52,865 nucleotides of DNA from Opitutaceae bacterium. GTDB taxonomy: Bacteria > Verrucomicrobiota > Verrucomicrobiia > Opitutales > Opitutaceae. The stretch is taken from assembly GCA_028280945.1 (NCBI GenBank), contig JANQKV010000065.1:1-52865 (forward strand). The letters run 5' to 3'. The position numbers and the translations under genes are program-made. Shown one piece after another: positions 1-52,865 of the stretch. How positions within the stretch are numbered: the first letter of the stretch is position 1; each line of letters begins with the position of its first letter. The notes beneath the pieces are model-generated. The model worked only from the letters and a program-made list of their open reading frames with translations. It did no database searches and was not told the origin of the DNA.

Positions 1-240
1 ACTTTTATAGTAATCATCTACTTCATCGCAGAAGACGTAGACTGACCCCATTCCTCTTCGACTTTCGTTTTCTTCTCCGGCGTTCAAATGAATGATAACA
101 TTACCCATTTTAACGCCGGCGTAGTATGGAGGGTCACCGAAAATGAATTCTTCTTCGAAGCCGAGTGCTTCAGTGTAAAATCGAATTGAATCGTTCAGGT
201 TGGATACCTGAAGGATGGCTGATGCTGAGTTGGGTTTCAT
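1..240 (-). CDS. VOC (glyoxalase/bleomycin-resistance fold) protein, 3' end outside window
   Basis: Only the first 80 codons are in the window; the gene runs off the left edge. The start codon is the CAT at 238-240 and the frame stays open to base 1. The protein starts MKPNSASAILQVSNLNDSIR and continues with FYTEALGF, the classic first beta-alpha-beta unit of VOC-superfamily proteins (glyoxalase I, fosfomycin and bleomycin resistance, extradiol dioxygenase-like). Later segments read GDPPYYAGVKMGNVIIHLN and SVYVFCDEVDDYY, which fit the repeat unit of the fold. It is the most distal cassette visible in the array; the start lies 11 bp from the attC of the neighbouring kinase cassette. The substrate cannot be told. 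VOC proteins are frequent integron cassette cargo (family knowledge). Confidence 0.75.
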   Translation of the reverse strand, partial: MKPNSASAILQVSNLNDSIRFYTEALGFEEEFIFGDPPYYAGVKMGNVIIHLNAGEENESRRGMGSVYVFCDEVDDYYKS

Positions 241-250
241 TTCAATTCTT

Positions 251-319
251 GGTTAACGCTAAGGTGTCACGACGGAGAGGGCGGCAGCCCCCGGAGTTGT
301 GACGACCGCCTGGTTGTGC
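251..319 (-). repeat. attC site a (cassette recombination site)
   Basis: Core-like boxes GGTTAAC (251-257) and GTTGTGC (313-319) flank an imperfect inverted repeat: GTCACGAC pairs with GTTGTGAC, and GGCGGC lies in the variable centre. The inner boxes AACGCTAA and CGCCTGG are the same as in attC c. The site overlaps the 3' end of the kinase gene, whose TAG stop is at 259-261 inside the site. Confidence 0.75.
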
Positions 320-795
320 TGGTCGTTTTTGATTACTGTAAAAACTTCATTCTCGCCGAATACATCCTCGATTTCTTCCATTCTGAAAAAGTCCTCGTCG
401 GTTATGTGAGGTGCGTCGTCGCCGGAATTCTCGTTTCTTTTCCTTATTCTCTTCAGGCGCTCTTCTTGAGGACATGTCACGAGGTAGAACTCAAGGTCTA
501 GACCTAGTTCTTTAGCTTTCCCGCGTATCTGATCTCTCAATTCTCGGGATCCCCAGCCTTCCATCACGATGTCGATCCCTAAAGCAGCAACTCTCTCCAC
601 TATTTTCCATGCCAATCGGTTCGCTCGGTCACAGCAGGCCGCATGTTCTTTCGCGAGTTGCTCCTGGCTGTAAGAAATAGCTAGGAGCTCGTCGTGGTTA
701 ATCCGATACGCTTTCAGTTCTTTCGCTAGCTTCTTCGAAAGAGTAGTTTTTCCGGCTCCTGTTTCACCGTCGAACGCGTGAATTTTTGGTCTCAT
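259..795 (-). CDS. P-loop kinase-like ATP-binding protein (AAA_33/zeta-toxin-like), cassette gene
   Basis: A 178-residue protein with a Walker A motif GETGAGKTT at residues 10-18 and a hydrophobic strand ending in acid/glycine (IDIVMEGWG) that could serve as Walker B. The middle holds an Arg/Lys-rich lid-like segment (ERLKRIRKR). The pattern fits small nucleoside/antibiotic-kinase-like P-loop proteins of the AAA_33/zeta toxin superfamily; the phosphoryl acceptor is unknown. The last roughly 18 residues (HNQAVVTTPGAAALSVVTP) are encoded by attC a, so this tail is not conserved family sequence. It is a complete cassette: gene plus attC on its 3' side. Function as a resistance kinase, toxin or housekeeping kinase cannot be separated from sequence alone. 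Confidence 0.75.
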   Translation of the reverse strand: MRPKIHAFDGETGAGKTTLSKKLAKELKAYRINHDELLAISYSQEQLAKEHAACCDRANRLAWKIVERVAALGIDIVMEGWGSRELRDQIRGKAKELGLDLEFYLVTCPQEERLKRIRKRNENSGDDAPHITDEDFFRMEEIEDVFGENEVFTVIKNDQHNQAVVTTPGAAALSVVTP

Positions 796-803
796 CTATT
801 TTT

Positions 804-864
804 GCACAATGTTTGAGCTCAGACAGGGCCACTTGTGGACCTTGTCTGAGGCGATTGGTTGTAC
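804..864 (-). repeat. attC site b
   Basis: Core boxes GCACAAT (804-810) and GTTGTAC (858-864) flank the inverted repeat CTCAGACA/TGTCTGAG around a short GGCCACTTGTGGACC centre. The inner part GTTTGAGCTCAGA...GTCTGAGGCGATTG is nearly identical to sites d and g. The deaminase TAG stop (865-867) abuts the site. Confidence 0.85.
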
Positions 865-1317
865 CTAACTTTCTGAAGGTAAAAGCGCTTTAATCGCTTT
901 GCATTCTTTCTCCAGAATCGGTCCAAAGCAACGGGTGTCGTTCGCCGCCAGAAACGCCTCGGGGGAGGTATTTTGGTCCCACTGCCCTTTGGTTTTTAGG
1001 CCGTAGGTGACCGAACTTACACCACTCCAAATCATGGCAGAAGCGCACATCAGACAAGGTCTCTGCGTGGTGTAGATGTGGCAGTCTGTTAAATCCCCAC
1101 CAAGCTTCTTTATCGCTTGGTGCATGACTTTCATTTCTGCGTGAGCGAGTGGATCTTGATCCGGGACGATGCTGGTGACGGCTCTGCAAATAATCCTTCC
1201 TTTTTGAACCACGAACGCGCCAGTAAATGTGTCGTTCGCGACGGCGTGTTCACGGGTATACGCGATGAGATCCTGCATTATCTGGAGGTCAGGGTGATCT
1301 AAATCTACGGCACTCAT
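865..1317 (-). CDS. Cytidine/guanine-deaminase-fold nucleoside deaminase, cassette gene
   Basis: A 150-residue protein with both zinc motifs of the cytidine deaminase superfamily: HAE at residues 59-61 (zinc His and catalytic Glu) and PCLMC at 87-91 (two zinc Cys). DPLAHAEMKVM and CHIYTTQRPCLMC resemble the guanine deaminase/TadA branch, which deaminates free bases or tRNA adenosine with release of ammonia. The length matches a single complete domain. It lies in a cassette array between attC b (3') and attC c (5'), and no gene for a related pathway is next to it. A role in nucleobase salvage or detoxification of base or drug analogues is possible, but nothing in the sequence decides this. Confidence 0.85.
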   Translation of the reverse strand: MSAVDLDHPDLQIMQDLIAYTREHAVANDTFTGAFVVQKGRIICRAVTSIVPDQDPLAHAEMKVMHQAIKKLGGDLTDCHIYTTQRPCLMCASAMIWSGVSSVTYGLKTKGQWDQNTSPEAFLAANDTRCFGPILEKECKAIKALLPSES

Positions 1318-1321
1318 TCTT

Positions 1322-1393
1322 GTATAACGCTAAGTTGTGGTGATGGCGGTTGAGCGGAGCGAAACCGCCATCACCACAAACGCCTGGTTAGAA
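1322..1393 (-). repeat. attC site c (long perfect stem)
   Basis: Core boxes GTATAAC (1322-1328) and GTTAGAA (1387-1393). Between them, 1335-1351 and 1363-1379 form a perfect 17-bp inverted repeat around an 11-base loop, with the asymmetric inner boxes AACGCTAA and CGCCTGG. This is the clearest attC in the array. Confidence 0.9.
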
Positions 1394-1394
1394 T

Positions 1395-2003
1395 TCATTT
1401 TAAGATTTTCAGAATTCTTTCGAACAACGTATCCCATGGGCGTGCAGGCATGACCGGAAGACCAAATCTCATAGCTTCTTTTTCCAACCAAGAACCATAA
1501 AGTTGGCTCACTTTTGCCCTTTTCAGTTGCTCTCCCTGAAGCGGTTCTCGATTCGAATAGTTGTCTGCAATTTGCTGGTGATCCTCTTCAATAAGGAATA
1601 CTGATCGTACTCGGTCGTTGTTTTGGAATTCGTCAAATGTTCGCTGAGACGCTAGCGACGGAAGGATGAAATCTCCTTCTAGCACTATGGGCATCTCAGA
1701 ATCAATATGGCTGGCTATCACAGCTTCAAGCGCTGGAGACATAGCACGACCTACTTCAATTAACTGGTCCACTATTTGCCCAGCAGGAAGTTGATCCGCT
1801 TCGGGGTGGGTTTTCCAATAATGTAGAATTGGCTGCTCCTCAGGCGTGGTCATCTTTTCAAGCATCACCTGGAGATCATCGACTTCGGTAATGCCTACTC
1901 CAAAGTGATGCGCGAGTTTATAGCTGACTGATGTCTTTCCTGTCCCTGAAGCTCCTCCTATCAGCAGGACCGTCCAAGGAGGTTTGTTTGTAGTTTCTCC
2001 CAT
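1395..2003 (-). CDS. P-loop kinase-like protein (2-phosphoglycerate-kinase/AAA_33-like), cassette gene
   Basis: A 202-residue protein with Walker A GASGTGKTS at residues 17-25, preceded by a hydrophobic strand (TVLLIGG). A second hydrophobic strand ending in Glu/Asp (MPIVLEGDFILP) is a probable Walker B or substrate strand. SVSYKLAHHFG and TEVDDLQVM after the P-loop are typical of small-molecule kinases such as 2-phosphoglycerate kinase or gluconate/shikimate kinase relatives. The acceptor cannot be named. The TGA stop is two bases from attC c, so the whole protein is outside the recombination site, unlike the first kinase cassette. The two cassette kinases share only the P-loop and are not recent duplicates. 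Confidence 0.75.
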   Translation of the reverse strand: MGETTNKPPWTVLLIGGASGTGKTSVSYKLAHHFGVGITEVDDLQVMLEKMTTPEEQPILHYWKTHPEADQLPAGQIVDQLIEVGRAMSPALEAVIASHIDSEMPIVLEGDFILPSLASQRTFDEFQNNDRVRSVFLIEEDHQQIADNYSNREPLQGEQLKRAKVSQLYGSWLEKEAMRFGLPVMPARPWDTLFERILKILK

Positions 2004-2012
2004 TTCTGTTTT

Positions 2013-2073
2013 CTCTAACGTTTGAGCTCAGAGACGGCGCGATAGCGACGTTGTCTGAGGCGATTGGTTAGGT
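2013..2073 (-). repeat. attC site d
   Basis: Core boxes CTCTAAC (2013-2019) and GTTAGGT (2067-2073). The inner sequence GTTTGAGCTCAGAGAC...TTGTCTGAGGCGATTG is close to sites b and g. The TAA stop of the next gene (2068-2070) lies inside the right core box. Confidence 0.9.
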
Positions 2074-2484
2074 CTCTTTTCGTTTTGCTTCATATTCGCC
2101 AATCAGACGTCCGAGTTTCTCTAATGTCTTGGGGCGGAGATTCGTGTCGGCATCACTCAGGACTTCGCGAACGATGTAATACTCTTCTTCATTCCTGATC
2201 ACTCCCCGTTTGAGTATACTCGCTTCCTTTCTGCGCATTGCAGATCTCATCTGATCCAGTCGTGGAAGCCCAGCGGCAACGAGGCGGCTATCCAAACTGG
2301 CAGGAACCGATCCATGTTCCGAAGCCGTGATCAGATCGTTAATGGCCTGCTTCAAACCAGAGATGCTTCCCTTTTTTGAATCCTGTGCCTCTGGTCCCTT
2401 TGCGAACGAATCCTCAGGAATGCGCAGCAACTCGACCGCAGTGATTCGAAACCACTCATACAACTGTTCGTTCGTCAGTTTCAT
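2068..2484 (-). CDS. Hypothetical cassette protein, 138 aa, all-helical
   Basis: I do not recognise this 138-residue protein. It has no signal peptide or membrane segment, is rich in charged residues and looks mostly helical, with segments such as SISGLKQAINDLITAS and TLEKLGRLIGEYEAKRKET. A basic stretch MRSAMRRKEASILKRG sits in the middle. It is a plausible small cytosolic protein, perhaps nucleic-acid or partner binding. It forms a complete cassette with attC d, and its stop codon is within the attC core box. Confidence 0.65.
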   Translation of the reverse strand: MKLTNEQLYEWFRITAVELLRIPEDSFAKGPEAQDSKKGSISGLKQAINDLITASEHGSVPASLDSRLVAAGLPRLDQMRSAMRRKEASILKRGVIRNEEEYYIVREVLSDADTNLRPKTLEKLGRLIGEYEAKRKET

Positions 2485-2485
2485 T

Positions 2486-2558
2486 ACCTAACGCTGAAGC
2501 CATACGCGGAGGTCATCGTGGAGCGATGGCCGGAGTTGTCTCGAATGATTGGTTGGGG
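2486..2558 (-). repeat. attC site e
   Basis: Core boxes ACCTAAC (2486-2492, a perfect RYYYAAC) and GTTGGGG (2552-2558). The centre GGTCATCG/CGATGGCC forms a short stem. The site overlaps the 3' end of the secreted cassette gene, whose TGA is at 2513-2515. Confidence 0.8.
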
Positions 2559-2917
2559 TCTTTCTTCAGTGAATGGGTGACTTTGAGATCAATGAACTTA
2601 GCTGCAGAAATCGTTAGATCAATTATAACGCCTTCGCGCTGAGCCAAATTCTCTTCACTCATGAAAAACGTGAGCTCAACGTGATGATGGGCTTTGTATT
2701 TGGTTTTGGGAACACTCGCGGGGACTCGCTTTCCAAACCGGTCGGTTACCTTTATTCGAAATGAAAGAGGAGGAATTGAGGCGGCCGATTCGATCTCCAT
2801 AAGGAGGTAACGACGATCTAACTTACTTACTTCCCGAATAGAGGTTACCGACCATTCGTTGCCCATGGTGATATTTACGGACAGGATGATCGAACAAACT
2901 AACAGTGTCGATTTCAT
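2513..2917 (-). CDS. Secreted hypothetical protein, 134 aa, cassette gene
   Basis: The N-terminus MKSTLLVCSIILSVNITMG is a signal-peptide-like basic/hydrophobic stretch. The rest alternates short beta-type segments (RRYLLMEIESAA, SFRIKVTDRFGKRV, HHHVELTFFM, GVIIDLTISAAKF), suggesting a small beta-sandwich exported to the periplasm. No family is recognised. The last about 15 residues (NQSFETTPAIAPR) are encoded by attC e. The gene forms a complete cassette in the minus-strand array. Confidence 0.65.
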   Translation of the reverse strand: MKSTLLVCSIILSVNITMGNEWSVTSIREVSKLDRRYLLMEIESAASIPPLSFRIKVTDRFGKRVPASVPKTKYKAHHHVELTFFMSEENLAQREGVIIDLTISAAKFIDLKVTHSLKKDPNQSFETTPAIAPR

Positions 2918-2927
2918 ATGAATATCT

Positions 2928-3009
2928 CCCCAACGTTGAGGCCATGCACTCAGGAATGGAGCGAGGCAGCGAGCGGAGTTCCTGAGTTGTATATGCTGAC
3001 TGGTTCTGA
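2928..3009 (-). repeat. attC site f
   Basis: Left core CCCCAAC (2928-2934); the right core GTTCTGA (3003-3009) is degenerate. ACTCAGGAA and TTCCTGAGT form a 9-bp stem around a GAGCGAGGCAGCGAGCGG centre, typical of the variable loop of attC sites. Confidence 0.75.
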
Positions 3010-3016
3010 TCTGTTT

Positions 3017-3529
3017 TTAAAATGGTTGGCCATTATTTATTTGTAGGGCATTTCTGCCTGAGCTTGCTCTTCTTGAATCTCTCCAAAATTCACGATTTTC
3101 AATACTAGCGATTAGGGCTATTGCTGCTTTGCTTTGTTGTGTCCATTCTATTTTGCCGGAACAGAGTATTGATTGGGAACCTTGTCCACCGTGTATCCAT
3201 ATTTGTACAGCACCGTTTGCTGGGATTGTAAGTGAGAGTGACGAGTCCGTGAGATTATCGGTATAATTTTGATAGTTAAAGTGCGCTTGTAGGTTGCCTC
3301 CGCTGGGATTATTGTCTCCATCAGTAACCAATATGCCGTTGTGGTTGTATAACGTTATTGTTATTTCGACGTTACTATCCGTAATATTGGAAACGTTGAT
3401 TGATGTTCTTTTGAAGAGGTCTCCACTGCTAAAATAGCATTCCGTTGGTGGAATGTGAGCACTTCCAGAGTTCGCATGCGCGATAATTGTTTGCATGGAG
3501 CAGAATAAGACTAAGTATAAATATTTCAT
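3017..3529 (-). CDS. Secreted beta-rich hypothetical protein, 170 aa, cassette gene
   Basis: A signal peptide is visible (MKYLYLVLFCSMQTIIAHA, cleavage near HA/NS). The mature part starts with a Cys-containing segment and beta strands (TSINVSNITDSNVEITITLY, SLSLTIPANGAVQIWIHGG, SILCSGKIEWT) and two Cys that could form a disulfide. It is Asn/Ser/Thr-rich and markedly more AT-rich than the downstream sulfatase genes, a sign of foreign origin. The fold may be an immunoglobulin-like domain; no enzyme motif is visible. It is carried as a cassette with attC f on its 3' side. Confidence 0.65.
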   Translation of the reverse strand: MKYLYLVLFCSMQTIIAHANSGSAHIPPTECYFSSGDLFKRTSINVSNITDSNVEITITLYNHNGILVTDGDNNPSGGNLQAHFNYQNYTDNLTDSSLSLTIPANGAVQIWIHGGQGSQSILCSGKIEWTQQSKAAIALIASIENREFWRDSRRASSGRNALQINNGQPF

Positions 3530-3548
3530 GTGTATTTTTTGCTATATT

Positions 3549-3609
3549 TCAGAACGTTTAAGCTCAGAGACGGCTTCTTGTGGCTGTTGTCTGAGGCGAT
3601 TGGTTAGCT
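3549..3609 (-). repeat. attC site g
   Basis: Core boxes TCAGAAC (3549-3555) and GTTAGCT (3603-3609, a good GTTRRRY). The inner sequence GTTTAAGCTCAGAGACGGC...TTGTCTGAGGCGATTG is nearly the same as sites b and d. The TGA stop of the neighbouring gene (3564-3566) is inside the site. Confidence 0.88.
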
Positions 3610-3893
3610 TTTTGGGTTTCAGGTTCATGGTGAAAGCTCTCCTGATCCACCTTTAGAATCCAAAATTCAGAATGCTTAGGATGGGGAGTCTTAGTAACAA
3701 ATCCCCAAGCCACTAGCTCGCATGGTTGCCCGTCTTTATCAACGTCTGGCTCATATGCTGTAAGACTCATGCCTTCTCGTAGCGTGACCGACTGTCCGCC
3801 GGCGGTGCAGACCCTTCCGTCTGTTGAGAGCGACACTGCACCATCAAGAGCCATCATTTCGTTGAAATCGGTGAGTATCCATTCGCTCTTCAT
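3564..3893 (-). CDS. Small hypothetical protein, 109 aa, cassette gene
   Basis: An unrecognised soluble protein without signal peptide or membrane helix. Segments such as GAVSLSTDGRVCTAGGQSVTL and LVAWGFVTKTPHP suggest a small beta-barrel, and two Cys are present (GRVCTAGG, GQPCELVAWG). The C-terminal about 15 residues (ANQSPQTTATRSRL) are encoded by attC g and share N-Q-S-x-x-T-T with the tails of two other cassette proteins. The family core therefore probably ends near residue 94. Confidence 0.6.
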   Translation of the reverse strand: MKSEWILTDFNEMMALDGAVSLSTDGRVCTAGGQSVTLREGMSLTAYEPDVDKDGQPCELVAWGFVTKTPHPKHSEFWILKVDQESFHHEPETQKANQSPQTTATRSRL

Positions 3894-3897
3894 TTTC

Positions 3898-4014
3898 GGC
3901 TAATGTTAAAGGTGAGGCACGGCGGCCAGCGACTGTGGAAATGTGACGATATTCAGGACGGGTGAAGCAACAACGGCGGCCCTGGCCGACGTTATCTTTA
4001 ATGATTGGCTAAGT
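3898..4014 (-). repeat. attC site h (long, VCR-like length)
   Basis: This is the longest site, about 117 bp. The ends GGCTAAT (3898-3904) and GCTAAGT (4008-4014) are degenerate core boxes. TTAAAGGTGAGGC near the left and TATCTTTAATGATT near the right partly pair, and two GGCGGCC blocks (CGGCGGCCAG, CGGCGGCCCTGGCCG) fill the middle. Its position exactly 3' of the 90-residue cassette gene supports the call. Confidence 0.65.
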
Positions 4015-4018
4015 TCTT

Positions 4019-4291
4019 TTAGTCTTTCGTAAAATACCAAACAACGAGACTGGAAGCGCACCCGATAAGAAATCCGAAAACGCCGTTTAAGAGTCGATTT
4101 CGTGTCGAAGAAGCGTTGCTGAGTTTTTGTCGAAGTTCGAAAATTTCGACAGCGCTGCTTTCCAGACGTTCTGCCATGACTTCGACAGCAATTCGTGTCT
4201 CCTCGATGTCTTCCGGAAGATCAAGAAGCGCCTCTTGTTTTTTGAGACGCTCTTCCTGCTCCTGTTCCCATTGGCGTTTTGATGATCCCAT
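4019..4291 (-). CDS. Coiled-coil, C-terminally membrane-anchored small protein, 90 aa, cassette gene
   Basis: Residues 1-62 are highly charged and heptad-like (QWEQEQEERLKKQEALL, EVMAERLESSAVEIFELRQKL), predicting a coiled coil. Residues about 68-86 (LLNGVFGFLIGCASSLVVWYF) form one hydrophobic helix followed by TKD, so this is a tail-anchored inner-membrane protein with its coiled coil in the cytoplasm. No catalytic motif is present. It is the cassette nearest the right end of the array, where new cassettes enter in a normal integron, if an attI lay to the right. Confidence 0.65.
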   Translation of the reverse strand: MGSSKRQWEQEQEERLKKQEALLDLPEDIEETRIAVEVMAERLESSAVEIFELRQKLSNASSTRNRLLNGVFGFLIGCASSLVVWYFTKD

Positions 4292-4451
4292 GTTTTGCAG
4301 AGCGTGTTATTGACCTACTTTGAATGTAGCATACCGCGAAGTGCACGAAGACATAGCATGAAGTGATTGGTCGTGGAAGTCTTTCCCGATTGGCGAACTG
4401 TATAACGCAAAATCTTTGAGTCTCTTTCACTAATTTTGCCAAAAGCTGTAC
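4292..4451. other. Right boundary of cassette array; no integrase or clear attI
   Basis: This 160-bp gap lies 5' of the first cassette. It contains a lone attC/attI-like core GTATAAC followed by GC (4400-4408), the same as the left end of attC c, and a GTGATTGGTCG piece at about 4356-4366 that recalls the right end of sites b, d and g. No pairing second half is visible. It may be a decayed attC or an attI remnant; I see no integrase gene beside it. Confidence 0.35.
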
Positions 4452-4976
4452 TTAAACACGAATGCAGTGGTCGCGGACGAACTGGTGGTGATCCCTGGGA
4501 GAACGGAGGTGATGAACGGTTTTTTGCTCCTCAAACCGGGCGACCAATTGAAGCAGTTTGGGGCGGAGATGGAAGTGGATGTGCCAGATCATTCGATACA
4601 TTTGCCACGTCATGGGCGCCAGGTTGCAGCCACTAGGTTTCTCGATGGTATCTGGTCGGCCCCATGCCTTGATTTGCCGTTTGGTGGCCCACCACAGGTG
4701 GCGCCAAAGCGGATGATCCACGACGATGATTGTATCGGCTCGTTCAAATCGCGCCTCAATGGATTCCCATGGTCCCCAGCCATCGATGAGCCAGCGGTTC
4801 TGATCGATTACCTGCCTCAACTCGTGACTGACTTGGTCCTCAGGCACGGGTGTCCAGTTGGGTTTCCATTGGAGACGATCCACTGCTACGTGAGGCAGGG
4901 CGTGAGCTCGGACGATGTGGCGGCAGAGGGTGGACTTTCCTCCGGCGGCGTTTCCGATGATGGCGGCGCGGCACAT
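4452..4976 (-). CDS. P-loop adenylate-kinase-like protein (FlaR-like)
   Basis: A 174-residue protein with Walker A GNAAGGKST at residues 8-16 right at the N-terminus, then LPHVAVDRLQWKPNWTPVP, a segment characteristic of FlaR/topology-modulation-type P-loop kinases. RWLIDGWGPWESIEARFERADTIIVVD holds a probable Walker B-like strand. The middle is Trp-rich (HPLWRHLWWATKRQIKAWGRP). The family is ATP-binding with poorly known substrates. No attC is found at its 3' side, so it is not clearly a cassette, though the protein type recurs in the array. It runs in the same direction as the DUF5946 gene upstream, with a 68-bp gap. Confidence 0.7.
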   Translation of the reverse strand: MCRAAIIGNAAGGKSTLCRHIVRAHALPHVAVDRLQWKPNWTPVPEDQVSHELRQVIDQNRWLIDGWGPWESIEARFERADTIIVVDHPLWRHLWWATKRQIKAWGRPDTIEKPSGCNLAPMTWQMYRMIWHIHFHLRPKLLQLVARFEEQKTVHHLRSPRDHHQFVRDHCIRV

Positions 4977-5044
4977 GGTTGTTTCTCCGGTATAAGGATG
5001 GTGGTGATAGGGGGAGGGACCCGAAGGAATTCGGAGAGGTGATA

Positions 5045-5572
5045 TTATCGGTGTTCGGTGATGTGGACGGACTTGGCGATGGCGGCGTTGAGATAATTAG
5101 CGGTCGTTGCGTGATGGGTGCTCCACGACTGAAAGACGTAGGAAGCCCATGCTTCGACTTGTTCCGCATGTTGTTCCGGTCCTTGGGCGGCGAGGACATC
5201 CTTCACCGTGAGTTGCGTCATGTTCGTCGGCGGGTTGAGCCACGCAAATCGGGCCTTCTGCTGCGCCATGTGTTTCTTGACCGCGCCAAGTCGCGTTGCG
5301 GGAACTCGCATTTCGAAGTAGGCGTAGAGACTTCCTAAATGGATGTTGGCAGAAGAGATGGTTTGATCGCTTCTTTTGCCGGGGTGTTGCAGTGCGTAAG
5401 CGTCGACCGTGAGGTCGTGCAGTCTCATGTAGCGCAGGTCTTGGTATTCCCTGGCCAACAACTCGCCATACATCCGCCAGCATCCCGGGGATGATTCCAG
5501 ATACGCGTGCGTTGGACCGGAGTCATCATCAGACTCCAGCCCGCACCACGGACATTTTTGAGGCGTCTTCAT
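5045..5572 (-). CDS. DUF5946-like zinc-binding protein
   Basis: A 175-residue protein opening with a CPWCG knuckle (Cys7, Cys10), followed by a GPTHAYLESSPGCW segment (His22, Cys31), a pattern expected for one zinc site. The remainder is helical (ELLAREYQDLRYMRLHDLTVDAYALQHPG split over two helices). This arrangement is what I know from the DUF5946 family, whose function is unknown. The gene starts at the ATG at 5572 and lies at the border between the cassette/kinase region and the polysaccharide island; the next 3' gene is the FlaR-like kinase. Confidence 0.65.
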   Translation of the reverse strand: MKTPQKCPWCGLESDDDSGPTHAYLESSPGCWRMYGELLAREYQDLRYMRLHDLTVDAYALQHPGKRSDQTISSANIHLGSLYAYFEMRVPATRLGAVKKHMAQQKARFAWLNPPTNMTQLTVKDVLAAQGPEQHAEQVEAWASYVFQSWSTHHATTANYLNAAIAKSVHITEHR

Positions 5573-5644
5573 GATTTGGCAAAAGGGAGGCGTTGATCGG
5601 AGCGTTTCTAGAGGGTTGTTGAGTCCAGAGGCAGAGTAGGGTTC

Positions 5645-5766
5645 TTACAGAAGGCAAGGAAGGTGGCTGAGAGGCAGGGTGGGTTTTACAGGAGTTAGCG
5701 GAGTTTCGCAGAGGAACTTGTGCGCCTTTGGCGCATGGCTTTGTTCTCTACGTTTGCTCCTGTCGA
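5645..5766. repeat. Dispersed stem-loop repeat element, copy 1
   Basis: The element starts with a TTACAGAAGG(N)AAGGAAGGTGGCTGAGAG box, then TTTTACAGGAGTTAGCGGAG, a perfect hairpin TGCGCCTTTGGCGCA (5721-5735), and a half matching the reverse complement of the left arm (TTTGCTCCTGT). It is nearly identical to copies at 21490-21625 and 30072-30210. It marks the junction between the DUF5946 gene and the first gene of the island. Confidence 0.8.
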
Positions 5767-5839
5767 ACCGGTGTTGGGATGGCTCCATTGCCTCTTTGGG
5801 GAAGCGACCTTGAAGCAGGTGCTCAGTCGCCCGCCCGGG

Positions 5840-7171
5840 TTACGGTGCCTTGTCCATCAAGTAGTCGGCCACGGCCTGGTAGGCGGGGAGCGAAGTCGGG
5901 TCGATTTGAGCGTTTTGGGCAAAGGGGAAGGAGGCGAAACGCACAATGACCATCTCGGCGGTGGGATCGATATAGATGGTTTGGCCATACACCCCCCGGG
6001 CGGCGTAGGCTCCGTTGGCGTTGTGGAAAATCCACCACATGCTGCGGTAGCTTCCTCCCGGCAGGGTGGAGTAGCCAGCGGCTTTGAAGGCTTCACGGCT
6101 GCCCCCGGCCTGGATCCGATCGACCACGGCCTGGGGAAAGAGCTGTTGGTCTCCGACCCTTCCTCCGTTGAGCATCAGAAGTCCGATCCTCCCGAGGTCA
6201 CGCAGCCCTGCGCTTAGCCCTCCGCCAGCAAAGGGGGTCCCCTTGGCGTCCACCGTCATGTAAGCGTCCTGTTCGGCCCCCATATACTGCCAGATTCGCT
6301 CTGACAGAAGATCGGCAACAGACTTTCCGCTGACCCGGGAAACGATCCATCCGAGAGCATCGGTGTTGATTGTCATGTAGTGAAAATGCTCTCCATGCGT
6401 GCCGTTGCTCTGCACGGTTTGGAGGTATTCGAAATAGCCGTCGGGGCCTTGGTAGTCCGCCGGTTTGGGCAGCGGACTTGCGGCCGCCGAATATATCCAG
6501 ATGTCGGCCTCCGGATCGGAGTAGTCCTCGCTGTAATCCAGGGCAGTGGTCATGTCCATCACCTGCCGCACGGTTGCGTTGCCGAAGGCACTGTCGGTCA
6601 ACTCCGGCACAATGCTTGATACCAACGCCTCGTCGTCGAGCTGGCCTTCCACCACAAGAATTTCGGCGAGCAGTCCGGTGAGGGACTTAGTCATCGACAT
6701 GGCCGCATGTTTCCCCCGTTCGTCGAGGGCCCCGAGGTAGCGTTCATATACAACTTCACCGCGGTGCAGAACCAGCATGCCATCGGTGTAGTTGGTGAAA
6801 AGCGCTTCCTCCCAGGACTGTGCCTGGTCGCTGCCCAACGGCAGAAATGTTACCTGATCGATGGCGGGGTCCAAATTGTAGGAAAGGGGCATCGGGGCGC
6901 CGAGTCCGCGGCTGACCTGGGTGGTGGGCAGCAGTTCGCGGATGTGGCAGACTGTCCAACGCAGCTTCGGGAAGCTGAAATAGTTGGATTGCGGCTGCAT
7001 GATGAGCTTTTCGGGCGGGGGCGGAAACCCTGCCATCCACCCGAGTTTTTGTGGATCCGAGTCGACGGCGTTGAGGACGGCGGGGGTGGATGCCGGCAGC
7101 GATGAGAGACCGGCCAGGGACAGGAGAGCCGCTAAAATACCGGTGACGCGACAGGATGTGGCAACGGGCAT
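5840..7171 (-). CDS. Secreted serine hydrolase, class C beta-lactamase fold (NylB-like)
   Basis: A 443-residue protein with an N-terminal hydrophobic signal (residues about 8-28, GILAALLSLAGLSSLPA). The catalytic SxxK motif is SMTK at 159-162. A Tyr at about residue 213 (ALDYSEDYS) is placed like the catalytic Tyr of the 6-aminohexanoate-dimer hydrolase/EstB group rather than a canonical YxN. Members hydrolyse esters or amides in the periplasm and are common in Verrucomicrobiota sugar loci. It is the 3'-most gene of the island on this side, separated from the GH67-like gene by 174 bp. Deacylation of a substituted glycan is a possible but unproven role. Confidence 0.8.
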   Translation of the reverse strand: MPVATSCRVTGILAALLSLAGLSSLPASTPAVLNAVDSDPQKLGWMAGFPPPPEKLIMQPQSNYFSFPKLRWTVCHIRELLPTTQVSRGLGAPMPLSYNLDPAIDQVTFLPLGSDQAQSWEEALFTNYTDGMLVLHRGEVVYERYLGALDERGKHAAMSMTKSLTGLLAEILVVEGQLDDEALVSSIVPELTDSAFGNATVRQVMDMTTALDYSEDYSDPEADIWIYSAAASPLPKPADYQGPDGYFEYLQTVQSNGTHGEHFHYMTINTDALGWIVSRVSGKSVADLLSERIWQYMGAEQDAYMTVDAKGTPFAGGGLSAGLRDLGRIGLLMLNGGRVGDQQLFPQAVVDRIQAGGSREAFKAAGYSTLPGGSYRSMWWIFHNANGAYAARGVYGQTIYIDPTAEMVIVRFASFPFAQNAQIDPTSLPAYQAVADYLMDKAP

Positions 7172-7345
7172 GACTTTAAGTGTTGGCAGGATTGTTGCAG
7201 GATCCCTGCAACAAGCACCTCCCGGGCAAAAAGTCCAAACCGCGGCTCCTATTCCGCAGTCGGAGAACCGGGTTTGGAGGCGCGTCGTTTGAATTTACTC
7301 CCGCCAAACTGCGAGCAGGCCTCGATTGGATGGCGGCGGGTCGGT

Positions 7346-9922
7346 TCAGTAGCCGGTGTCGATCACGTTGAGGTGGTCGATACGGGGAGCGGCGCCGGGG
7401 TTTAACGTGATGGAATTATCGCCTTCTTTCAGTTGGACGATGACACGATCCCAGACCCAGTTGGTCGAGCTGCCGGCGTGCATGAGGGCAAAGCCCTCGA
7501 TCGGCTTGTCGTTGATCGACAACGCAGCGGCGATGCGGGCGCCGCCCCACCGTTGGGCGTGACGGATTTCCAACACGTAGGTGCCATCTCGTGGGGCGGT
7601 GAAGGTCCACGAGACCGACTTGGTGCGCTCGGCGTACTGAAAGTCGAGATAACCCGAACCGGTGTATCCGGGCAGTTCGTTGCCGACTGGGACAGCCGTT
7701 TCGATCGACTCGGCCTCCAGCAGGGTTCCGCCGGGGGTGGGTTGAAAATCGGGGAGGTCGGGGGCCACCCCGCAGATGGTGAGATCGTAGATCACGCTTT
7801 GGTAGGTATGGGCCAGATCAACGTAGCCGACGCGGTTGGTCCAGAGGGGGCGGATGTCGTAGAGGTGGTCGGCGGTGGCGGCGTAAAGCCGCCAAAAGTA
7901 GGCAGCCTGATTTAGACTCGAACTGAGATAGGAGAAATGCGCTTCTCCGAGGGTTTGGCGCATTTGGTGGAGGTGCAGGGCCGCGATGATCTTGTGGCCG
8001 TAGTGCAGTCCCAAATACGCCTGGGCCCGGATGTCCTCGACCGTGCGGCGCAAATCGCGGTCGCCGATGGCGTCAATTTCGTTGAGCAGGTCGAGCGCTG
8101 CCTTGGCGTGCTGGATCAACCGGTTGGCAACCTCGGGTGGTGTGGTCCCGGCGAGGGATTCCGCTTCACTGCTGACCCGGCGATTGGCGACATAATCGGG
8201 AATCGAAACATAGTCGGTGCCGGGATGCGGGGGCAGGGAGATAAAGCGGTTGACGTCGTGGAAACCGGTCGGAGTGCGGGCGGCTCCGGGAATGCTTTGG
8301 CTCGCTTCGATATACCATTGGAAGTCAAGGGCGCCCCAGTGGAACCCGGTGGTCAGCGGATAGGTCATGGCGGCGTGATTCCAAGCGGCAAACAGGGCGG
8401 CTCCATCGGCCTGAGGGAAACGTTCACCGATGAGGTCGGTGAGACGGTCGTTGCCGAGGTTTGGATCGTAGGCGAGCCGGCCCCACAGCAGCCAGTGATA
8501 CCAGTGTTTGGTGAACTCCAACTCGCGAGGCCTGGCGGGTTCGGTGGAGAGAAGCTCGCGGGTCCACACCCACTGATCGGAGCCGTAATACATGCCCGCC
8601 GAAACATCGGCCGGAATGTTCTGGATGAACTCGCGCACAAAATCGGCGCCCCCCCAACGGAAGAGATAGTTGTCGTCGTTGCGCAGCGTCCAAAGGGTTT
8701 TTTGCGGCGGGATGTCTTCGACAAAGCCGTCTTTGAACGGCTGCACGGTCGAGCTCATCACGTGGGCCTGGGCGTATTTAAAGCTGAACAGGAAGTTGAT
8801 GTTGGGTGCGTCGATGACCGGTTGGAATTTCCGGGCGATGTCGCGGGCCTTGGTTTGGTGCTGGCGATGGATGAGGGTGAACTCGCGGTCGGGATTGCGC
8901 CGGGCGACATCGAGAATGCCCTGGCCATAGGCGGCGAAGGCCCAGTCCTCCTTTTCGTCGAACGTGGCTCCCGGCATATTCTCACCGGTGGTCAGGCCAA
9001 TGCCGGCCAGGTCCGGGTAGGTGTTGAACATGGCGCGGACCGACTTGGCAAAATAATCGCGGGTGACAGGATTGGTGATGTTGTCGGTGATGCCGTATTT
9101 GCCGTCGGTGCCGTTGACGAAGATGTTCCACGTGACGATGTAGAACTTGATGTGGCGAGCCTTGGCGTAAGCCATGATTTCCCGCCAAAAGGCGATCTTC
9201 TCGTCGATCGTCATTTTGTGGAGCACCTCGTAGTTGTCCACAATCTCAGGGGCATCCAGGCCGATGGCTTGAAGGGGATAATTCTCCTGCCACGTGGTGG
9301 TGGATTTCCGCACGTCGTCCAGGGCGACCGAGGGATACTCGGGCACACGCACCATGGAAGGGAAGGGATGCAGGCTCCACAGCGAGACCAGGTTGTAGCG
9401 CTGGCTCGCGAGGTAATCGAGATACTCGAACCAGAAGGCACGGTCCCAGACTTGTTCCATCGCGTTTTGGGCGGCGTTGGAGGGCTCGGTATAGGTGGGC
9501 GTGCGAACATCGAGGGAGATGTTGAACTTCACGCCTCGGTCGAGCTGGGCGGGGGATTGTGTGGTCGAGGTGATGCCTCCGACCCCGTAGAGGCGGATCT
9601 GCTCAGCGAGTTCGAGCAGTCCATAGGTCAGGCCCGCGTGGTCCGCTCCGTGTAGGGAAGGATGGGAGTCACTGGAATCCTGCAACGCAAACCCTTGGCC
9701 GGGGAGTGAGGCATCGATTTCAAGTTGCACGGAGAAGTTGGCCTTGGTGCCAGTCACTTCCTGGTAATCGTGTTGCGCCAAGGCGGCGCGCAGGTGACTT
9801 AAGCCGAAGGCCAGATCCGCTGCGTCGGTAGGCCCATCAATACGAAAGGAGGGGGCAGCTGCAGCATGAAGGATGAGCCAGAGAGAGGCACCAAGGGGCA
9901 CAAGAAGTCGGGGGAGGGGCAT
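7346..9922 (-). CDS. Secreted GH67/GH115-like glycosidase with C-terminal CBM6/35-like domain
   Basis: An 858-residue protein with a signal peptide (MPLPRLLVPLGASLWLILHAAAA). Residues about 24-125 resemble the N-terminal alpha/beta domain of GH67/GH20-type enzymes (AGLTYGLLELAEQIRLYG). A TIM-barrel-like core follows (YLASQRYNLVSLWSLHPFP, IKFYIVTWNIFVNG, LAGIGLTTGENM), with a conserved Glu in the GIGLTTGE strand. The last about 135 residues (GGTLLEAESIE onward) look like a CBM6/35 beta-sandwich. A paralogue without the CBM-like tail lies at 45973-48198. By family it may remove glucuronic or related residues from glycan side chains, but the match is remote. It is divergent from the six-hairpin enzyme gene, with a shared 5' region. 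Confidence 0.7.
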   Translation of the reverse strand: MPLPRLLVPLGASLWLILHAAAAPSFRIDGPTDAADLAFGLSHLRAALAQHDYQEVTGTKANFSVQLEIDASLPGQGFALQDSSDSHPSLHGADHAGLTYGLLELAEQIRLYGVGGITSTTQSPAQLDRGVKFNISLDVRTPTYTEPSNAAQNAMEQVWDRAFWFEYLDYLASQRYNLVSLWSLHPFPSMVRVPEYPSVALDDVRKSTTTWQENYPLQAIGLDAPEIVDNYEVLHKMTIDEKIAFWREIMAYAKARHIKFYIVTWNIFVNGTDGKYGITDNITNPVTRDYFAKSVRAMFNTYPDLAGIGLTTGENMPGATFDEKEDWAFAAYGQGILDVARRNPDREFTLIHRQHQTKARDIARKFQPVIDAPNINFLFSFKYAQAHVMSSTVQPFKDGFVEDIPPQKTLWTLRNDDNYLFRWGGADFVREFIQNIPADVSAGMYYGSDQWVWTRELLSTEPARPRELEFTKHWYHWLLWGRLAYDPNLGNDRLTDLIGERFPQADGAALFAAWNHAAMTYPLTTGFHWGALDFQWYIEASQSIPGAARTPTGFHDVNRFISLPPHPGTDYVSIPDYVANRRVSSEAESLAGTTPPEVANRLIQHAKAALDLLNEIDAIGDRDLRRTVEDIRAQAYLGLHYGHKIIAALHLHQMRQTLGEAHFSYLSSSLNQAAYFWRLYAATADHLYDIRPLWTNRVGYVDLAHTYQSVIYDLTICGVAPDLPDFQPTPGGTLLEAESIETAVPVGNELPGYTGSGYLDFQYAERTKSVSWTFTAPRDGTYVLEIRHAQRWGGARIAAALSINDKPIEGFALMHAGSSTNWVWDRVIVQLKEGDNSITLNPGAAPRIDHLNVIDTGY

Positions 9923-10048
9923 GGTCTGTTAGCCCACTAAACACACGAAATCCACGAAAGGCTTGATCGGTCGGACCGTCAGTTGATTCCAGTCCGTCCT
10001 CCCGATGCATTCGAAGGGTTAATGTATAGTCTGCCGAGGTTTGAGCGG
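9923..10048. promoter_or_regulatory. Divergent intergenic region with short repeat and possible promoter
   Basis: Between the divergent GH67-like and GH95-like genes. Bases 9932-9960 carry a short repeat of the CACGAAA type (CACTAAACACACGAAATCC). TATAGT at 10025-10030 could be a -10 box for the plus-strand gene, but no good -35 box is visible. If a promoter pair for both genes exists, it must lie here or in the adjoining coding ends. Confidence 0.3.
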
Positions 10049-12178
10049 ATGACGGAAACGGTCGTTCGATGGGTAATGCGTCTGCTCGTTTTTCTGGGAT
10101 CGTTGGCCACGGCACTTTTCGCGACTTCGTCGACCGCGGAGTCTTCGCCCGTCAGGGGTGAAGAGGGAATTTCGGAACTGCGGTCAGCATTGTTGGACCG
10201 ACACAGTTTTTCCCGAGGCAGTTTTAATCCCGATGACTTGGAACTGTTGGCGGGCAATGGGGAGATGGGGGGACTGGTCCGACGGGATGGGCTGGGACTG
10301 GATCGCATATGGGCGGCCGATCTTTGGGAAAACGAGTCGAATCGAATTCCGCTCTCGGGCTTGGGAATTTCGTGGCATGCGGTTGAGTTCAATGAGGCCA
10401 GTTTGGTTCGTTACAGTCAGACCCAGTCCCTGCGGGATGGGGTCGTGAGAACCGAAGTGAAACTGCGCGATGGCAGGAACTATGAGACCGAGGTGCTCTT
10501 TTCCGCAGCGGAATCACGACTGCTGCTGGTGCGGGTGAGGAATACCGGGAACGGCAGGAAGCTCAGCGGGCATCTCCATCTTCCCGTTGGTGACTACGTA
10601 TACCTGACGGATTGGCCGGACTATCAGATGGGGTTGGACGACCGCCCGCGTTACCGGGTGAGGCAGATCGAAGACGGCAGCTGGATGGGTGTTGAAGACG
10701 AGGAGCACTTCACGCCCAGCTCCTGGACCCTGCGATCCAACCTCAATTTGGCGAAGGGGAGTGCCCCCGGTGAGCTTAAGCTGACTTTGGCGCCGGGCGA
10801 GGAAGTGGTTTTGCGATTTTCGCTGGTCACTGCCTGGCAGGCGGAGACGCATCAAGAGGCCAGTCGGCAGGCGGTTTTGCCGTCCACCTCCGATGCCAAC
10901 ATCTGGCGGCAACACTGGGAGGCTTGGCAGGCACAGTGGGAAAACACGCCTGTGCTGAAACTGCCGGATACGCGTCACGAGGAGCTGTTCTATCGGTCGG
11001 TATTCTGGCTGTATTGCACGGCGGGCAGTGAACGGTTTCTCCCGGGAGAAGCCCAATTTGGCATGCCCGCCTGGAACATGCGGCCGTTTACCTACGGGGC
11101 GGCGGGGTGGGCGACCCTGGCTTTCATGAACCTGGGGGATTTCGATCGGGCAAAGCGTATGTTGATGAATCATTTTAAACCCGAGGGTTTGATCGCCAAC
11201 GCGAAGCTCTACCTGGAACCCTCGGAGTCCTTGCCGGCGGCCTTTAGTTTTGCCCATGAAGTCCGCACGGATGGCACCACCAACGGCGTCAACGACAACC
11301 AGCGCCATTTAAACGGCTTCGCGCTGGCGATGTATCACCGGTATTACCAACTGACCGGTGATGCGGAGTTTTTGGAAAACTATCTTTATCCGGTAGCTGC
11401 TGGGGTGGCGGAATACTGGAGCCGGCTGGCAGCATGGGACGAACAACTGGACGGCTATAAGTTTCCCGAGTTGAGGTCGGTTTCAGAGAATCTGGTGGAG
11501 GAGTCCGTGCTGGATGTCGTGCTGGCGGCCCGCTGGTCCTTGGACATCGCCGTGCATTATGCGAACCTGACGGGGCGTGACCCTGATGCGAAGGAGCGCT
11601 GGAACGAGGTGGTTCGGCAGATCCACATCCCTCAAAACACCCGGCACTATCTGGAGTTTTTGGGGGACACCGAATCCCGCGAGTTCAGTGCTTACCAGGG
11701 TGTGCGCGCGCCGTTTTACCTGGGATTTCCCGGGGTTGAAATGGCGACCACCGTGGACTCAGCCAAGGCGGTGCGCACCATTGATCATGCGTGGAACCGC
11801 AATGCGCGCGGGGAGGGCATGCTTGGTTTCATTGCGGCCTGGTATGCGCTCGCGGCGCTGAGCTTTGGTGAAGGCGATTTGGCTTTGGAGATGGCCGACC
11901 GGGTTTTTGATTCCTACGAGCCATCACAAACCGCCCTGAGTGAAGGTCCCAACAATACCGACCGGTTCTATTTCCTCACCACCACTGCGGCCTACCTGAA
12001 CTTTCCCCTGCATATGTTGAATCATCGGAGCGGAAACGACCGCCGGGTGATTTCGGCAGTCCCCTCAACCTGGGGTGATGTGGAGTTCCATAACGTGCCG
12101 GTCGGATCCGGCGAGTTTGCCAGCGGTTTGGTGAGAGAGGGGAGTATCATTCGTTGGGACCGGTCGAAGGAGCGCTAA
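10049..12178 (+). CDS. Secreted six-hairpin glycosidase, GH95/GH65-like
   Basis: Starting from the ATG at 10049 gives a 709-residue protein with a signal peptide (WVMRLLVFLGSLATALFATSSTAES); an upstream in-frame ATG at 9983 would put 22 odd residues before it. The N-terminal part is a beta-sandwich (LLAGNGEMGGLVRRDG, SGLGISWHAVEFNEASLVRY). The C-terminal two thirds form an (alpha/alpha)6-type barrel (AGWATLAFMNLGDFDRAKRML, GVNDNQRHLNGFALAMYHRY, EESVLDVVLAARWSLDIAVHY). This layout fits clan GH-L/GH95 relatives such as alpha-fucosidases, alpha-galactosidases or phosphorylases. Specific catalytic residues cannot be assigned confidently. It is one of only three plus-strand genes in the island, followed by the Ig-domain surface protein in the same direction. 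Confidence 0.65.
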   Translation: MTETVVRWVMRLLVFLGSLATALFATSSTAESSPVRGEEGISELRSALLDRHSFSRGSFNPDDLELLAGNGEMGGLVRRDGLGLDRIWAADLWENESNRIPLSGLGISWHAVEFNEASLVRYSQTQSLRDGVVRTEVKLRDGRNYETEVLFSAAESRLLLVRVRNTGNGRKLSGHLHLPVGDYVYLTDWPDYQMGLDDRPRYRVRQIEDGSWMGVEDEEHFTPSSWTLRSNLNLAKGSAPGELKLTLAPGEEVVLRFSLVTAWQAETHQEASRQAVLPSTSDANIWRQHWEAWQAQWENTPVLKLPDTRHEELFYRSVFWLYCTAGSERFLPGEAQFGMPAWNMRPFTYGAAGWATLAFMNLGDFDRAKRMLMNHFKPEGLIANAKLYLEPSESLPAAFSFAHEVRTDGTTNGVNDNQRHLNGFALAMYHRYYQLTGDAEFLENYLYPVAAGVAEYWSRLAAWDEQLDGYKFPELRSVSENLVEESVLDVVLAARWSLDIAVHYANLTGRDPDAKERWNEVVRQIHIPQNTRHYLEFLGDTESREFSAYQGVRAPFYLGFPGVEMATTVDSAKAVRTIDHAWNRNARGEGMLGFIAAWYALAALSFGEGDLALEMADRVFDSYEPSQTALSEGPNNTDRFYFLTTTAAYLNFPLHMLNHRSGNDRRVISAVPSTWGDVEFHNVPVGSGEFASGLVREGSIIRWDRSKER

Positions 12179-12225
12179 GGCGAGTGATCGGCTAGTCTAA
12201 TAGTGCCCCCTTAACGTCGATTGAG

Positions 12226-12237
12226 ATTGGTTCCAAT
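12226..12237. promoter_or_regulatory. Short palindrome, possible operator upstream of Ig-domain gene
   Basis: ATTGGTTCCAAT is a perfect 5-bp-arm inverted repeat 46 bp before the start codon of the surface protein gene, in a 105-bp intergenic gap. A LacI-type or other dimeric regulator site is possible; chance is not excluded. Confidence 0.2.
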
Positions 12238-12283
12238 GAAGGTGACATCTTAAACGTGCCGGGTTTCACGTCCCGTAGGTCCG

Positions 12284-15200
12284 ATGCTCGGCAGTCCATT
12301 CCGCTTAATCGTCTCTTTCAAGCTGTTGGCGATGTCGCTGGTAGCTCTGTTGGGATGGAGCTTTACGGGGGGAGAACGAGCGGCAGCGCAAGGGGACTTC
12401 CCTCCAGTGATTGAGTTTCAGCGGGGACCGTCTCAGGCAACCCAGACTCGTAACGTTACCCTCGGCGCCAGTGTCCGAGGCAGCGGCCCGTTGCAATATC
12501 AGTGGTTCAAGGAGGGCATCGCGATACCCGGAGCCACTGAGCCTTCGCTGTCGATCGAGGACATGGCGATTACCGACCATGGAAATTACCATTTTGTGGT
12601 CTCCAACGCAGTGGGTTCAGCTCGAAGTCCCAACTATCCGCTGTTTTACGTGCCGTTGGATTTCCCCAGATTTTGGAACGACGAACGGAGGCATATCATA
12701 CTGGGACTGGGCCCTCGATTTGTGCTGAATCCCTTGGTCAGGGGCCCGGCCGAAGACCTCAACTACCAGTGGTATCACAATGACGTGGCGCTGCCGGGGG
12801 AGATCGATCCGGCCATAACGCTCACTCGGGAGAGCCCCATCGGCAATTATCACTTGGTGGCCCGCAATCGGATTGGAGCGGGAAGGACACCCTATTATAC
12901 GTTCGATATTGGCACGATCGATGTTCCCACCGCGGCTTGGACCTGGCACATAGTGCATGGGTCAACCGTCTACTTTTTATGTCCGGGAATTGATGTAATT
13001 CGCCGCTTCGATCTGGAGACGGAGTTATTCAAAAGTGACCTTGCGGTTCTAAATCCGGATGACCGATTCACGATCATCGATGATTGGATTTATTACACCA
13101 CCGAGGATAACAGCGTGCGGCGGATGCGGATTTCCGGAGAAGAAGATGGTTTGTTGTATCAGTTCAATGACGCGTTGGCCCATTTGTTCGGTTGGGGACA
13201 ATTTCTTTTTGTGCAACAGGCCAGAACCGCCGGTCCAATTCGGATCGACTTGAAAACCCTGGTCGGTGATTGGGTCGGGGGAAGCCTCTGGCCCCGGGAT
13301 TTCTTTTCCAACGCAGTCGCCGCCCGTGGGCTCAACCGGGTATTTGCCGTCGGTGATCGGCTTCAATTCGTTGAGTTTGATGAGAATGCCGACCCGATTG
13401 ACTTTGCCCCGGGGAACTCTCTCGATGCGATCAATGCACCCGACAGGGCATGGGTGTTGAGCGATCAGTCACTGATTATCAACGAAAGTGGCAGCTATCA
13501 CCGAACGACGGATTTGCGTTATGCGGGCGCAATCGGGGTCATCAACGATCTATATGAGTTGGAAGACGGTGGCATTGTCATCGCCGATGATGACGGAGTG
13601 ACGCTGTTGGACGCCGAACTGAACGAAACGGCATACCATCCAACTTCCTCTCCCGTCGAAGCGGTGGTCAAACACGGCAACCGGGTTTTCTTTTTCCGCC
13701 AGCCGCTCGGGCCCGACGACGAGATCACCGTCAACCAGACCTTCGCACACCAGTTCATTCCGCGGGAGAAGGCGCAAATACGTCCGCCAAACCGAGGACC
13801 TTTGGAACCGTCGTTTATATTCCAGGACAAGCGTGGTGAGTTGATCATGATCAATCCGCTTCACCGCAGTGTGGAATTCTGGTCGGCTCCGGGGCGTGGT
13901 TTTTCCGGTGCGATGACCCTTGCCGATTCCCCGACGCATGCGACTTATTCTGCGGCGTGGGATTCCCTGATTCTCGGATACGCGGACGGTCGCGTGACCA
14001 AGTTGGATCTTTCCTCCCGCTCGACCGAACAAGAGGAACCGTTTACGCATGCACCGTCCGAACTAAAGGGGTTGGCCGCTGCGGGAGATTATCTGGTTCT
14101 GGCCGATTTAATCGGGGCGCGGGAATCCCACCTGAGCTATGATGAAGATGGGAATCTGATCGACCAGCTCGAGTGGGGGGAAGAGTTCACCGTCGCATCG
14201 TGGAACCCGTCCTCGGGTCGCCTCTTCCACAACCCTGATGGTAATTGGAGGTTGAGTGCCACTTCGCTGAGCCCCGATGGAACCTTCGTGGACCATGAAA
14301 CGGTTTCCCCAGGGCTTCTGTCTTCCAATCGAACCATAGCATTTTCTCCCTGGGGCGACGAGGTCCTGGTTAATTCCGGGCAGTTTTTCGACACGTCCAC
14401 CCTGCAGTTGATCCACCAGCTGGAAAGTGACCTGGATGCGGCGGTTTGGCTGGGATACCGCTTGTTCACGGCGAAGGAGTTGGATGGCAAGGTTCAGATC
14501 ACTCGTTGGGGAGGCAGCAATTATGGTCAGGATACCCAAGCCCTCATCGATGGAGTCGACCCCCGATTGTTTGTTTCACCGGACGGCGAACTTCTGGTGA
14601 CTACCAGGATTATTGAACGCACTATCTTCACGGTTTTGGACGCGGATTTGAATATGCGCGTCCAGCGGTCCCATCGGGGAGGCGACATGCTGAATGATGA
14701 CGTGCGTCTCAGCAACCTGTCCAGTCGGGTCAATCTGGCTTCGGATTCGAATCAACCATTGGTAGTGGGATTTGTGATACGAGGTAACCAACCGCTGCGA
14801 CTCCTGTTAAGGGCAATTGGACCCGGCTTGGCGGACTTCGATGTCCCCGGATTTTTAGAGGATCCTCTAATTGAGATTTTTGATGCAAACACCACCCGAT
14901 TGGCGACCAACGACGACTGGCATTCTCACAATCCCGCCGAGTTGTCGGATGCGGCGGCAGTGGTGGGAGCGTTCCCGTTGGAAGTGGGAAGTGGAGATGC
15001 GGCGATTCTGCTGGAACTGCCGGCTGGAGCCTACACGGCCCACGTCTCTCGAGCACGGGGAGGAGGTCAAAATGTCTTGATGGAAGTTTATGATTACAGT
15101 GGTGGCTTGTCATCCAGCCGATTGGTCAACATGTCCACCCGCACTGAGGCGGGAACGGGAACGAACGAGTTTGTGGCGGGATTTGTGGTTGCAGGCACAT

Positions 15201-15514
15201 CGCAACAGCCCGTGTTGGTTCGGGCGGTAGGTGGTGCCCTGGGTGATTTTTCCGTGCCCAACCCGATGTCTGACCCACAGTTGGTGGTGCGCAACGGTTC
15301 GCAGCAGATAACCTCTCAAAACGATGATTGGCTTGGTGATTTTTACGTGAAGGAGGCATCGCAGATCACGGGTGCCTTCCCGATTCCGTCCCGTCACTTC
15401 CGGGATGCGGCAGTTTTGGATGAATTACCGCCCGGTCCTTACACGGCAACGGTTTCCAGTGCAAAAGCGAGCGAGCCGGGAACGGTCCTGGTGGAGATTT
15501 ACGTGGTAGATTGA
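12284..15514 (+). CDS. Large secreted surface protein: two Ig-like domains, propeller-like middle, duplicated C-terminal domain
   Basis: 1076 residues with a signal peptide (MSLVALLGWSFTGGERAAAQ region). Residues about 45-130 form an I-set-like Ig domain (PLQYQWFKEGIAIPGA, DHGNYHFVVSNAVGSA), and a second weaker copy follows at about 135-205 (LNYQWYHNDVALPGE, IGNYHLVARNRIG). The middle of about 600 residues has repeated short beta strands such as DDWIYYTTEDNSVRRMRI, suggesting a beta-propeller. The end holds two related domains of about 125 residues (QPLRLLLRAIGPGLADFDVP and QPVLVRAVGGALGDFSVP, each ending near GPYTA/GAYTA and VLVEIY/VLMEVYD). Such domain pairs occur at the ends of exported Verrucomicrobiota proteins. 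It may bind glycans or the cell surface; no enzyme motif is seen. Confidence 0.75.
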   Translation: MLGSPFRLIVSFKLLAMSLVALLGWSFTGGERAAAQGDFPPVIEFQRGPSQATQTRNVTLGASVRGSGPLQYQWFKEGIAIPGATEPSLSIEDMAITDHGNYHFVVSNAVGSARSPNYPLFYVPLDFPRFWNDERRHIILGLGPRFVLNPLVRGPAEDLNYQWYHNDVALPGEIDPAITLTRESPIGNYHLVARNRIGAGRTPYYTFDIGTIDVPTAAWTWHIVHGSTVYFLCPGIDVIRRFDLETELFKSDLAVLNPDDRFTIIDDWIYYTTEDNSVRRMRISGEEDGLLYQFNDALAHLFGWGQFLFVQQARTAGPIRIDLKTLVGDWVGGSLWPRDFFSNAVAARGLNRVFAVGDRLQFVEFDENADPIDFAPGNSLDAINAPDRAWVLSDQSLIINESGSYHRTTDLRYAGAIGVINDLYELEDGGIVIADDDGVTLLDAELNETAYHPTSSPVEAVVKHGNRVFFFRQPLGPDDEITVNQTFAHQFIPREKAQIRPPNRGPLEPSFIFQDKRGELIMINPLHRSVEFWSAPGRGFSGAMTLADSPTHATYSAAWDSLILGYADGRVTKLDLSSRSTEQEEPFTHAPSELKGLAAAGDYLVLADLIGARESHLSYDEDGNLIDQLEWGEEFTVASWNPSSGRLFHNPDGNWRLSATSLSPDGTFVDHETVSPGLLSSNRTIAFSPWGDEVLVNSGQFFDTSTLQLIHQLESDLDAAVWLGYRLFTAKELDGKVQITRWGGSNYGQDTQALIDGVDPRLFVSPDGELLVTTRIIERTIFTVLDADLNMRVQRSHRGGDMLNDDVRLSNLSSRVNLASDSNQPLVVGFVIRGNQPLRLLLRAIGPGLADFDVPGFLEDPLIEIFDANTTRLATNDDWHSHNPAELSDAAAVVGAFPLEVGSGDAAILLELPAGAYTAHVSRARGGGQNVLMEVYDYSGGLSSSRLVNMSTRTEAGTGTNEFVAGFVVAGTSQQPVLVRAVGGALGDFSVPNPMSDPQLVVRNGSQQITSQNDDWLGDFYVKEASQITGAFPIPSRHFRDAAVLDELPPGPYTATVSSAKASEPGTVLVEIYVVD

Positions 15515-15571
15515 AAGCCACGTTCAAGCCCCCTTTGAGGGGACTGTTGTTCGAGAGATGGTAAGACGGGC

Positions 15572-16963
15572 CTAAGGGCTGTGATACGGTGGCCAGAAGG
15601 ATCTGGGCTCCAGCAGGGCGGGTTGGCCGGGCAGCCAGGGTTCGGGTGCCACTTTGCCGTCGTCGCCTTGTGCCTTCATCCACGCGTCGAGTTCGCCGCG
15701 CAGGGTGTTGAGGATGTCGGCGTAGCCGGGGTTGGCGGCGAGGTTGTCCAACTCATTGGGGTCCTTGTGCAGGTCGTAGAGTTCCTCGCCCGGGCGGTGC
15801 AGATAGCGGTTGAGGATTAAGGACGCGCGGTGGTTGGTGGTCGCGGCTTCCTCCCATGACCAGAAGTAGGCCCCGGCATTGTCCTTGCGGTAGCGGTAGC
15901 TGTGGTCGCTGAAGATCCAGTTGGGCTGCAGGTTACGGATGTATTTCCAGCGATCACTGCGGACGGAGCGAATGGGATAGACGTTGGCGCGGCCATCGTT
16001 GTCGTGGGTCGTGAAGATGCGGTTGCGATGGGGAAGATCGGGATCCCGCAGGACGCGTAAGAACGATTTTCCGTCCAGGTTCTCCGGAACCCGGTCACCG
16101 GCGGCATGCAACAAAGTCGGTAACAGATCGATCCAGCTCACCATGGCGGCGGACCGCGAGCCGGCTTCGATATGGTCCGGCCAGGAAACGATGAAGGGTA
16201 CGCGCGTGCCTTCGTCGTAGAGGCTCCATTTGCCAAATGGCCACTGGCCCCCGTGATCAGATGACATGACGGTGAGCACGTCCCTGCCCAGGGCCTCGGC
16301 CACGATGGCGCGCGAACGGGCGAAGTCGCTGTCGCCGGAGGTGATGTCCGTGTAGTAACGGGCGCGGAAAAGCCGGGTGTCCGGCGTGTCGACATGGAAG
16401 GGTGGAACAATGACGGCAGCAGGGTCGTAGCCGTCGTTTTCGGGCCAGGGCACATGGGGTGCCACCGTGCCGACGAAAAGCAGCACCGGGCGGCCGAGGT
16501 CACGTTGGTCGAGCCAGGAACGGATGGACTCGAAGTTCAGCCTGGGGTGCTCGAAGTGGTCGAAGCCGTGGCGCCCGGCATCCTTGCCGTGGGCGACCTT
16601 GCCGAAGGCCGCGACCTGATAGCCCAGGGCCTTGAAACGTGGAATGAGCGACATGGCGTCGTCGCGCATGTAGGTGTGGTTGGCCTCGGCACCGTTGTGA
16701 ACGGGAGTAAGCCCTGTGAGCATGGCGGCGCGGCTGGGAGCGCAAGCCGGGGAGATTACAAAGGCCCGGTCGAAGGTCATGCCTTCGGCGGCAAGTTGAT
16801 CGAAGGCGGGAGTGCGCACGTCGGTCGCGCCATAGGCTCCGACATCCCGTGCGCTCAGGTCGTCAGTAAGAAAAACAAAGATGTTGGGCGGAGCAGCGTG
16901 GGCCGGTGGACCGGCAAGGACCAAGTAGCAAGTCACAAGTAGCAAGACACGAACGAGGGGCAT
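15572..16963 (-). CDS. Secreted sulfatase, S1 family (N-sulfoglucosamine/iduronate-sulfatase-like)
   Basis: From the ATG at 16963 the protein has 463 residues. An upstream in-frame start at 17002 would put 13 polar residues before the signal peptide, so the inner start is preferred. FGly motif CAPSR (Cys at residue 74) in SPACAPSRAAMLTG; metal-site strand FVFLTDDL near the N-terminus and SSDHGGQ further on. The enzyme hydrolyses sulfate esters or sulfamates after Cys is oxidised to formylglycine. The C-terminal subdomain RSDRWKYIRNL and GEELYDLHKDPNELDNLA is typical. The signal peptide core LLLVTCYLVLAG is encoded by the ACTTGCTACTTG repeat family. The neighbouring 5' gene is the beta-helix enzyme. 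Confidence 0.92.
   Translation of the reverse strand: MPLVRVLLLVTCYLVLAGPPAHAAPPNIFVFLTDDLSARDVGAYGATDVRTPAFDQLAAEGMTFDRAFVISPACAPSRAAMLTGLTPVHNGAEANHTYMRDDAMSLIPRFKALGYQVAAFGKVAHGKDAGRHGFDHFEHPRLNFESIRSWLDQRDLGRPVLLFVGTVAPHVPWPENDGYDPAAVIVPPFHVDTPDTRLFRARYYTDITSGDSDFARSRAIVAEALGRDVLTVMSSDHGGQWPFGKWSLYDEGTRVPFIVSWPDHIEAGSRSAAMVSWIDLLPTLLHAAGDRVPENLDGKSFLRVLRDPDLPHRNRIFTTHDNDGRANVYPIRSVRSDRWKYIRNLQPNWIFSDHSYRYRKDNAGAYFWSWEEAATTNHRASLILNRYLHRPGEELYDLHKDPNELDNLAANPGYADILNTLRGELDAWMKAQGDDGKVAPEPWLPGQPALLEPRSFWPPYHSP
16921..16946. repeat. ACTTGTTAC-type repeat inside sulfatase signal peptide
   Basis: CCAAGTAGCAAGTCACAAGT continuing with AGCAAG is the reverse complement of the TTGCTACTTGTGACTTG repeat and encodes the hydrophobic core of the sulfatase signal peptide. 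The same family occurs in the gap just upstream (17022-17053). Confidence 0.8.
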
Positions 16964-17021
16964 ATTTGAAACGTGTGGATATCTGATAGTTTCAGGTGTC
17001 ACCGGCCATGTGAATTGAGTT

Positions 17022-17053
17022 CCTGGTACTTGTTATTTGTTACCTGCCACTTC
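17022..17053. repeat. ACTTGTTAC-type repeat overlapping a stop codon
   Basis: Units GGTACTTGTTATTTGTTACC and TGCCACTTCC follow each other. The TAA stop of the beta-helix gene (17040-17042) is part of the repeat. Confidence 0.8.
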
Positions 17054-18482
17054 CGGTCAGATTTATTTTCTGACCGGTGAGGGACCAGGATTTTGGATCG
17101 CCGTTGGCTTTGGCGGGTTGGCCGTGGATGGTGACGTTGTCGAAGGTGATGCCGGTCACGTTGCCATCGTCTTCGGTTGTGATGAAGTGGCGGCCGTTCA
17201 TCGCGCCGCGCACGTGGACGTCTTCAAATCGGAGGTTGCGCACGGTGCCCTTGACCCGGGTCAACCCCACCAGCATGGCAATGTCGCTGTCGATGAACAC
17301 ACGCCGCAGCGTAACGCCGTCAATGGTGCTCTCCGCGTTTTGGTTGCGCAGGTTGAGGATGGCTTGGTTGCGCTCGTCGGTTGTCTTGTGTGCGGCCTCG
17401 CAGGCGATGATGTCGATGTCCTCCGCGAGCACGCCGGTGGCACGCTGACCGGCGCCACCCCAGCCGAGTTGGAAGGGGGCACCATTGACCTGTTGGTAAA
17501 TGACGAGGCGACGGGCGATTTGGTTGGGGTTATAGAACTTCACGTTGTCGTCGTTGACCTTCATGAAACTATCCTCGACGACCGAGCCCGGGCCGCCGCC
17601 CCAGCCGTCGGTTTGGTGCCAGAAGCCGAAGAGTTTGACGCGGCGCGTGGTGAGCTGACCCCGGGACAACACGCAGAAATGAGTGGGATTGGTGATGGTG
17701 ATGCCTTCGACAAGCTGGTTGTCGCCCGGGCCGTTGAACATGATGGTGTTGTAGGGAATGCTCTGCGGTCCGGGGCGCCGGGGATAGCCGTAGCCGGAGA
17801 GGATGCCGCGGCCCCGCACTGTGATGTTCGATTGGGCTTCGGCGGTGATGGAGCCGATGACATAAGCGCCACCTTCGATGTAGACCGTCTGGCCGTCTTC
17901 GATGAGGTAACGCTCACCGATCTCATGCATCTTTCCCGCTTCGAACCAAATGACATTGGGGTCCTGGCGGTCCGGCACATCAACCTCCGGTGGGTCGGCA
18001 AAGATGAACAGCGGATGCTCTTTGGTGCCGGGGATTTTAACCCAAAACTGCCCGGGTTCGGAGACGGTGAAGCGAATGGTGTCGTCTGCAATAGTGGGGA
18101 CAATCTCTCGCCGCAGCGGACGGATCTCCGTCCCGGCCGGGGCGAATCCAGAGACTTTGACTTCGACGGTGACTTCACCGTCGAACGAAAACGTCGTCCA
18201 GTGGTTGGTGTCGGACATGCGGTCCATCAGGTGCGGATCCTGATGGTGGTGCACGTAGGTGAACGATGGATGGCGCACGCCGTCCTGAATTACCGTCACT
18301 GCGTAATTCGGCGACGTGAAATCGTCATTGGGCGACGGATACGTCCAGACGGCGGCAAAAGCCGCCGCTGGAAGTGCCAAGGAGCAAATAACAAGTATCA
18401 GGAACCGGACAGATGAACGGCCCGTTGCCGTCAGATTGGTTGACGCGGGAATGGGAGAACGGGTTGTGAAGAGAGTGGTCAT
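17040..18482 (-). CDS. Secreted right-handed beta-helix glycosidase (GH28/GH49-like)
   Basis: From the ATG at 18482 (480 aa) the protein has a signal peptide with core FLILVICSLALPAAAFA. A longer frame from 18614 runs back into the lactonase gene and is rejected. An N-terminal beta-sandwich (residues about 40-150, ending HPLFIFADPPEVDVP) is followed by a beta-helix with GQTVYIEGGAYVIGSI, NITVRGRGILSGYG, QLVEGITITNPTHFCV and SFMKVNDDNVKFY. The NDDNVKFY Asp pair is a candidate catalytic site, as in GH28/GH49 enzymes acting on polygalacturonate, dextran or related chains. A paralogue lies at 48335-49741. The last codons and the stop lie in the repeat at 17022-17053. The upstream gene is the lactonase, 22 bp away. 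Confidence 0.75.
   Translation of the reverse strand: MTTLFTTRSPIPASTNLTATGRSSVRFLILVICSLALPAAAFAAVWTYPSPNDDFTSPNYAVTVIQDGVRHPSFTYVHHHQDPHLMDRMSDTNHWTTFSFDGEVTVEVKVSGFAPAGTEIRPLRREIVPTIADDTIRFTVSEPGQFWVKIPGTKEHPLFIFADPPEVDVPDRQDPNVIWFEAGKMHEIGERYLIEDGQTVYIEGGAYVIGSITAEAQSNITVRGRGILSGYGYPRRPGPQSIPYNTIMFNGPGDNQLVEGITITNPTHFCVLSRGQLTTRRVKLFGFWHQTDGWGGGPGSVVEDSFMKVNDDNVKFYNPNQIARRLVIYQQVNGAPFQLGWGGAGQRATGVLAEDIDIIACEAAHKTTDERNQAILNLRNQNAESTIDGVTLRRVFIDSDIAMLVGLTRVKGTVRNLRFEDVHVRGAMNGRHFITTEDDGNVTGITFDNVTIHGQPAKANGDPKSWSLTGQKINLTGSGR
18373..18402. repeat. ACTTGTTAC-type repeat inside beta-helix enzyme signal peptide
   Basis: The minus strand reads CCTGATACTTGTTATTTGCT and then CCTTGGCACTT, encoding FLILVICSLAL. 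It is the same unit as in the flanking gaps at 17022-17053 and 18486-18519. Confidence 0.75.
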
Positions 18483-18485
18483 ATC

Positions 18486-18519
18486 GTTTGTTACTTGATA
18501 CCTGTTACTTGTTATTTTT
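18486..18519. repeat. ACTTGTTAC-type repeat spanning a gene junction
   Basis: Bases read GTTTGTTACTTGATACCTGT and then TACTTGTTATTTTT. The TAA stop of the lactonase gene (18505-18507) and its last codons (NNK) fall in the repeat, which fills almost the whole 22-bp gap to the beta-helix gene. Confidence 0.85.
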
Positions 18520-19632
18520 CGCGCCGCTCGGCGCGAATTTGAGGTCGGTGGGGTTGGGGAAATCGAGACCATGTTCGGTTGCGGTGAGCAGGCCTGTTGT
18601 CGGGTCGAGGGCAAAGACGTTCACGCGGTGGGCAAAGCGATTGCAGACGATCAGCCATTTGCCCGAAGGATCGATCACCATGTAGCGGGGATGGTCGCCT
18701 CCGGTAGGGATGATTTGGATACGCTTCAGATGGTCCCCGTCGCCGACGGCGAAGACGGCGATGGTGTTGGGACCGCGGTTGGTGGCGTAAACGAAGCGAC
18801 CGTTGGGATGGACTTTGACCTCGGCGCTGAAGTTCGTGGCCGTGTCATCGGTGGCGAGTGTGGGATAACCGGGGCCTTCGGTCAGGTGGCCGGTGGTGGC
18901 ATCGTAAGTGTAGGGGGTGAGGCTGCCGTTGATCTCATTGATCACGTAGGCGCGAGTGCCGTCGGGATGCCATGACAGGTGACGCGGACCGGCGCCGGGG
19001 CGGGCGGTGATCGGCCGTTTGAGGGGAATGAGTTTGCCAGTCTCAGCGTCGAAGGCGTAGGCCCCAAGGCGATCGGTGCCACGGTCGGCGACGTAGGCGT
19101 AGCGGTCGTCCGGCGAGAGGTTGACCGAGTGGGGATAGGAATGGTCCTGGCGCTCGGGGTGAATGCTGGAGCCGGTGAGGGTCACTTCAGCGGCGATGGG
19201 GCCGAGGTTGCCGTTGGGTCGCAGAGGGATGGTGACTGCCGTGGGCGTCAGGTAGTTGGCCACAACGGCGAATCGATTGTCCTTGCTCAAAACCAGGTGG
19301 AGCGGAATGCGGCCGGCGAAGGCCCGGGTATCGATCAGCCTGAGTGAATGATCCGTCGCCACCGCATAGGATCGCAGCACGGCGGGGGTGTCGCTCGAGC
19401 CTTCATGGCCGCTGGCGTAGAGAAACCTTCCGTCTTGGGAGAGCTGGAAGAAAAACGGTTGGACTTCGGTGAGGCGGCGCGGCTCGGAAAGAGCGCCGGT
19501 GGCGGCATCGAACTCGGTCAGATAAAGACCGGCGGCACCTTCGCGGTCAGCGGAGCCGAGATACAGGGGTTGAGCGGAGAGAAGCACGGGCAACAAGAGG
19601 AGGAGGTTGGTGAGGTAACGGTGTGGTTTCAT
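18505..19632 (-). CDS. Periplasmic lactonase-family beta-propeller (6-phosphogluconolactonase-like)
   Basis: The chosen ATG at 19632 gives 375 residues with a signal peptide (MKPHRYLTNLLLLLPVLLSAQ); the longer in-frame start at 19743 adds a non-signal 37-residue stretch and is rejected. Repeated blade motifs are clear: LYLTEFDAATGALSEPRRL, FQLSQDGRFLYASGHEG, NLSPDDRYAYVADRGTDRL, VHPNGRFVYATNRGPNTIAVF and VIDPSGKWLIVCNRFAHRV. They match the seven-bladed lactonase (Pgl/carboxymuconate cyclase) family. Export suggests action on sugar lactones in the periplasm rather than on 6-phosphogluconolactone. It is likely co-transcribed with the beta-helix gene 22 bp downstream. Confidence 0.85.
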   Translation of the reverse strand: MKPHRYLTNLLLLLPVLLSAQPLYLGSADREGAAGLYLTEFDAATGALSEPRRLTEVQPFFFQLSQDGRFLYASGHEGSSDTPAVLRSYAVATDHSLRLIDTRAFAGRIPLHLVLSKDNRFAVVANYLTPTAVTIPLRPNGNLGPIAAEVTLTGSSIHPERQDHSYPHSVNLSPDDRYAYVADRGTDRLGAYAFDAETGKLIPLKRPITARPGAGPRHLSWHPDGTRAYVINEINGSLTPYTYDATTGHLTEGPGYPTLATDDTATNFSAEVKVHPNGRFVYATNRGPNTIAVFAVGDGDHLKRIQIIPTGGDHPRYMVIDPSGKWLIVCNRFAHRVNVFALDPTTGLLTATEHGLDFPNPTDLKFAPSGAKNNK

Positions 19633-19664
19633 CTCCGGGTAGGGGGGGTAGAAATTGGGAAAAT

Positions 19665-19687
19665 CAGAATGAGGAATGACGAATGGC
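19665..19687. repeat. Fragment of AATGACGAATG repeat family
   Basis: AGAATGAGGAATGACGAATG resembles the repeat inside the DUF1593 signal peptide (45914-45947). It lies just 5' of the lactonase start. Confidence 0.45.
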
Positions 19688-19827
19688 CGGGTGATCGCGC
19701 GGAAGGGCAACTCATGGGCCCCGTCAGCGTTTGACTGCGGCAAAACTATGGCGAAGCCGAGGCTCTCGTTTTTACAGAAACGCAGGTCGTCAGGTATTCC
19801 TCCTGCACCGAGGCTTCGGCGGACAAG

Positions 19828-19890
19828 AAAGCCCGACCCACATTAGGAGAGGGGCGTATGAGTGGGTCGGGCTTTATGCCCGACAACGAA
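19828..19890. repeat. GGGTCGGGCTT inverted repeat, copy 1
   Basis: AAAGCCCGACCCAC (19828-19841) and GTGGGTCGGGCTTT (19862-19875) are exact reverse complements, and the second arm continues ATGCCCGACA. The same family forms the large inverted repeat at 42900-42967. It lies in the gap between the lactonase and sulfatase genes and could act as a bidirectional terminator, although no T-run follows. Confidence 0.75.
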
Positions 19891-20010
19891 TGGGATTTGC
19901 TTTTCACGTTTCTTCAGAGAGCTGAGCAACCAAGTCTTATCGAGGGGGAAGCGTTGTCGGAGCGGAGTTTGGTGAGATCGTAAAGGACCGCACATTGCAA
20001 AGAGGCCCTT

Positions 20011-21402
20011 TTACTGGGCCTTCTGGCGTTTCCCGGGCATGCGTTCGAAGGCGGTGCGTTCGGTGGCGTCACCTTCGTCGCCTTGTTGGGCCATCCATGC
20101 CTCAAGGTGTCGCCTCAGGCTGCTGACGCTTTTGAAGCGCCGTCCGTCATCAATCAGATTGTTCAGGCACCACGGATCCTCGACTACGTCGTAGAGTTCA
20201 TACTCCGGGCGTCGCTGGTAGGCAGTGAATTGTTGCGCGGCAAACGGGGTAGTCAGGGCAGCTTCTTCCCAACTCAGGTAGGGAGCAAAGTTGTGTGTCA
20301 CGGTATTCTGGAATGCGTCCTCATGGTGCAGGTTCCAGATCAGGCGAAACCTGCCATCGGAAACGGACCGAATGCCGTAGGCTTCGGACCCGCGGTGAAT
20401 GCCGCGCGTGGTGGCCATACTGAAAACGAACTTGTGCGGCGAACCGGCTGCCGGATCCTGCCAAAACCGGGCGAGGGAACGGCCGTCGAACTCGGCCGGG
20501 TCAACCTCGCCCCCGGCGAGCTCGATAAAAGTCGGCACGATATCGACGTATTGCACGAGATCGGCGCGTTCGAGACCAGCGGGAACGCGGCCCGGCCAAC
20601 GCACAATCTTGGTGGCCCGCACGCCCTGTTCGTAACAGGTCCATTTGGCGAAGGGGAAGTTGGAGCCCTGCTCGGTGAGGAAAACGACCACGGTGTTGTC
20701 GGCTTCGCCGGAAGCTTCGAGTTGGCGCATGACATCACCAAACTGTGCATCCATGTAGGTGATCTCGGCGTAGTAGGCGCTCAGTCCTTCGCGGGTTTCC
20801 GGAGTGTCGATCAGATAAGGTGGGACGGTGAGTTGATCCGGTGGATAGGCGGAGGCGTTGCCGCGATTCCATGGCGTATGGGGTTGGTTGGTGGTTACGA
20901 TCAGGCACCATGGTTGGCCCGTGGACTTGGCGATGAATTCGCCGGCCAGACTGAGGTCGAGGTCGAGCCCGTCGCCATTGTCGTGATGGCGGCCGCCGAG
21001 GAAGGTAAAGGGAAACTGGCTGGCGGGCTTTTCGTGCCGCTTGCCCATGAGTGCAACCTCGTAACCAAGCTCTTGCAGATGATGCGGCAGGGTGCGCACA
21101 TGCGGATACACTTCGGAGTGATTGGGATGGCCGCCATGGCGCACCGGGTGCAACCCGGTGTAAAGGCTCATGCGGGTGGGCGCGCAGGTGGGAGCCGAGG
21201 TGTAGGCGTGGGTGAACGTCGTGCCTTCAGTGGCAAAGTGGTCGAGGTGCGGGGTCTTGACGTCGGGACTTCCCGTGAGCCCGAGATCGTGCCAGCTCAA
21301 GTCGTCCGACATGAAGAGCAGGAAATTGGGCTGGTCGGCCGGGACTGCGGTGCTTCCTATCCAAAGAAAAACGACCGCGAAAAATCGGCGGAGAGGCAGC
21401 AT
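20011..21402 (-). CDS. Secreted sulfatase, S1 family
   Basis: 463 residues from the ATG at 21402 (MLPLRRFFAVVFLWIGSTAV), which begins directly with the signal peptide; an earlier start at 21435 adds 11 residues. FGly motif CAPTR (Cys73 in this numbering) within TSAPTCAPTRMSLYTG, with Thr in place of the more usual Ser. The metal site FMSDDLSWHDLGL is followed by the helper segments GKRHEKPASQFPF and VVVFLTEQGSNFPFAKW. In most S1 enzymes the last would read S/T-D-N/H-G, so EQG is an unusual variant at a metal or sulfate position. C-terminal YELYDVVEDPWCLNNLI is standard. It is probably a heparan-sulfatase-like or exo-sulfatase of a sulfated glycan; substrate unknown. Confidence 0.88.
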   Translation of the reverse strand: MLPLRRFFAVVFLWIGSTAVPADQPNFLLFMSDDLSWHDLGLTGSPDVKTPHLDHFATEGTTFTHAYTSAPTCAPTRMSLYTGLHPVRHGGHPNHSEVYPHVRTLPHHLQELGYEVALMGKRHEKPASQFPFTFLGGRHHDNGDGLDLDLSLAGEFIAKSTGQPWCLIVTTNQPHTPWNRGNASAYPPDQLTVPPYLIDTPETREGLSAYYAEITYMDAQFGDVMRQLEASGEADNTVVVFLTEQGSNFPFAKWTCYEQGVRATKIVRWPGRVPAGLERADLVQYVDIVPTFIELAGGEVDPAEFDGRSLARFWQDPAAGSPHKFVFSMATTRGIHRGSEAYGIRSVSDGRFRLIWNLHHEDAFQNTVTHNFAPYLSWEEAALTTPFAAQQFTAYQRRPEYELYDVVEDPWCLNNLIDDGRRFKSVSSLRRHLEAWMAQQGDEGDATERTAFERMPGKRQKAQ

Positions 21403-21489
21403 TGTTTTTATGGCACGTTCCGAGCGAAGCGACATCTGAGGAGTGAAACGACAAGACGACCCACAAAAGCGGTGGGGCAGGGCTGTGAT

Positions 21490-21625
21490 TATACAGAAGA
21501 AAACGAAGCTAACGAAGGTGGCTGAGAGGCGGGGTGGATTTTACAGGAGATAGCGGAGTTTAGCAGAGGAGTTTGTGCGCCTATGGCGCGTGGATCCGCT
21601 TCCCTCTGCTTGCTCCTGCAAAAAC
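21490..21625. repeat. Dispersed stem-loop repeat element, copy 2
   Basis: Same order as copy 1: TACAGAAGAAAACGAAGCT, GGTGGCTGAGAGGCGGGG, TTTTACAGGAGATAGCGGAG, the hairpin TGCGCCTATGGCGCG, then CTCTGCTTGCTCCTG. It occupies the gap between two sulfatase genes. The start of the next gene's 3' end is marked by the palindrome CACTGATCAGTG (21632-21643), which contains the TGA stop. Confidence 0.8.
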
Positions 21626-21637
21626 TGAAATCACTGA

Positions 21638-23269
21638 TCAGTGTTCCTCGTCGCGGGGGCCGCCGCGGTGGTTGGGGAGGACGTCGTGGGTCCAGGCCCA
21701 TTCCTCCCAGGCAGCGGCCATTTTGGCCACGCGCTCGGGATGTTCTGCGGCGAGGTTGATGGACTCGATACGGTCGGTGGCGAGATCGTAGAGGGTCCAT
21801 TGGTCGCTGCCGATTCTTCCCAGGGCCTTCCAGTCGCCATGGCGCACCGCGCGGTCCTGATAGTGCTCCCAAAACATCCATTCGTGAGTGTCGCGGCTGC
21901 CGCCTTCCAACACCGGCATGAGGCTGTCGCTGTAAAGCGGCTTGATGTCGTGGCCATTGAAGGTCTCGGGGTAGCCGGCCTCGGCAAGTTCCAGGAAGGT
22001 TGGCATGATGTCGGTGAGGTAGGCCTTGGCGGGAGTGATCGCGCCGGGGGCGGTTTTGATGCCCTCCGGCCAATGCAGAATGGCGGGAGTCGCGATGCCA
22101 CCCTCGTGGAGATTCGACTTGTAGCGGCGGAACGGGGTGTTGCCGGCATTGGCCCAGCCGGTGCCGATGGCGGAACCGCCTTCCGGATTGTGGGCGCTGC
22201 CCATGCCACCGGCGTAGGGGTCGTTGATTGAGTTCATCGTGCCTCCGCCGAGATCGTTGTAGGGCTCGGCGCAACCGCCGTTGTCGTTGAGGAAAACGAT
22301 GAGGGTATTGTCGAGTTTGCCGCGGGCTTCGAGGTGGTCGACTACACGGCCGATATTGTAGTCCATGCGGTGCACCATGGCGGCGTAGACGGCCATGAAG
22401 TAGTCGAGTTTTTCGACCTGTTCGGGGGTCAGTTTTGTCCAAGCCCGCACGCCGTCGTCGCGCAGGGACAGGCCCCAGGATGGATCGACCAGGCCCATGG
22501 CAATCTGGCGTTGCCAGCGTTCGGCTCGAAGCAGATCCCAGCCGGTGCGATATCGTCCGACAAACTTGGCTATGTCCTCTTCCCGCGCGTGCAACGGCCA
22601 GTGCGGCGCGGTGAAGGCAAGATAGAGGAAAAACGGTTCGTTTTCGGGCGTGGAATCGATGAATTCTATTGCGTAATCGGTGAACGCGTCGGTCGTGTAG
22701 TAATCGTCGTTGGTGGGTTCGGGCTGATGGGTATTGTCAAGCATGACGCCGCGCTGCCCGCGGGGCCGGAAAAAGGACGTCGCGCCGGCAATGCTGCCGT
22801 AAAAACGGTCGAAGCCGCGTTGGAGCGGCCAGCGTTCTTCCTTATGATAACCCAAGTGCCATTTGCCGGCCAGATAGGTGTGATAGCCGGCCGGTTTGAG
22901 GGCTTCGGCGAGGGTCACGCAATTACGGTTGAGGTATCGCTTGTAACCCGGGTCGGCGTCCTCGGGACCGGGAGTGGGCGGCGGTTCGGCCAGGACGCCC
23001 ACGCCGGTCTGATGCTGGACGAGGCCGGTAAGCAGGGAGGCCCGGGTTTGGGAACAGCGGGCGTTGTTGTAAAACTGGGTGAAACGCAGTCCGTTCCGGG
23101 CGAGGCGCTGCAGGGCGGGGGTCTCGATCTCGCCACCATAGGCCTGAAGGTCCGACCAGCCCATGTCGTCGGAGAGGATGAGGACCAGATTGGGCCTATC
23201 TTCGGCGAGGACCATGCCGGCGAGGCATGATACCAGGAGACTGGAAAGGACGGTTTTATAAATACGCAT
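21638..23269 (-). CDS. Secreted arylsulfatase-like protein with non-canonical CSQTR motif
   Basis: From the ATG at 23269 the protein has 543 residues and a signal peptide (MRIYKTVLSSLLVSCLAGMVLA). The frame is open 777 bp further upstream, but that part lies antisense to the dioxygenase gene and is rejected. The N-terminal metal site LVLILSDDMGWSDLQAYGG is canonical. The FGly region reads NNARCSQTRASLLTGL: the core CxPxR has Gln instead of Pro. The SDN/DHG-type segment is VFLNDNGGCAEPYND. The large C-terminal subdomain with WTLYDLATDRIESINLA is typical of arylsulfatase A-like S1_4-type enzymes. Activity depends on whether the formylglycine enzyme or another maturase accepts CSQTR. Divergent from the dioxygenase gene across a 198-bp gap. 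Confidence 0.88.
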   Translation of the reverse strand: MRIYKTVLSSLLVSCLAGMVLAEDRPNLVLILSDDMGWSDLQAYGGEIETPALQRLARNGLRFTQFYNNARCSQTRASLLTGLVQHQTGVGVLAEPPPTPGPEDADPGYKRYLNRNCVTLAEALKPAGYHTYLAGKWHLGYHKEERWPLQRGFDRFYGSIAGATSFFRPRGQRGVMLDNTHQPEPTNDDYYTTDAFTDYAIEFIDSTPENEPFFLYLAFTAPHWPLHAREEDIAKFVGRYRTGWDLLRAERWQRQIAMGLVDPSWGLSLRDDGVRAWTKLTPEQVEKLDYFMAVYAAMVHRMDYNIGRVVDHLEARGKLDNTLIVFLNDNGGCAEPYNDLGGGTMNSINDPYAGGMGSAHNPEGGSAIGTGWANAGNTPFRRYKSNLHEGGIATPAILHWPEGIKTAPGAITPAKAYLTDIMPTFLELAEAGYPETFNGHDIKPLYSDSLMPVLEGGSRDTHEWMFWEHYQDRAVRHGDWKALGRIGSDQWTLYDLATDRIESINLAAEHPERVAKMAAAWEEWAWTHDVLPNHRGGPRDEEH

Positions 23270-23467
23270 GGCGAATGAAGGCGGGGTTCGTTGGCGAAGA
23301 TCGATCCGAACAGTCGAACCCAAACGAGTCGGCACCTTAATCGCATTATCGTAATTTGTGGCGTAACTCGTTTCGCCCGTCCAATCCGGACGCAGTGTGG
23401 TTCGGAATTCGCGAATGCCCCGGCAGAATTCTTGGAAACCTCTGACGGCCACCGGCGTCTTACTGAC
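23270..23467. promoter_or_regulatory. Divergent intergenic region between sulfatase and dioxygenase genes
   Basis: This 198-bp gap separates two divergent genes and must hold promoters for one or both. It includes an AT-rich patch (TTAATCGCATTATCGTAATT, about 23336-23355), the best candidate for a core promoter. No clear -35/-10 pair or operator is seen. Confidence 0.3.
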
Positions 23468-24160
23468 ATGCCCGGTTTGCTTCGACGCCTTCCAGATGCC
23501 ACCGCGCGACTCGATCGCCGCGGTTTCCTCAAACCCGTCGGACTGGGCCTCGCTGCGTTTTGCCTGAAACCGGGGTTGATGGCGGAGATTTTGACGACGC
23601 CAACCCTGAACGAGGGCCCCTTTTATCCGAACCCGCTGCCCTTGGATACCGATAACGACCTGCTGGTCATCGGCGATGCCCTGACCCCGGCGTTGGGCAC
23701 GGTGGTGGAGCTTTCGGGGCACGTGTTGGATGCCCGGGGAGACCCGGTGCGCGGTGCCCTGGTTGAGATTTGGCAGTGCGACAACAACGGGGTGTATCTG
23801 CACCCGGGTTCCCGGAACCGAGGGAAACGCGATATCGCGTTTCAGGGCTATGGGCGGTTTGAATCGGCCGGGGATGGTGGTTACCGCTTCCGCACGATTC
23901 GGCCCGTGCCGTATCCGGGGCGCACGCCGCACATTCACATGGCGGTGACGGTCGCGGGGCGGCGTGCCCTCACGACGCAGATGTTTGTCGGCGGACACGA
24001 GATGAATGCGCGCGATATTCTCTATCGGCGATTGTCCGCCCGGCAACGCGAGCTGGTGACCGGTACGTTTGAGCCGGTCCCGGACGCAACGGTGCCGACG
24101 GAGCGCGTGGAGTTCGATGTGTATCTCGGACTCACCCCCGAGGATCCGTCCGAGGTGTAA
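23468..24160 (+). CDS. Tat-exported intradiol ring-cleavage dioxygenase
   Basis: Starting at the ATG at 23468 gives 230 residues with a twin-arginine signal: DRRGFLKPVGLGLAAFCL (RR at 17-18). An upstream start at 23291 would bury this motif 60 residues deep. The domain matches the protocatechuate 3,4-dioxygenase/catechol 1,2-dioxygenase fold: TLNEGPFYPNPLPLD, a VELSGHVLDARGDPVRGALV strand pair, DNNGVY (Tyr110), YPGRTPHIHM (Tyr149, His155, His157). The four candidate Fe(III) ligands are therefore all present. The family opens catechol rings between the two hydroxyls. An exported copy among sulfatases is odd: it might act on algal phenolics (phlorotannin-like) bound to cell-wall glycans, which is only inference. 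It stands alone on the plus strand. Confidence 0.88.
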   Translation: MPGLLRRLPDATARLDRRGFLKPVGLGLAAFCLKPGLMAEILTTPTLNEGPFYPNPLPLDTDNDLLVIGDALTPALGTVVELSGHVLDARGDPVRGALVEIWQCDNNGVYLHPGSRNRGKRDIAFQGYGRFESAGDGGYRFRTIRPVPYPGRTPHIHMAVTVAGRRALTTQMFVGGHEMNARDILYRRLSARQRELVTGTFEPVPDATVPTERVEFDVYLGLTPEDPSEV

Positions 24161-24203
24161 GGGGCAGGGTGCACCCGCCGCAGGGCACCGTTCCGTCGAG
24201 CGG

Positions 24204-26660
24204 TTATGGCAGTCGTTTCAATTGACCGTCCGCCAACTGCAGGCGGTGGGTGCCGCTTGCCAAATCGAGGGCGAGAGGGGGGCTGCCGCCAAGCGGTATT
24301 GATACATCGGATACGTCCCGGGGCAGCTCGAGCCGGGCATCGGAACCCTCCGGAATGGTGAGCTCAAGGCCCACGCCGCCGGGCGTTCGCTCCCATCGGG
24401 AACTCAACAGCCCCTGCGGCGTCGGCACGGTGGCCGCGGCCCAGTCCAACTCGGTGGGAAACTGCGGACGAATGGTGACGCGTTTCCAGCCGGGAGACGT
24501 TGCCTTTTCGGTCGGCGGCAGAATGCCGGCGATGCCTGCAGTCAGGAATTCGTTGATGGGAGCGAACATCGCGTGGTTGAGGTCGAGGTCGTTGTCGCGA
24601 CCATACCAGGATTGCCAGTGGGTGGTGGCACCCTCGGCCAGCCAATACCCCCATCCCGGGGCGGTGGGTTGGGTCGCGAGCTGATGCAGCAGGTCGGCTT
24701 CGCCGGCGCGAAGCAGCACTTTGACCAATGCCTTGGTGCCGACGATGCCCGTGCGCAGGTGTCCGTTGTGGGTCTCGCGGATATCGTGCAAGACGTGGCC
24801 GAGCACCTGGGCCTCGCGGCCTGCCGGCACGAACCCAAACTGCAGGGGCTTCAGGTTGGCGGTCTGGAGCGGAAAGTGGCCTTCGGCGGGTTCCACCTCA
24901 TAGCGCCCGGCGTCGCTGTTGAAAAATGCCTCGTTGAGGCGCCCTTCCGCGCGATCCGCTCGGGCACGCCGCGCGGCGGCGTCATCGTCGTGGCCGAGCA
25001 CTGCCGCCATTTCCGCGACCACCCGCTCGGTGCGGGCGTAGTAGGCCGTGCCGAGGAGTTTTTGCAGGTTGGGCGTGACCGGGATCGTGCGGTTCGTCCC
25101 GTCCGGCATAACTCCCGGTGTCATGTGGTCGGCCCAGCGCCCACCGACCAAACCGTCCTCCGCGGTGGATGCGAGGTAGTCGGCCCAGCGGCTCAACGGT
25201 TGGTAGTAGGTTTCGTAGACCGCGGGGTCGCCCGTATAGCGATACTGGTGCCAGGCGGCCAAGGGGTAGGCCGCTCCCCATACGGCGGTGGCGATTTGCG
25301 AGAGGTCGTCGAAGCGCATCGCGGGCACGACGTTGGAAATGGTGCGGCCGCCGCCGATGAGGTCCTGCACATCCTTCAGGTCGACCAGCCATTTGTCCCA
25401 GAGCTGGGCGATGTCGAAGATGCTGTAGGAGGCGTCGGCGAAAAGGTGGGCATCACCAGTCCATCCGTATTTTTCCGAGTTCGGATTGCTCATCGGAGCG
25501 CCTTGGATGATGCCCTTGATCGACCAAGCTGTGTTGAGATAAAGGCGGTTGAGGCTCTCATCCGAGCAGGCGAACGAGCCGACCCACGGCACGTCGGTAT
25601 GCACGGAAAGACCCTCGACCGAAACGTGTTCCAAGGCCGCCCGGGCGGACTCCTCCACTTGGATGAAACGCATACCGGAGTAAAAGAACCGGGGGGTGTA
25701 GATTTCCTCCTCCTCACCGCCGCGCAGGGTGTAGCGAGTGATCACGTCGCGCTCGAAGAATCCGCCGCGGCCATGGAAGATGACTTGGTTGACGCCGCGG
25801 GCAGTGGCGAAGTCGCCCACGGTGTGGGAATTGTCCAGTGACTCGGATGCGCGGATGGTGACGACATCGCCCGGGTTGCCTTTGACCCGAACCCGCCAAA
25901 TTCCGCCGATGTTCTGTCCGAGATCATAGATACGCACACCGCCCCCGAGCTCCCGCTCGGCGATCGGTTCAAGAACGTCCACCACGCGCATGGGCGGGTC
26001 GAGGCGCGGCGTCAGCTCGGCGGTGACGTCGTGGGAAACCACCACCGGTTTCCAAGCGTCGTCGTCAAAACCGGGGGTGCTCCATCCCGGCTGCTCGAGG
26101 CGGGCATCGTAGTCCTCCCCGCCGTAGAAATTGGCGTAGGTGAGCGGGCTGGTCGACCAGCGCCAGGATGAATCAGTCACGATCGTTTGGGTGCGGCCAC
26201 TTGCGTAGTGAATTTCCAATGACAGAATGCCGAGCGGGGCCGGATAGGGTCCGGGGTAGCGGTGGGCCAGATTGTGAAACCGATCGAAGCGGGTGCGGGT
26301 GATGGCGGCCTGGCCTTCGCCCAACCACAGCCCCACGGTGTTGGCCCCGGGCCGGATATGACTGGTCACATCGAGCTCGGAGTAAAAAATTCTCCGCTCC
26401 GGCTGCGAGGGCCCCGGAGCCAAAAACGAGTCATCGGCCTCCGTGCCGTTGAGGAACAAGTCAACCGCTCCAACGGCGGTGAGTTTGGCAATCGCGCGAG
26501 TGACATCACCGTCAACGGCAAACTCGGTGCGCAGCAATGGGGTGCGGACATCGGCATCACTCGCGCCGATCCATAAAGCGCCCTTCTCAAGAGGTGATGC
26601 GGCGATGGCGATCGCGGTGAAGACGACGGAAATTGAAACAAGCAGGGGAAAACGTTTCAT
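24204..26660 (-). CDS. Secreted GH78 alpha-L-rhamnosidase-like enzyme
   Basis: 818 residues from the ATG at 26660; an in-frame ATG at 26738 lies 26 residues earlier without signal character. Signal peptide MKRFPLLVSISVVFTAIAIA. The N-terminal beta domains have GAVDLFLNGTEADDSFLAPG and SELDVTSHIRPGANTVGLWLG. The middle has RVKGNPGDVVTIRASESL, typical of Bac_rhamnosid. The (alpha/alpha)6 core is marked by NSEKYGWTGDAHLFADASYS, with GWTGDA carrying a catalytic-site Asp of GH78, and by HLRTGIVGTKALVKVL. A C-terminal beta domain closes the protein (WERTPGGVGLELTIPEGSDA). The enzyme likely removes terminal alpha-L-rhamnose after desulfation. It points to a rhamnose-containing substrate such as ulvan or rhamnogalacturonan. 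Confidence 0.87.
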   Translation of the reverse strand: MKRFPLLVSISVVFTAIAIAASPLEKGALWIGASDADVRTPLLRTEFAVDGDVTRAIAKLTAVGAVDLFLNGTEADDSFLAPGPSQPERRIFYSELDVTSHIRPGANTVGLWLGEGQAAITRTRFDRFHNLAHRYPGPYPAPLGILSLEIHYASGRTQTIVTDSSWRWSTSPLTYANFYGGEDYDARLEQPGWSTPGFDDDAWKPVVVSHDVTAELTPRLDPPMRVVDVLEPIAERELGGGVRIYDLGQNIGGIWRVRVKGNPGDVVTIRASESLDNSHTVGDFATARGVNQVIFHGRGGFFERDVITRYTLRGGEEEEIYTPRFFYSGMRFIQVEESARAALEHVSVEGLSVHTDVPWVGSFACSDESLNRLYLNTAWSIKGIIQGAPMSNPNSEKYGWTGDAHLFADASYSIFDIAQLWDKWLVDLKDVQDLIGGGRTISNVVPAMRFDDLSQIATAVWGAAYPLAAWHQYRYTGDPAVYETYYQPLSRWADYLASTAEDGLVGGRWADHMTPGVMPDGTNRTIPVTPNLQKLLGTAYYARTERVVAEMAAVLGHDDDAAARRARADRAEGRLNEAFFNSDAGRYEVEPAEGHFPLQTANLKPLQFGFVPAGREAQVLGHVLHDIRETHNGHLRTGIVGTKALVKVLLRAGEADLLHQLATQPTAPGWGYWLAEGATTHWQSWYGRDNDLDLNHAMFAPINEFLTAGIAGILPPTEKATSPGWKRVTIRPQFPTELDWAAATVPTPQGLLSSRWERTPGGVGLELTIPEGSDARLELPRDVSDVSIPLGGSPPLALDLASGTHRLQLADGQLKRLP

Positions 26661-26965
26661 GGGGGCGGTTCTCAAGCCCGACAAAGCCGGGAATTCAGGA
26701 TCTACGGTCGGGGGCGGGGGGACGCAGAGCCCGATCATGTTTGCGGTGACGTTGCGCAGGATTCAACCGCCCGGTCGGACTTGGCCGTGTGCATTTTTAT
26801 GATGGGAGATACAAAAACCATATCTTCCCGGACGGGTGGGCGGAGGCGTGGCTTGGTCTACTTTGTCACCTCAAGTACAGTTTTGCGGTGGGATGGCGCC
26901 GCTCAACTCTGTTTTCTTTTATAAAACAGTGGGAGGGTGGCTCGTTATCCGGGAGGTGATTGCTC
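26661..26965. other. 305-bp gap without gene
   Basis: Between the 5' end of the GH78 gene and the 3' end of the next sulfatase. It has a weak GCCCGAC/AAAGCCGGG element near 26674-26692, a TTTGTCACC patch, and a short piece resembling the right arm of the dispersed stem-loop element (CTCAACTCTGTTTTCTTTTA, about 26900-26919). The GH78 promoter probably lies here; no gene or clear operator is seen. Confidence 0.4.
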
Positions 26966-28456
26966 CTAGGTTTTCGACTGGGGCACGTAGTCTTCAGGAA
27001 GGTTGTATGCCGGGTCGGGCGCGTAGCGGCGGGGTTCGCCGGGGCGTTGGCGCTCCCAGCGGCCACCCCATGACGGCGCCCACTCCTTTGGCAGATGAGC
27101 TCTCAGCCTTTCGATCTGATCGGCGTATTCCGGGCGGTGGGCGATGTTGTTGAACTCGTGCGGATCGATGGCGTGATCGTAGAGCTCCTCTTCGCCGTCG
27201 TGGTAGCGAATGTAGCGAAAGCGCTGGTCGCGCAAGGTGGCATTGCCTTTGCCGTAGATGGTCAGCGCGGGGCGGTCCCATGCTGCCTTCGGATCGGAGA
27301 GCTGAGGGACGAAGCTTTGGCCGTCGAGCGGATGCCCGGGTGTCGGCAAGTCGCAGTAATCGGATAGAGTCGGATAGATGTCGATGAGGCTGACGGTCGC
27401 CGTGCTTTCGCCGACGGCCCCACCGGGGGTGCGCACCAGCAACGGCACATGAGCGGCCGATTCCCACAAGGTGCCTTTCTCCCATTTGTCTTTGCGGCCG
27501 CAGTGGAAGCCGTTGTCGGAACAGATGATGACGATGGTGTTGTCGGCGTGGGCGGAGGCATCGAGCGCTTCGATCACACGGCCAAGGTTCCAGTCGGCAA
27601 AAGTCGTATTGGCGCAGTAGGCCCGCAAAAACTCCCGCCAAAGATCAACATCCAACGAGCCGTCCTCGCGGGTGAAATTGTCATGATAGTCGGTCATGAA
27701 CAGCCCTTCGGGCGGTATGTCGTCGAGGTCGTTTGTGGCGTAGCCGGCGGGGAGAGGCATGGTCACACCCTCGTAGAGGTCGAAGAAGCGTTTGGGGGCG
27801 GTGTAGGGCGTGTGCGGTCGCCACAGGCCGTATACGAGGAAAAACGGTTTTTTATGGTCTTCGTTGAGAAATTTGATGGCGGCATCGGCGTTGCGCACAT
27901 CGGGGAAATCGCTGTCGGGCCGCGTCCACTCCTGAATGGCGTGGAAGCGGGAGCCAAATTGCTCAACGATTTTGGGATCCGGGAAGGGGCCAAATCCACC
28001 CTGGGGATACGGTGCGTTGACGAATGCGCGCTGCTCTTGCTCGGGGAAAAGCCGGGCGTGGAAAACCTTGCCGGCGCCCCACGAGGTGTAGCCGTGGAAG
28101 GCAAAATATTCGGGGAGCGACTGAATCTGACTGTTGAGGGAGCCGGGTTTGTTCCAGACGTCGGCACCGTTGAGATAGGCACCGTTGCGCCAGGCTTCCA
28201 TGCCGCTGAGAAAGGCCGCCCGCGAGGGATTGCAGACCGGAACGGGACAGACGGCGTTGACGAAGTTGACCGACTCGGTCGCGAACTTGTCCAAGTAGGG
28301 CGTTTGGATCGGTGGGTAGGCGTCGAATTCGCGTGTCGCGAATCCGTTCATGTCATCGAGGATGATGAACAGAACATTGGGTTTCTCTGCGGCGGCGGGG
28401 AAAACGCACAACCACAAAAAAGCACCAGAAAACACCAGAGGTCTTAGAGACAGCAT
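26966..28456 (-). CDS. Secreted iduronate-2-sulfatase-like sulfatase (S1_7-type)
   Basis: From ATG 28456 the protein has 496 residues; the longer start at 28480 adds eight. Signal peptide LRPLVFSGAFLWLCVFPAAA. NVLFIILDDMNGFATREFD is the N-terminal metal site; the FGly motif is CNPSR in PVPVCNPSRAAFLSG (Cys75). AWRNGAYLNGADVW, GYTSWGAGKVFHARLFPEQE and VIICSDNGFHCGRKDKWEKG are hallmarks of iduronate-2-sulfatase relatives. C-terminal FRYIRYHDGEEELYDHAIDP is closely similar to the partial sulfatase at the right window edge. It likely removes 2-O-sulfate from a uronate or similar sugar at chain ends; the exact substrate is not deducible. Confidence 0.92.
   Translation of the reverse strand: MLSLRPLVFSGAFLWLCVFPAAAEKPNVLFIILDDMNGFATREFDAYPPIQTPYLDKFATESVNFVNAVCPVPVCNPSRAAFLSGMEAWRNGAYLNGADVWNKPGSLNSQIQSLPEYFAFHGYTSWGAGKVFHARLFPEQEQRAFVNAPYPQGGFGPFPDPKIVEQFGSRFHAIQEWTRPDSDFPDVRNADAAIKFLNEDHKKPFFLVYGLWRPHTPYTAPKRFFDLYEGVTMPLPAGYATNDLDDIPPEGLFMTDYHDNFTREDGSLDVDLWREFLRAYCANTTFADWNLGRVIEALDASAHADNTIVIICSDNGFHCGRKDKWEKGTLWESAAHVPLLVRTPGGAVGESTATVSLIDIYPTLSDYCDLPTPGHPLDGQSFVPQLSDPKAAWDRPALTIYGKGNATLRDQRFRYIRYHDGEEELYDHAIDPHEFNNIAHRPEYADQIERLRAHLPKEWAPSWGGRWERQRPGEPRRYAPDPAYNLPEDYVPQSKT
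28409..28442. repeat. CACAAAAAAGCACCAG-type repeat in signal peptide
   Basis: ACAACCACAAAAAAGCACCA continuing with GAAAACACCAGAGG is a degenerate tandem of the CCACAAAAGCAC unit. It encodes the LVFSGAFLWL core of the sulfatase signal peptide on the minus strand. Confidence 0.65.
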
Positions 28457-28462
28457 GGGTCG

Positions 28463-28620
28463 TTTTACAGAAGGGAACAAAGAGAACGAAGGTTGGCCGA
28501 GGGGCAGATTGATTCTACAGGAGGGAGCAGAGAAAAGCAGAGTGCTTGAGCGGTCGTCGGAGGCGCATGAACCTCAGGAACCTGGCTTTGTTTTCTTCGT
28601 TAACTTCTCTTCTGTGAAAA
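28463..28620. repeat. Dispersed stem-loop repeat element, divergent copy 4
   Basis: Begins TTTTACAGAAGGGAACAAAG with AGAACGAAGGTTGGCCGAGG, then TCTACAGGAGGGAGCAGAG and AAAGCAGAGTG. The right part GGCTTTGTTTTCTTCGTTAA and CTTCTGTGAAAA is the inverted counterpart. The hairpin centre is replaced by unrelated bases. It fills the gap between two sulfatase genes. Confidence 0.6.
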
Positions 28621-28635
28621 CTCCTGCGGAATAGT

Positions 28636-30045
28636 TCAGTAACCCCGGTAGTGACTGCTCATCTCCGCCCACCAGGCCAGGGTGCGGGTGGTGAACTCGG
28701 CGACGAGGGCGGGGTGAGTATCCGCAAGATTGATACGCTCGCGGAGGTCGGTGGACAGATCGTGCAGGCGAACGCCGGAGCCGTCGGGGTTGATAAAAAA
28801 CTTCCAGTTGCCCAGGCGCATCGCGAGCTGCGGGCTGATGTGTTCCTCCTTGCCGGGCTGGATGCTGCCGAAGGCACCGTATTCCCAGAATACCGGGATG
28901 TTCCGGTGCGCCGGTTCACCCAGCAGAACGGCGGAGACGTCGGTGCCGTCGTAGGATTTGCCGGCAGGTGCGGCGAGTCCCGCCAAGGTGATCAGGCTGG
29001 GCTGAAGGTCAAAGGCGGCGATCACGCTTTGATTGTCGGTGGTTTGGGCAGGCACGCGGCCGGGCCAACGGATGATGAAGGGCATGCGGATACCTCCTTC
29101 CCACAAGCTCCATTTGCGGCCGAAGAAGGGACCGGTGGAGCCTGGCGGGTTGATACCTCGGTTGTAGTAACGCGGCCAGTCGGTCGGGCCGTTGTCGCTC
29201 GTGAAGATGACAATGGTGTTGTCGGCGTGACCGGTGGTTTCGAGTTGGTCAAGCAGGCGGCCGATTTGACGATCCATCTCAACCAACACGGCGAAGAACT
29301 TTCGTTCCTCGGGGTTGTCCGTGATGTCGGCGAATTTAGCCGCATCCTCGGGAAGCGGAATGAAGGCGTCGTGTACGTCGTTGGGGAAAACTTCCAAGTA
29401 AAACGGACGATTGTCGTCGCGGCGGACAAATTCGATGGCGTGATCAATGTAGATCTGCGTGGTGTGGCGCTTTTCGACGTCGCGGATCTCTCCCTGACCG
29501 TGCGCCCTGCTGGCACTCGCGGCAGGCTCGTTGTTGAAGAGAATGCGATCGCCCAGGCCCTCGAAGGAAACGAGTGATTCGTCGAAACCATAAGCCTGCG
29601 GCAGCGGGGCATCACCCACGTCGCGGCCGCCGCCCAGGTGCCACTTGCCAAAATGGGCGGTGCGGTAGCCGGAATCCTTGAATACCTGCGCGGTGTGGAT
29701 GGCAGCGGGGTCGAGGTAGTTGGCCATTTTGCGGTTAGCCTGCGCCTGGCGGCTGGCGAGGAACGACTGGATGCGCCAGCGCTGCTGGTATTGGCCGGTG
29801 CTCAGGGCCACGCGTGAGGCCGAGCAGATGGGCGAGTTGACGTAGAAATGGGTGAAACGCCGGCCCTCGGTCGCGAGTTGATCGATGTGGGGCGTCTTGA
29901 CCGGGCCATGGCCAAAGGCGCTCACATCGCCGTAGCCCATGTCATCGATGAAGAAGATCAGGACGTTGGGTTTTTCGGCGGATGCGGAAAAGAGGAATAG
30001 CCACAGAGAACCACAGGAGAGCACAAAAAGTCTGAGGGGCAGCAT
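28636..30045 (-). CDS. Secreted arylsulfatase with CSASR motif
   Basis: 469 residues starting MLPLRLFVLSCGSLWLFLFSASA, a signal peptide. The metal site LIFFIDDMGYGDVSAFG is followed by the FGly motif CSASR (Cys74) in VNSPICSASRVALSTGQYQQ; the CxAxR variant is used by several bacterial sulfatases. KWHLGGGRDVGDAPLPQAYG and VIFTSDNGPTDWPRY are the usual helper motifs. The C-terminal subdomain ends GVRLHDLSTDLRERINLADTHP. The signal-peptide DNA overlaps the CCACAGAGAACCACAGGAG repeat. It may desulfate an N-acetylhexosamine- or galactose-type sulfate, but this is a family-level guess. Confidence 0.9.
   Translation of the reverse strand: MLPLRLFVLSCGSLWLFLFSASAEKPNVLIFFIDDMGYGDVSAFGHGPVKTPHIDQLATEGRRFTHFYVNSPICSASRVALSTGQYQQRWRIQSFLASRQAQANRKMANYLDPAAIHTAQVFKDSGYRTAHFGKWHLGGGRDVGDAPLPQAYGFDESLVSFEGLGDRILFNNEPAASASRAHGQGEIRDVEKRHTTQIYIDHAIEFVRRDDNRPFYLEVFPNDVHDAFIPLPEDAAKFADITDNPEERKFFAVLVEMDRQIGRLLDQLETTGHADNTIVIFTSDNGPTDWPRYYNRGINPPGSTGPFFGRKWSLWEGGIRMPFIIRWPGRVPAQTTDNQSVIAAFDLQPSLITLAGLAAPAGKSYDGTDVSAVLLGEPAHRNIPVFWEYGAFGSIQPGKEEHISPQLAMRLGNWKFFINPDGSGVRLHDLSTDLRERINLADTHPALVAEFTTRTLAWWAEMSSHYRGY
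29999..30030. repeat. CCACAGAGAACCACAG-type repeat in signal peptide
   Basis: AGCCACAGAGAACCACAGGA continuing GAGCACAAAAAG encodes, on the minus strand, LFVLSCGSLWL of the sulfatase signal peptide. Confidence 0.65.
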
Positions 30046-30071
30046 GAGATGTAGGGACCGGAAGGGCTGAT

Positions 30072-30210
30072 TTTTACAGAAGGGAACGAAGGTAAGGAAG
30101 GTGGCTGAGAGGCAGGCTGGGTTTTACAGGAGTTAGCAGAGTTTAGCAGAGGAGCTTGTGCGCCTTTGGCGCATGGCTCTGCTTTTCTCCGCGCACTCCT
30201 GTGGAGAAAA
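30072..30210. repeat. Dispersed stem-loop repeat element, copy 3
   Basis: TTTTTACAGAAGGGAACGAA, GGTGGCTGAGAGGCAGGCT, TTTTACAGGAGTTAGCAGAG, hairpin TGCGCCTTTGGCGCA (30159-30173) and the inverted right arm GGCTCTGCTTTTCTCC...CTCCTGTGG. It is nearly identical to copy 1, 24 kb away, and sits between the sulfatase and DUF1080 genes. Confidence 0.82.
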
Positions 30211-30215
30211 CTCGC

Positions 30216-31073
30216 CTACAGGTTCGCGATGGCGGTGAGGTGGGCGGGGAGCCTTTTGACGGGGCGGACTTTGATCTCGCGGTAGTAAACTTCGGCGCCT
30301 TCGGACTGGATTTGAAACTGGCCTTTCGTCAGGGTTTTGCCGCCGCGTTGGCGGATGTTGTCGATGGCAAGGACCACATGGCCATTGACCAAGTGGATGG
30401 CTTGGTCGCCGACGGCATAAACCTCGATGGTCGTCCATTCGCCATGGGGATTTTCAAAGTCGGCGACACGACGGGCGCGGCCGGTTTGCTGATAACCGGC
30501 GGTGGGATGCCACATTGGCGGACCACTTTCCGGGCGCGTGATCCGTACGTCTCCGCTTGTGCCCGCCAGCATAAACAGGTCACCCATGTCGGTTTCCTGA
30601 ACTTGGAATTCCACACAGCGTTTCCAGACGTTCCAAAACGCGCCATGGGGTCCAACACAGTGGTAGAGGAATCCGCTGTCGCGTTTGCGATCGAGCCGGG
30701 GCGCCCATTTCTGCGGTCCGAATTTAACCTGGGCGAAAAAGTGGAAGTTTTCAAATTCCCGCAGGGTGGTGAGGCCGCCATAGATTTCCCCGGTGATTTG
30801 GAGGACCGGTTCACCATCCTTGATCGCGACGGAGAACACATTCTTGGGGTCGTTGCCAAGCCCGAGGGGGGCACCGGCTTTGGCGTCGTCGTTTTGTGAT
30901 GTGCCGGGTGGCAGTCCCTTAACGGAAGAATGCGGCACTCCCATCCAGACTTCCCATTGGGAAAGTTCGGCATCGAGGAGATGGGTCCAGTCCCTGCCGT
31001 GTTCGGCGAACAGCGAGGAGACCGGGAGCAGGGTGAAGACCGAACGGAGAATGAAGGAAAGGCGAAAAAACAT
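30216..31073 (-). CDS. Secreted DUF1080 (3-keto-glycoside hydrolase-like/LamG-like) protein
   Basis: From ATG 31073 the protein has 285 residues with a signal peptide (MFFRLSFILRSVFTLLPVSSLFA). The frame extends 141 codons further upstream, but those residues are Ser/Pro/Arg-rich shadow sequence over the next gene, so they are excluded. DWTHLLDAELSQWEVWMG, GEIYGGLTTLREFENFHFFA, DSGFLYHCVGP, WNVWKRCVEFQVQETDMGD and GEWTTIEVYAVGDQAIHLV are characteristic of DUF1080, a concanavalin-type beta-sandwich with known members acting on 3-keto-glycosides. It is common in Planctomycetes and Verrucomicrobiota. It probably helps cleave glycosides or binds glycan in the periplasm. Confidence 0.85.
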   Translation of the reverse strand: MFFRLSFILRSVFTLLPVSSLFAEHGRDWTHLLDAELSQWEVWMGVPHSSVKGLPPGTSQNDDAKAGAPLGLGNDPKNVFSVAIKDGEPVLQITGEIYGGLTTLREFENFHFFAQVKFGPQKWAPRLDRKRDSGFLYHCVGPHGAFWNVWKRCVEFQVQETDMGDLFMLAGTSGDVRITRPESGPPMWHPTAGYQQTGRARRVADFENPHGEWTTIEVYAVGDQAIHLVNGHVVLAIDNIRQRGGKTLTKGQFQIQSEGAEVYYREIKVRPVKRLPAHLTAIANL

Positions 31074-31206
31074 GGGGATTGGTAGAACGCCGCGGACTTC
31101 TGCGCCCACGGCAGGCGAGTATTGACCTTCACGTCTCCGGACCAAAGTCCGGCCTCCCTGTCCGGTAATCCTGGTGGAGACTGTCGGGAATTCCGCCTGA
31201 CAGAGC

Positions 31207-31839
31207 TCAGCCGGTCGCGGCTTCGTTCGATTCTTTGCTGTCGGGAGTTTCCCCGGCCTGCGCCGCGATGCGTTTTTCGGCTTCGAGGATGATTTCCTCG
31301 GTGCCGATGAACTTGTGGTCGTCGAGGCAGAGTTTGCGGCGTTTGCCATCCCGCTCGTAGATGGCGTAAGCGATGCCTTTGGCCTCCCATTTGGAGCGGT
31401 CCATGTCGACGATCTCATTGAAATTGACCGTCTGGCCTTCTGCGCCGGTGATGACTTCACCTTCCGCGCGCACGCTTTTGCGGTGCTGCAATACAACCCA
31501 AGTGGAAAAGATCACCCCGATGATGGCGAAGAAGCCGGCAATGTAGCGTTGACCGGCGAGGTCACCATCGGAGCGGTGCTTGGGAACCTTGGTCTTGAGG
31601 TCGTTCTCTTCGGCATGGCTCCGCCAGATGCGCTCAACCTCCGGATTCTTGTCGGTGGGTTCTTCATCTTCAGCGACGACTTCGGCGGTGAGCTCAACGA
31701 GTTTTTGGTAGCGCTGCTCTTCAGCGGGCCAAGCGATATAGCCATCGTAGGCAAACCACGCGGAAGATCCCCATATCATGAAGCCCATGAAAAACATGCG
31801 GCGGCGCCATTCCTTGGAAATGCGGGCGTGGACTTGCAT
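31207..31839 (-). CDS. Two-TM membrane protein of unknown function
   Basis: 210 residues. Residues about 15-35 (MFFMGFMIWGSSAWFAYDGYI) and about 97-115 (YIAGFFAIIGVIFSTWVVL) are the only hydrophobic helices; the loop between is acidic (AEVVAEDEEPTDKNPEVERIW). The C-terminal 90 residues look like a small cytosolic beta domain (EVITGAEGQTVNFNEIVDMD, GIAYAIYERDGKRRKLCLDD). No known motif is recognised. It does not look like a glycan-degradation gene and interrupts the island between the DUF1080 gene and the second serine hydrolase, perhaps as a conserved resident gene. Confidence 0.7.
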   Translation of the reverse strand: MQVHARISKEWRRRMFFMGFMIWGSSAWFAYDGYIAWPAEEQRYQKLVELTAEVVAEDEEPTDKNPEVERIWRSHAEENDLKTKVPKHRSDGDLAGQRYIAGFFAIIGVIFSTWVVLQHRKSVRAEGEVITGAEGQTVNFNEIVDMDRSKWEAKGIAYAIYERDGKRRKLCLDDHKFIGTEEIILEAEKRIAAQAGETPDSKESNEAATG

Positions 31840-32053
31840 GCGTCTGAGGGCAACGGGTTTGCTGGAAAAAGCAACGACGGGAATATCTTATGGGAAGAGA
31901 GCAGAGCGGGGAGACCTCCGCACCGTCGTCCTACCGAGGTGGGACTACGGCGAGGCACAGAGAGTGGTTTGAGAACCGATACCAGGGCGATGAGCTTGGT
32001 CGGGCGAAATGGCGGCATGTTTTTTGCAGAAAACGGAAAACAGCCCCACGGTT

Positions 32054-33346
32054 TCATTCAGTCATCGTTTGCCAGGCGGTATTCGCGAAAGGCGAGATGA
32101 GGGGAACGGCCATGCGAAATTGTTGAGTGAAAAACATGGCGATAAACTGCTCCTGCGGGTCGATGCGCAACCAAGTCGTCGCGGCGCCTCCCCACCCAAA
32201 GGTGCCGATGCTGGTGAGTTGGTTGTCGTGATGGGGATCGAGCTTAACGGCTCCGCCAAACCCAAACCCGTCGGACAACGCCGCGCCTCGGCGACCAGTT
32301 TTGGTGAAGCCGATCTGATTCATCATCATCGCCTCCACTGACTTTTTGCTGAGAACGGATTTTTCGCCGTAGCGTCCGTGATCGAGCAGCATCTGGGCAA
32401 ATCGATGGACATCCAGAATGGTCGAATAGAGACCGCCGCTTCCTGAAGGAAATGATCGAATCCAGCCTCCGTTGGTGGCGGGGTCGATGGCGTAGACCAA
32501 CTTGCCATCCTGGGCGTTGAAGACGGAAACCAGTCGCTCCCTTTTTGGGTGAGGCACCACAAAATGCGTATCGTACATCTCCAGCGGGTCGAAGATACGC
32601 TGTTGGAGGAACTCGTCGAATGCCTGTCCGCTGGCGACTTCAATCACTGCACTCAACACATCGATCGACAGGCTGTAGATCCACTCTTCGCCGGGGTCCT
32701 TCAGCAGGGGCAAGGGGGCGAGACGTTCGATCATTTCCGAAAAGGAGCGTGCCTCCAGGTAACGACTCTTTTCGTAAAGCTTGTCCAATTCGTGATTCAC
32801 GTAGCGGCCGCGGGGAAACCCGGCGGTGTGCGTCAGCAGGTGCCTGATCGTCATGGTCTGCTCCGCGGGGCGGGTTGCCCACTCGTCTCCGCTCCTGTCG
32901 ACCACAACCCGGCGATCGGCCAGCGCGGGCAGGTATTTTTCCACGGGATCGGACAAGGTGAGTTTGCCCTCCTCAATCAGAATCATGGCGGCGGCCGAGG
33001 TGATGAGTTTCGAAATGGAGTGGATCCGAAACATCGCGTCCGCGCGCATGGGCACGCCGGTGATGGCATCCTGATAGCCGTAGAGTTTGAAGTCGGCGAT
33101 TTGGCCGTGACGGGAAATCAACGTGATGGCACCGGTCAGCGGATAGGATTGCACCGCGTCCTCGACGAATTGATGCATCGCCGCGAGGCGGTCGGTCGAA
33201 ATGCCCACGGACTCCGGAGGCACGGTGTCGACCGCCCGGGTTGTGAGGCTGCCCATGAGCAACCCAAGGCAGAGCAGACGGCTCGAGGAAGCGGGCAGTC
33301 GTCGAAAGCGGGGAGTGCTTTTGAGATGAAGGGGCGGGTGATTCAT
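32054..33346 (-). CDS. Secreted serine hydrolase, class C beta-lactamase fold
   Basis: 430 residues with a signal peptide-like start (LLCLGLLMGSLTTRAVD). SxxK motif SISK at residues 110-113. The second motif region WIYSLSIDVL has Tyr but Leu in place of the usual Asn (YxN), and the third is FGWGGAATTWLRIDP, typical of the KTG/HxG position in this family. HTAGFPRG and MQLLDHG-type loops are also present. Such proteins act as esterases or D-amino-acid amidases. It starts 9 bp after the stop of the GH28 gene, so both are very likely co-transcribed, suggesting deesterification of the same pectin-like substrate. Confidence 0.8.
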   Translation of the reverse strand: MNHPPLHLKSTPRFRRLPASSSRLLCLGLLMGSLTTRAVDTVPPESVGISTDRLAAMHQFVEDAVQSYPLTGAITLISRHGQIADFKLYGYQDAITGVPMRADAMFRIHSISKLITSAAAMILIEEGKLTLSDPVEKYLPALADRRVVVDRSGDEWATRPAEQTMTIRHLLTHTAGFPRGRYVNHELDKLYEKSRYLEARSFSEMIERLAPLPLLKDPGEEWIYSLSIDVLSAVIEVASGQAFDEFLQQRIFDPLEMYDTHFVVPHPKRERLVSVFNAQDGKLVYAIDPATNGGWIRSFPSGSGGLYSTILDVHRFAQMLLDHGRYGEKSVLSKKSVEAMMMNQIGFTKTGRRGAALSDGFGFGGAVKLDPHHDNQLTSIGTFGWGGAATTWLRIDPQEQFIAMFFTQQFRMAVPLISPFANTAWQTMTE

Positions 33347-33355
33347 GGGCCGGCG

Positions 33356-34909
33356 TTAATCGATAATGTTGTGGGCCATGATGACAGCGCTGTCCTCGGC
33401 GCCATCAATGGCAACAAACGGGTGCTCCACTTCAAACAGCTCGTTGTTATCCATGATGATGCGATCCGTCAGCTCCCCCTCCACGGAGAGCAATGTGCCG
33501 ACAGGTTCGACGTGGCGGTAGTCCGAAAAACGAATGTTCGACGAGTTGATGAACCGGAACAGCGGCTGATCGTCGGTGGGTAAATCCGCCCGGATGTTTC
33601 TCAGGTGCGAATCGTGAACATCGTCAAACACGATGGCAGCCCTGGCATCGGGATTGCGCAGGAGCAGTCGCATGTTCTCGAAATGGATGCCCCTGGCGTG
33701 GCGCACATAAAAGCCGTGCGCGGGCAGGCTGTCGCCAAACATGCGGTTCTCCGGGTAGCCTTGGTTGTTTTGGGGCACATTTTTGTCGGTGTGCTCCAGG
33801 GTGCCGGTGCCCTTGGACTGGAAAATCACATCCCGGATGGTGACGTTTTCAACGTAGCTGCCAGGGATCGCGGTGATCGAGCTCGTGATCCGGCTCTCAT
33901 TTTCCGCAATGATATTGCTGATGATCACGTTTTCCAGACTGCCGATGCCATCGCGCTCCCCGAGGCGAATGAAGATGGGCGTCTGAATGCCCTGCATGGT
34001 GATGTTGCTGATGGCGATTTGGTCCATGAACCCGCCGTCCACCACCTCCAGGGCGAGGCCGGAAATGCCCGTTGGTTTTTCGGTGATGCCTTCCATGCGG
34101 GTATACCACGGACGCGAGATATGATCCCGGGCCGGAGCGGTCATGGTGATGTTGGAGATCGTGATGTTGCGAAACCCGTAAGCGCTCCAGGTGCCGAATT
34201 TGATGATGTTGCACGTGCTCGCCAACCGGCAGTTGGAGATGGTGACGTTTTCGACGATGGTGCCGGGAGTCCAACTCTTGAAGCAGATTGCGTCGTCGCC
34301 GCAGTCGATAATCGAGTTGGTGATGACCACATTGCTGGCATCGATATCGATGCCGTCGTTGTTGGTGTTCACGTGCGAAAACAGGTTGATGCCATCGATG
34401 GTGATCCACTCGGATTTTTTAAGGCGAATGCCCCAGCGCGGCTGGTCACGCATTTTGATGTCGGTGATGCCGATGTGTCGGGATTCCCGCACAAAGATCA
34501 TCTCCGGCCGCTCGACCTTCACCTCCCGTCCCCGGTTGTTGAAGTTCTCATGCCAGCCCTGGCCGTTGATCATGCCGGGTCCACTGATGCTTACGTTCTC
34601 GACCTGGTGAAGCATGAGAATCGCTCCGGTGAAATCGGCGGGATTGTTGGTGCTGGCCAGGATCACCGCGTTTTGCATCAGGTGGAAATCCACGTTGCTT
34701 TTCAGGTTGATCGTGCCCGTAAGGTAAGTCCCGGTCGGGACCAGCACCTGGCCGCCCCCGGCCGCGTGGCAGGCGTCGATGGCACGTTGCAGCGCGGGGG
34801 TATCCATGGTAACACCGTCTCCGGTGGCTCCAAAGTCCCTCACGTTGAATACGGCGGCATGGCTAGCCTGGAGTAGAAGGAAAAGGCACAGAAGACAGCG
34901 TGTTTTCAT
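33356..34909 (-). CDS. Secreted GH28 polygalacturonase-family beta-helix enzyme
   Basis: 517 residues with a signal peptide (CLLCLFLLLQASHAA). The start of the mature protein, FNVRDFGATGDGVTMDTPALQ, is the classic opening of pectate-lyase/GH28 beta-helices. The GH28 catalytic triplet is clear: NTNNDGIDID (Asp185) and DCGDDAICFK (Asp205/Asp206). The canonical GHG His is not seen; STCNIIKFGTW occupies that place, as in rhamnogalacturonase-like branches. GH28 enzymes hydrolyse alpha-galacturonic acid linkages with inversion. Together with GH78 and the linked esterase-like gene this suggests rhamnogalacturonan- or uronate-rich substrate. The 252-bp gap upstream contains a CTGGCC/GGCCAG hairpin near 35103-35121. 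Confidence 0.88.
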   Translation of the reverse strand: MKTRCLLCLFLLLQASHAAVFNVRDFGATGDGVTMDTPALQRAIDACHAAGGGQVLVPTGTYLTGTINLKSNVDFHLMQNAVILASTNNPADFTGAILMLHQVENVSISGPGMINGQGWHENFNNRGREVKVERPEMIFVRESRHIGITDIKMRDQPRWGIRLKKSEWITIDGINLFSHVNTNNDGIDIDASNVVITNSIIDCGDDAICFKSWTPGTIVENVTISNCRLASTCNIIKFGTWSAYGFRNITISNITMTAPARDHISRPWYTRMEGITEKPTGISGLALEVVDGGFMDQIAISNITMQGIQTPIFIRLGERDGIGSLENVIISNIIAENESRITSSITAIPGSYVENVTIRDVIFQSKGTGTLEHTDKNVPQNNQGYPENRMFGDSLPAHGFYVRHARGIHFENMRLLLRNPDARAAIVFDDVHDSHLRNIRADLPTDDQPLFRFINSSNIRFSDYRHVEPVGTLLSVEGELTDRIIMDNNELFEVEHPFVAIDGAEDSAVIMAHNIID

Positions 34910-35161
34910 GAAGAGTGACGAGTGAAATCAGGGGGCGGAAGAACGGATTCGAAGCCGAATCATGTCCGACACGAGGGTAGACGGTGTTGGCGGCGAAAAC
35001 CGTGCCGTCTTTCGTCAAACCGACGCTTTGGGGGTGCTTTTAAGGCTGGTCTGCGAATTCGCTACCGTTCGCAGCCTCAGGGACGAACCGGGAAGGACGG
35101 CACTGGCCAAAAACCGGCCAGGGCGTCTCGGAAATCTATGATAAGCGACGATCGCCTTGAT
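34910..35161. other. Gap with hairpin between GH28 and GH43 chimera genes
   Basis: CTGGCC (35103-35108) and GGCCAG (35116-35121) form a perfect hairpin around AAAAACC, 40 bp after the stop of the GH43 chimera gene on the minus strand. No T-run is present on that strand, so a Rho-independent terminator is only weakly supported. No gene is seen in the gap. Confidence 0.35.
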
Positions 35162-38100
35162 TCAGTCGAATTGCTGAATCTCCTCGGGGCCGGGGTTGGC
35201 GTAGTGCGGATCTTTGGCGCGGACCCAGACTTCGCCGGACTCATCGGTTGTGATGTCCAGAGGGACCAGCGTGGTCCCTTGGCGGTTGATGGTGTAGGCG
35301 GTGTCGGAAAGGTCCATGTTCGGTGCTTCGGCCGGATCGACTGCCGGCTCGTTGGCGTTGAAGAATGCCGTGGTCCACCAGCGGTTTTGCTTGTCCTGAA
35401 ACGGCGTGCCGTGGCCGAGGAAGCGGCCAGCGAAGCGGCGATCGCCGTAGGGACCGGTCAGGGCATCGGCGGTGGCATAGTAAAGGTTGTAGGTGCCGTG
35501 GCGCATCGTGTCGGTGGACCAGGCCGTGCCGAACCAGACGTATTTCTCACCGACCTTAACGACGTAGGAACCTTCGTGGCCCATGTGGCGATTGGAGGGA
35601 CTGACTGAAACGACGTCGCCTACAAATCCGCTGAGGTCGGGTTTGAGCTGCAGCAGGTTCATGACCCCCCAGAGCAACCAGGGCGTGCCGTCATCTTCGA
35701 TAAAGATTGCCGGGTCGTGTCGCGTGCCGAAGTCGGCCCCCATCGGTTCGTCCCAACCGCCCCGTTCCAGCGGGCCTTGTTTGCGCAGCAGGTTGGCGAA
35801 ACGGTTGTTGGTGGTGTGCACCATGGCCCACTGGTCGCCGACGCGGTAGATTTCGGGAGCCCAGACGAGCAGTTGCCCGGCGCCGTGTCTGACCGGTTGC
35901 TCCAGATCAATCCAGGTGGTGTCGGAGAACTGCCAGAGGTGCGGCATTTTTTCCCAGTCGGCGAGGTCGAGGGAGCGCCAGAGGGAGATGGTCACCGTCT
36001 TGTCGGGCTCGTTTATCAGTGTGGTGCCGGTGAGGTAATAATAGCCGTCGTCGTGCAGGTAGATGTAGGGGTCGCGGATCCACTGATCGTGGATGTGCAC
36101 GGCCCGATCGTGGGCCTCCAGGGCGGCGCGCACGTCATCGAGGTTTTGTTCGCCGGCGCCGGTGAGGCGTTTGATCAGGTCGGTCTCCGCCCTGTGGTAG
36201 GGCGTTCCATCGGGACGCAACACATCGTGGAACCAGAGATCGGGTTCGGGCATGTCCTCGATCTTTTCGGCGACGTGGCCGGAGGCGCGCAGAGCATCAA
36301 CGTCCTTGTTGTGGCGGCTGGACCAAGGCCAGATGGTGCCGGACTTGCCGGCGACGAACCCCCAATTGATGGCTCCGATGCGTTGGCGATACAGGATGGG
36401 CAAGGTGCTCTCAAAGGTATTCCCGTTGGTGCGCGCCATGTATTCGGTGCAGATGATGGGACGACCGGGCGCGGCCAGGCGGGTGGTGTTGATGCGATCC
36501 TGGAAGGGACCGGCCGGGCCGTAACCGTGGAACGACATGATGTCCGAGTTGGCGTCGCCGATCGCGATGTTACGCGGTCCCAGGCTGCCGAGGCTGGTCG
36601 AGCAGATGGGTTGGCTCGGCACGATTTCGCGGGCCCACGTCCAGGCGTCGAGCAGGAGCTGGTTGGACTGGTCCTTCATGCCTCCGGCGATCATTTCGCC
36701 GCTGTCGCCGCCGGCGAGGCGGCCGCGGCCGGGCTCGTTGTAGAGCTCCCACATCAACACGCGGTCGTCGTCGGCGAAACGGGTGAGGGTGCCCTGCACA
36801 TAACCCTTGAGGTTGGCCACTTCCTCGGGGGTCGCTTCACCCCGAGAATAACGGATGGCGAGTTCCCGGTTGGGGGAGTTGAGCCAGCCGGAATTGTGAT
36901 AACCCTTCACGGGCAGGGGTTGGGGGCCTGACTTGGCACCGGGGGCGTGGCAGTCGTCGAAGAAGACGAAGCTCGGGCGAATGCCGTGTTTGGCGCAGAG
37001 ATCGAGGAAGCGATCCATGCGGGCATAAAGCCCCTCGGGATCCTGAGCCCAGACGAGGTCATGCAGGTAAACGCGGTGGGTGTTCATGCCAAGCTCGGCG
37101 GACCAGCCGAGCTCGCGGTCGAGGGTTTCTTCGTCGAAGGTGTCGGTCTGCCACATCTCGAGTTGGTTGATGGCGTTGGACGGGTAGAAGTTGGTGCCGA
37201 CCAGCCAAGGCTGGGCGTCATACCAGGTCTGCGCCTGATGCAGGGTCCAACGGCCGCGGACGAAGCGTTCGAGATCCATCCGATCGGTCACACGCAGGCC
37301 AAAGTCCTGGGCTTCGTCGGGACCGGGCAGGGCGTAGCGTGGATCCTTGGCGCGGATGTAGACTTCACCGTGGGCGAGCACACGCACGTCGAGCGGCACG
37401 AGGGTCACGCCCTGTTCGTTGATGGTCTGGGCATTGGCGCCGAGGTCGTGGGAAGTGATTTTATTGTCGGACGTCGGCGGGACGTTGGCGTTGTAAAACG
37501 CCGTGCACCACCAGCGTCCTTCTTTGTCCAGGAAGGGAGTGCCGTGGCCGAGGAAGCGACCGGCAAATTGCCTCGGACCATACGGGCCCATGGGATGGTC
37601 GGCGGTCGTGTAATAGAGGTTGTAGGAGCCCATTCGCATTTGGTCGGTGGACCAGGCGGTGCCGAAGTGGACATATTTGTCGCCGACCTTGGCCATGGTG
37701 GCTCCTTCATGGCCGATGATGCGGTCAGACGGGTCGATGCGAACGGGGTCTTTGGCGAAACCGGAGAAATCGGGTTTGAGCGGAGCAATCCAGGTATTGC
37801 CCCAGAGGAGATAGACGGTGCCGTCGGCGGGATCAGTGTAGAGCGACGGATCATGCCGATTGCGCATCAGGTCTCCCATGGGATGAGTGAACGGGCCGCC
37901 CAGCCCGGCATCGGTGGACACGGCGAGGTTGGCACCACGGGCGACGGGTGATGGAGAGGTGTGCACGATCACCGCCTTGCCGTTGTGCCAGGAAACCTCG
38001 GGCGCCCAGAGCCGCCATTCCTCGCGTGGTCGATTGGCAAATTCAGCGGGAAAGACATCCGCCCAATACCCCTCATCCATGGTGAAGGTTTCGGGCAGTT

Positions 38101-38428
38101 CTTCCCAGTGGGCCAAGTCGGTGCTGCGCCAAAAGCGGGCTTGGCTGCCAACGATGCTGGGGGGCGCACCGGGTTTGTTGATGGGATTGTCGAGCCCGGC
38201 GTTATAGCGATCCTTGGGCCAGCGCGGATCATCGCGGTTGGGTTGGGTTCCCGTGAGGTAGTAGGCCCCGTCGGGGCCGATCACGATATAGGGGTCGCGT
38301 ATCCAGGTATCCAACACATGAACGGCGCGGTTGTGGTCGGCGATGGCCGCAAGTTTGTCGGACATGGCGGAAGCGGGAATCGATCCGATCATGATGCAGG
38401 AAAGCAGGGGGAGGAGGAGTTTGGGCAT
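35162..38428 (-). CDS. Secreted GH43-like / clan GH-A glycosidase / GH43-like three-module enzyme
   Basis: 1088 residues with a signal peptide (MPKLLLPLLSCIMIGSIPASA). Residues about 35-385 form a five-bladed GH43-type module: WIRDPYIV (Asp45), NRHDPSLY and GHEGA (Glu241). Residues about 400-735 form a TIM barrel of clan GH-A: WLVGTNFYPSNAINQ, acid/base ELYNEP (Glu565) and nucleophile CTEYM (Glu662), with WGFVAGKSGTIWPW at the last strand. Residues about 775-1088 repeat the GH43 module: WIRDPYIY (Asp785), TRHDPAIF, GHEGS, AKDPHYANPGPEEI. The two GH43 ends share most motifs (for example FAGRFLGHGTPF in both) and are a duplication. The enzyme likely trims beta-xylosides/arabinosides and cleaves an internal bond. 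It follows the upstream sulfatase gene by 15 bp, so the two are one transcript. Confidence 0.85.
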   Translation of the reverse strand: MPKLLLPLLSCIMIGSIPASAMSDKLAAIADHNRAVHVLDTWIRDPYIVIGPDGAYYLTGTQPNRDDPRWPKDRYNAGLDNPINKPGAPPSIVGSQARFWRSTDLAHWEELPETFTMDEGYWADVFPAEFANRPREEWRLWAPEVSWHNGKAVIVHTSPSPVARGANLAVSTDAGLGGPFTHPMGDLMRNRHDPSLYTDPADGTVYLLWGNTWIAPLKPDFSGFAKDPVRIDPSDRIIGHEGATMAKVGDKYVHFGTAWSTDQMRMGSYNLYYTTADHPMGPYGPRQFAGRFLGHGTPFLDKEGRWWCTAFYNANVPPTSDNKITSHDLGANAQTINEQGVTLVPLDVRVLAHGEVYIRAKDPRYALPGPDEAQDFGLRVTDRMDLERFVRGRWTLHQAQTWYDAQPWLVGTNFYPSNAINQLEMWQTDTFDEETLDRELGWSAELGMNTHRVYLHDLVWAQDPEGLYARMDRFLDLCAKHGIRPSFVFFDDCHAPGAKSGPQPLPVKGYHNSGWLNSPNRELAIRYSRGEATPEEVANLKGYVQGTLTRFADDDRVLMWELYNEPGRGRLAGGDSGEMIAGGMKDQSNQLLLDAWTWAREIVPSQPICSTSLGSLGPRNIAIGDANSDIMSFHGYGPAGPFQDRINTTRLAAPGRPIICTEYMARTNGNTFESTLPILYRQRIGAINWGFVAGKSGTIWPWSSRHNKDVDALRASGHVAEKIEDMPEPDLWFHDVLRPDGTPYHRAETDLIKRLTGAGEQNLDDVRAALEAHDRAVHIHDQWIRDPYIYLHDDGYYYLTGTTLINEPDKTVTISLWRSLDLADWEKMPHLWQFSDTTWIDLEQPVRHGAGQLLVWAPEIYRVGDQWAMVHTTNNRFANLLRKQGPLERGGWDEPMGADFGTRHDPAIFIEDDGTPWLLWGVMNLLQLKPDLSGFVGDVVSVSPSNRHMGHEGSYVVKVGEKYVWFGTAWSTDTMRHGTYNLYYATADALTGPYGDRRFAGRFLGHGTPFQDKQNRWWTTAFFNANEPAVDPAEAPNMDLSDTAYTINRQGTTLVPLDITTDESGEVWVRAKDPHYANPGPEEIQQFD

Positions 38429-38443
38429 TTGAGAGTGAAAGGG

Positions 38444-39889
38444 TCAGGGGGTGTCGTCGGGGCGGTTGGCCATGGCATCGATCAGGGATTGGAGGTAGGC
38501 GACCTTGTCCGGGTGCTCTCCGGCCACGTTGCGGTTCTCGGAAACATCCGTGGCGAGGTGGTAAAGCTCGGGCGGATTGGTGGCGGCAAAGTTTCGCCCG
38601 CCGCCGTGGGGGAGGTATTTCCAGTAACCTTGGCGCACACCGATGGCTTGGCGGGCCCGGAGGTGGTGGTAGAAGAATGCCTCGCGCTTGATGAGTTTGG
38701 CGGGGTTGCGCAGGTGAGCGGAGATATCGACGCCGTCGATGGTGCGGTTGGGCAACTCCACTCGTGCGAGGGCGGCGATGGTGGGCAGGAAGTCTATGGT
38801 GGCGGCGATCTCATGGCTCTTGGTGTCCGCCGGGATGGTCCCGGGCCAACGCGCGATGGCCGGCACGCGATGCCCCCCTTCATAGGCGGAGAATTTACCG
38901 TCGCGGAGCGGGCCGGCCGATCCTGCATGGTCACCCATGCCGAGCCAGGGGCCATTGTCGGTGGCAAAGATGACCAACGTGTTGGCCGAGAGGTTCTGCT
39001 CGTCCAAGTGGTCGAGCAGACGGCCCACATGGTGGTCGATTTCTTCAATCGTATCGCCAAACAGGCCGCCGCGGCTGCGTCCCTTGAATTCCGCCGAAGC
39101 AAACAGCGGAATGTGCGGCATCGCCGGGGTGACAAAGGCAAAGAAGGGTTGGTTGGCTGCGATGGCGCGATCGATGAAGGCAATCGTTTCGTCGAACGTG
39201 CGCTGAGTCAGCGTGGTCTGATCGGCGGGATATTCGATGATTTCATCTCCGCGCATGATGGGCACCAGGTCGCGCAAACCTTGGTCCTTGATCGCCGTTC
39301 GGTCATTCAGATTCTCGCGGACGAAGGCCTGGTCGGCCTCGGTGCGTTCACGGTCGTAACCCTCGTGGAAGACAGCATCGGCGGCGATTGTTTGATCGGG
39401 GCCGATATACATGTCGTTGCTGTAAGGCACCCCCCAGTAGTAACTGAAACCGTGCGAAGTGGGCAGGGAGCCCGGCAGGTCGCCCAAGTGCCATTTCCCG
39501 ATTAAAGCGGTCGCATAGCCGGCCTCCTGCACCATTTCGGCGATGGTGACTTCGTTGCTGTCGAGTCCGACCCTGCCTGGGAAATAGACCCCGTGCGTGC
39601 CGTTGAGATCGGAGTAGCGACCGGTCAGCAGAGCTGCTCGCGAGGCACTGCAAACGGACGTCGTGACATAAAAGTCGGTGAAGCGCAGGCCCTCGGACGC
39701 CATGCGATCGAGGCGTGGTGTCTCGAGGTTGGGAGCGCCGTAGACACCCACGTCACCGTAGGCCTGATCGTCCGTGAAGATTATCACGACATTGGGAGTG
39801 CTGCCGTGGGCAATGCTCAGCAGCATCGCCCAGATCAACGGCACGTAAATCCGGCAACGATCCGTCAAAAACGAGTGAGGTGGGGACAT
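38444..39889 (-). CDS. Secreted sulfatase with CSASR motif
   Basis: 481 residues with an N-terminal hydrophobic stretch IYVPLIWAMLLSIAHGS. The metal site VVIIFTDDQAYGDVGVYG leads to the FGly motif CSASR (Cys80) in TTSVCSASRAALLTGRY. KWHLGDLPGSLPTSHGF and VIFATDNGPWLGMGDHAG follow. C-terminal PPELYHLATDVSENRNVAGE completes the S1 fold. The gene starts the transcript that also carries the GH43 / GH-A / GH43 chimera, 15 bp downstream. Loss of sulfate is therefore probably coupled to hydrolysis of the same glycan. Confidence 0.92.
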   Translation of the reverse strand: MSPPHSFLTDRCRIYVPLIWAMLLSIAHGSTPNVVIIFTDDQAYGDVGVYGAPNLETPRLDRMASEGLRFTDFYVTTSVCSASRAALLTGRYSDLNGTHGVYFPGRVGLDSNEVTIAEMVQEAGYATALIGKWHLGDLPGSLPTSHGFSYYWGVPYSNDMYIGPDQTIAADAVFHEGYDRERTEADQAFVRENLNDRTAIKDQGLRDLVPIMRGDEIIEYPADQTTLTQRTFDETIAFIDRAIAANQPFFAFVTPAMPHIPLFASAEFKGRSRGGLFGDTIEEIDHHVGRLLDHLDEQNLSANTLVIFATDNGPWLGMGDHAGSAGPLRDGKFSAYEGGHRVPAIARWPGTIPADTKSHEIAATIDFLPTIAALARVELPNRTIDGVDISAHLRNPAKLIKREAFFYHHLRARQAIGVRQGYWKYLPHGGGRNFAATNPPELYHLATDVSENRNVAGEHPDKVAYLQSLIDAMANRPDDTP

Positions 39890-40018
39890 GGGTGATCGAT
39901 TATTGAGGATACGGATCTTGCCTCAACCCAGAGTGCTTCGGCACGACAAGGTAAAGCTGATGATCGTAACATTATCCCGGGTTTCGGGGATAACTTAGCA
40001 GGAAATATCTGCTCCAGC

Positions 40019-41521
40019 TCAGTGAGACTGGGTTGGACGGGCGCCGACGTAGCGAGGGTTGGAGACGGGCAACGGCTGGCCCAGCGAGTCGAGCAATTCG
40101 GTCAGGCGATTTTGCATCGCGTCGGCCCGGTCGGGCCAGCGGGTGACCTGGTTGCTGGTTTCGCCAATGTCGGTAGCGAGGTTGTAGAGTTCGTAGACAT
40201 CCTGCTGGTCGCGGCCGTTGAAGAAGTGGCGAACAAGTTTCCAGTCGCCATCGCGCAGCGCGGCGACCGGGCCGATCCGCATGTAGCGGGTGTAGTGAGG
40301 GTAATAGGTAAACCACTCGGATCGTTCGGTATCAGAATCTCCCAGCAACACGGGTGATTGATCCACCCCATCACAAGCCGTCCCGCGAGGGTGCTCGATT
40401 TGGCAAAGAGACAGGAGGGTGGGAAAAAAGTCAGTGCTGCCAAACAACGCATCCGAGGTGCTCCCCGCTGCGATGCGGCCGGGCCAGGAGACGATCAACG
40501 GCACGCGGGTTCCACCTTCGTAAATCGAACCTTTGCCCGCTCGCAACGGGTGATTGCTGGTGCCGGGAATGTGGGCGTAGCCCGTGGGTTCCGTACGCGG
40601 CGGCGCCCACGTGTTGCCGCCGTTATCGGAGAAGAAGACAACGATGGTGTTTTCCGCCATGCCGGTCGCGTGGAGGGCAGAAACGAGTTTGCCCACCACG
40701 TCGTCGAGGCACTCCACCATGGCGGCATAGACCGGGTGGTGCTGAGCGGCGTGGACGCGATCAACCGCTTTGGCGGCATACTTGGCAGTCAGATTGGCTT
40801 TGGAGGACCACGGGGAGTGGATCGAGAACGTCCCGTAGAATGCGAGGAACGGTTCTTCGTTGGCTGCTTGTTGCTCAAGAAACGAAACCAGTTCCGTTGC
40901 TATGCGGTCATCTGCATGCTCGCCGTCCTCAGCCGGAAGCGCCGCGTCGGACGCGTCGTCGATGCCCCAGGGGGCAAAGTAGCTGCGATCGATCATGCCG
41001 TTGGCGTTGAGCGGAATCGTCAGGTCGAACCCTTCGTGGTCGGGACCAAATTCCCCGTCGCCAAGATGCCACTTGCCGAAGTAGGCGGTCGTGTATCCGG
41101 CCGCCTTGAATACCTCGCCCAAGGTGACGGTGGTGGGAGGCAGCCGGGTGGCCGTCAGGAGTTGTTGGGCGGGGTCGGTGGGGCGGGCGTCGTCGGCCAA
41201 CGTGCTGGTGAAGCGAATGGCGGCGAGGTGGCCTCGAGCTTGAGTAATGCCGTGGCGCCCGGGGTAGTCTCCGGTGAAAATGCTCGCGCGAGTGGGCGAA
41301 CAGATGGGCGACGCGGTGTGGGCGTTGGTGAAGAGCATGCCGCGATCACGCAGGTTCTCAAGGTGTGGCGTCTCGTAGAAATCGCTCGTGCCGTAGAGTG
41401 TGGTGTCGCTCCACCCCAGGTCGTCGGCGAGGATGAAGAGGATGTTGGGTTTTTCCGCGACGGCGGAAAAACCAAGTAAGAAAGAGGAAGTCAGAAGTAA
41501 GAAGGAGCGGAGGTCTTGCAT
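40019..41521 (-). CDS. Secreted sulfatase with CSPTR motif
   Basis: 500 residues. The signal peptide MQDLRSFLLLTSSFLLGFSA is encoded by the ACTTC-rich repeat at 41472-41507. NILFILADDLGWSDTTLYG is the N-terminal metal site and the FGly motif is CSPTR (Cys74) in TASPICSPTRASIFTG. KWHLGDGEFGPDHEGFDLTIP and VVFFSDNGGNTWAPPRTEP are standard S1 features, with the C-terminal DVYELYNLATDIGETSNQV. It is most like S1 arylsulfatases of the N-acetylgalactosamine-6-sulfatase/heparan type; substrate unknown. A 129-bp gap separates it from the 3' neighbouring sulfatase/GH43 transcript. Confidence 0.92.
   Translation of the reverse strand: MQDLRSFLLLTSSFLLGFSAVAEKPNILFILADDLGWSDTTLYGTSDFYETPHLENLRDRGMLFTNAHTASPICSPTRASIFTGDYPGRHGITQARGHLAAIRFTSTLADDARPTDPAQQLLTATRLPPTTVTLGEVFKAAGYTTAYFGKWHLGDGEFGPDHEGFDLTIPLNANGMIDRSYFAPWGIDDASDAALPAEDGEHADDRIATELVSFLEQQAANEEPFLAFYGTFSIHSPWSSKANLTAKYAAKAVDRVHAAQHHPVYAAMVECLDDVVGKLVSALHATGMAENTIVVFFSDNGGNTWAPPRTEPTGYAHIPGTSNHPLRAGKGSIYEGGTRVPLIVSWPGRIAAGSTSDALFGSTDFFPTLLSLCQIEHPRGTACDGVDQSPVLLGDSDTERSEWFTYYPHYTRYMRIGPVAALRDGDWKLVRHFFNGRDQQDVYELYNLATDIGETSNQVTRWPDRADAMQNRLTELLDSLGQPLPVSNPRYVGARPTQSH
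41472..41507. repeat. Repeat unit inside sulfatase signal peptide
   Basis: The plus strand reads CCAAGTAAGAAAGAGGAAGT and continues CAGAAGTAAGAAGGAG; the minus strand codes FLLLTSSFLLG. It belongs to the ACTT(G/C)-type repeats and ends 14 bp inside the gene's 5' end. Confidence 0.7.
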
Positions 41522-41540
41522 CGGGGTTAGATAAAATAAT

Positions 41541-41570
41541 GAACCGCAGATTTCGCAGATTGGCGCGGAT
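41541..41570. repeat. GAACCGCAGATT-type repeat, intergenic copy
   Basis: GAACCGCAGATTTCGCAGAT followed by TGGCGCGGAT. The same GAACCGCAGATT(A/T)CGC unit is found inside the signal peptide of the 741-residue GH67-like protein (48146-48175). Confidence 0.6.
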
Positions 41571-41680
41571 GCGGTTGGACTGAATCGCTTCCTTACTCTT
41601 ACTTGTTCTCAAATTCCGAACCGGTCGGGGTTTTGGGGATTATGAGTATGAGAAGGAGAACGAGTATGATTGGGAGCGGG

Positions 41681-42673
41681 TCACTCTTGAGGATCGGGTT
41701 TGGGGGCTGAGGGGTAGGCGGCGAGCAGGCCGTCGTAGAGTTCGCGAGGGATGGCGAGCATGCAGCCGTGGCGCGCTTCAGCGGGCACGTCGTAGGTTTG
41801 GACCCACATTTCATACCACGGGCCCGCGAGGGTGCGGGCGGTGGAGATGCCGTATTGTATTCCCGGATACTGCTCGTGGTAAAGGAGCCAACCGGATTGG
41901 CCGGCATTGGGGATCAAGGTGGGCGCTTCGTGATAATTGGAGGTGATGGGCGGGCCGGGTTCGGTCCAAGGCCCGAGGGGCGATTCGCTTGAGGCAATGC
42001 GAATGGCCTTGCCGGTGGCGTGGTCGAAGGTGGGGTATTTCTCGTCCTTGAGGATGGCGTAGTAGGTCCCATTTTCTTCGCGAATAATCACGTCGATCGT
42101 GGCCATGTCGTATTGAAAAAGGCGTCGAGCCTGGGACCACTCGACAAGGTCGGGTGAGGTCATGACAAAGGTGCGCATGTCGGACCAAAGGTGCTCCTTC
42201 ACGCCATCCACCATGTTTTCCGGTCGGTTTCGGCGGGCGGCGTGCCAGGTGAGATAGAAGAGATTCGAGACGTCATCCCAAAACAACTTGGGGGCGCCGA
42301 GTGACGGGATGCCGCCCGTGCGTTCGCCGACGTTGAAGTGATTGGCATCGAGTTCAGGCCCGGCCTTCCACGAGATCAGGTCAGAGGACGAAAAGAAAAT
42401 GACACCGGGGTTGTCGGGCTCCCGCACGCCCACCAGCCAGTAGATGCCGTCGGACCCCTGCATGATATCCGGGTGGCCGCGGTAGGTCTCGTCCATTACG
42501 CGCTCGCCGTTGTTGAGCAGTGTCCAGTGGAGCCCGTCGGTGCTCACCGAATAATAAAGCCTGCCGTAATCGGCCTTGGTCATGTGGGCGAAGAGGTAGG
42601 CGTCCGCGGCAAAGACCGCAGGACGGCTAACGAAGAGAGCAGAAAGGAGCAAGAAGTAGAATAAGGAGCGCAT
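41681..42673 (-). CDS. Secreted GH43-like five-bladed propeller glycosidase
   Basis: 330 residues with a signal peptide (MRSLFYFLLLSALFVSRPAVFA). Blade-type motifs recur: LYYSVSTDGLHWTLLNNG, GHPDIMQGSDGIYWLVGV, VIFFSSSDLISWKAGPEL and VMTSPDLVEWSQARRLFQ. A GAPKLFWDDVSNLFYLTWH strand carries a candidate catalytic-site Asp, and HEAPTLIPNAG a candidate Glu. These fit the GH43/GH117-like propeller superfamily, typically exo-acting xylosidase/arabinofuranosidase or galactosidase. The assignment to a subfamily is not possible from inspection. It lies between two sulfatases on the minus strand. Confidence 0.75.
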   Translation of the reverse strand: MRSLFYFLLLSALFVSRPAVFAADAYLFAHMTKADYGRLYYSVSTDGLHWTLLNNGERVMDETYRGHPDIMQGSDGIYWLVGVREPDNPGVIFFSSSDLISWKAGPELDANHFNVGERTGGIPSLGAPKLFWDDVSNLFYLTWHAARRNRPENMVDGVKEHLWSDMRTFVMTSPDLVEWSQARRLFQYDMATIDVIIREENGTYYAILKDEKYPTFDHATGKAIRIASSESPLGPWTEPGPPITSNYHEAPTLIPNAGQSGWLLYHEQYPGIQYGISTARTLAGPWYEMWVQTYDVPAEARHGCMLAIPRELYDGLLAAYPSAPKPDPQE

Positions 42674-43008
42674 GGTGGGGATAGCAGGAGGCGCTTTTCA
42701 CAAGGAGGGAGCAGGGGAAAGCCGAGCGGAGAGGCACGGCTTTCCCCTACGGAAGGCAACAAAGAGAACGAAGTTAAGGCTCCGCCAATGTGCCCGTTAG
42801 CCTGGGATAGCCCGCGTGAAGAGAAAACTCGATGGAGTGGTCTCTGCAGCTCTCAGCTCCCTTCTGTGAAAGAACCGGCTGAGTGGAACGATAACTGATT
42901 GTCGGGCGTAAAGCCCGACCCACAAGGAAGCTGTTCCCCTGGGGTGGGTCGGGCTTTACGCCCGACACCTGGCGTTTCTGTAAAACTCAGTTGGAGTGAA
43001 TTGCCGGC
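42674..43008. other. 335-bp gap filled by repeats, no gene
   Basis: The gap holds a divergent copy of the dispersed element (42697-42875: GGAGGGAGCAGGGGAAAG, GGCAACAAAGAGAACGAAG, CAGCTCCCTTCTGTGAAAG) followed by the large inverted repeat at 42900-42967. I see no promoter or coding segment that can be supported. The gap may terminate transcription from the sulfatase upstream on the minus strand. Confidence 0.5.
42900..42967. repeat. Perfect 24-bp inverted repeat, each arm itself a hairpin
   Basis: 42900-42923 and 42944-42967 are exact reverse complements separated by 20 bases. Each arm contains GTCGGGC...GCCCGAC with a GTAAA (or TTTAC) loop, so either arm can fold alone or the two pair with one another. 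The sequence family recurs at 19828-19890. The element lies 42 bp after the stop of the sulfatase at 43009-44433 (minus strand) and could act as a terminator or small mobile-type repeat. Confidence 0.85.
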
Positions 43009-44433
43009 TTAGTCAGTAGGATCGATCCGAGGCCAGTAGGGATAGATGGGGCGGCCGGAATCGTCGGCCGGAACGGGGGGAGCTTCGTCGAGCACGCTGC
43101 GGAGGAAGTCGCGCACCTCCTGTTGGGATTCATCAAGGTTTCCGGACCGGTCGTGGGCCTCGTCGAGATCCGCCGTCATGTCGTAAAATCGATTGTCGCC
43201 ATACAGCTTGTGTTCACTCGTGCGGACAAAGACCTGGGCCGGAAATTTGCCGCGGCCCCAATAGGGTTGGTAGTGGGACATGACGAAGTGCTTCGGCCGG
43301 CCCGGCTGTCCTTTGAATACCGGTACCAGACTGAGCCCATCGATGGTTTCGGGGAACGCGATATCGTGGCCGGCCAACTCGGCAAGGGTCGGATAGATGT
43401 CGGTGAAATCGACCAGTTCATTGGTGACGGTGCCGGGCTGAATTTGGCCGCGCCAATAAGCGATGAAGGGCACGTTTGTCCCCCGGTTGGTTTGGCCACC
43501 CTTGCCGCCGCGAATATCGCGGCCCTGCCAGCGTGAGGTGATTTTGGTGTCGGTGCCATTGTCCGCCGTGAAAATGATCAAGGTGTTGTCGAGTTGGCCG
43601 ATTTCCTCGAGGCGTTTCACGAAGCGACCGACGATCTGATCGAGGTATTCGACCATGGCGACAAAGTTGGCTTTTTTCGCGGCAGGATCGTCGGGCTCCT
43701 GGTTGGCGGATTGGTCGCGGGGCGCGTCACCAATGGTATCAGGAGTGGGCACGAACGGGTCGTGCACAAGGTTGCTGGGGTAGTAGACGAAAAACGGTTC
43801 ATCTTGATGCCGGGACATGAAATCGAGCAGGAATCCACTCATGATGTCGGGTCCGTAGAGACCGGAGTTTTCCTCCATGGACACCATCTTGCCGTTGATC
43901 TCCAAGGGAGGACTCCAGAAGCGTTCGCCGCCGCCGCGATTGAGGTGCTTGTGGCGAGTGACCTGCCAAAGGCAGGTTTCGTCAAACCCGGCGTGGAGCG
44001 GGCGCATCGGATCAAGGGCATCGGAGAACAGTTCGGGGTAGTGAATGCCGTTCAGTTGCCACTTGCCGGCGATGGCGGTGCGGTAGCCGGCTTCCTGCAT
44101 GAGGTGGCCGATGGTGTGCTCGCCGGTGGCGAGTCGTCCGAAATGGGTGTAGTTGCGGAAGTTGTGTTTGCCGGTCATCAACATCACCCGGGAGGGCGTG
44201 CAAATCGGCGTGGAGTAGGCGTGGTTGAACCGCATGCCCCCGGCCGCCAGACGATCCAAGTGGGGCGTGCGGTAGTCCTCCCCGCCGTAGGAACCGAATG
44301 CCTCCCAACTGACGTCGTCGGCCATGATGAGCACAACGTTGGGCGGGCGGGCGGTGGCGACTGTCGCCGCAAGGATGAAATAAAAAGTTAAAGGTAGTAC
44401 GTTGGGGCGAGGCATGAGGCGGGTCTTTCTCAT
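43009..44433 (-). CDS. Secreted sulfatase with CTPSR motif
   Basis: 474 residues. The start at 44433 is preferred because GGAGAAGG lies 4 bases before ATG on the minus strand; a second ATG at 44415 lacks this. Signal peptide VLPLTFYFILAATVATA. Metal site VVLIMADDVSWEAFGSYGG and FGly motif CTPSR (Cys78) in STPICTPSRVMLMTG. KWQLNGIHYPELFSDALDP replaces the usual KWHLG, an uncommon variant. IIFTADNGTDTKI provides the other metal ligands. The C-terminal DAL-like segment HKLYGDNRFYDMTADLDEAH matches S1 architecture. It may be a sulfatase acting on polysaccharide fragments bound at the surface. Confidence 0.92.
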   Translation of the reverse strand: MRKTRLMPRPNVLPLTFYFILAATVATARPPNVVLIMADDVSWEAFGSYGGEDYRTPHLDRLAAGGMRFNHAYSTPICTPSRVMLMTGKHNFRNYTHFGRLATGEHTIGHLMQEAGYRTAIAGKWQLNGIHYPELFSDALDPMRPLHAGFDETCLWQVTRHKHLNRGGGERFWSPPLEINGKMVSMEENSGLYGPDIMSGFLLDFMSRHQDEPFFVYYPSNLVHDPFVPTPDTIGDAPRDQSANQEPDDPAAKKANFVAMVEYLDQIVGRFVKRLEEIGQLDNTLIIFTADNGTDTKITSRWQGRDIRGGKGGQTNRGTNVPFIAYWRGQIQPGTVTNELVDFTDIYPTLAELAGHDIAFPETIDGLSLVPVFKGQPGRPKHFVMSHYQPYWGRGKFPAQVFVRTSEHKLYGDNRFYDMTADLDEAHDRSGNLDESQQEVRDFLRSVLDEAPPVPADDSGRPIYPYWPRIDPTD

Positions 44434-44468
44434 TATTCCTTCTCCCAGCAGCAGCGATCCAGGGCAAT

Positions 44469-44505
44469 CAAGAGAAAGATAATGATAAAGAGGAAAGAGA
44501 AAGAG
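44469..44505. repeat. AGAGAAAGATAATGAT-type low-complexity repeat
   Basis: AAGAGAAAGATAATGATAAA continuing GAGGAAAGAGAAAGAG between two genes. A similar tract in reverse (TTTATCTTTCCTCCTTATCC) lies at 48211-48240, and a third at 48269-48292. Confidence 0.55.
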
Positions 44506-44510
44506 GGCGA

Positions 44511-45986
44511 TTATTTGCTCTTCCCGATGATCAGCCGTTGGTAGGAGGTCATGGGATGTTCACCTTCTCGAGGGGAGTCGGTGACTTCCAGAATCACATG
44601 CAGGGTGTTGTCACCCAAGTCCGGCGGGAGGGTAATCGTTGCATGGTTCGAGTGGGCGTTGGTGATGAGTCCGGTGGTTTCGCCACGATAGGTACCGGCT
44701 TCGGGGTAGATCCACCAGGTTACGTGCAGGGAGTTTCGATCGGGATCAGAGACCTCGACCGAGAGGTTGATGGTATCATCATTGCGGGTGGCGGTGGCGG
44801 CGTGGATGACCGGTGCGTGATTGGCGTGGTCGAAATCGTTAAGGCACCAATCGGCGCGCGCAGCAAAATCACGAAAGAAGGCATCACGCCAACGCCAGAC
44901 CGGAGCGAAGTTGTGTTCGGTATAGGTCGTGCCGGATTCCGGGTCGGTCCACGTGTCGTTGAGCTCATCAAACATGTGGAAGTCGCCGTATTTCTCTTCA
45001 TCGACGCGCACATCGCGGTGCTTGGACCAGACATTTCTGGTGCGAGTATCACCGTAGCGGCCTCCCCAGCCGCCCCACGTGGGCTCGTCGGGGTTGTTCA
45101 GGCCATTCGGCAGGAGACGCAGGAAGGGAATGGTGCCGCCGCCTTCGAGAAAGGACACGCCACCGCGAGGGAATTGCCGAATCGGCCACCGCTCCATGAG
45201 CGGGCCATGGTTGCCCTTCAGGTGCATGAGTGCCCATTGGTGTTGGCCCAGTCCTGAGTATTCGTAAGGCGCCCACGTGTAGGGGCCGAGTTCGTTGCGC
45301 CGGCCGCGGTTGTCCTCGCCGCCATCGATGCTGGGACCGCCATAGGCATAGGTTTGGTAGTTGGAACGAATCCAGTGGACCGCGGGCCAGCGGTTGACGA
45401 TCCAAGCTCCGGCGTTGTCCTGGGCGCCGTTTTCGAAAGCGCGGATTTTCGCGAGAACTGCGGCAAACTCCTCCGCGGGCAGGCGTTCCTCCAGATCGAG
45501 CAGGGTTTGGGCGAGGGTATTGCTGCCGGCGTTGATGATGATGTGCACCGGTCGAGGATCATCGCGCAGCAGGATTTTTTCGATCAATCGGGAGCCGGGG
45601 GAAGCGCGACCGGGACCCGCATCGGCGATACCATAGCGTCGTTGGCCGGCGGCGACGGTAGCCTGAAGTTCGCCTGCGGAGGGCCAGCCTTCGGCGTGAA
45701 GACGCAGGTTTTCGACGACGCGGTCATAGCCGTCGATGAGATGAAAAAAGAGCTCGGGCTGCGGGTCCTTGCGGAGGAATTTTCCGGTCACGGCAATGAG
45801 GCCTTCGATGTCGAGCTCGTTGGCGTAGAGCAGCAAATGAACCATCTGTTGCTCCTCGTCCGGCTCATTGCCCATGTCAGCGAGGACGATGACGCGAGGG
45901 GCGGCTGGCGCAGCAATGACCAATGACGAATGATCAATGACGAATGCTAGCAGCACGCAGATCAGGCAGGAGTTACGGGTTTTCAT
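44511..45986 (-). CDS. Secreted DUF1593 (nucleoside-hydrolase-like) protein
   Basis: 491 residues with a signal peptide (CLICVLLAFVIDHSSLVIAA) whose core VIDHSSLVI is encoded by a CATTCGTCATTG repeat. The mature start RVIVLADMGNEPDEEQQMV has the Asp/Asn-rich metal loop of the nucleoside-hydrolase superfamily (Asp37, Asn40, Asp43). VHIIINAGSNTLAQTLLDL and WTDPESGTTYTEHNFAPVWRWRDAF are DUF1593 landmarks. A C-terminal Ig-like beta-sandwich follows (NLSVEVSDPDRNSLHVTWWIYPE). The fold can hydrolyse N- or O-ribosides, and DUF1593 proteins are usually tied to polysaccharide loci. Its start overlaps the end of the 741-residue GH67-like gene by 14 bp, so the two are probably translationally coupled. 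Confidence 0.88.
   Translation of the reverse strand: MKTRNSCLICVLLAFVIDHSSLVIAAPAAPRVIVLADMGNEPDEEQQMVHLLLYANELDIEGLIAVTGKFLRKDPQPELFFHLIDGYDRVVENLRLHAEGWPSAGELQATVAAGQRRYGIADAGPGRASPGSRLIEKILLRDDPRPVHIIINAGSNTLAQTLLDLEERLPAEEFAAVLAKIRAFENGAQDNAGAWIVNRWPAVHWIRSNYQTYAYGGPSIDGGEDNRGRRNELGPYTWAPYEYSGLGQHQWALMHLKGNHGPLMERWPIRQFPRGGVSFLEGGGTIPFLRLLPNGLNNPDEPTWGGWGGRYGDTRTRNVWSKHRDVRVDEEKYGDFHMFDELNDTWTDPESGTTYTEHNFAPVWRWRDAFFRDFAARADWCLNDFDHANHAPVIHAATATRNDDTINLSVEVSDPDRNSLHVTWWIYPEAGTYRGETTGLITNAHSNHATITLPPDLGDNTLHVILEVTDSPREGEHPMTSYQRLIIGKSK
45914..45947. repeat. CATTCGTCATTG repeat inside DUF1593 signal peptide
   Basis: Plus strand CAATGACCAATGACGAATGA continues TCAATGACGAATGC, a tandem of (C/T)AATGA(C/T)GAATG units. 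In the minus-strand frame it encodes AFVIDHSSLVI of the signal peptide. Confidence 0.8.
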
Positions 45987-48198
45987 GCGGTGGAGGGTTG
46001 TCGGGGGGTATTTCTACGGCGGTGGCGGGGATTGCGTTTTCGATGAAATCAAGGTCGGCTTCGACGAACGGGAGCAGGCGTGACCATGAGAAGATGTGGT
46101 CTTTGAAATCGCGGCGGAATATGGCCTCTTTTTCCGGTCCGTGGCGCGCCCACATCGGATCGCCTTCATAATAGTAGTGGAGGTGGGTGAGGGGAACTTC
46201 GCGGTAGATCCGGTCGCCGAGTTGAGCCAGATCTTTCCAGTGGCGAACGCCGGCCGCCATGTGCTCGCGGGCGGAGGTGCGGAGAGATTCGTCGCCGGTG
46301 TGCTGAAAGAGCGCAAGGTCCACGCCTGCCTTCAGTTTGGTCGAGAAATACCAGCCGAGTTGAGCCCACATCATGATGTCGGTGGTTTCCTGGCGCAGGG
46401 CTTCATTGCTGGATTCCAGCCAAAGCGGATCGATTCCGCGATAGGCTGAGGAAGCCTCGGAGGAAACCAACTCGGCGAGCGCCACCGGCGTGAGCAGGTT
46501 CGCGTCCCAGCCGGCGTTGCTCACCACTCGGTCCACGTAGTCGCTGATGGATTCGTAAGCGGGATCGAGGGTGTCCTTGGCCATCAACATCTCGAGCGAG
46601 AGGAATTCGGAGGAGTCGATGCCTTCGCGGGCGAGGAAGCCTTCGGCATAGAAACTCTTGTCGTTGTTGATGTCGACAAACGAGGTCAGGCGCAGGGGCA
46701 CACGCGACACGTGCCGCCAGGCGTTGAACAGGAGGGGACCGATATCCGGCCCGTAGCGATTGATGAAGGAGCGCACGAAGACACTATCTGGGGTGGTTGG
46801 ATCGTAGAGCAGACGGCCCCAGACTTCGTAGAACAGCCACTGGCGTTCAAATGCGTAGTCCCAGGGACGGTCTTCGGCTTTGGTGAAGTAGTCGAGCGCG
46901 GGAATGTAGCACTCGCTGCCGATGAAGTAGCCATTGGTAGAGGCGGGATCGGAATTGCGGGCGATGACTTCGCGGACGAAATCGGGTTCGCCCCAGCGCA
47001 GGAAGAAGAAGTCTTCGTTGCGCATCATCCACGCCATGCGGAAGTTTTCCGGTGCCGGGTTGGCGTAGGCGTCGGAGAGTGAACCGCCGTGGACCTTGAT
47101 CAACTTGGGCGAAGAATGGGCGTGCGACCAATTGAACTTGGTCTCAATGATGATAGGCGTTTCGACACCTGCGATGGATTCGAGGGCGTTGCGGGTCAGC
47201 TCTTCGGTTGGGCGGCTGGTGGTGCCGCCGTTGGAGAGACCGGCGGAGAACGGCACGCGGTGGATCAGGCGCGCCGGGCGATCGGCCTGTTGTACGCCGG
47301 CGACGATGGCATCGAGCACCCATTGCTGGCGAAACTCGGCGGTGACGCCGCCCATGGCCTCGCCAAGACTCAGACCGATGCCGGTCAGGTTGGGGTATTC
47401 GTTGAGGACCTGGGTGACGGACTCGCGGTTGTAGCGCAGCACCATTTCCTGCTGCTCGGCGGTGAAACCGCGGGCGGTGGTGATGTTGGCGCGGTTCGAC
47501 CAGCCGTGATGTTCGGCAAAGGCGGGGGAAACAAAGATGTTCCAGTTGACGAGGTAGGTCTCGATGCCGCGCTCCTTGGCGAGGCGGAAAATGGTCCGAA
47601 ACAGCGTCTGCCATTCGGCCAATTCCTCGTCAGTGAAGGAGCAAGCCTCGGGAAAATTCTCGGCCCGGATCAGGAAGGGCCATGGGTGCAGGTTCCAGAG
47701 CGTAAGCGCGTTGAAGCGATTGCGTGCCATCATATTGAGGAAGGCCTCCCAGTAGGCGGGATCGCGGCAGATCTCGTAGTGCTGGGTGATGGCGGGATTG
47801 GTCCGGTAGGCGTCCCATGGCAGGTTGAATTTGATGGCGCGGAAATCGTGATGGGGTGTTCCGTAGAGGTTCGTGGATTGCAGGACGCGGTCGACCCCCT
47901 CGTGGGTGATGCGGTCTGCCAACGAGAACAGCCCATACATGACGCCAAATTCGTCAGTCGCGTAGATGCCGACCGATTTGCCCATTTTTTTGTGGGCGCT
48001 CACCTCGTAAGATTGGGATTTCGGCCAATTGCTGGGATCGATGTCGATGATAATGGGCAACTCCTGCCCGTTCAGCGCTTCCTCCACGGCGGTGCGACCG
48101 AGCTGGATCGCAACGGAATCCGACGTCTCGGACGCGGAGAGGACTGAACCGCAGATTACGCTGAGGGCACAGAGGAGGGACGGGGTTTTCATCAGCAT
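45973..48198 (-). CDS. Secreted GH67/GH115-like glycosidase, paralogue without CBM
   Basis: 741 residues with a signal peptide (MLMKTPSLLCALSVICGSVLSAS). N-terminal alpha/beta domain GIYATDEFGVMYGLFSLADR, then a barrel: ARNRFNALTLWNLHPWPFLI, GIETYLVNWNIFVSPAFAE, LTGIGLSLGEAMGG (Glu in the same place as TTGENM of the 858-residue protein), and RWGEPDFVREVIARN, which both proteins share. It lacks the C-terminal CBM6/35-like domain found in the paralogue at 7346-9922. The pair may act on the same uronate linkage with different targeting. It overlaps the DUF1593 gene by 14 bp, and its signal-peptide DNA carries a GAACCGCAGATTACGC repeat. Confidence 0.72.
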   Translation of the reverse strand: MLMKTPSLLCALSVICGSVLSASETSDSVAIQLGRTAVEEALNGQELPIIIDIDPSNWPKSQSYEVSAHKKMGKSVGIYATDEFGVMYGLFSLADRITHEGVDRVLQSTNLYGTPHHDFRAIKFNLPWDAYRTNPAITQHYEICRDPAYWEAFLNMMARNRFNALTLWNLHPWPFLIRAENFPEACSFTDEELAEWQTLFRTIFRLAKERGIETYLVNWNIFVSPAFAEHHGWSNRANITTARGFTAEQQEMVLRYNRESVTQVLNEYPNLTGIGLSLGEAMGGVTAEFRQQWVLDAIVAGVQQADRPARLIHRVPFSAGLSNGGTTSRPTEELTRNALESIAGVETPIIIETKFNWSHAHSSPKLIKVHGGSLSDAYANPAPENFRMAWMMRNEDFFFLRWGEPDFVREVIARNSDPASTNGYFIGSECYIPALDYFTKAEDRPWDYAFERQWLFYEVWGRLLYDPTTPDSVFVRSFINRYGPDIGPLLFNAWRHVSRVPLRLTSFVDINNDKSFYAEGFLAREGIDSSEFLSLEMLMAKDTLDPAYESISDYVDRVVSNAGWDANLLTPVALAELVSSEASSAYRGIDPLWLESSNEALRQETTDIMMWAQLGWYFSTKLKAGVDLALFQHTGDESLRTSAREHMAAGVRHWKDLAQLGDRIYREVPLTHLHYYYEGDPMWARHGPEKEAIFRRDFKDHIFSWSRLLPFVEADLDFIENAIPATAVEIPPDNPPPHENP
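48146..48175. repeat. GAACCGCAGATT-type repeat in signal peptide
   Basis: GAACCGCAGATTACGCTGAG continues GGCACAGAGG. The minus strand encodes LCALSVICGSV, the hydrophobic core of the GH67-like signal peptide. The intergenic copy is at 41541-41570. Confidence 0.65.
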
Positions 48199-48334
48199 GA
48201 AGGAGCCGCTCTTTATCTTTCCTCCTTATCCTTATCTTTCGTCAGGGTGAGCGTGCTGCTCGGCGGTTGGGAGAAAGAGAAGGAGAAAGATCCGCTGGCA
48301 CTGGCTTCGGGCGGTTGGGAGAGAAATGGATGGG

Positions 48335-49741
48335 TCAGGGGGTGAACCGGATGTTGGAGGTACTGTTGGGATCGATGTCGAAGTTGGCCTGAACGGGGGC
48401 GGTGATGACTTTGCCGCCGATGGTCAGGTTTTCGAATGTGATGTCCTCGAACCGTCCTGTGTCCTCCAGGGTCTTGATTTCGTTGGATTGCAATACCGGC
48501 CCCTCGACCTCGATATCGCGGAAAAGCAGGCCATGGATGGTTCCCGAGGTGGGCGAGCGCGACCATGACGTTTGCAAGGCAGTCAGTTTCACCAGTCGGA
48601 AGATGGGCCCCTCGATCCGAATGTCCTCGAAAACGAAGTCGGAAAGGTCGGCCGATCCGCCGTGGATGGAGCCGAAGACTGCCCGGTTGTTGGCGTCGCG
48701 GTAGTGTTCGACACGGATGACGTCGATGTCGGAGACGCGGATGCCGGAGGCATTGGTGTTCAGGTTCCAGCTCAGCTGGAAGACCATGCCGTTGTCCATC
48801 TGCCAGACGACATTTCGGCGCACGATCATGCCATCGTAGTAGAGTTTGAACGTATCGTCGCTGACCTTGAAGAAACTGTCCTCGACAATGCTGTCTGCGC
48901 CGATGCCGAGTCCATCGGTGCTCCACCACCAGGCGATCATCTTTATGTTGGAGACGTGGTGTTCGCGGCCGCGCAGGAGTAGGTTGTAGTGGGGCGAGTT
49001 GAGGAAAGTGATGCCCTCGACACGCACGCGGTCACTATCCCCCCGTAGTTCGAACAGGTGGGGAGCGGTGTAGGTGTTGGGTGGATTGGGCGGATAAACC
49101 GAGCCGGCGAGAATGCCACGACCGGTTAGTTGGACGTCGGGAGCATTTGCCCCTTTGAACAGTCCGTAAACCAAGGCGCCGGGAGCGAGATAGATGATGT
49201 CGCCCGCCGCGACGGGCTGGGTTTCATTGCCCAGGTTGTAGACGCCCGGGCCGAACCAGCGCACGTTTGGAGCATTACGGTCGGGAATGTCGGTCTCAGG
49301 AGGATCGGCGAAGATGAGCAGCGGGTGGGCGTCGAGGCGGCCGTTAATCTCGACGGCAAATTGGCCCGGGCGGTCGAGAATGAACGAAAGGCTGCCGTCC
49401 GAGTGCAGGTCGGGCGTGATTCCGCGGGATGATGGGAGGACGCGGGCTTTTGTAACTGGTCCAGCCGTGGCCCTTACCGTGACTGTTACCGCCCCTTCGA
49501 AGGCGAAACTCGTCCACGATGTGTCGTCGTGTGGATTCGTCGCAATCTGCTGCGCCCGGGTAAAGAGCACCGGGCTTGCCGACTTGTTGTCGCCTTGAGT
49601 GAGCGTGACCTCGTAGTGGGGCGACCGCAGGCTGGGATCGGGCAGTGGGTAAGGCTGAATGGAGGCGCTGGCTACGGAAAGAACTGCCCACGAAAAGGCA
49701 CTAAAAAGCGCAAAAAGATGGAGAGGCAGCGAGGTTTTCAC
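48335..49741 (-). CDS. Secreted right-handed beta-helix glycosidase (GH28/GH49-like), paralogue
   Basis: 468 residues with a signal peptide (LHLFALFSAFSWAVLSVAS) whose DNA is a GGCACTAAAAAGCGC-type repeat. The N-terminal beta-sandwich has SPHYEVTLTQGDNKSASPV and DAHPLLIFADPPETDIP, directly comparable to the enzyme at 17040-18482. The beta-helix carries YLAPGALVYGLFKGA, VQLTGRGILAG, RVEGITFLNSPHYNLLL and SFFKVSDDTFKLYY. VSDDTFKLY matches NDDNVKFY in the paralogue, so the Asp pair is conserved. It probably cleaves an internal glycosidic bond of the target polysaccharide. It is followed on the 3' side by the GH67-like gene with a 136-bp gap. Confidence 0.78.
   Translation of the reverse strand: MKTSLPLHLFALFSAFSWAVLSVASASIQPYPLPDPSLRSPHYEVTLTQGDNKSASPVLFTRAQQIATNPHDDTSWTSFAFEGAVTVTVRATAGPVTKARVLPSSRGITPDLHSDGSLSFILDRPGQFAVEINGRLDAHPLLIFADPPETDIPDRNAPNVRWFGPGVYNLGNETQPVAAGDIIYLAPGALVYGLFKGANAPDVQLTGRGILAGSVYPPNPPNTYTAPHLFELRGDSDRVRVEGITFLNSPHYNLLLRGREHHVSNIKMIAWWWSTDGLGIGADSIVEDSFFKVSDDTFKLYYDGMIVRRNVVWQMDNGMVFQLSWNLNTNASGIRVSDIDVIRVEHYRDANNRAVFGSIHGGSADLSDFVFEDIRIEGPIFRLVKLTALQTSWSRSPTSGTIHGLLFRDIEVEGPVLQSNEIKTLEDTGRFEDITFENLTIGGKVITAPVQANFDIDPNSTSNIRFTP
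49686..49720. repeat. GCCCACGAAAAGGCAC-type repeat in signal peptide
   Basis: CCCACGAAAAGGCACTAAAA continuing AGCGCAAAAAGATG encodes, on the minus strand, HLFALFSAFSW of the beta-helix enzyme signal peptide. Related units occur at 9932-9960 and 28409-28442. Confidence 0.65.
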
Positions 49742-49845
49742 AAAAGGTAACGAAGGAAAGGAAGGTGTTTTTTCTTAGAGGAGAGAACCGAGGGAAGCAG
49801 AGGAGTGGCTCTGCTAAACTCTGTTTGCTCCTGTAAAGAACGGTT
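49739..49845. repeat. Dispersed stem-loop repeat element, divergent copy 6
   Basis: Starts CACAAAAGGTAACGAAGGAA with GGAAGGTG, then GAAGCAGAGGAGTGG and the right arm GGCTCTGCTAAACTCTGTTT and GCTCCTGTAAAG. The right arm is the reverse complement of the left arm seen in copy 1 and copy 3 (TTTACAGGAGTTAGCAGAG). It fills the gap between the transporter and beta-helix genes. Confidence 0.65.
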
Positions 49846-51120
49846 TCAGCCAGCTTTTTTCGCGGCTTGGCGTTCGGCGAAACGCACGTCCTTGATGCCC
49901 CAGACGAGGTAGACGGACAGGAGGCCAAAAACGAAACCGATGGGAAAGATCACCCGGTAGTTGTTGCCGAAGAGTGCGATCAATGCGCCGCCGCCGGCGG
50001 CGGCGACGGTGCGGCCCAAGGCCATGCAGATGTTATAGGCCCCACTGATTTGGCCAATGATGTCGCGGGGGATAAATTCGGTCAGATAAGCCTTTTGGCA
50101 TACACCGCTGACCAATTGACCCAGACCAAAGAACAGGAACACCGGCAGCAGGTCATCGGCGCCTTCCGCGAACCATCCCAGCACGCAGCAGGTGAGCATG
50201 CTGCAATAACCACAGATGAGCGCAATTTGCTTGGGCAGGTATTTTTCCGCGATGATGCCGATAGGGATGGCCAAAAAGAAATTCAGTGCCGGCATCCAGC
50301 TCCAGATGCGCCCGAATTCGCCTCGGGAAATCAGCAGGGTGTCGACCGCGAACAACACGAAAAATCCCTGCAGGATGTTTTGGAAAAGATATTGGGTGAA
50401 GCCGAGGCCACCGAAGCGACGGAGAATGGGATCACCCAAAAAATCCTTTACGTAACGGGCCGGAGTCAGGGGCGGACGCGCCTTGGGTATGACTTTTCTT
50501 TCGTTCAGGAACAGCGCCGGCAAGGAGACCATCGCCACCTGGCAGATTCCCCCGATGGTGTAGAGCACGCTGTCACCAAACTCTTCCAGGATGAACCCCA
50601 TGCCGTAGCGGTTGAACAACCAGCCGGTGGCCTGGGCCGACATCAGCATGAGGCCAGCCACAAAAGTGCGCATGGAGGGCGGGATCAGATCGGCCAGCAA
50701 CGGGTGGTCCGAACCCCACAGCACGTCCTGAAAAAACTGATACGTGGTTACGAGGATGACCAACTGAATCAGGCTTGCCGACTCCGGTACGAAAACGAGG
50801 CAGAAGCCGACGATGGGCGCGCAGGTCACCAGGAAAAAACCGCGGCGTCCGATGGGGGTCCAGATCTTGTCGCTGAGGATTCCGACCAGCGGATTGGCGA
50901 TGAAACCGAAGAGTGGATTGAGCGCGATGATGAGCCCGATGATGAACGCGTTTTCGGTGAAGGTTCGGATCGTGGTGGGCAGCAGGTTGCCCGAGATGTT
51001 TTCGGTCACCACCAGCCCCGCCCACATCGAGCAGAGGATAAAAATGGTGGACCACTTTGCCTGTTTTGGAGCGGCGTTTTGGTCCTCGGTCTCGGCGCGC
51101 GTTGCCGTTTCCTCGCTCAT
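49846..51120 (-). CDS. MFS sugar transporter (GPH/SLC45-like)
   Basis: 424 residues with 12 predicted membrane helices; the N-terminal ~20 residues are polar and cytosolic. The loop between helices 2 and 3 reads GILSDKIWTPIGRRG, the Asp/Arg/Gly-Arg-Arg signature of the MFS (GPH/SLC45-type) sugar carriers. DSVLYTIGGICQVAMVSL and LFFGLGQLVSGVCQKAYL lie in later helices. It most likely brings mono- or oligosaccharides released by the secreted enzymes across the inner membrane by proton symport. Its ATG overlaps the TGA of the sulfatase upstream (ATGA, 51117-51120), so the pair is translationally coupled. This is the only transporter in the window. Confidence 0.9.
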   Translation of the reverse strand: MSEETATRAETEDQNAAPKQAKWSTIFILCSMWAGLVVTENISGNLLPTTIRTFTENAFIIGLIIALNPLFGFIANPLVGILSDKIWTPIGRRGFFLVTCAPIVGFCLVFVPESASLIQLVILVTTYQFFQDVLWGSDHPLLADLIPPSMRTFVAGLMLMSAQATGWLFNRYGMGFILEEFGDSVLYTIGGICQVAMVSLPALFLNERKVIPKARPPLTPARYVKDFLGDPILRRFGGLGFTQYLFQNILQGFFVLFAVDTLLISRGEFGRIWSWMPALNFFLAIPIGIIAEKYLPKQIALICGYCSMLTCCVLGWFAEGADDLLPVFLFFGLGQLVSGVCQKAYLTEFIPRDIIGQISGAYNICMALGRTVAAAGGGALIALFGNNYRVIFPIGFVFGLLSVYLVWGIKDVRFAERQAAKKAG

Positions 51121-52538
51121 CGGGTGCGTCTGTCGCCGGGGATCCAGTTAGGGTTTTCCAATCGGGCGGAGGTGAAAAAGGTTTCAAACTCCGCCACCAG
51201 TTCTGGGTGCTTGGCCGCGAGGTTGCGGGACTCGCCGGGATCGCTCGGCAAGTGGAACAGCTCCAGGGGCCCGTCCAGATTGGGGCGCACGGCCTTCCAC
51301 TCCCCGCGCCGCGCCGCTTGCACGTATTTGCGTTCATGGAACTCCCAGAAAAGGAAGCGTTCACGAGCAGCAGGCTGCTTTTCGCCCCGCCATGCGGGAG
51401 TCAGGTCAAGGCCGGTGACGTGGCCCGGGATGGCGCCGGATTCCCCCGCGGCGGAAGCGAGAGTGGGCAGAATGTCCTCGAATGACCAGGGCAGGTCACT
51501 CGTCACCCCGGCGGGAATCTGCGCCGGCCACACGGCGATGGTGGGCACACGAATGCCGCCTTCATAGACGGAGCGCTTGAAGCCGCGCAGGCTGCCCGAT
51601 GAGTTAAAGAAAGCTGGGTTGCCGCCGACTTCCTGGTGCGGACCGTTGTCGGACGAGAAAAGAATAAGCGTATTTTCGGTTTCGCCGATGCGCTCAACGG
51701 CATCCACCACGCTGGCGACGGAACGGTCCACGATCTGAACCAATTCAGCCCAACGCTGCTGGGCGACCGGCCAGGGCTCGTCGGCGAAAGCCTCTTCGTT
51801 TTCGACCTCGAGTCCCATGGGTTTGCGTTCGTTGTTGGCGTGGGGTGGGGTCAGGCCCACATAGAGGAAAAACGGTTCCTCGGCGTCAGCCTGGCCTTCG
51901 ATGAACGCAACCGACTCATCCTGGGTCAGCCGAGGGATGAAATCCACTTTCACGGTGGCGGCTCCCGCGCCGCGGTGGTCCTCGTCGGGGACGGCGTTGC
52001 GCAATTCGACTCGCTCTTCGTTGCGCCAGATGAACGTGGGCCAGGAGTTGTGGGCGTGCCAGTGGTTCAGGTAACCCCAGAAGTAGTCGAAGCCTTGCCG
52101 CCGGGGCAGACCGGCGGTGCCGTTGCCCTCGGCTTCACCCAGTCCCCATTTGCCAATCATCGCGGTGTTGTAGCCGGCATTCTGCAGGATCTCGGCGATC
52201 GTCGTATCCTCCTCGCGCAGGGCAACGGCGGCGGGATCCAACCCGCGGCGGAAGTTTCCCCGAATCCATGTTTGGCCTGCGTGCTGGCCGGTCAGCAATA
52301 CCGACCGCGAAGGCGCACACACCGGCGACCCCGAGTAGGCATCGGTAAAGCGCATGCCTCGGGAAGCCAGCCTGTCCAGATGGGGTGACGGAAAGGCGGT
52401 TTGTCCGTAGCAGCTCAAGTCACCGTAACCGAGATCATCGGCGAGAATAATGATGATGTTGGGCTGCTTTGCCCCGAAGGCAAAGCAGCCAAGTAACAGG
52501 TAGCAGGTGCCAAGTAGCAAAGATCTGATGGGAGGCAT
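51117..52538 (-). CDS. Secreted sulfatase with CAPSR motif
   Basis: 473 residues. The signal peptide (MPPIRSLLLGTCYLLLGCFAFG) is encoded by the TACTTGGCACCTGCTAC repeat. Metal site NIIIILADDLGYGDLSCYG; FGly motif CAPSR (Cys71) in GSPVCAPSRSVLLTGQH. KWGLGEAEGNGTAGLPRRQG and LILFSSDNGPHQEVGGNPAF are the other conserved blocks, close to arylsulfatase A. C-terminal GPLELFHLPSDPGESRNLAA is typical. The DNA of the gene's end overlaps the start of the MFS carrier gene. This coupling implies that the sulfated ligand, once desulfated, is imported by that transporter. Confidence 0.93.
   Translation of the reverse strand: MPPIRSLLLGTCYLLLGCFAFGAKQPNIIIILADDLGYGDLSCYGQTAFPSPHLDRLASRGMRFTDAYSGSPVCAPSRSVLLTGQHAGQTWIRGNFRRGLDPAAVALREEDTTIAEILQNAGYNTAMIGKWGLGEAEGNGTAGLPRRQGFDYFWGYLNHWHAHNSWPTFIWRNEERVELRNAVPDEDHRGAGAATVKVDFIPRLTQDESVAFIEGQADAEEPFFLYVGLTPPHANNERKPMGLEVENEEAFADEPWPVAQQRWAELVQIVDRSVASVVDAVERIGETENTLILFSSDNGPHQEVGGNPAFFNSSGSLRGFKRSVYEGGIRVPTIAVWPAQIPAGVTSDLPWSFEDILPTLASAAGESGAIPGHVTGLDLTPAWRGEKQPAARERFLFWEFHERKYVQAARRGEWKAVRPNLDGPLELFHLPSDPGESRNLAAKHPELVAEFETFFTSARLENPNWIPGDRRTR
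52489..52522. repeat. ACTTGTTAC-type repeat in sulfatase signal peptide
   Basis: CCAAGTAACAGGTAGCAGGT continues GCCAAGTAGCAAAG. The minus strand codes LLLGTCYLLLG. A second tract of the family lies at 52571-52600. Confidence 0.85.
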
Positions 52539-52570
52539 GGAAATTGTGAAAAATCGGGACTGGGGTCCTT

Positions 52571-52600
52571 TTGTTACTTGTTACCTGTCACCTGATACTT
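52571..52600. repeat. ACTTGTTAC-type repeat at end of a sulfatase gene
   Basis: TTGTTACTTGTTACCTGTCA then CCTGATACTT. The TGA stop of the partial sulfatase (52588-52590) and its last codons (SIR) lie in the repeat; it reads in the opposite orientation to the tract in the neighbouring signal peptide. Confidence 0.85.
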
Positions 52601-52865
52601 CGTCCGGCAAAGTGAGCTTGGCCTTCCTCGGGGGTGCGGTTGATGGCGGGGAAGTGGCTGCGGAGTTCGGCAACGATGGCCGGGAGGTCGAGATCGGCGG
52701 CGCGGGCGGCGTTGGACGAATGCAGCAGGTTATACCATTCGTAAGGATCCGCGTCGTGATCGTAGAGCTCTTCCCCGCCATGATTCCACCGCAGGTAACG
52801 CCAGCGATCCGTGCGTACGGTATGGTTGTTGAAATGCCACGTGCCGAGGGCGGGGGGACCATTCC
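52588..52865 (-). CDS. Sulfatase C-terminal fragment (gene continues to the right)
   Basis: Only the last 91 codons are in the window. The frame reads [20 protein letters not shown], then [20 protein letters not shown] and [10 protein letters not shown], the standard closing segment of iduronate-2-sulfatase-like S1 enzymes and very similar to the end of the sulfatase at 26966-28456. This frame was chosen over a longer Pro/Ser-rich frame on the same strand, which has no family similarity. The stop at 52588 is within the ACTTGTTAC repeat. It is the tenth sulfatase of the island. Confidence 0.85.

Follow-up and report, generated by a model that had tools for sequence, protein, structure and literature searches.

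The window analysed here, a stretch of 52,865 nucleotides from the genome of an Opitutaceae bacterium (Verrucomicrobiota), carries short tandem arrays with a 7-bp unit both at gene ends and within signal-peptide DNA. The gene at 15572-16963 (minus strand) encodes a predicted secreted sulfatase (Pfam Sulfatase) with the putative array-derived signal peptide MPLVRVLLLVTCYLVLAGPPAHA. A sense ACTTGNN array at 16918-16949 (minus strand) encodes its hydrophobic core, LLLVTCYLVLAG (16921-16946); the array is positive in the period-7 test (at lag 7, at least 15 of 21 positions match), and no in-frame ATG, GTG or TTG follows it within the signal peptide. In the neighbouring gene, 17040-18482, a degenerate ACTTGNT array (ACTTGTT ATTTGCT CCTTGGC; 18373-18402, minus strand) was recognised by eye and encodes FLILVICSLAL in the likely signal peptide, while falling under both the period-7 and the pattern threshold. 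A palindrome, CGGCGGC-aaaa-GCCGCCG (18350-18367, by eye), adjoins it in the likely cleavage region. The other end of this gene has an antisense ACTTGNT array (17026-17043, plus strand) overlapping the stop codon at 17040-17042, and the palindrome CCGGTCAGA-tttattt-TCTGACCGG (17053-17077) lies on the 3' side of the array, within the last codons. Gene 18505-19632 ends similarly: an ACTTGNT array at 18484-18508 (plus strand), antisense to both flanking genes, overlaps the stop codon at 18505-18507, and the palindrome TTCGCGCC-gctc-GGCGCGAA (18518-18537) follows on its 3' side in the last codons. A sense CATTCGT array (19667-19686, minus strand) lies about 35 nt upstream of the same gene.

Three more signal peptides in the window contain arrays. 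In the sulfatase gene 40019-41521, a TTACTTC-type array found by pattern match (41472-41507, minus strand) encodes FLLLTSSFLLG, and directly 3' of it is the palindrome GGTTTTTCCGC-cgtc-GCGGAAAAACC (41448-41473), whose right arm corresponds to AEKP(N), the start of the mature sulfatase. The sulfatase gene 51117-52538 (Pfam Sulfatase) has an ACTTGNN array (52489-52522, minus strand) encoding LLLGTCYLLLG, which is positive at lag 7 yet below the pattern threshold, with the palindrome GGCTGCTTTGCC-ttcgg-GGCAAAGCAGCC (52462-52490) directly on its 3' side; an antisense ACTTGNT array (52574-52591, plus strand) overlaps the stop codon of the gene that follows (52588-52863, truncated by the contig end). 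The fifth case, a period-7 positive CATTCGT/CATTGAT/CATTGGT array (45914-45947, minus strand), encodes AFVIDHSSLVI in the final part of the signal peptide from gene 44511-45986, a Sde182 nucleoside-hydrolase-like protein (Pfam PF07632). Here the array is not the core, because it adds D and H and sits after a better hydrophobic stretch.

The preliminary description of this DNA had listed eight signal peptides built from repeats. Five of them carry 7-bp arrays (three ACTTGNT, one TTACTTC and one CATTCGT), one weakly: three sites pass the period-7 test, the one at 41472-41507 matches its pattern and the one at 18373-18402 is seen by eye only. The other three rest on words without a clear excess of copies. 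In 1.585 Mb of the same genome, the word GAACCGCAGATT has two exact copies, one intergenic and one in a signal peptide, against zero to one for six shuffled words, and ACTAAAAAGCGC and CACAAAAAAGCACC have one exact copy each and, with mismatches allowed, no more copies than shuffled words. The unit given there as ACTTG(N)TAC is in fact a degenerate heptamer, ACTTGNN.

Because seven cannot be divided by three, a heptamer array encodes one and the same heptapeptide whichever frame of a strand is read. One strand of (ACTTGTT)n gives TCYLLLV in each of its frames, the other NK*QVTS, with a stop every seven codons. The ACTTGCT array reads TCYLLLA; both open peptides are hydrophobic and uncharged. 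In the ACTTGAT variant the situation is reversed, with the stop in the ACTTG-sense strand and the opposite strand open. A peptide both hydrophobic and uncharged is given by just 133 of the 2340 cyclic heptamer classes on the strand examined. The two families with high hydropathy, ACTTGTT (2.30) and TTACTTC (1.63), are both present in signal peptides, CTACTCG (0.30, containing Arg) is present in none (0 of 15 arrays), and neither is AATTCGT, which has a stop in sense (0 of 8). The CATTCGT-type signal-peptide case has a low hydropathy, 0.31. Among complete units, the stop-making ACYTGAT accounts for 53 of 152 between genes and for none of the 10 in signal peptides (Fisher p 0.03). This strict count of complete units covered nine signal peptides, including that of 17040-18482, which contributed none; it missed the CTGATACTTG stretches with which two signal peptides start (window gene 17040-18482 and L233 at 13500), both representing the AT unit in a stop-free frame.

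The genus carries several families of such degenerate arrays, ACTTGNT, CATTCGT, CTACTCG, AATTCGT and TTACTTC, several of them within one genome. The ACTTGNT pattern has 22 matches in the whole genome and its reversed form none, and three genomes of the same genus have 102-178 matches. In the own-genome sample, 18 of 826 intergenic regions hold a lag-7 array, and lags 7 and 14 are in excess in intergenic DNA. Intergenic copies of the repeats are in excess, as the proposed link between repeats and signal peptides presupposed. Placement was counted over 2.567 Mb, in which many stretches had been chosen because a pattern match lay inside, the window itself having been chosen in the preliminary reading. 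Among 99 ACTTGNT arrays, 78 are intergenic, in both orientations, 6 are in signal peptides in sense and 0 in antisense, 13 are in other coding DNA and 2 are antisense at C-termini. One of the six signal-peptide arrays comes from the window.

The arrays are polar, with the 3' end facing a gene in 91 of 106. Same-strand starts lie on the 3' side of AATTCGT in 7 of 7 arrays (5 within 12 nt), of CTACTCG in 10 of 15 (9 within 12 nt) and of TTACTTC in 9 of 9 (2 within 12 nt), and of 75 ACTTGNT arrays, 61 are found where a gene on the opposite strand has its stop. Such placement would suit a function at gene ends, as an RNA signal or a protein-binding site acting in translation initiation or at 3' ends, in which case the presence in signal peptides would be a regulatory overlap and the peptide incidental. 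The same reading gains from the complementary arrays seen by eye ahead of the start codon in each of the three window genes whose signal peptide has an ACTTGNT array, and from another that precedes the L233 array at 13534 by 206 bp. Against it, visual inspection of the 160 nt before the start at five array genes outside the window showed no complementary array; moreover, complete stop-making units are missing from the signal-peptide arrays, most of which come from the hydrophobic families. We consider a regulatory role with an incidental peptide rather unlikely. A more specific candidate, a start-codon hairpin in which the upstream antisense array pairs with the signal-peptide array (15572, 17040-18482, 51117), was rejected as a regulator: the upstream arrays sit at the 3' end of the preceding gene, and at the same five genes none was visible by eye in the 160 nt before the start. 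One of these five, L233 at 13500, has an array further up, 206 bp before its own.

Gene starts and signal peptides were called with our own crude rules, not with SignalP. In the five-genome set, 8 of 618 signal peptides contain a family pattern, all eight in sense, against a mean of 0.33 (maximum 3 in 200) after synonymous recoding and 0.02 after codon shuffling, while 0 of 971 internal hydrophobic segments do. At lag 7, 10 of 618 are positive against a recoding mean of 0.47 (maximum 4). The signal peptide of 17040-18482, which our rule missed because its hydrophobic part is too distant from the start, is absent from the signal-peptide, placement, null and lag-7 polarity counts. In signal peptides, lag 7 stands above lags 4, 8, 10, 11 and 13; lags divisible by three score in most coding classes because of codon structure. 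Within the own-genome sample, 4 of 385 signal peptides have a lag-7 array, and none was found in 578 cytosolic N-termini, the comparison proposed earlier, in 233 hydrophobic N-termini, 668 internal hydrophobic segments, 385 mature N-termini or 3706 internal coding pieces. The density of ACTTGNT is about 16-fold higher in signal-peptide DNA (6 in 52.6 kb) than in other coding DNA (15 in about 2138 kb).

It could be argued that leucine-rich signal peptides resemble the ACTTG words by codon usage, as the pyrimidine-rich leucine codons CTT, TTG and CTA can spell the array, and one weak lag-7 match, L101, does look like chance. The recoding null, the empty internal hydrophobic segments and the prominence of lag 7 make coincidence highly improbable; leucine codon usage alone, a doubt raised in the preliminary description itself, does not explain the eight cases. 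Leaving out L101, nine of the ten lag-7 positives and two cases found by pattern only (window gene 40019-41521 and L233 at 13500) give eleven array-bearing signal peptides in four genomes. Arrays are present in about 1.5% of signal peptides, and the earlier wording that many secreted-enzyme genes are involved was too strong. In a blind sample of genome G004, 1 of 113 signal peptides had an array. Four of the ten lag-7 signal peptides (L063, L101, L198 and L233 at 11887) have an in-frame TTG or GTG at or after the array end, and in these translation could formally start downstream of the array.

Orthologues of several array-bearing genes differ in their arrays. The G005 orthologue of 15572-16963 (68-69% identical) has no array and an unrelated signal peptide, while the G007 orthologue of the sulfatase 51117-52538 (74-75%) has a CAT-type array in place of ACTTGNN. 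In the opposite direction, the G004 and G005 orthologues (80% identical to each other) of window gene 28636-30045 share an ACTTGNT array that this 75%-identical gene is without. The expected divergence of signal peptides between orthologues is seen at 68-75% identity, but not in the G004/G005 pair, where both have the array. Presence and absence also occur within a ligase-like gene, with an in-frame array in G007 and G004 and none in the G005 orthologue (72% and 69% identity).

Nine of the eleven array-bearing signal peptides belong to sulfatases by N-terminal motif, against 48 of 618 overall, and a tenth does by eye; the earlier statement that different enzyme families share the repeats therefore holds weakly. 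The enrichment suggests that a single ancestral sulfatase signal peptide might have held the array, which then spread with sulfatase duplication and transfer, and the array common to the G004 and G005 orthologues as well as the look-alike signal peptides of a G005 gene cluster fit such a history. However, several of the array-bearing sulfatases are, in the pairs listed, just 26-36% identical while their closer orthologues are without the array, three array families occur in signal peptides, and two array-bearing window genes have no sulfatase match. A single origin is for us unlikely as the general explanation; given the small numbers and the sulfatase share, shared descent of some array-bearing signal peptides is possible.

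Palindromes with a score of at least 16 lie beside 42 of 96 ACTTGNT arrays, compared to 107 of 932 array-free gene ends, and they vary between loci except at a few repeated or orthologous places. We doubt that array and palindrome were formed at once, the latter as an inverted copy, since at the ligase site the array-free G005 allele already has an imperfect palindrome (by eye). For the same reason the palindrome may be the target rather than the product of array formation. It can be speculated that an active process targets DNA hairpins near gene edges, adding GAAGTAACAAGTATC-type units (in the direction leading away from the gene) to the strand on the 3' side of the hairpin, like templated end-addition or a hairpin-targeting retroelement, and that its product, frame-proof and in one direction hydrophobic, keeps generating new signal peptides next to sulfatase domains as these multiply, with export signals exchanged at a higher rate than the enzymes. 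This is an improbable scenario in our own estimate.

We suggest, with reasonable confidence, that the heptamer elements arise at gene edges and that, in the orientation that is hydrophobic and without stops, some of them are retained as the core of a signal peptide. Degenerate arrays would form beside genes with a preferred polarity, ACTTGNT often adjoining a locus-specific palindrome. Arrays also occur in coding DNA, from which selection probably removes most. An array that sits in the open orientation after a start codon and ahead of the mature part of a secreted enzyme would provide a ready core, because its heptapeptide is hydrophobic, uncharged and independent of frame, and a few such arrays would be retained. 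The preliminary description had left it undecided whether repeats supply signal peptides or the reverse. The direction from intergenic repeat to signal peptide is favoured, with 78 of 99 ACTTGNT arrays between genes in both orientations and several orthologues without an array or with another; among the arrays compared, nothing spoke for signal-peptide DNA as the seed of the repeats. We infer that the arrays were gained rather than lost, and the predicted signal peptides that bear them presumably work in export.

Rickettsia palindromic elements are repeats with a palindrome and a defined common sequence, found in frame within coding genes at tolerant places. The Opitutaceae arrays are similar in their in-frame presence or absence between orthologues, as in the ligase-like gene, but they are tandem, and the palindromes next to them vary from locus to locus. 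The TAACTGA heptamers of marine Beggiatoaceae (MacGregor 2015, PMC4679880) are, in the available text of that paper, found for the most part between genes, the majority within several nt upstream of a start codon, with stops in all frames one way and a repeating heptapeptide the other; within ORFs they occur mainly at the beginning or end, and related heptamers are rarely repeated. The Opitutaceae units are likewise mostly between genes, with stops in one orientation and an open reading in the other. However, they comprise several degenerate units in Verrucomicrobiota, and ACTTGNT is mostly at gene 3' ends and often beside palindromes. In the other families a start lies within 12 nt in 5 of 7 AATTCGT, 9 of 15 CTACTCG and 2 of 9 TTACTTC arrays. 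The open-strand peptide of TAACTGA, SVISYQL, has a hydropathy of 0.87 against 2.30 for the TCYLLLV found in signal peptides, and the term signal peptide has a count of zero in the available text of PMC4679880.

The 168-bp MITE-like unit RU-2 is described as forming part of the predicted signal peptide of YPO1552, whose homologues have unrelated signal peptides (PMC2759123, available text). The likeness is clear, as an Opitutaceae repeat also forms part of a predicted signal peptide and orthologues differ there, but in place of 168 bp and the one gene described there are 7-bp, frame-independent arrays in 11 genes of four genomes. Borg tandem repeats, according to the text available of PMC9879509, also occur both between and inside genes, and repeat-bearing proteins are enriched in signal peptides; their ORF repeats have units divisible by three and mostly encode disordered regions, unlike the 7-bp unit and hydrophobic core found here. 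The preliminary description knew of no account of a link between repeats and signal peptides. Parts of it are in print, namely RU-2 as part of one predicted signal peptide and the way frames and stops work out in heptamer arrays (PMC2759123 and PMC4679880, as far as their available text goes), while among the matches listed from the open-access literature (titles and abstract openings) none describes heptamer arrays in signal peptides.

The finding brings to attention that Opitutaceae gene edges carry polar, palindrome-associated heptamer arrays, and it suggests in concrete terms how repeats from non-coding DNA could be turned into a working part of a protein. With a unit not divisible by three, the same peptide appears in every frame, so any correctly oriented copy could serve as a hydrophobic segment, and the genus has amplified members of the few hydrophobic, uncharged heptamer classes. 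The natural pairs of orthologues make the turnover of signal peptides testable.

The 52,865-bp window makes up a single contig, C65, of a genome of 5.44 Mb in 75 contigs, and its right-hand 36 kb is a series of predicted secreted enzymes, with numerous sulfatases. Gene 51117-52538 has its closest named orthologue in Opitutaceae bacterium M30B9. Positions 1-4000 have a G+C of 0.465-0.479, compared with 0.54-0.645 in later 2-kb steps, also hold a run of short minus-strand ORFs, and look like a different kind of DNA.

The preliminary description proposed, from eight examples, that intergenic short repeats also encode the hydrophobic cores of signal peptides. A degenerate heptamer array is present in five of the eight, while the words cited for the other three are no commoner than chance. 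ACTTGNN arrays lie in the signal peptides of genes 15572, 51117 (below the ACTTGNT pattern threshold, detected by the period-7 test, lag 7) and, weakly, 17040-18482; a TTACTTC-like array lies in that of gene 40019 and a CATTCGT-like array in that of gene 44511.

For the counts, genes were called with a simple codon-usage caller and signal peptides were predicted by a simple rule that requires a positive n-region, a hydrophobic window of 10 residues and a cleavage site with small residues, with no membrane segment further on; neither is a standard caller or SignalP. Lag-7 arrays have at least 15 matches among 21 comparisons. The own-genome sample of 1.585 Mb gave 1210 genes and 385 predicted signal peptides. 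Of 826 intergenic regions 18 contain an array, as do 4 of the 385 signal peptides; the controls, comprising 578 cytosolic N-termini, 233 hydrophobic N-termini, 668 internal hydrophobic segments, 385 mature N-termini and 3706 internal coding pieces, contain none. A blind 400-kb sample of the relative G004 (first 20 kb of each of contigs 1-20) has them in 10/238 intergenic regions, 1/113 signal peptides and 2/2638 internal coding pieces, with zero in 144 cytosolic N-termini, 47 hydrophobic N-termini, 119 internal hydrophobic segments and 113 mature N-termini.

Among 618 predicted signal peptides from five genomes, the family pattern is found in 8 and lag 7 is passed by 10. Redrawing the codons of the same peptides (200 draws) gives means of 0.33 for the pattern (max 3) and 0.47 for lag 7 (max 4), shuffling the codons gives 0.02 (max 1) and 0.40 (max 3), and 971 internal hydrophobic segments have none by either measure. 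Codon usage is thus not the explanation, and the proposed link between repeats and signal peptides stands. The window was chosen in the preliminary description and many stretches were picked for containing a pattern match, regardless of the type of place.

Since the unit length is not divisible by three, a heptamer array encodes one heptapeptide in every frame of a given strand. The peptide is TCYLLLV for ACTTGTT (mean hydropathy 2.30) and TCYLLLA for ACTTGCT (1.96), with a stop on the opposite strand in both cases; TTACTTC encodes LLLTSYF (1.63), CTACTCG encodes LLATRYS (0.30), and AATTCGT contains a stop when read in sense. Observed signal-peptide cores agree with these heptapeptides: LLLVTCYLVLAG, LLLGTCYLLLG and LILGTCYLALG (genome G000), LLLVSCYLLLP (G004), LLLVTCYVLLP, LILVTCCLLLP and LLLATCGLFFP (relative G005) and LLLVPCYLLLS (relative G007). 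The variants ACTTGAT and ACCTGAT, with a stop in the sense strand, account for 53 of the 152 complete units of intergenic arrays and for none of the 10 found in signal peptides (p 0.03). Exceptions are the signal peptides of the genes at 13500 of L233, a sampled stretch of G005, and at 17040-18482, which start with a CTGATACTTG stretch in a stop-free frame. The 99 ACTTGNT arrays divide into 78 intergenic, 6 in signal peptides in sense, 13 in other coding DNA and 2 at C-termini in antisense; none is antisense in a signal peptide. At L233 15023, within a sulfatase cluster having similar signal peptides, the signal peptide contains a 12-bp perfect palindrome, and its core MLPHRLKALLLPLCGLLSPIHGSAVDR may be a decayed array.

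Placement was studied on 134 arrays of the five-genome sample. The nearer gene boundary is on the 3' side in 91 of 106 intergenic arrays flanked by two genes, and in 61/72 for ACTTGNT (p 1.5e-9). Where ACTTGNT has a gene on its 3' side (n=75), 61 point toward an opposite-strand gene at its stop end, and 14 toward a start. A same-strand start is faced by AATTCGT in 7/7 (at most 12 nt away in 5), by TTACTTC in 9/9 (2) and by CTACTCG in 10/15 (9). Three antisense ACTTGNT arrays in the window (17026-17043, 18484-18508 and 52574-52591) overlap and supply the stop codons of genes (17040-17042, 18505-18507 and 52588-52590). Neighbouring arrays of opposite orientation less than 500 bp apart are -+ in 13 cases and +- in 1, and same-direction neighbours less than 150 bp apart are ++ in 8 and -- in 1.

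A palindrome (score at least 16), its sequence varying between loci, directly follows 42 of 96 ACTTGNT arrays on the 3' side, compared with 107 of 932 array-free gene ends, 9.5% on the array 5' side and 7.7% in random intergenic 50-mers. Of the five strongest palindromes among the 618 signal peptides, three are in array-bearing ones (3/11 vs 2/607, Fisher 4e-5), where the right arm is the mature sulfatase start (ADKP, AEKP, AKQP).

Several orthologues differ in their signal peptides. In G005, the orthologue of gene 15572 (68-69%) lacks an array, its N-terminus being MLPQKSSIYVPSFCAFLWLTLVCLTAAAS, and the G007 orthologue of gene 51117 (74-75%) carries MRLPRFCHSVFLLCSLIMGHGAFS, from a different array, TCATTGA TCATGGG GCATGGG GCATTTT. 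An ACTTGNT signal peptide is common to G004 and G005 genes (mutual identity 80%) and absent from window gene 28636-30045 (75%). The array part of the G004/G005 pair is 89% identical vs 77% beyond base 66, so the array has been retained there.

In the own genome, ACTTGNT, CATTCGT and CTACTCG have 22, 12 and 36 matches, each against 0 for the reversed pattern. ACTTGNT is matched in 29 of 38 genomes (own and 37 relatives), with 102 (G003), 178 (G004) and 176 (G005) matches within the genus (control at most 5) and low counts outside it, mostly near or under control. G011, a genome from another genus of the family, has 109 matches to the reversed control and 0 to ACTTGNT, which suggests a further, CATTGTT-like family (the reversed pattern as read).

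In-frame arrays also occur in variable stretches of two conserved genes (sampled stretches L209 of G004, L220 of G007 and L237 of G005), AMP-ligase-like and RNA-methyltransferase-like, both named from the sequence by eye. The AMP-ligase-like array encodes SPDPCNSILDTS / SPDTCNLILDTS in G007 and G004; the G005 orthologue (72% and 69%, respectively) has only GAEPAAPVWH and, by eye, an imperfect palindrome at the array-free site.

Each half of the finding has a precedent. MacGregor describes TAACTGA heptamer repeats, most just upstream of starts, encoding stops in one orientation and LSVISYQ in the other, and tolerated chiefly at protein ends (PMC4679880). In a 2007 paper, RU-2 forms part of the signal peptide predicted for YPO1552, and homologues have unrelated signal peptides (PMC2759123). 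Among the matches listed in searches of the open-access literature, we found no description of both halves combined, as in these 11 genes, nor of a hydrophobic frame-proof unit, array polarity or locus-specific palindromes.

One sulfatase query gives 166-216 matches per genome in the own genome, G004 and G005 (several possible per gene), a number at which sulfatase genes seem strongly multiplied. Nine of the 11 array-bearing signal peptides belong to sulfatases by motif, and some of them may therefore be related by descent; that an ancestral array-bearing sulfatase signal peptide spread with duplicated and transferred genes is an unlikely account of the whole. After the array, an in-frame TTG or GTG is present in 4/10 lag-7 signal peptides, and the other 6/10 have no in-frame ATG, GTG or TTG. 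These codons and the two signal peptides starting with CTGATACTTG slightly raise our confidence in shared descent and slightly lower it in the reading that we regard as probable, in which heptamer arrays would arise at gene edges and their open orientation would sometimes be kept as the core of a predicted signal peptide.
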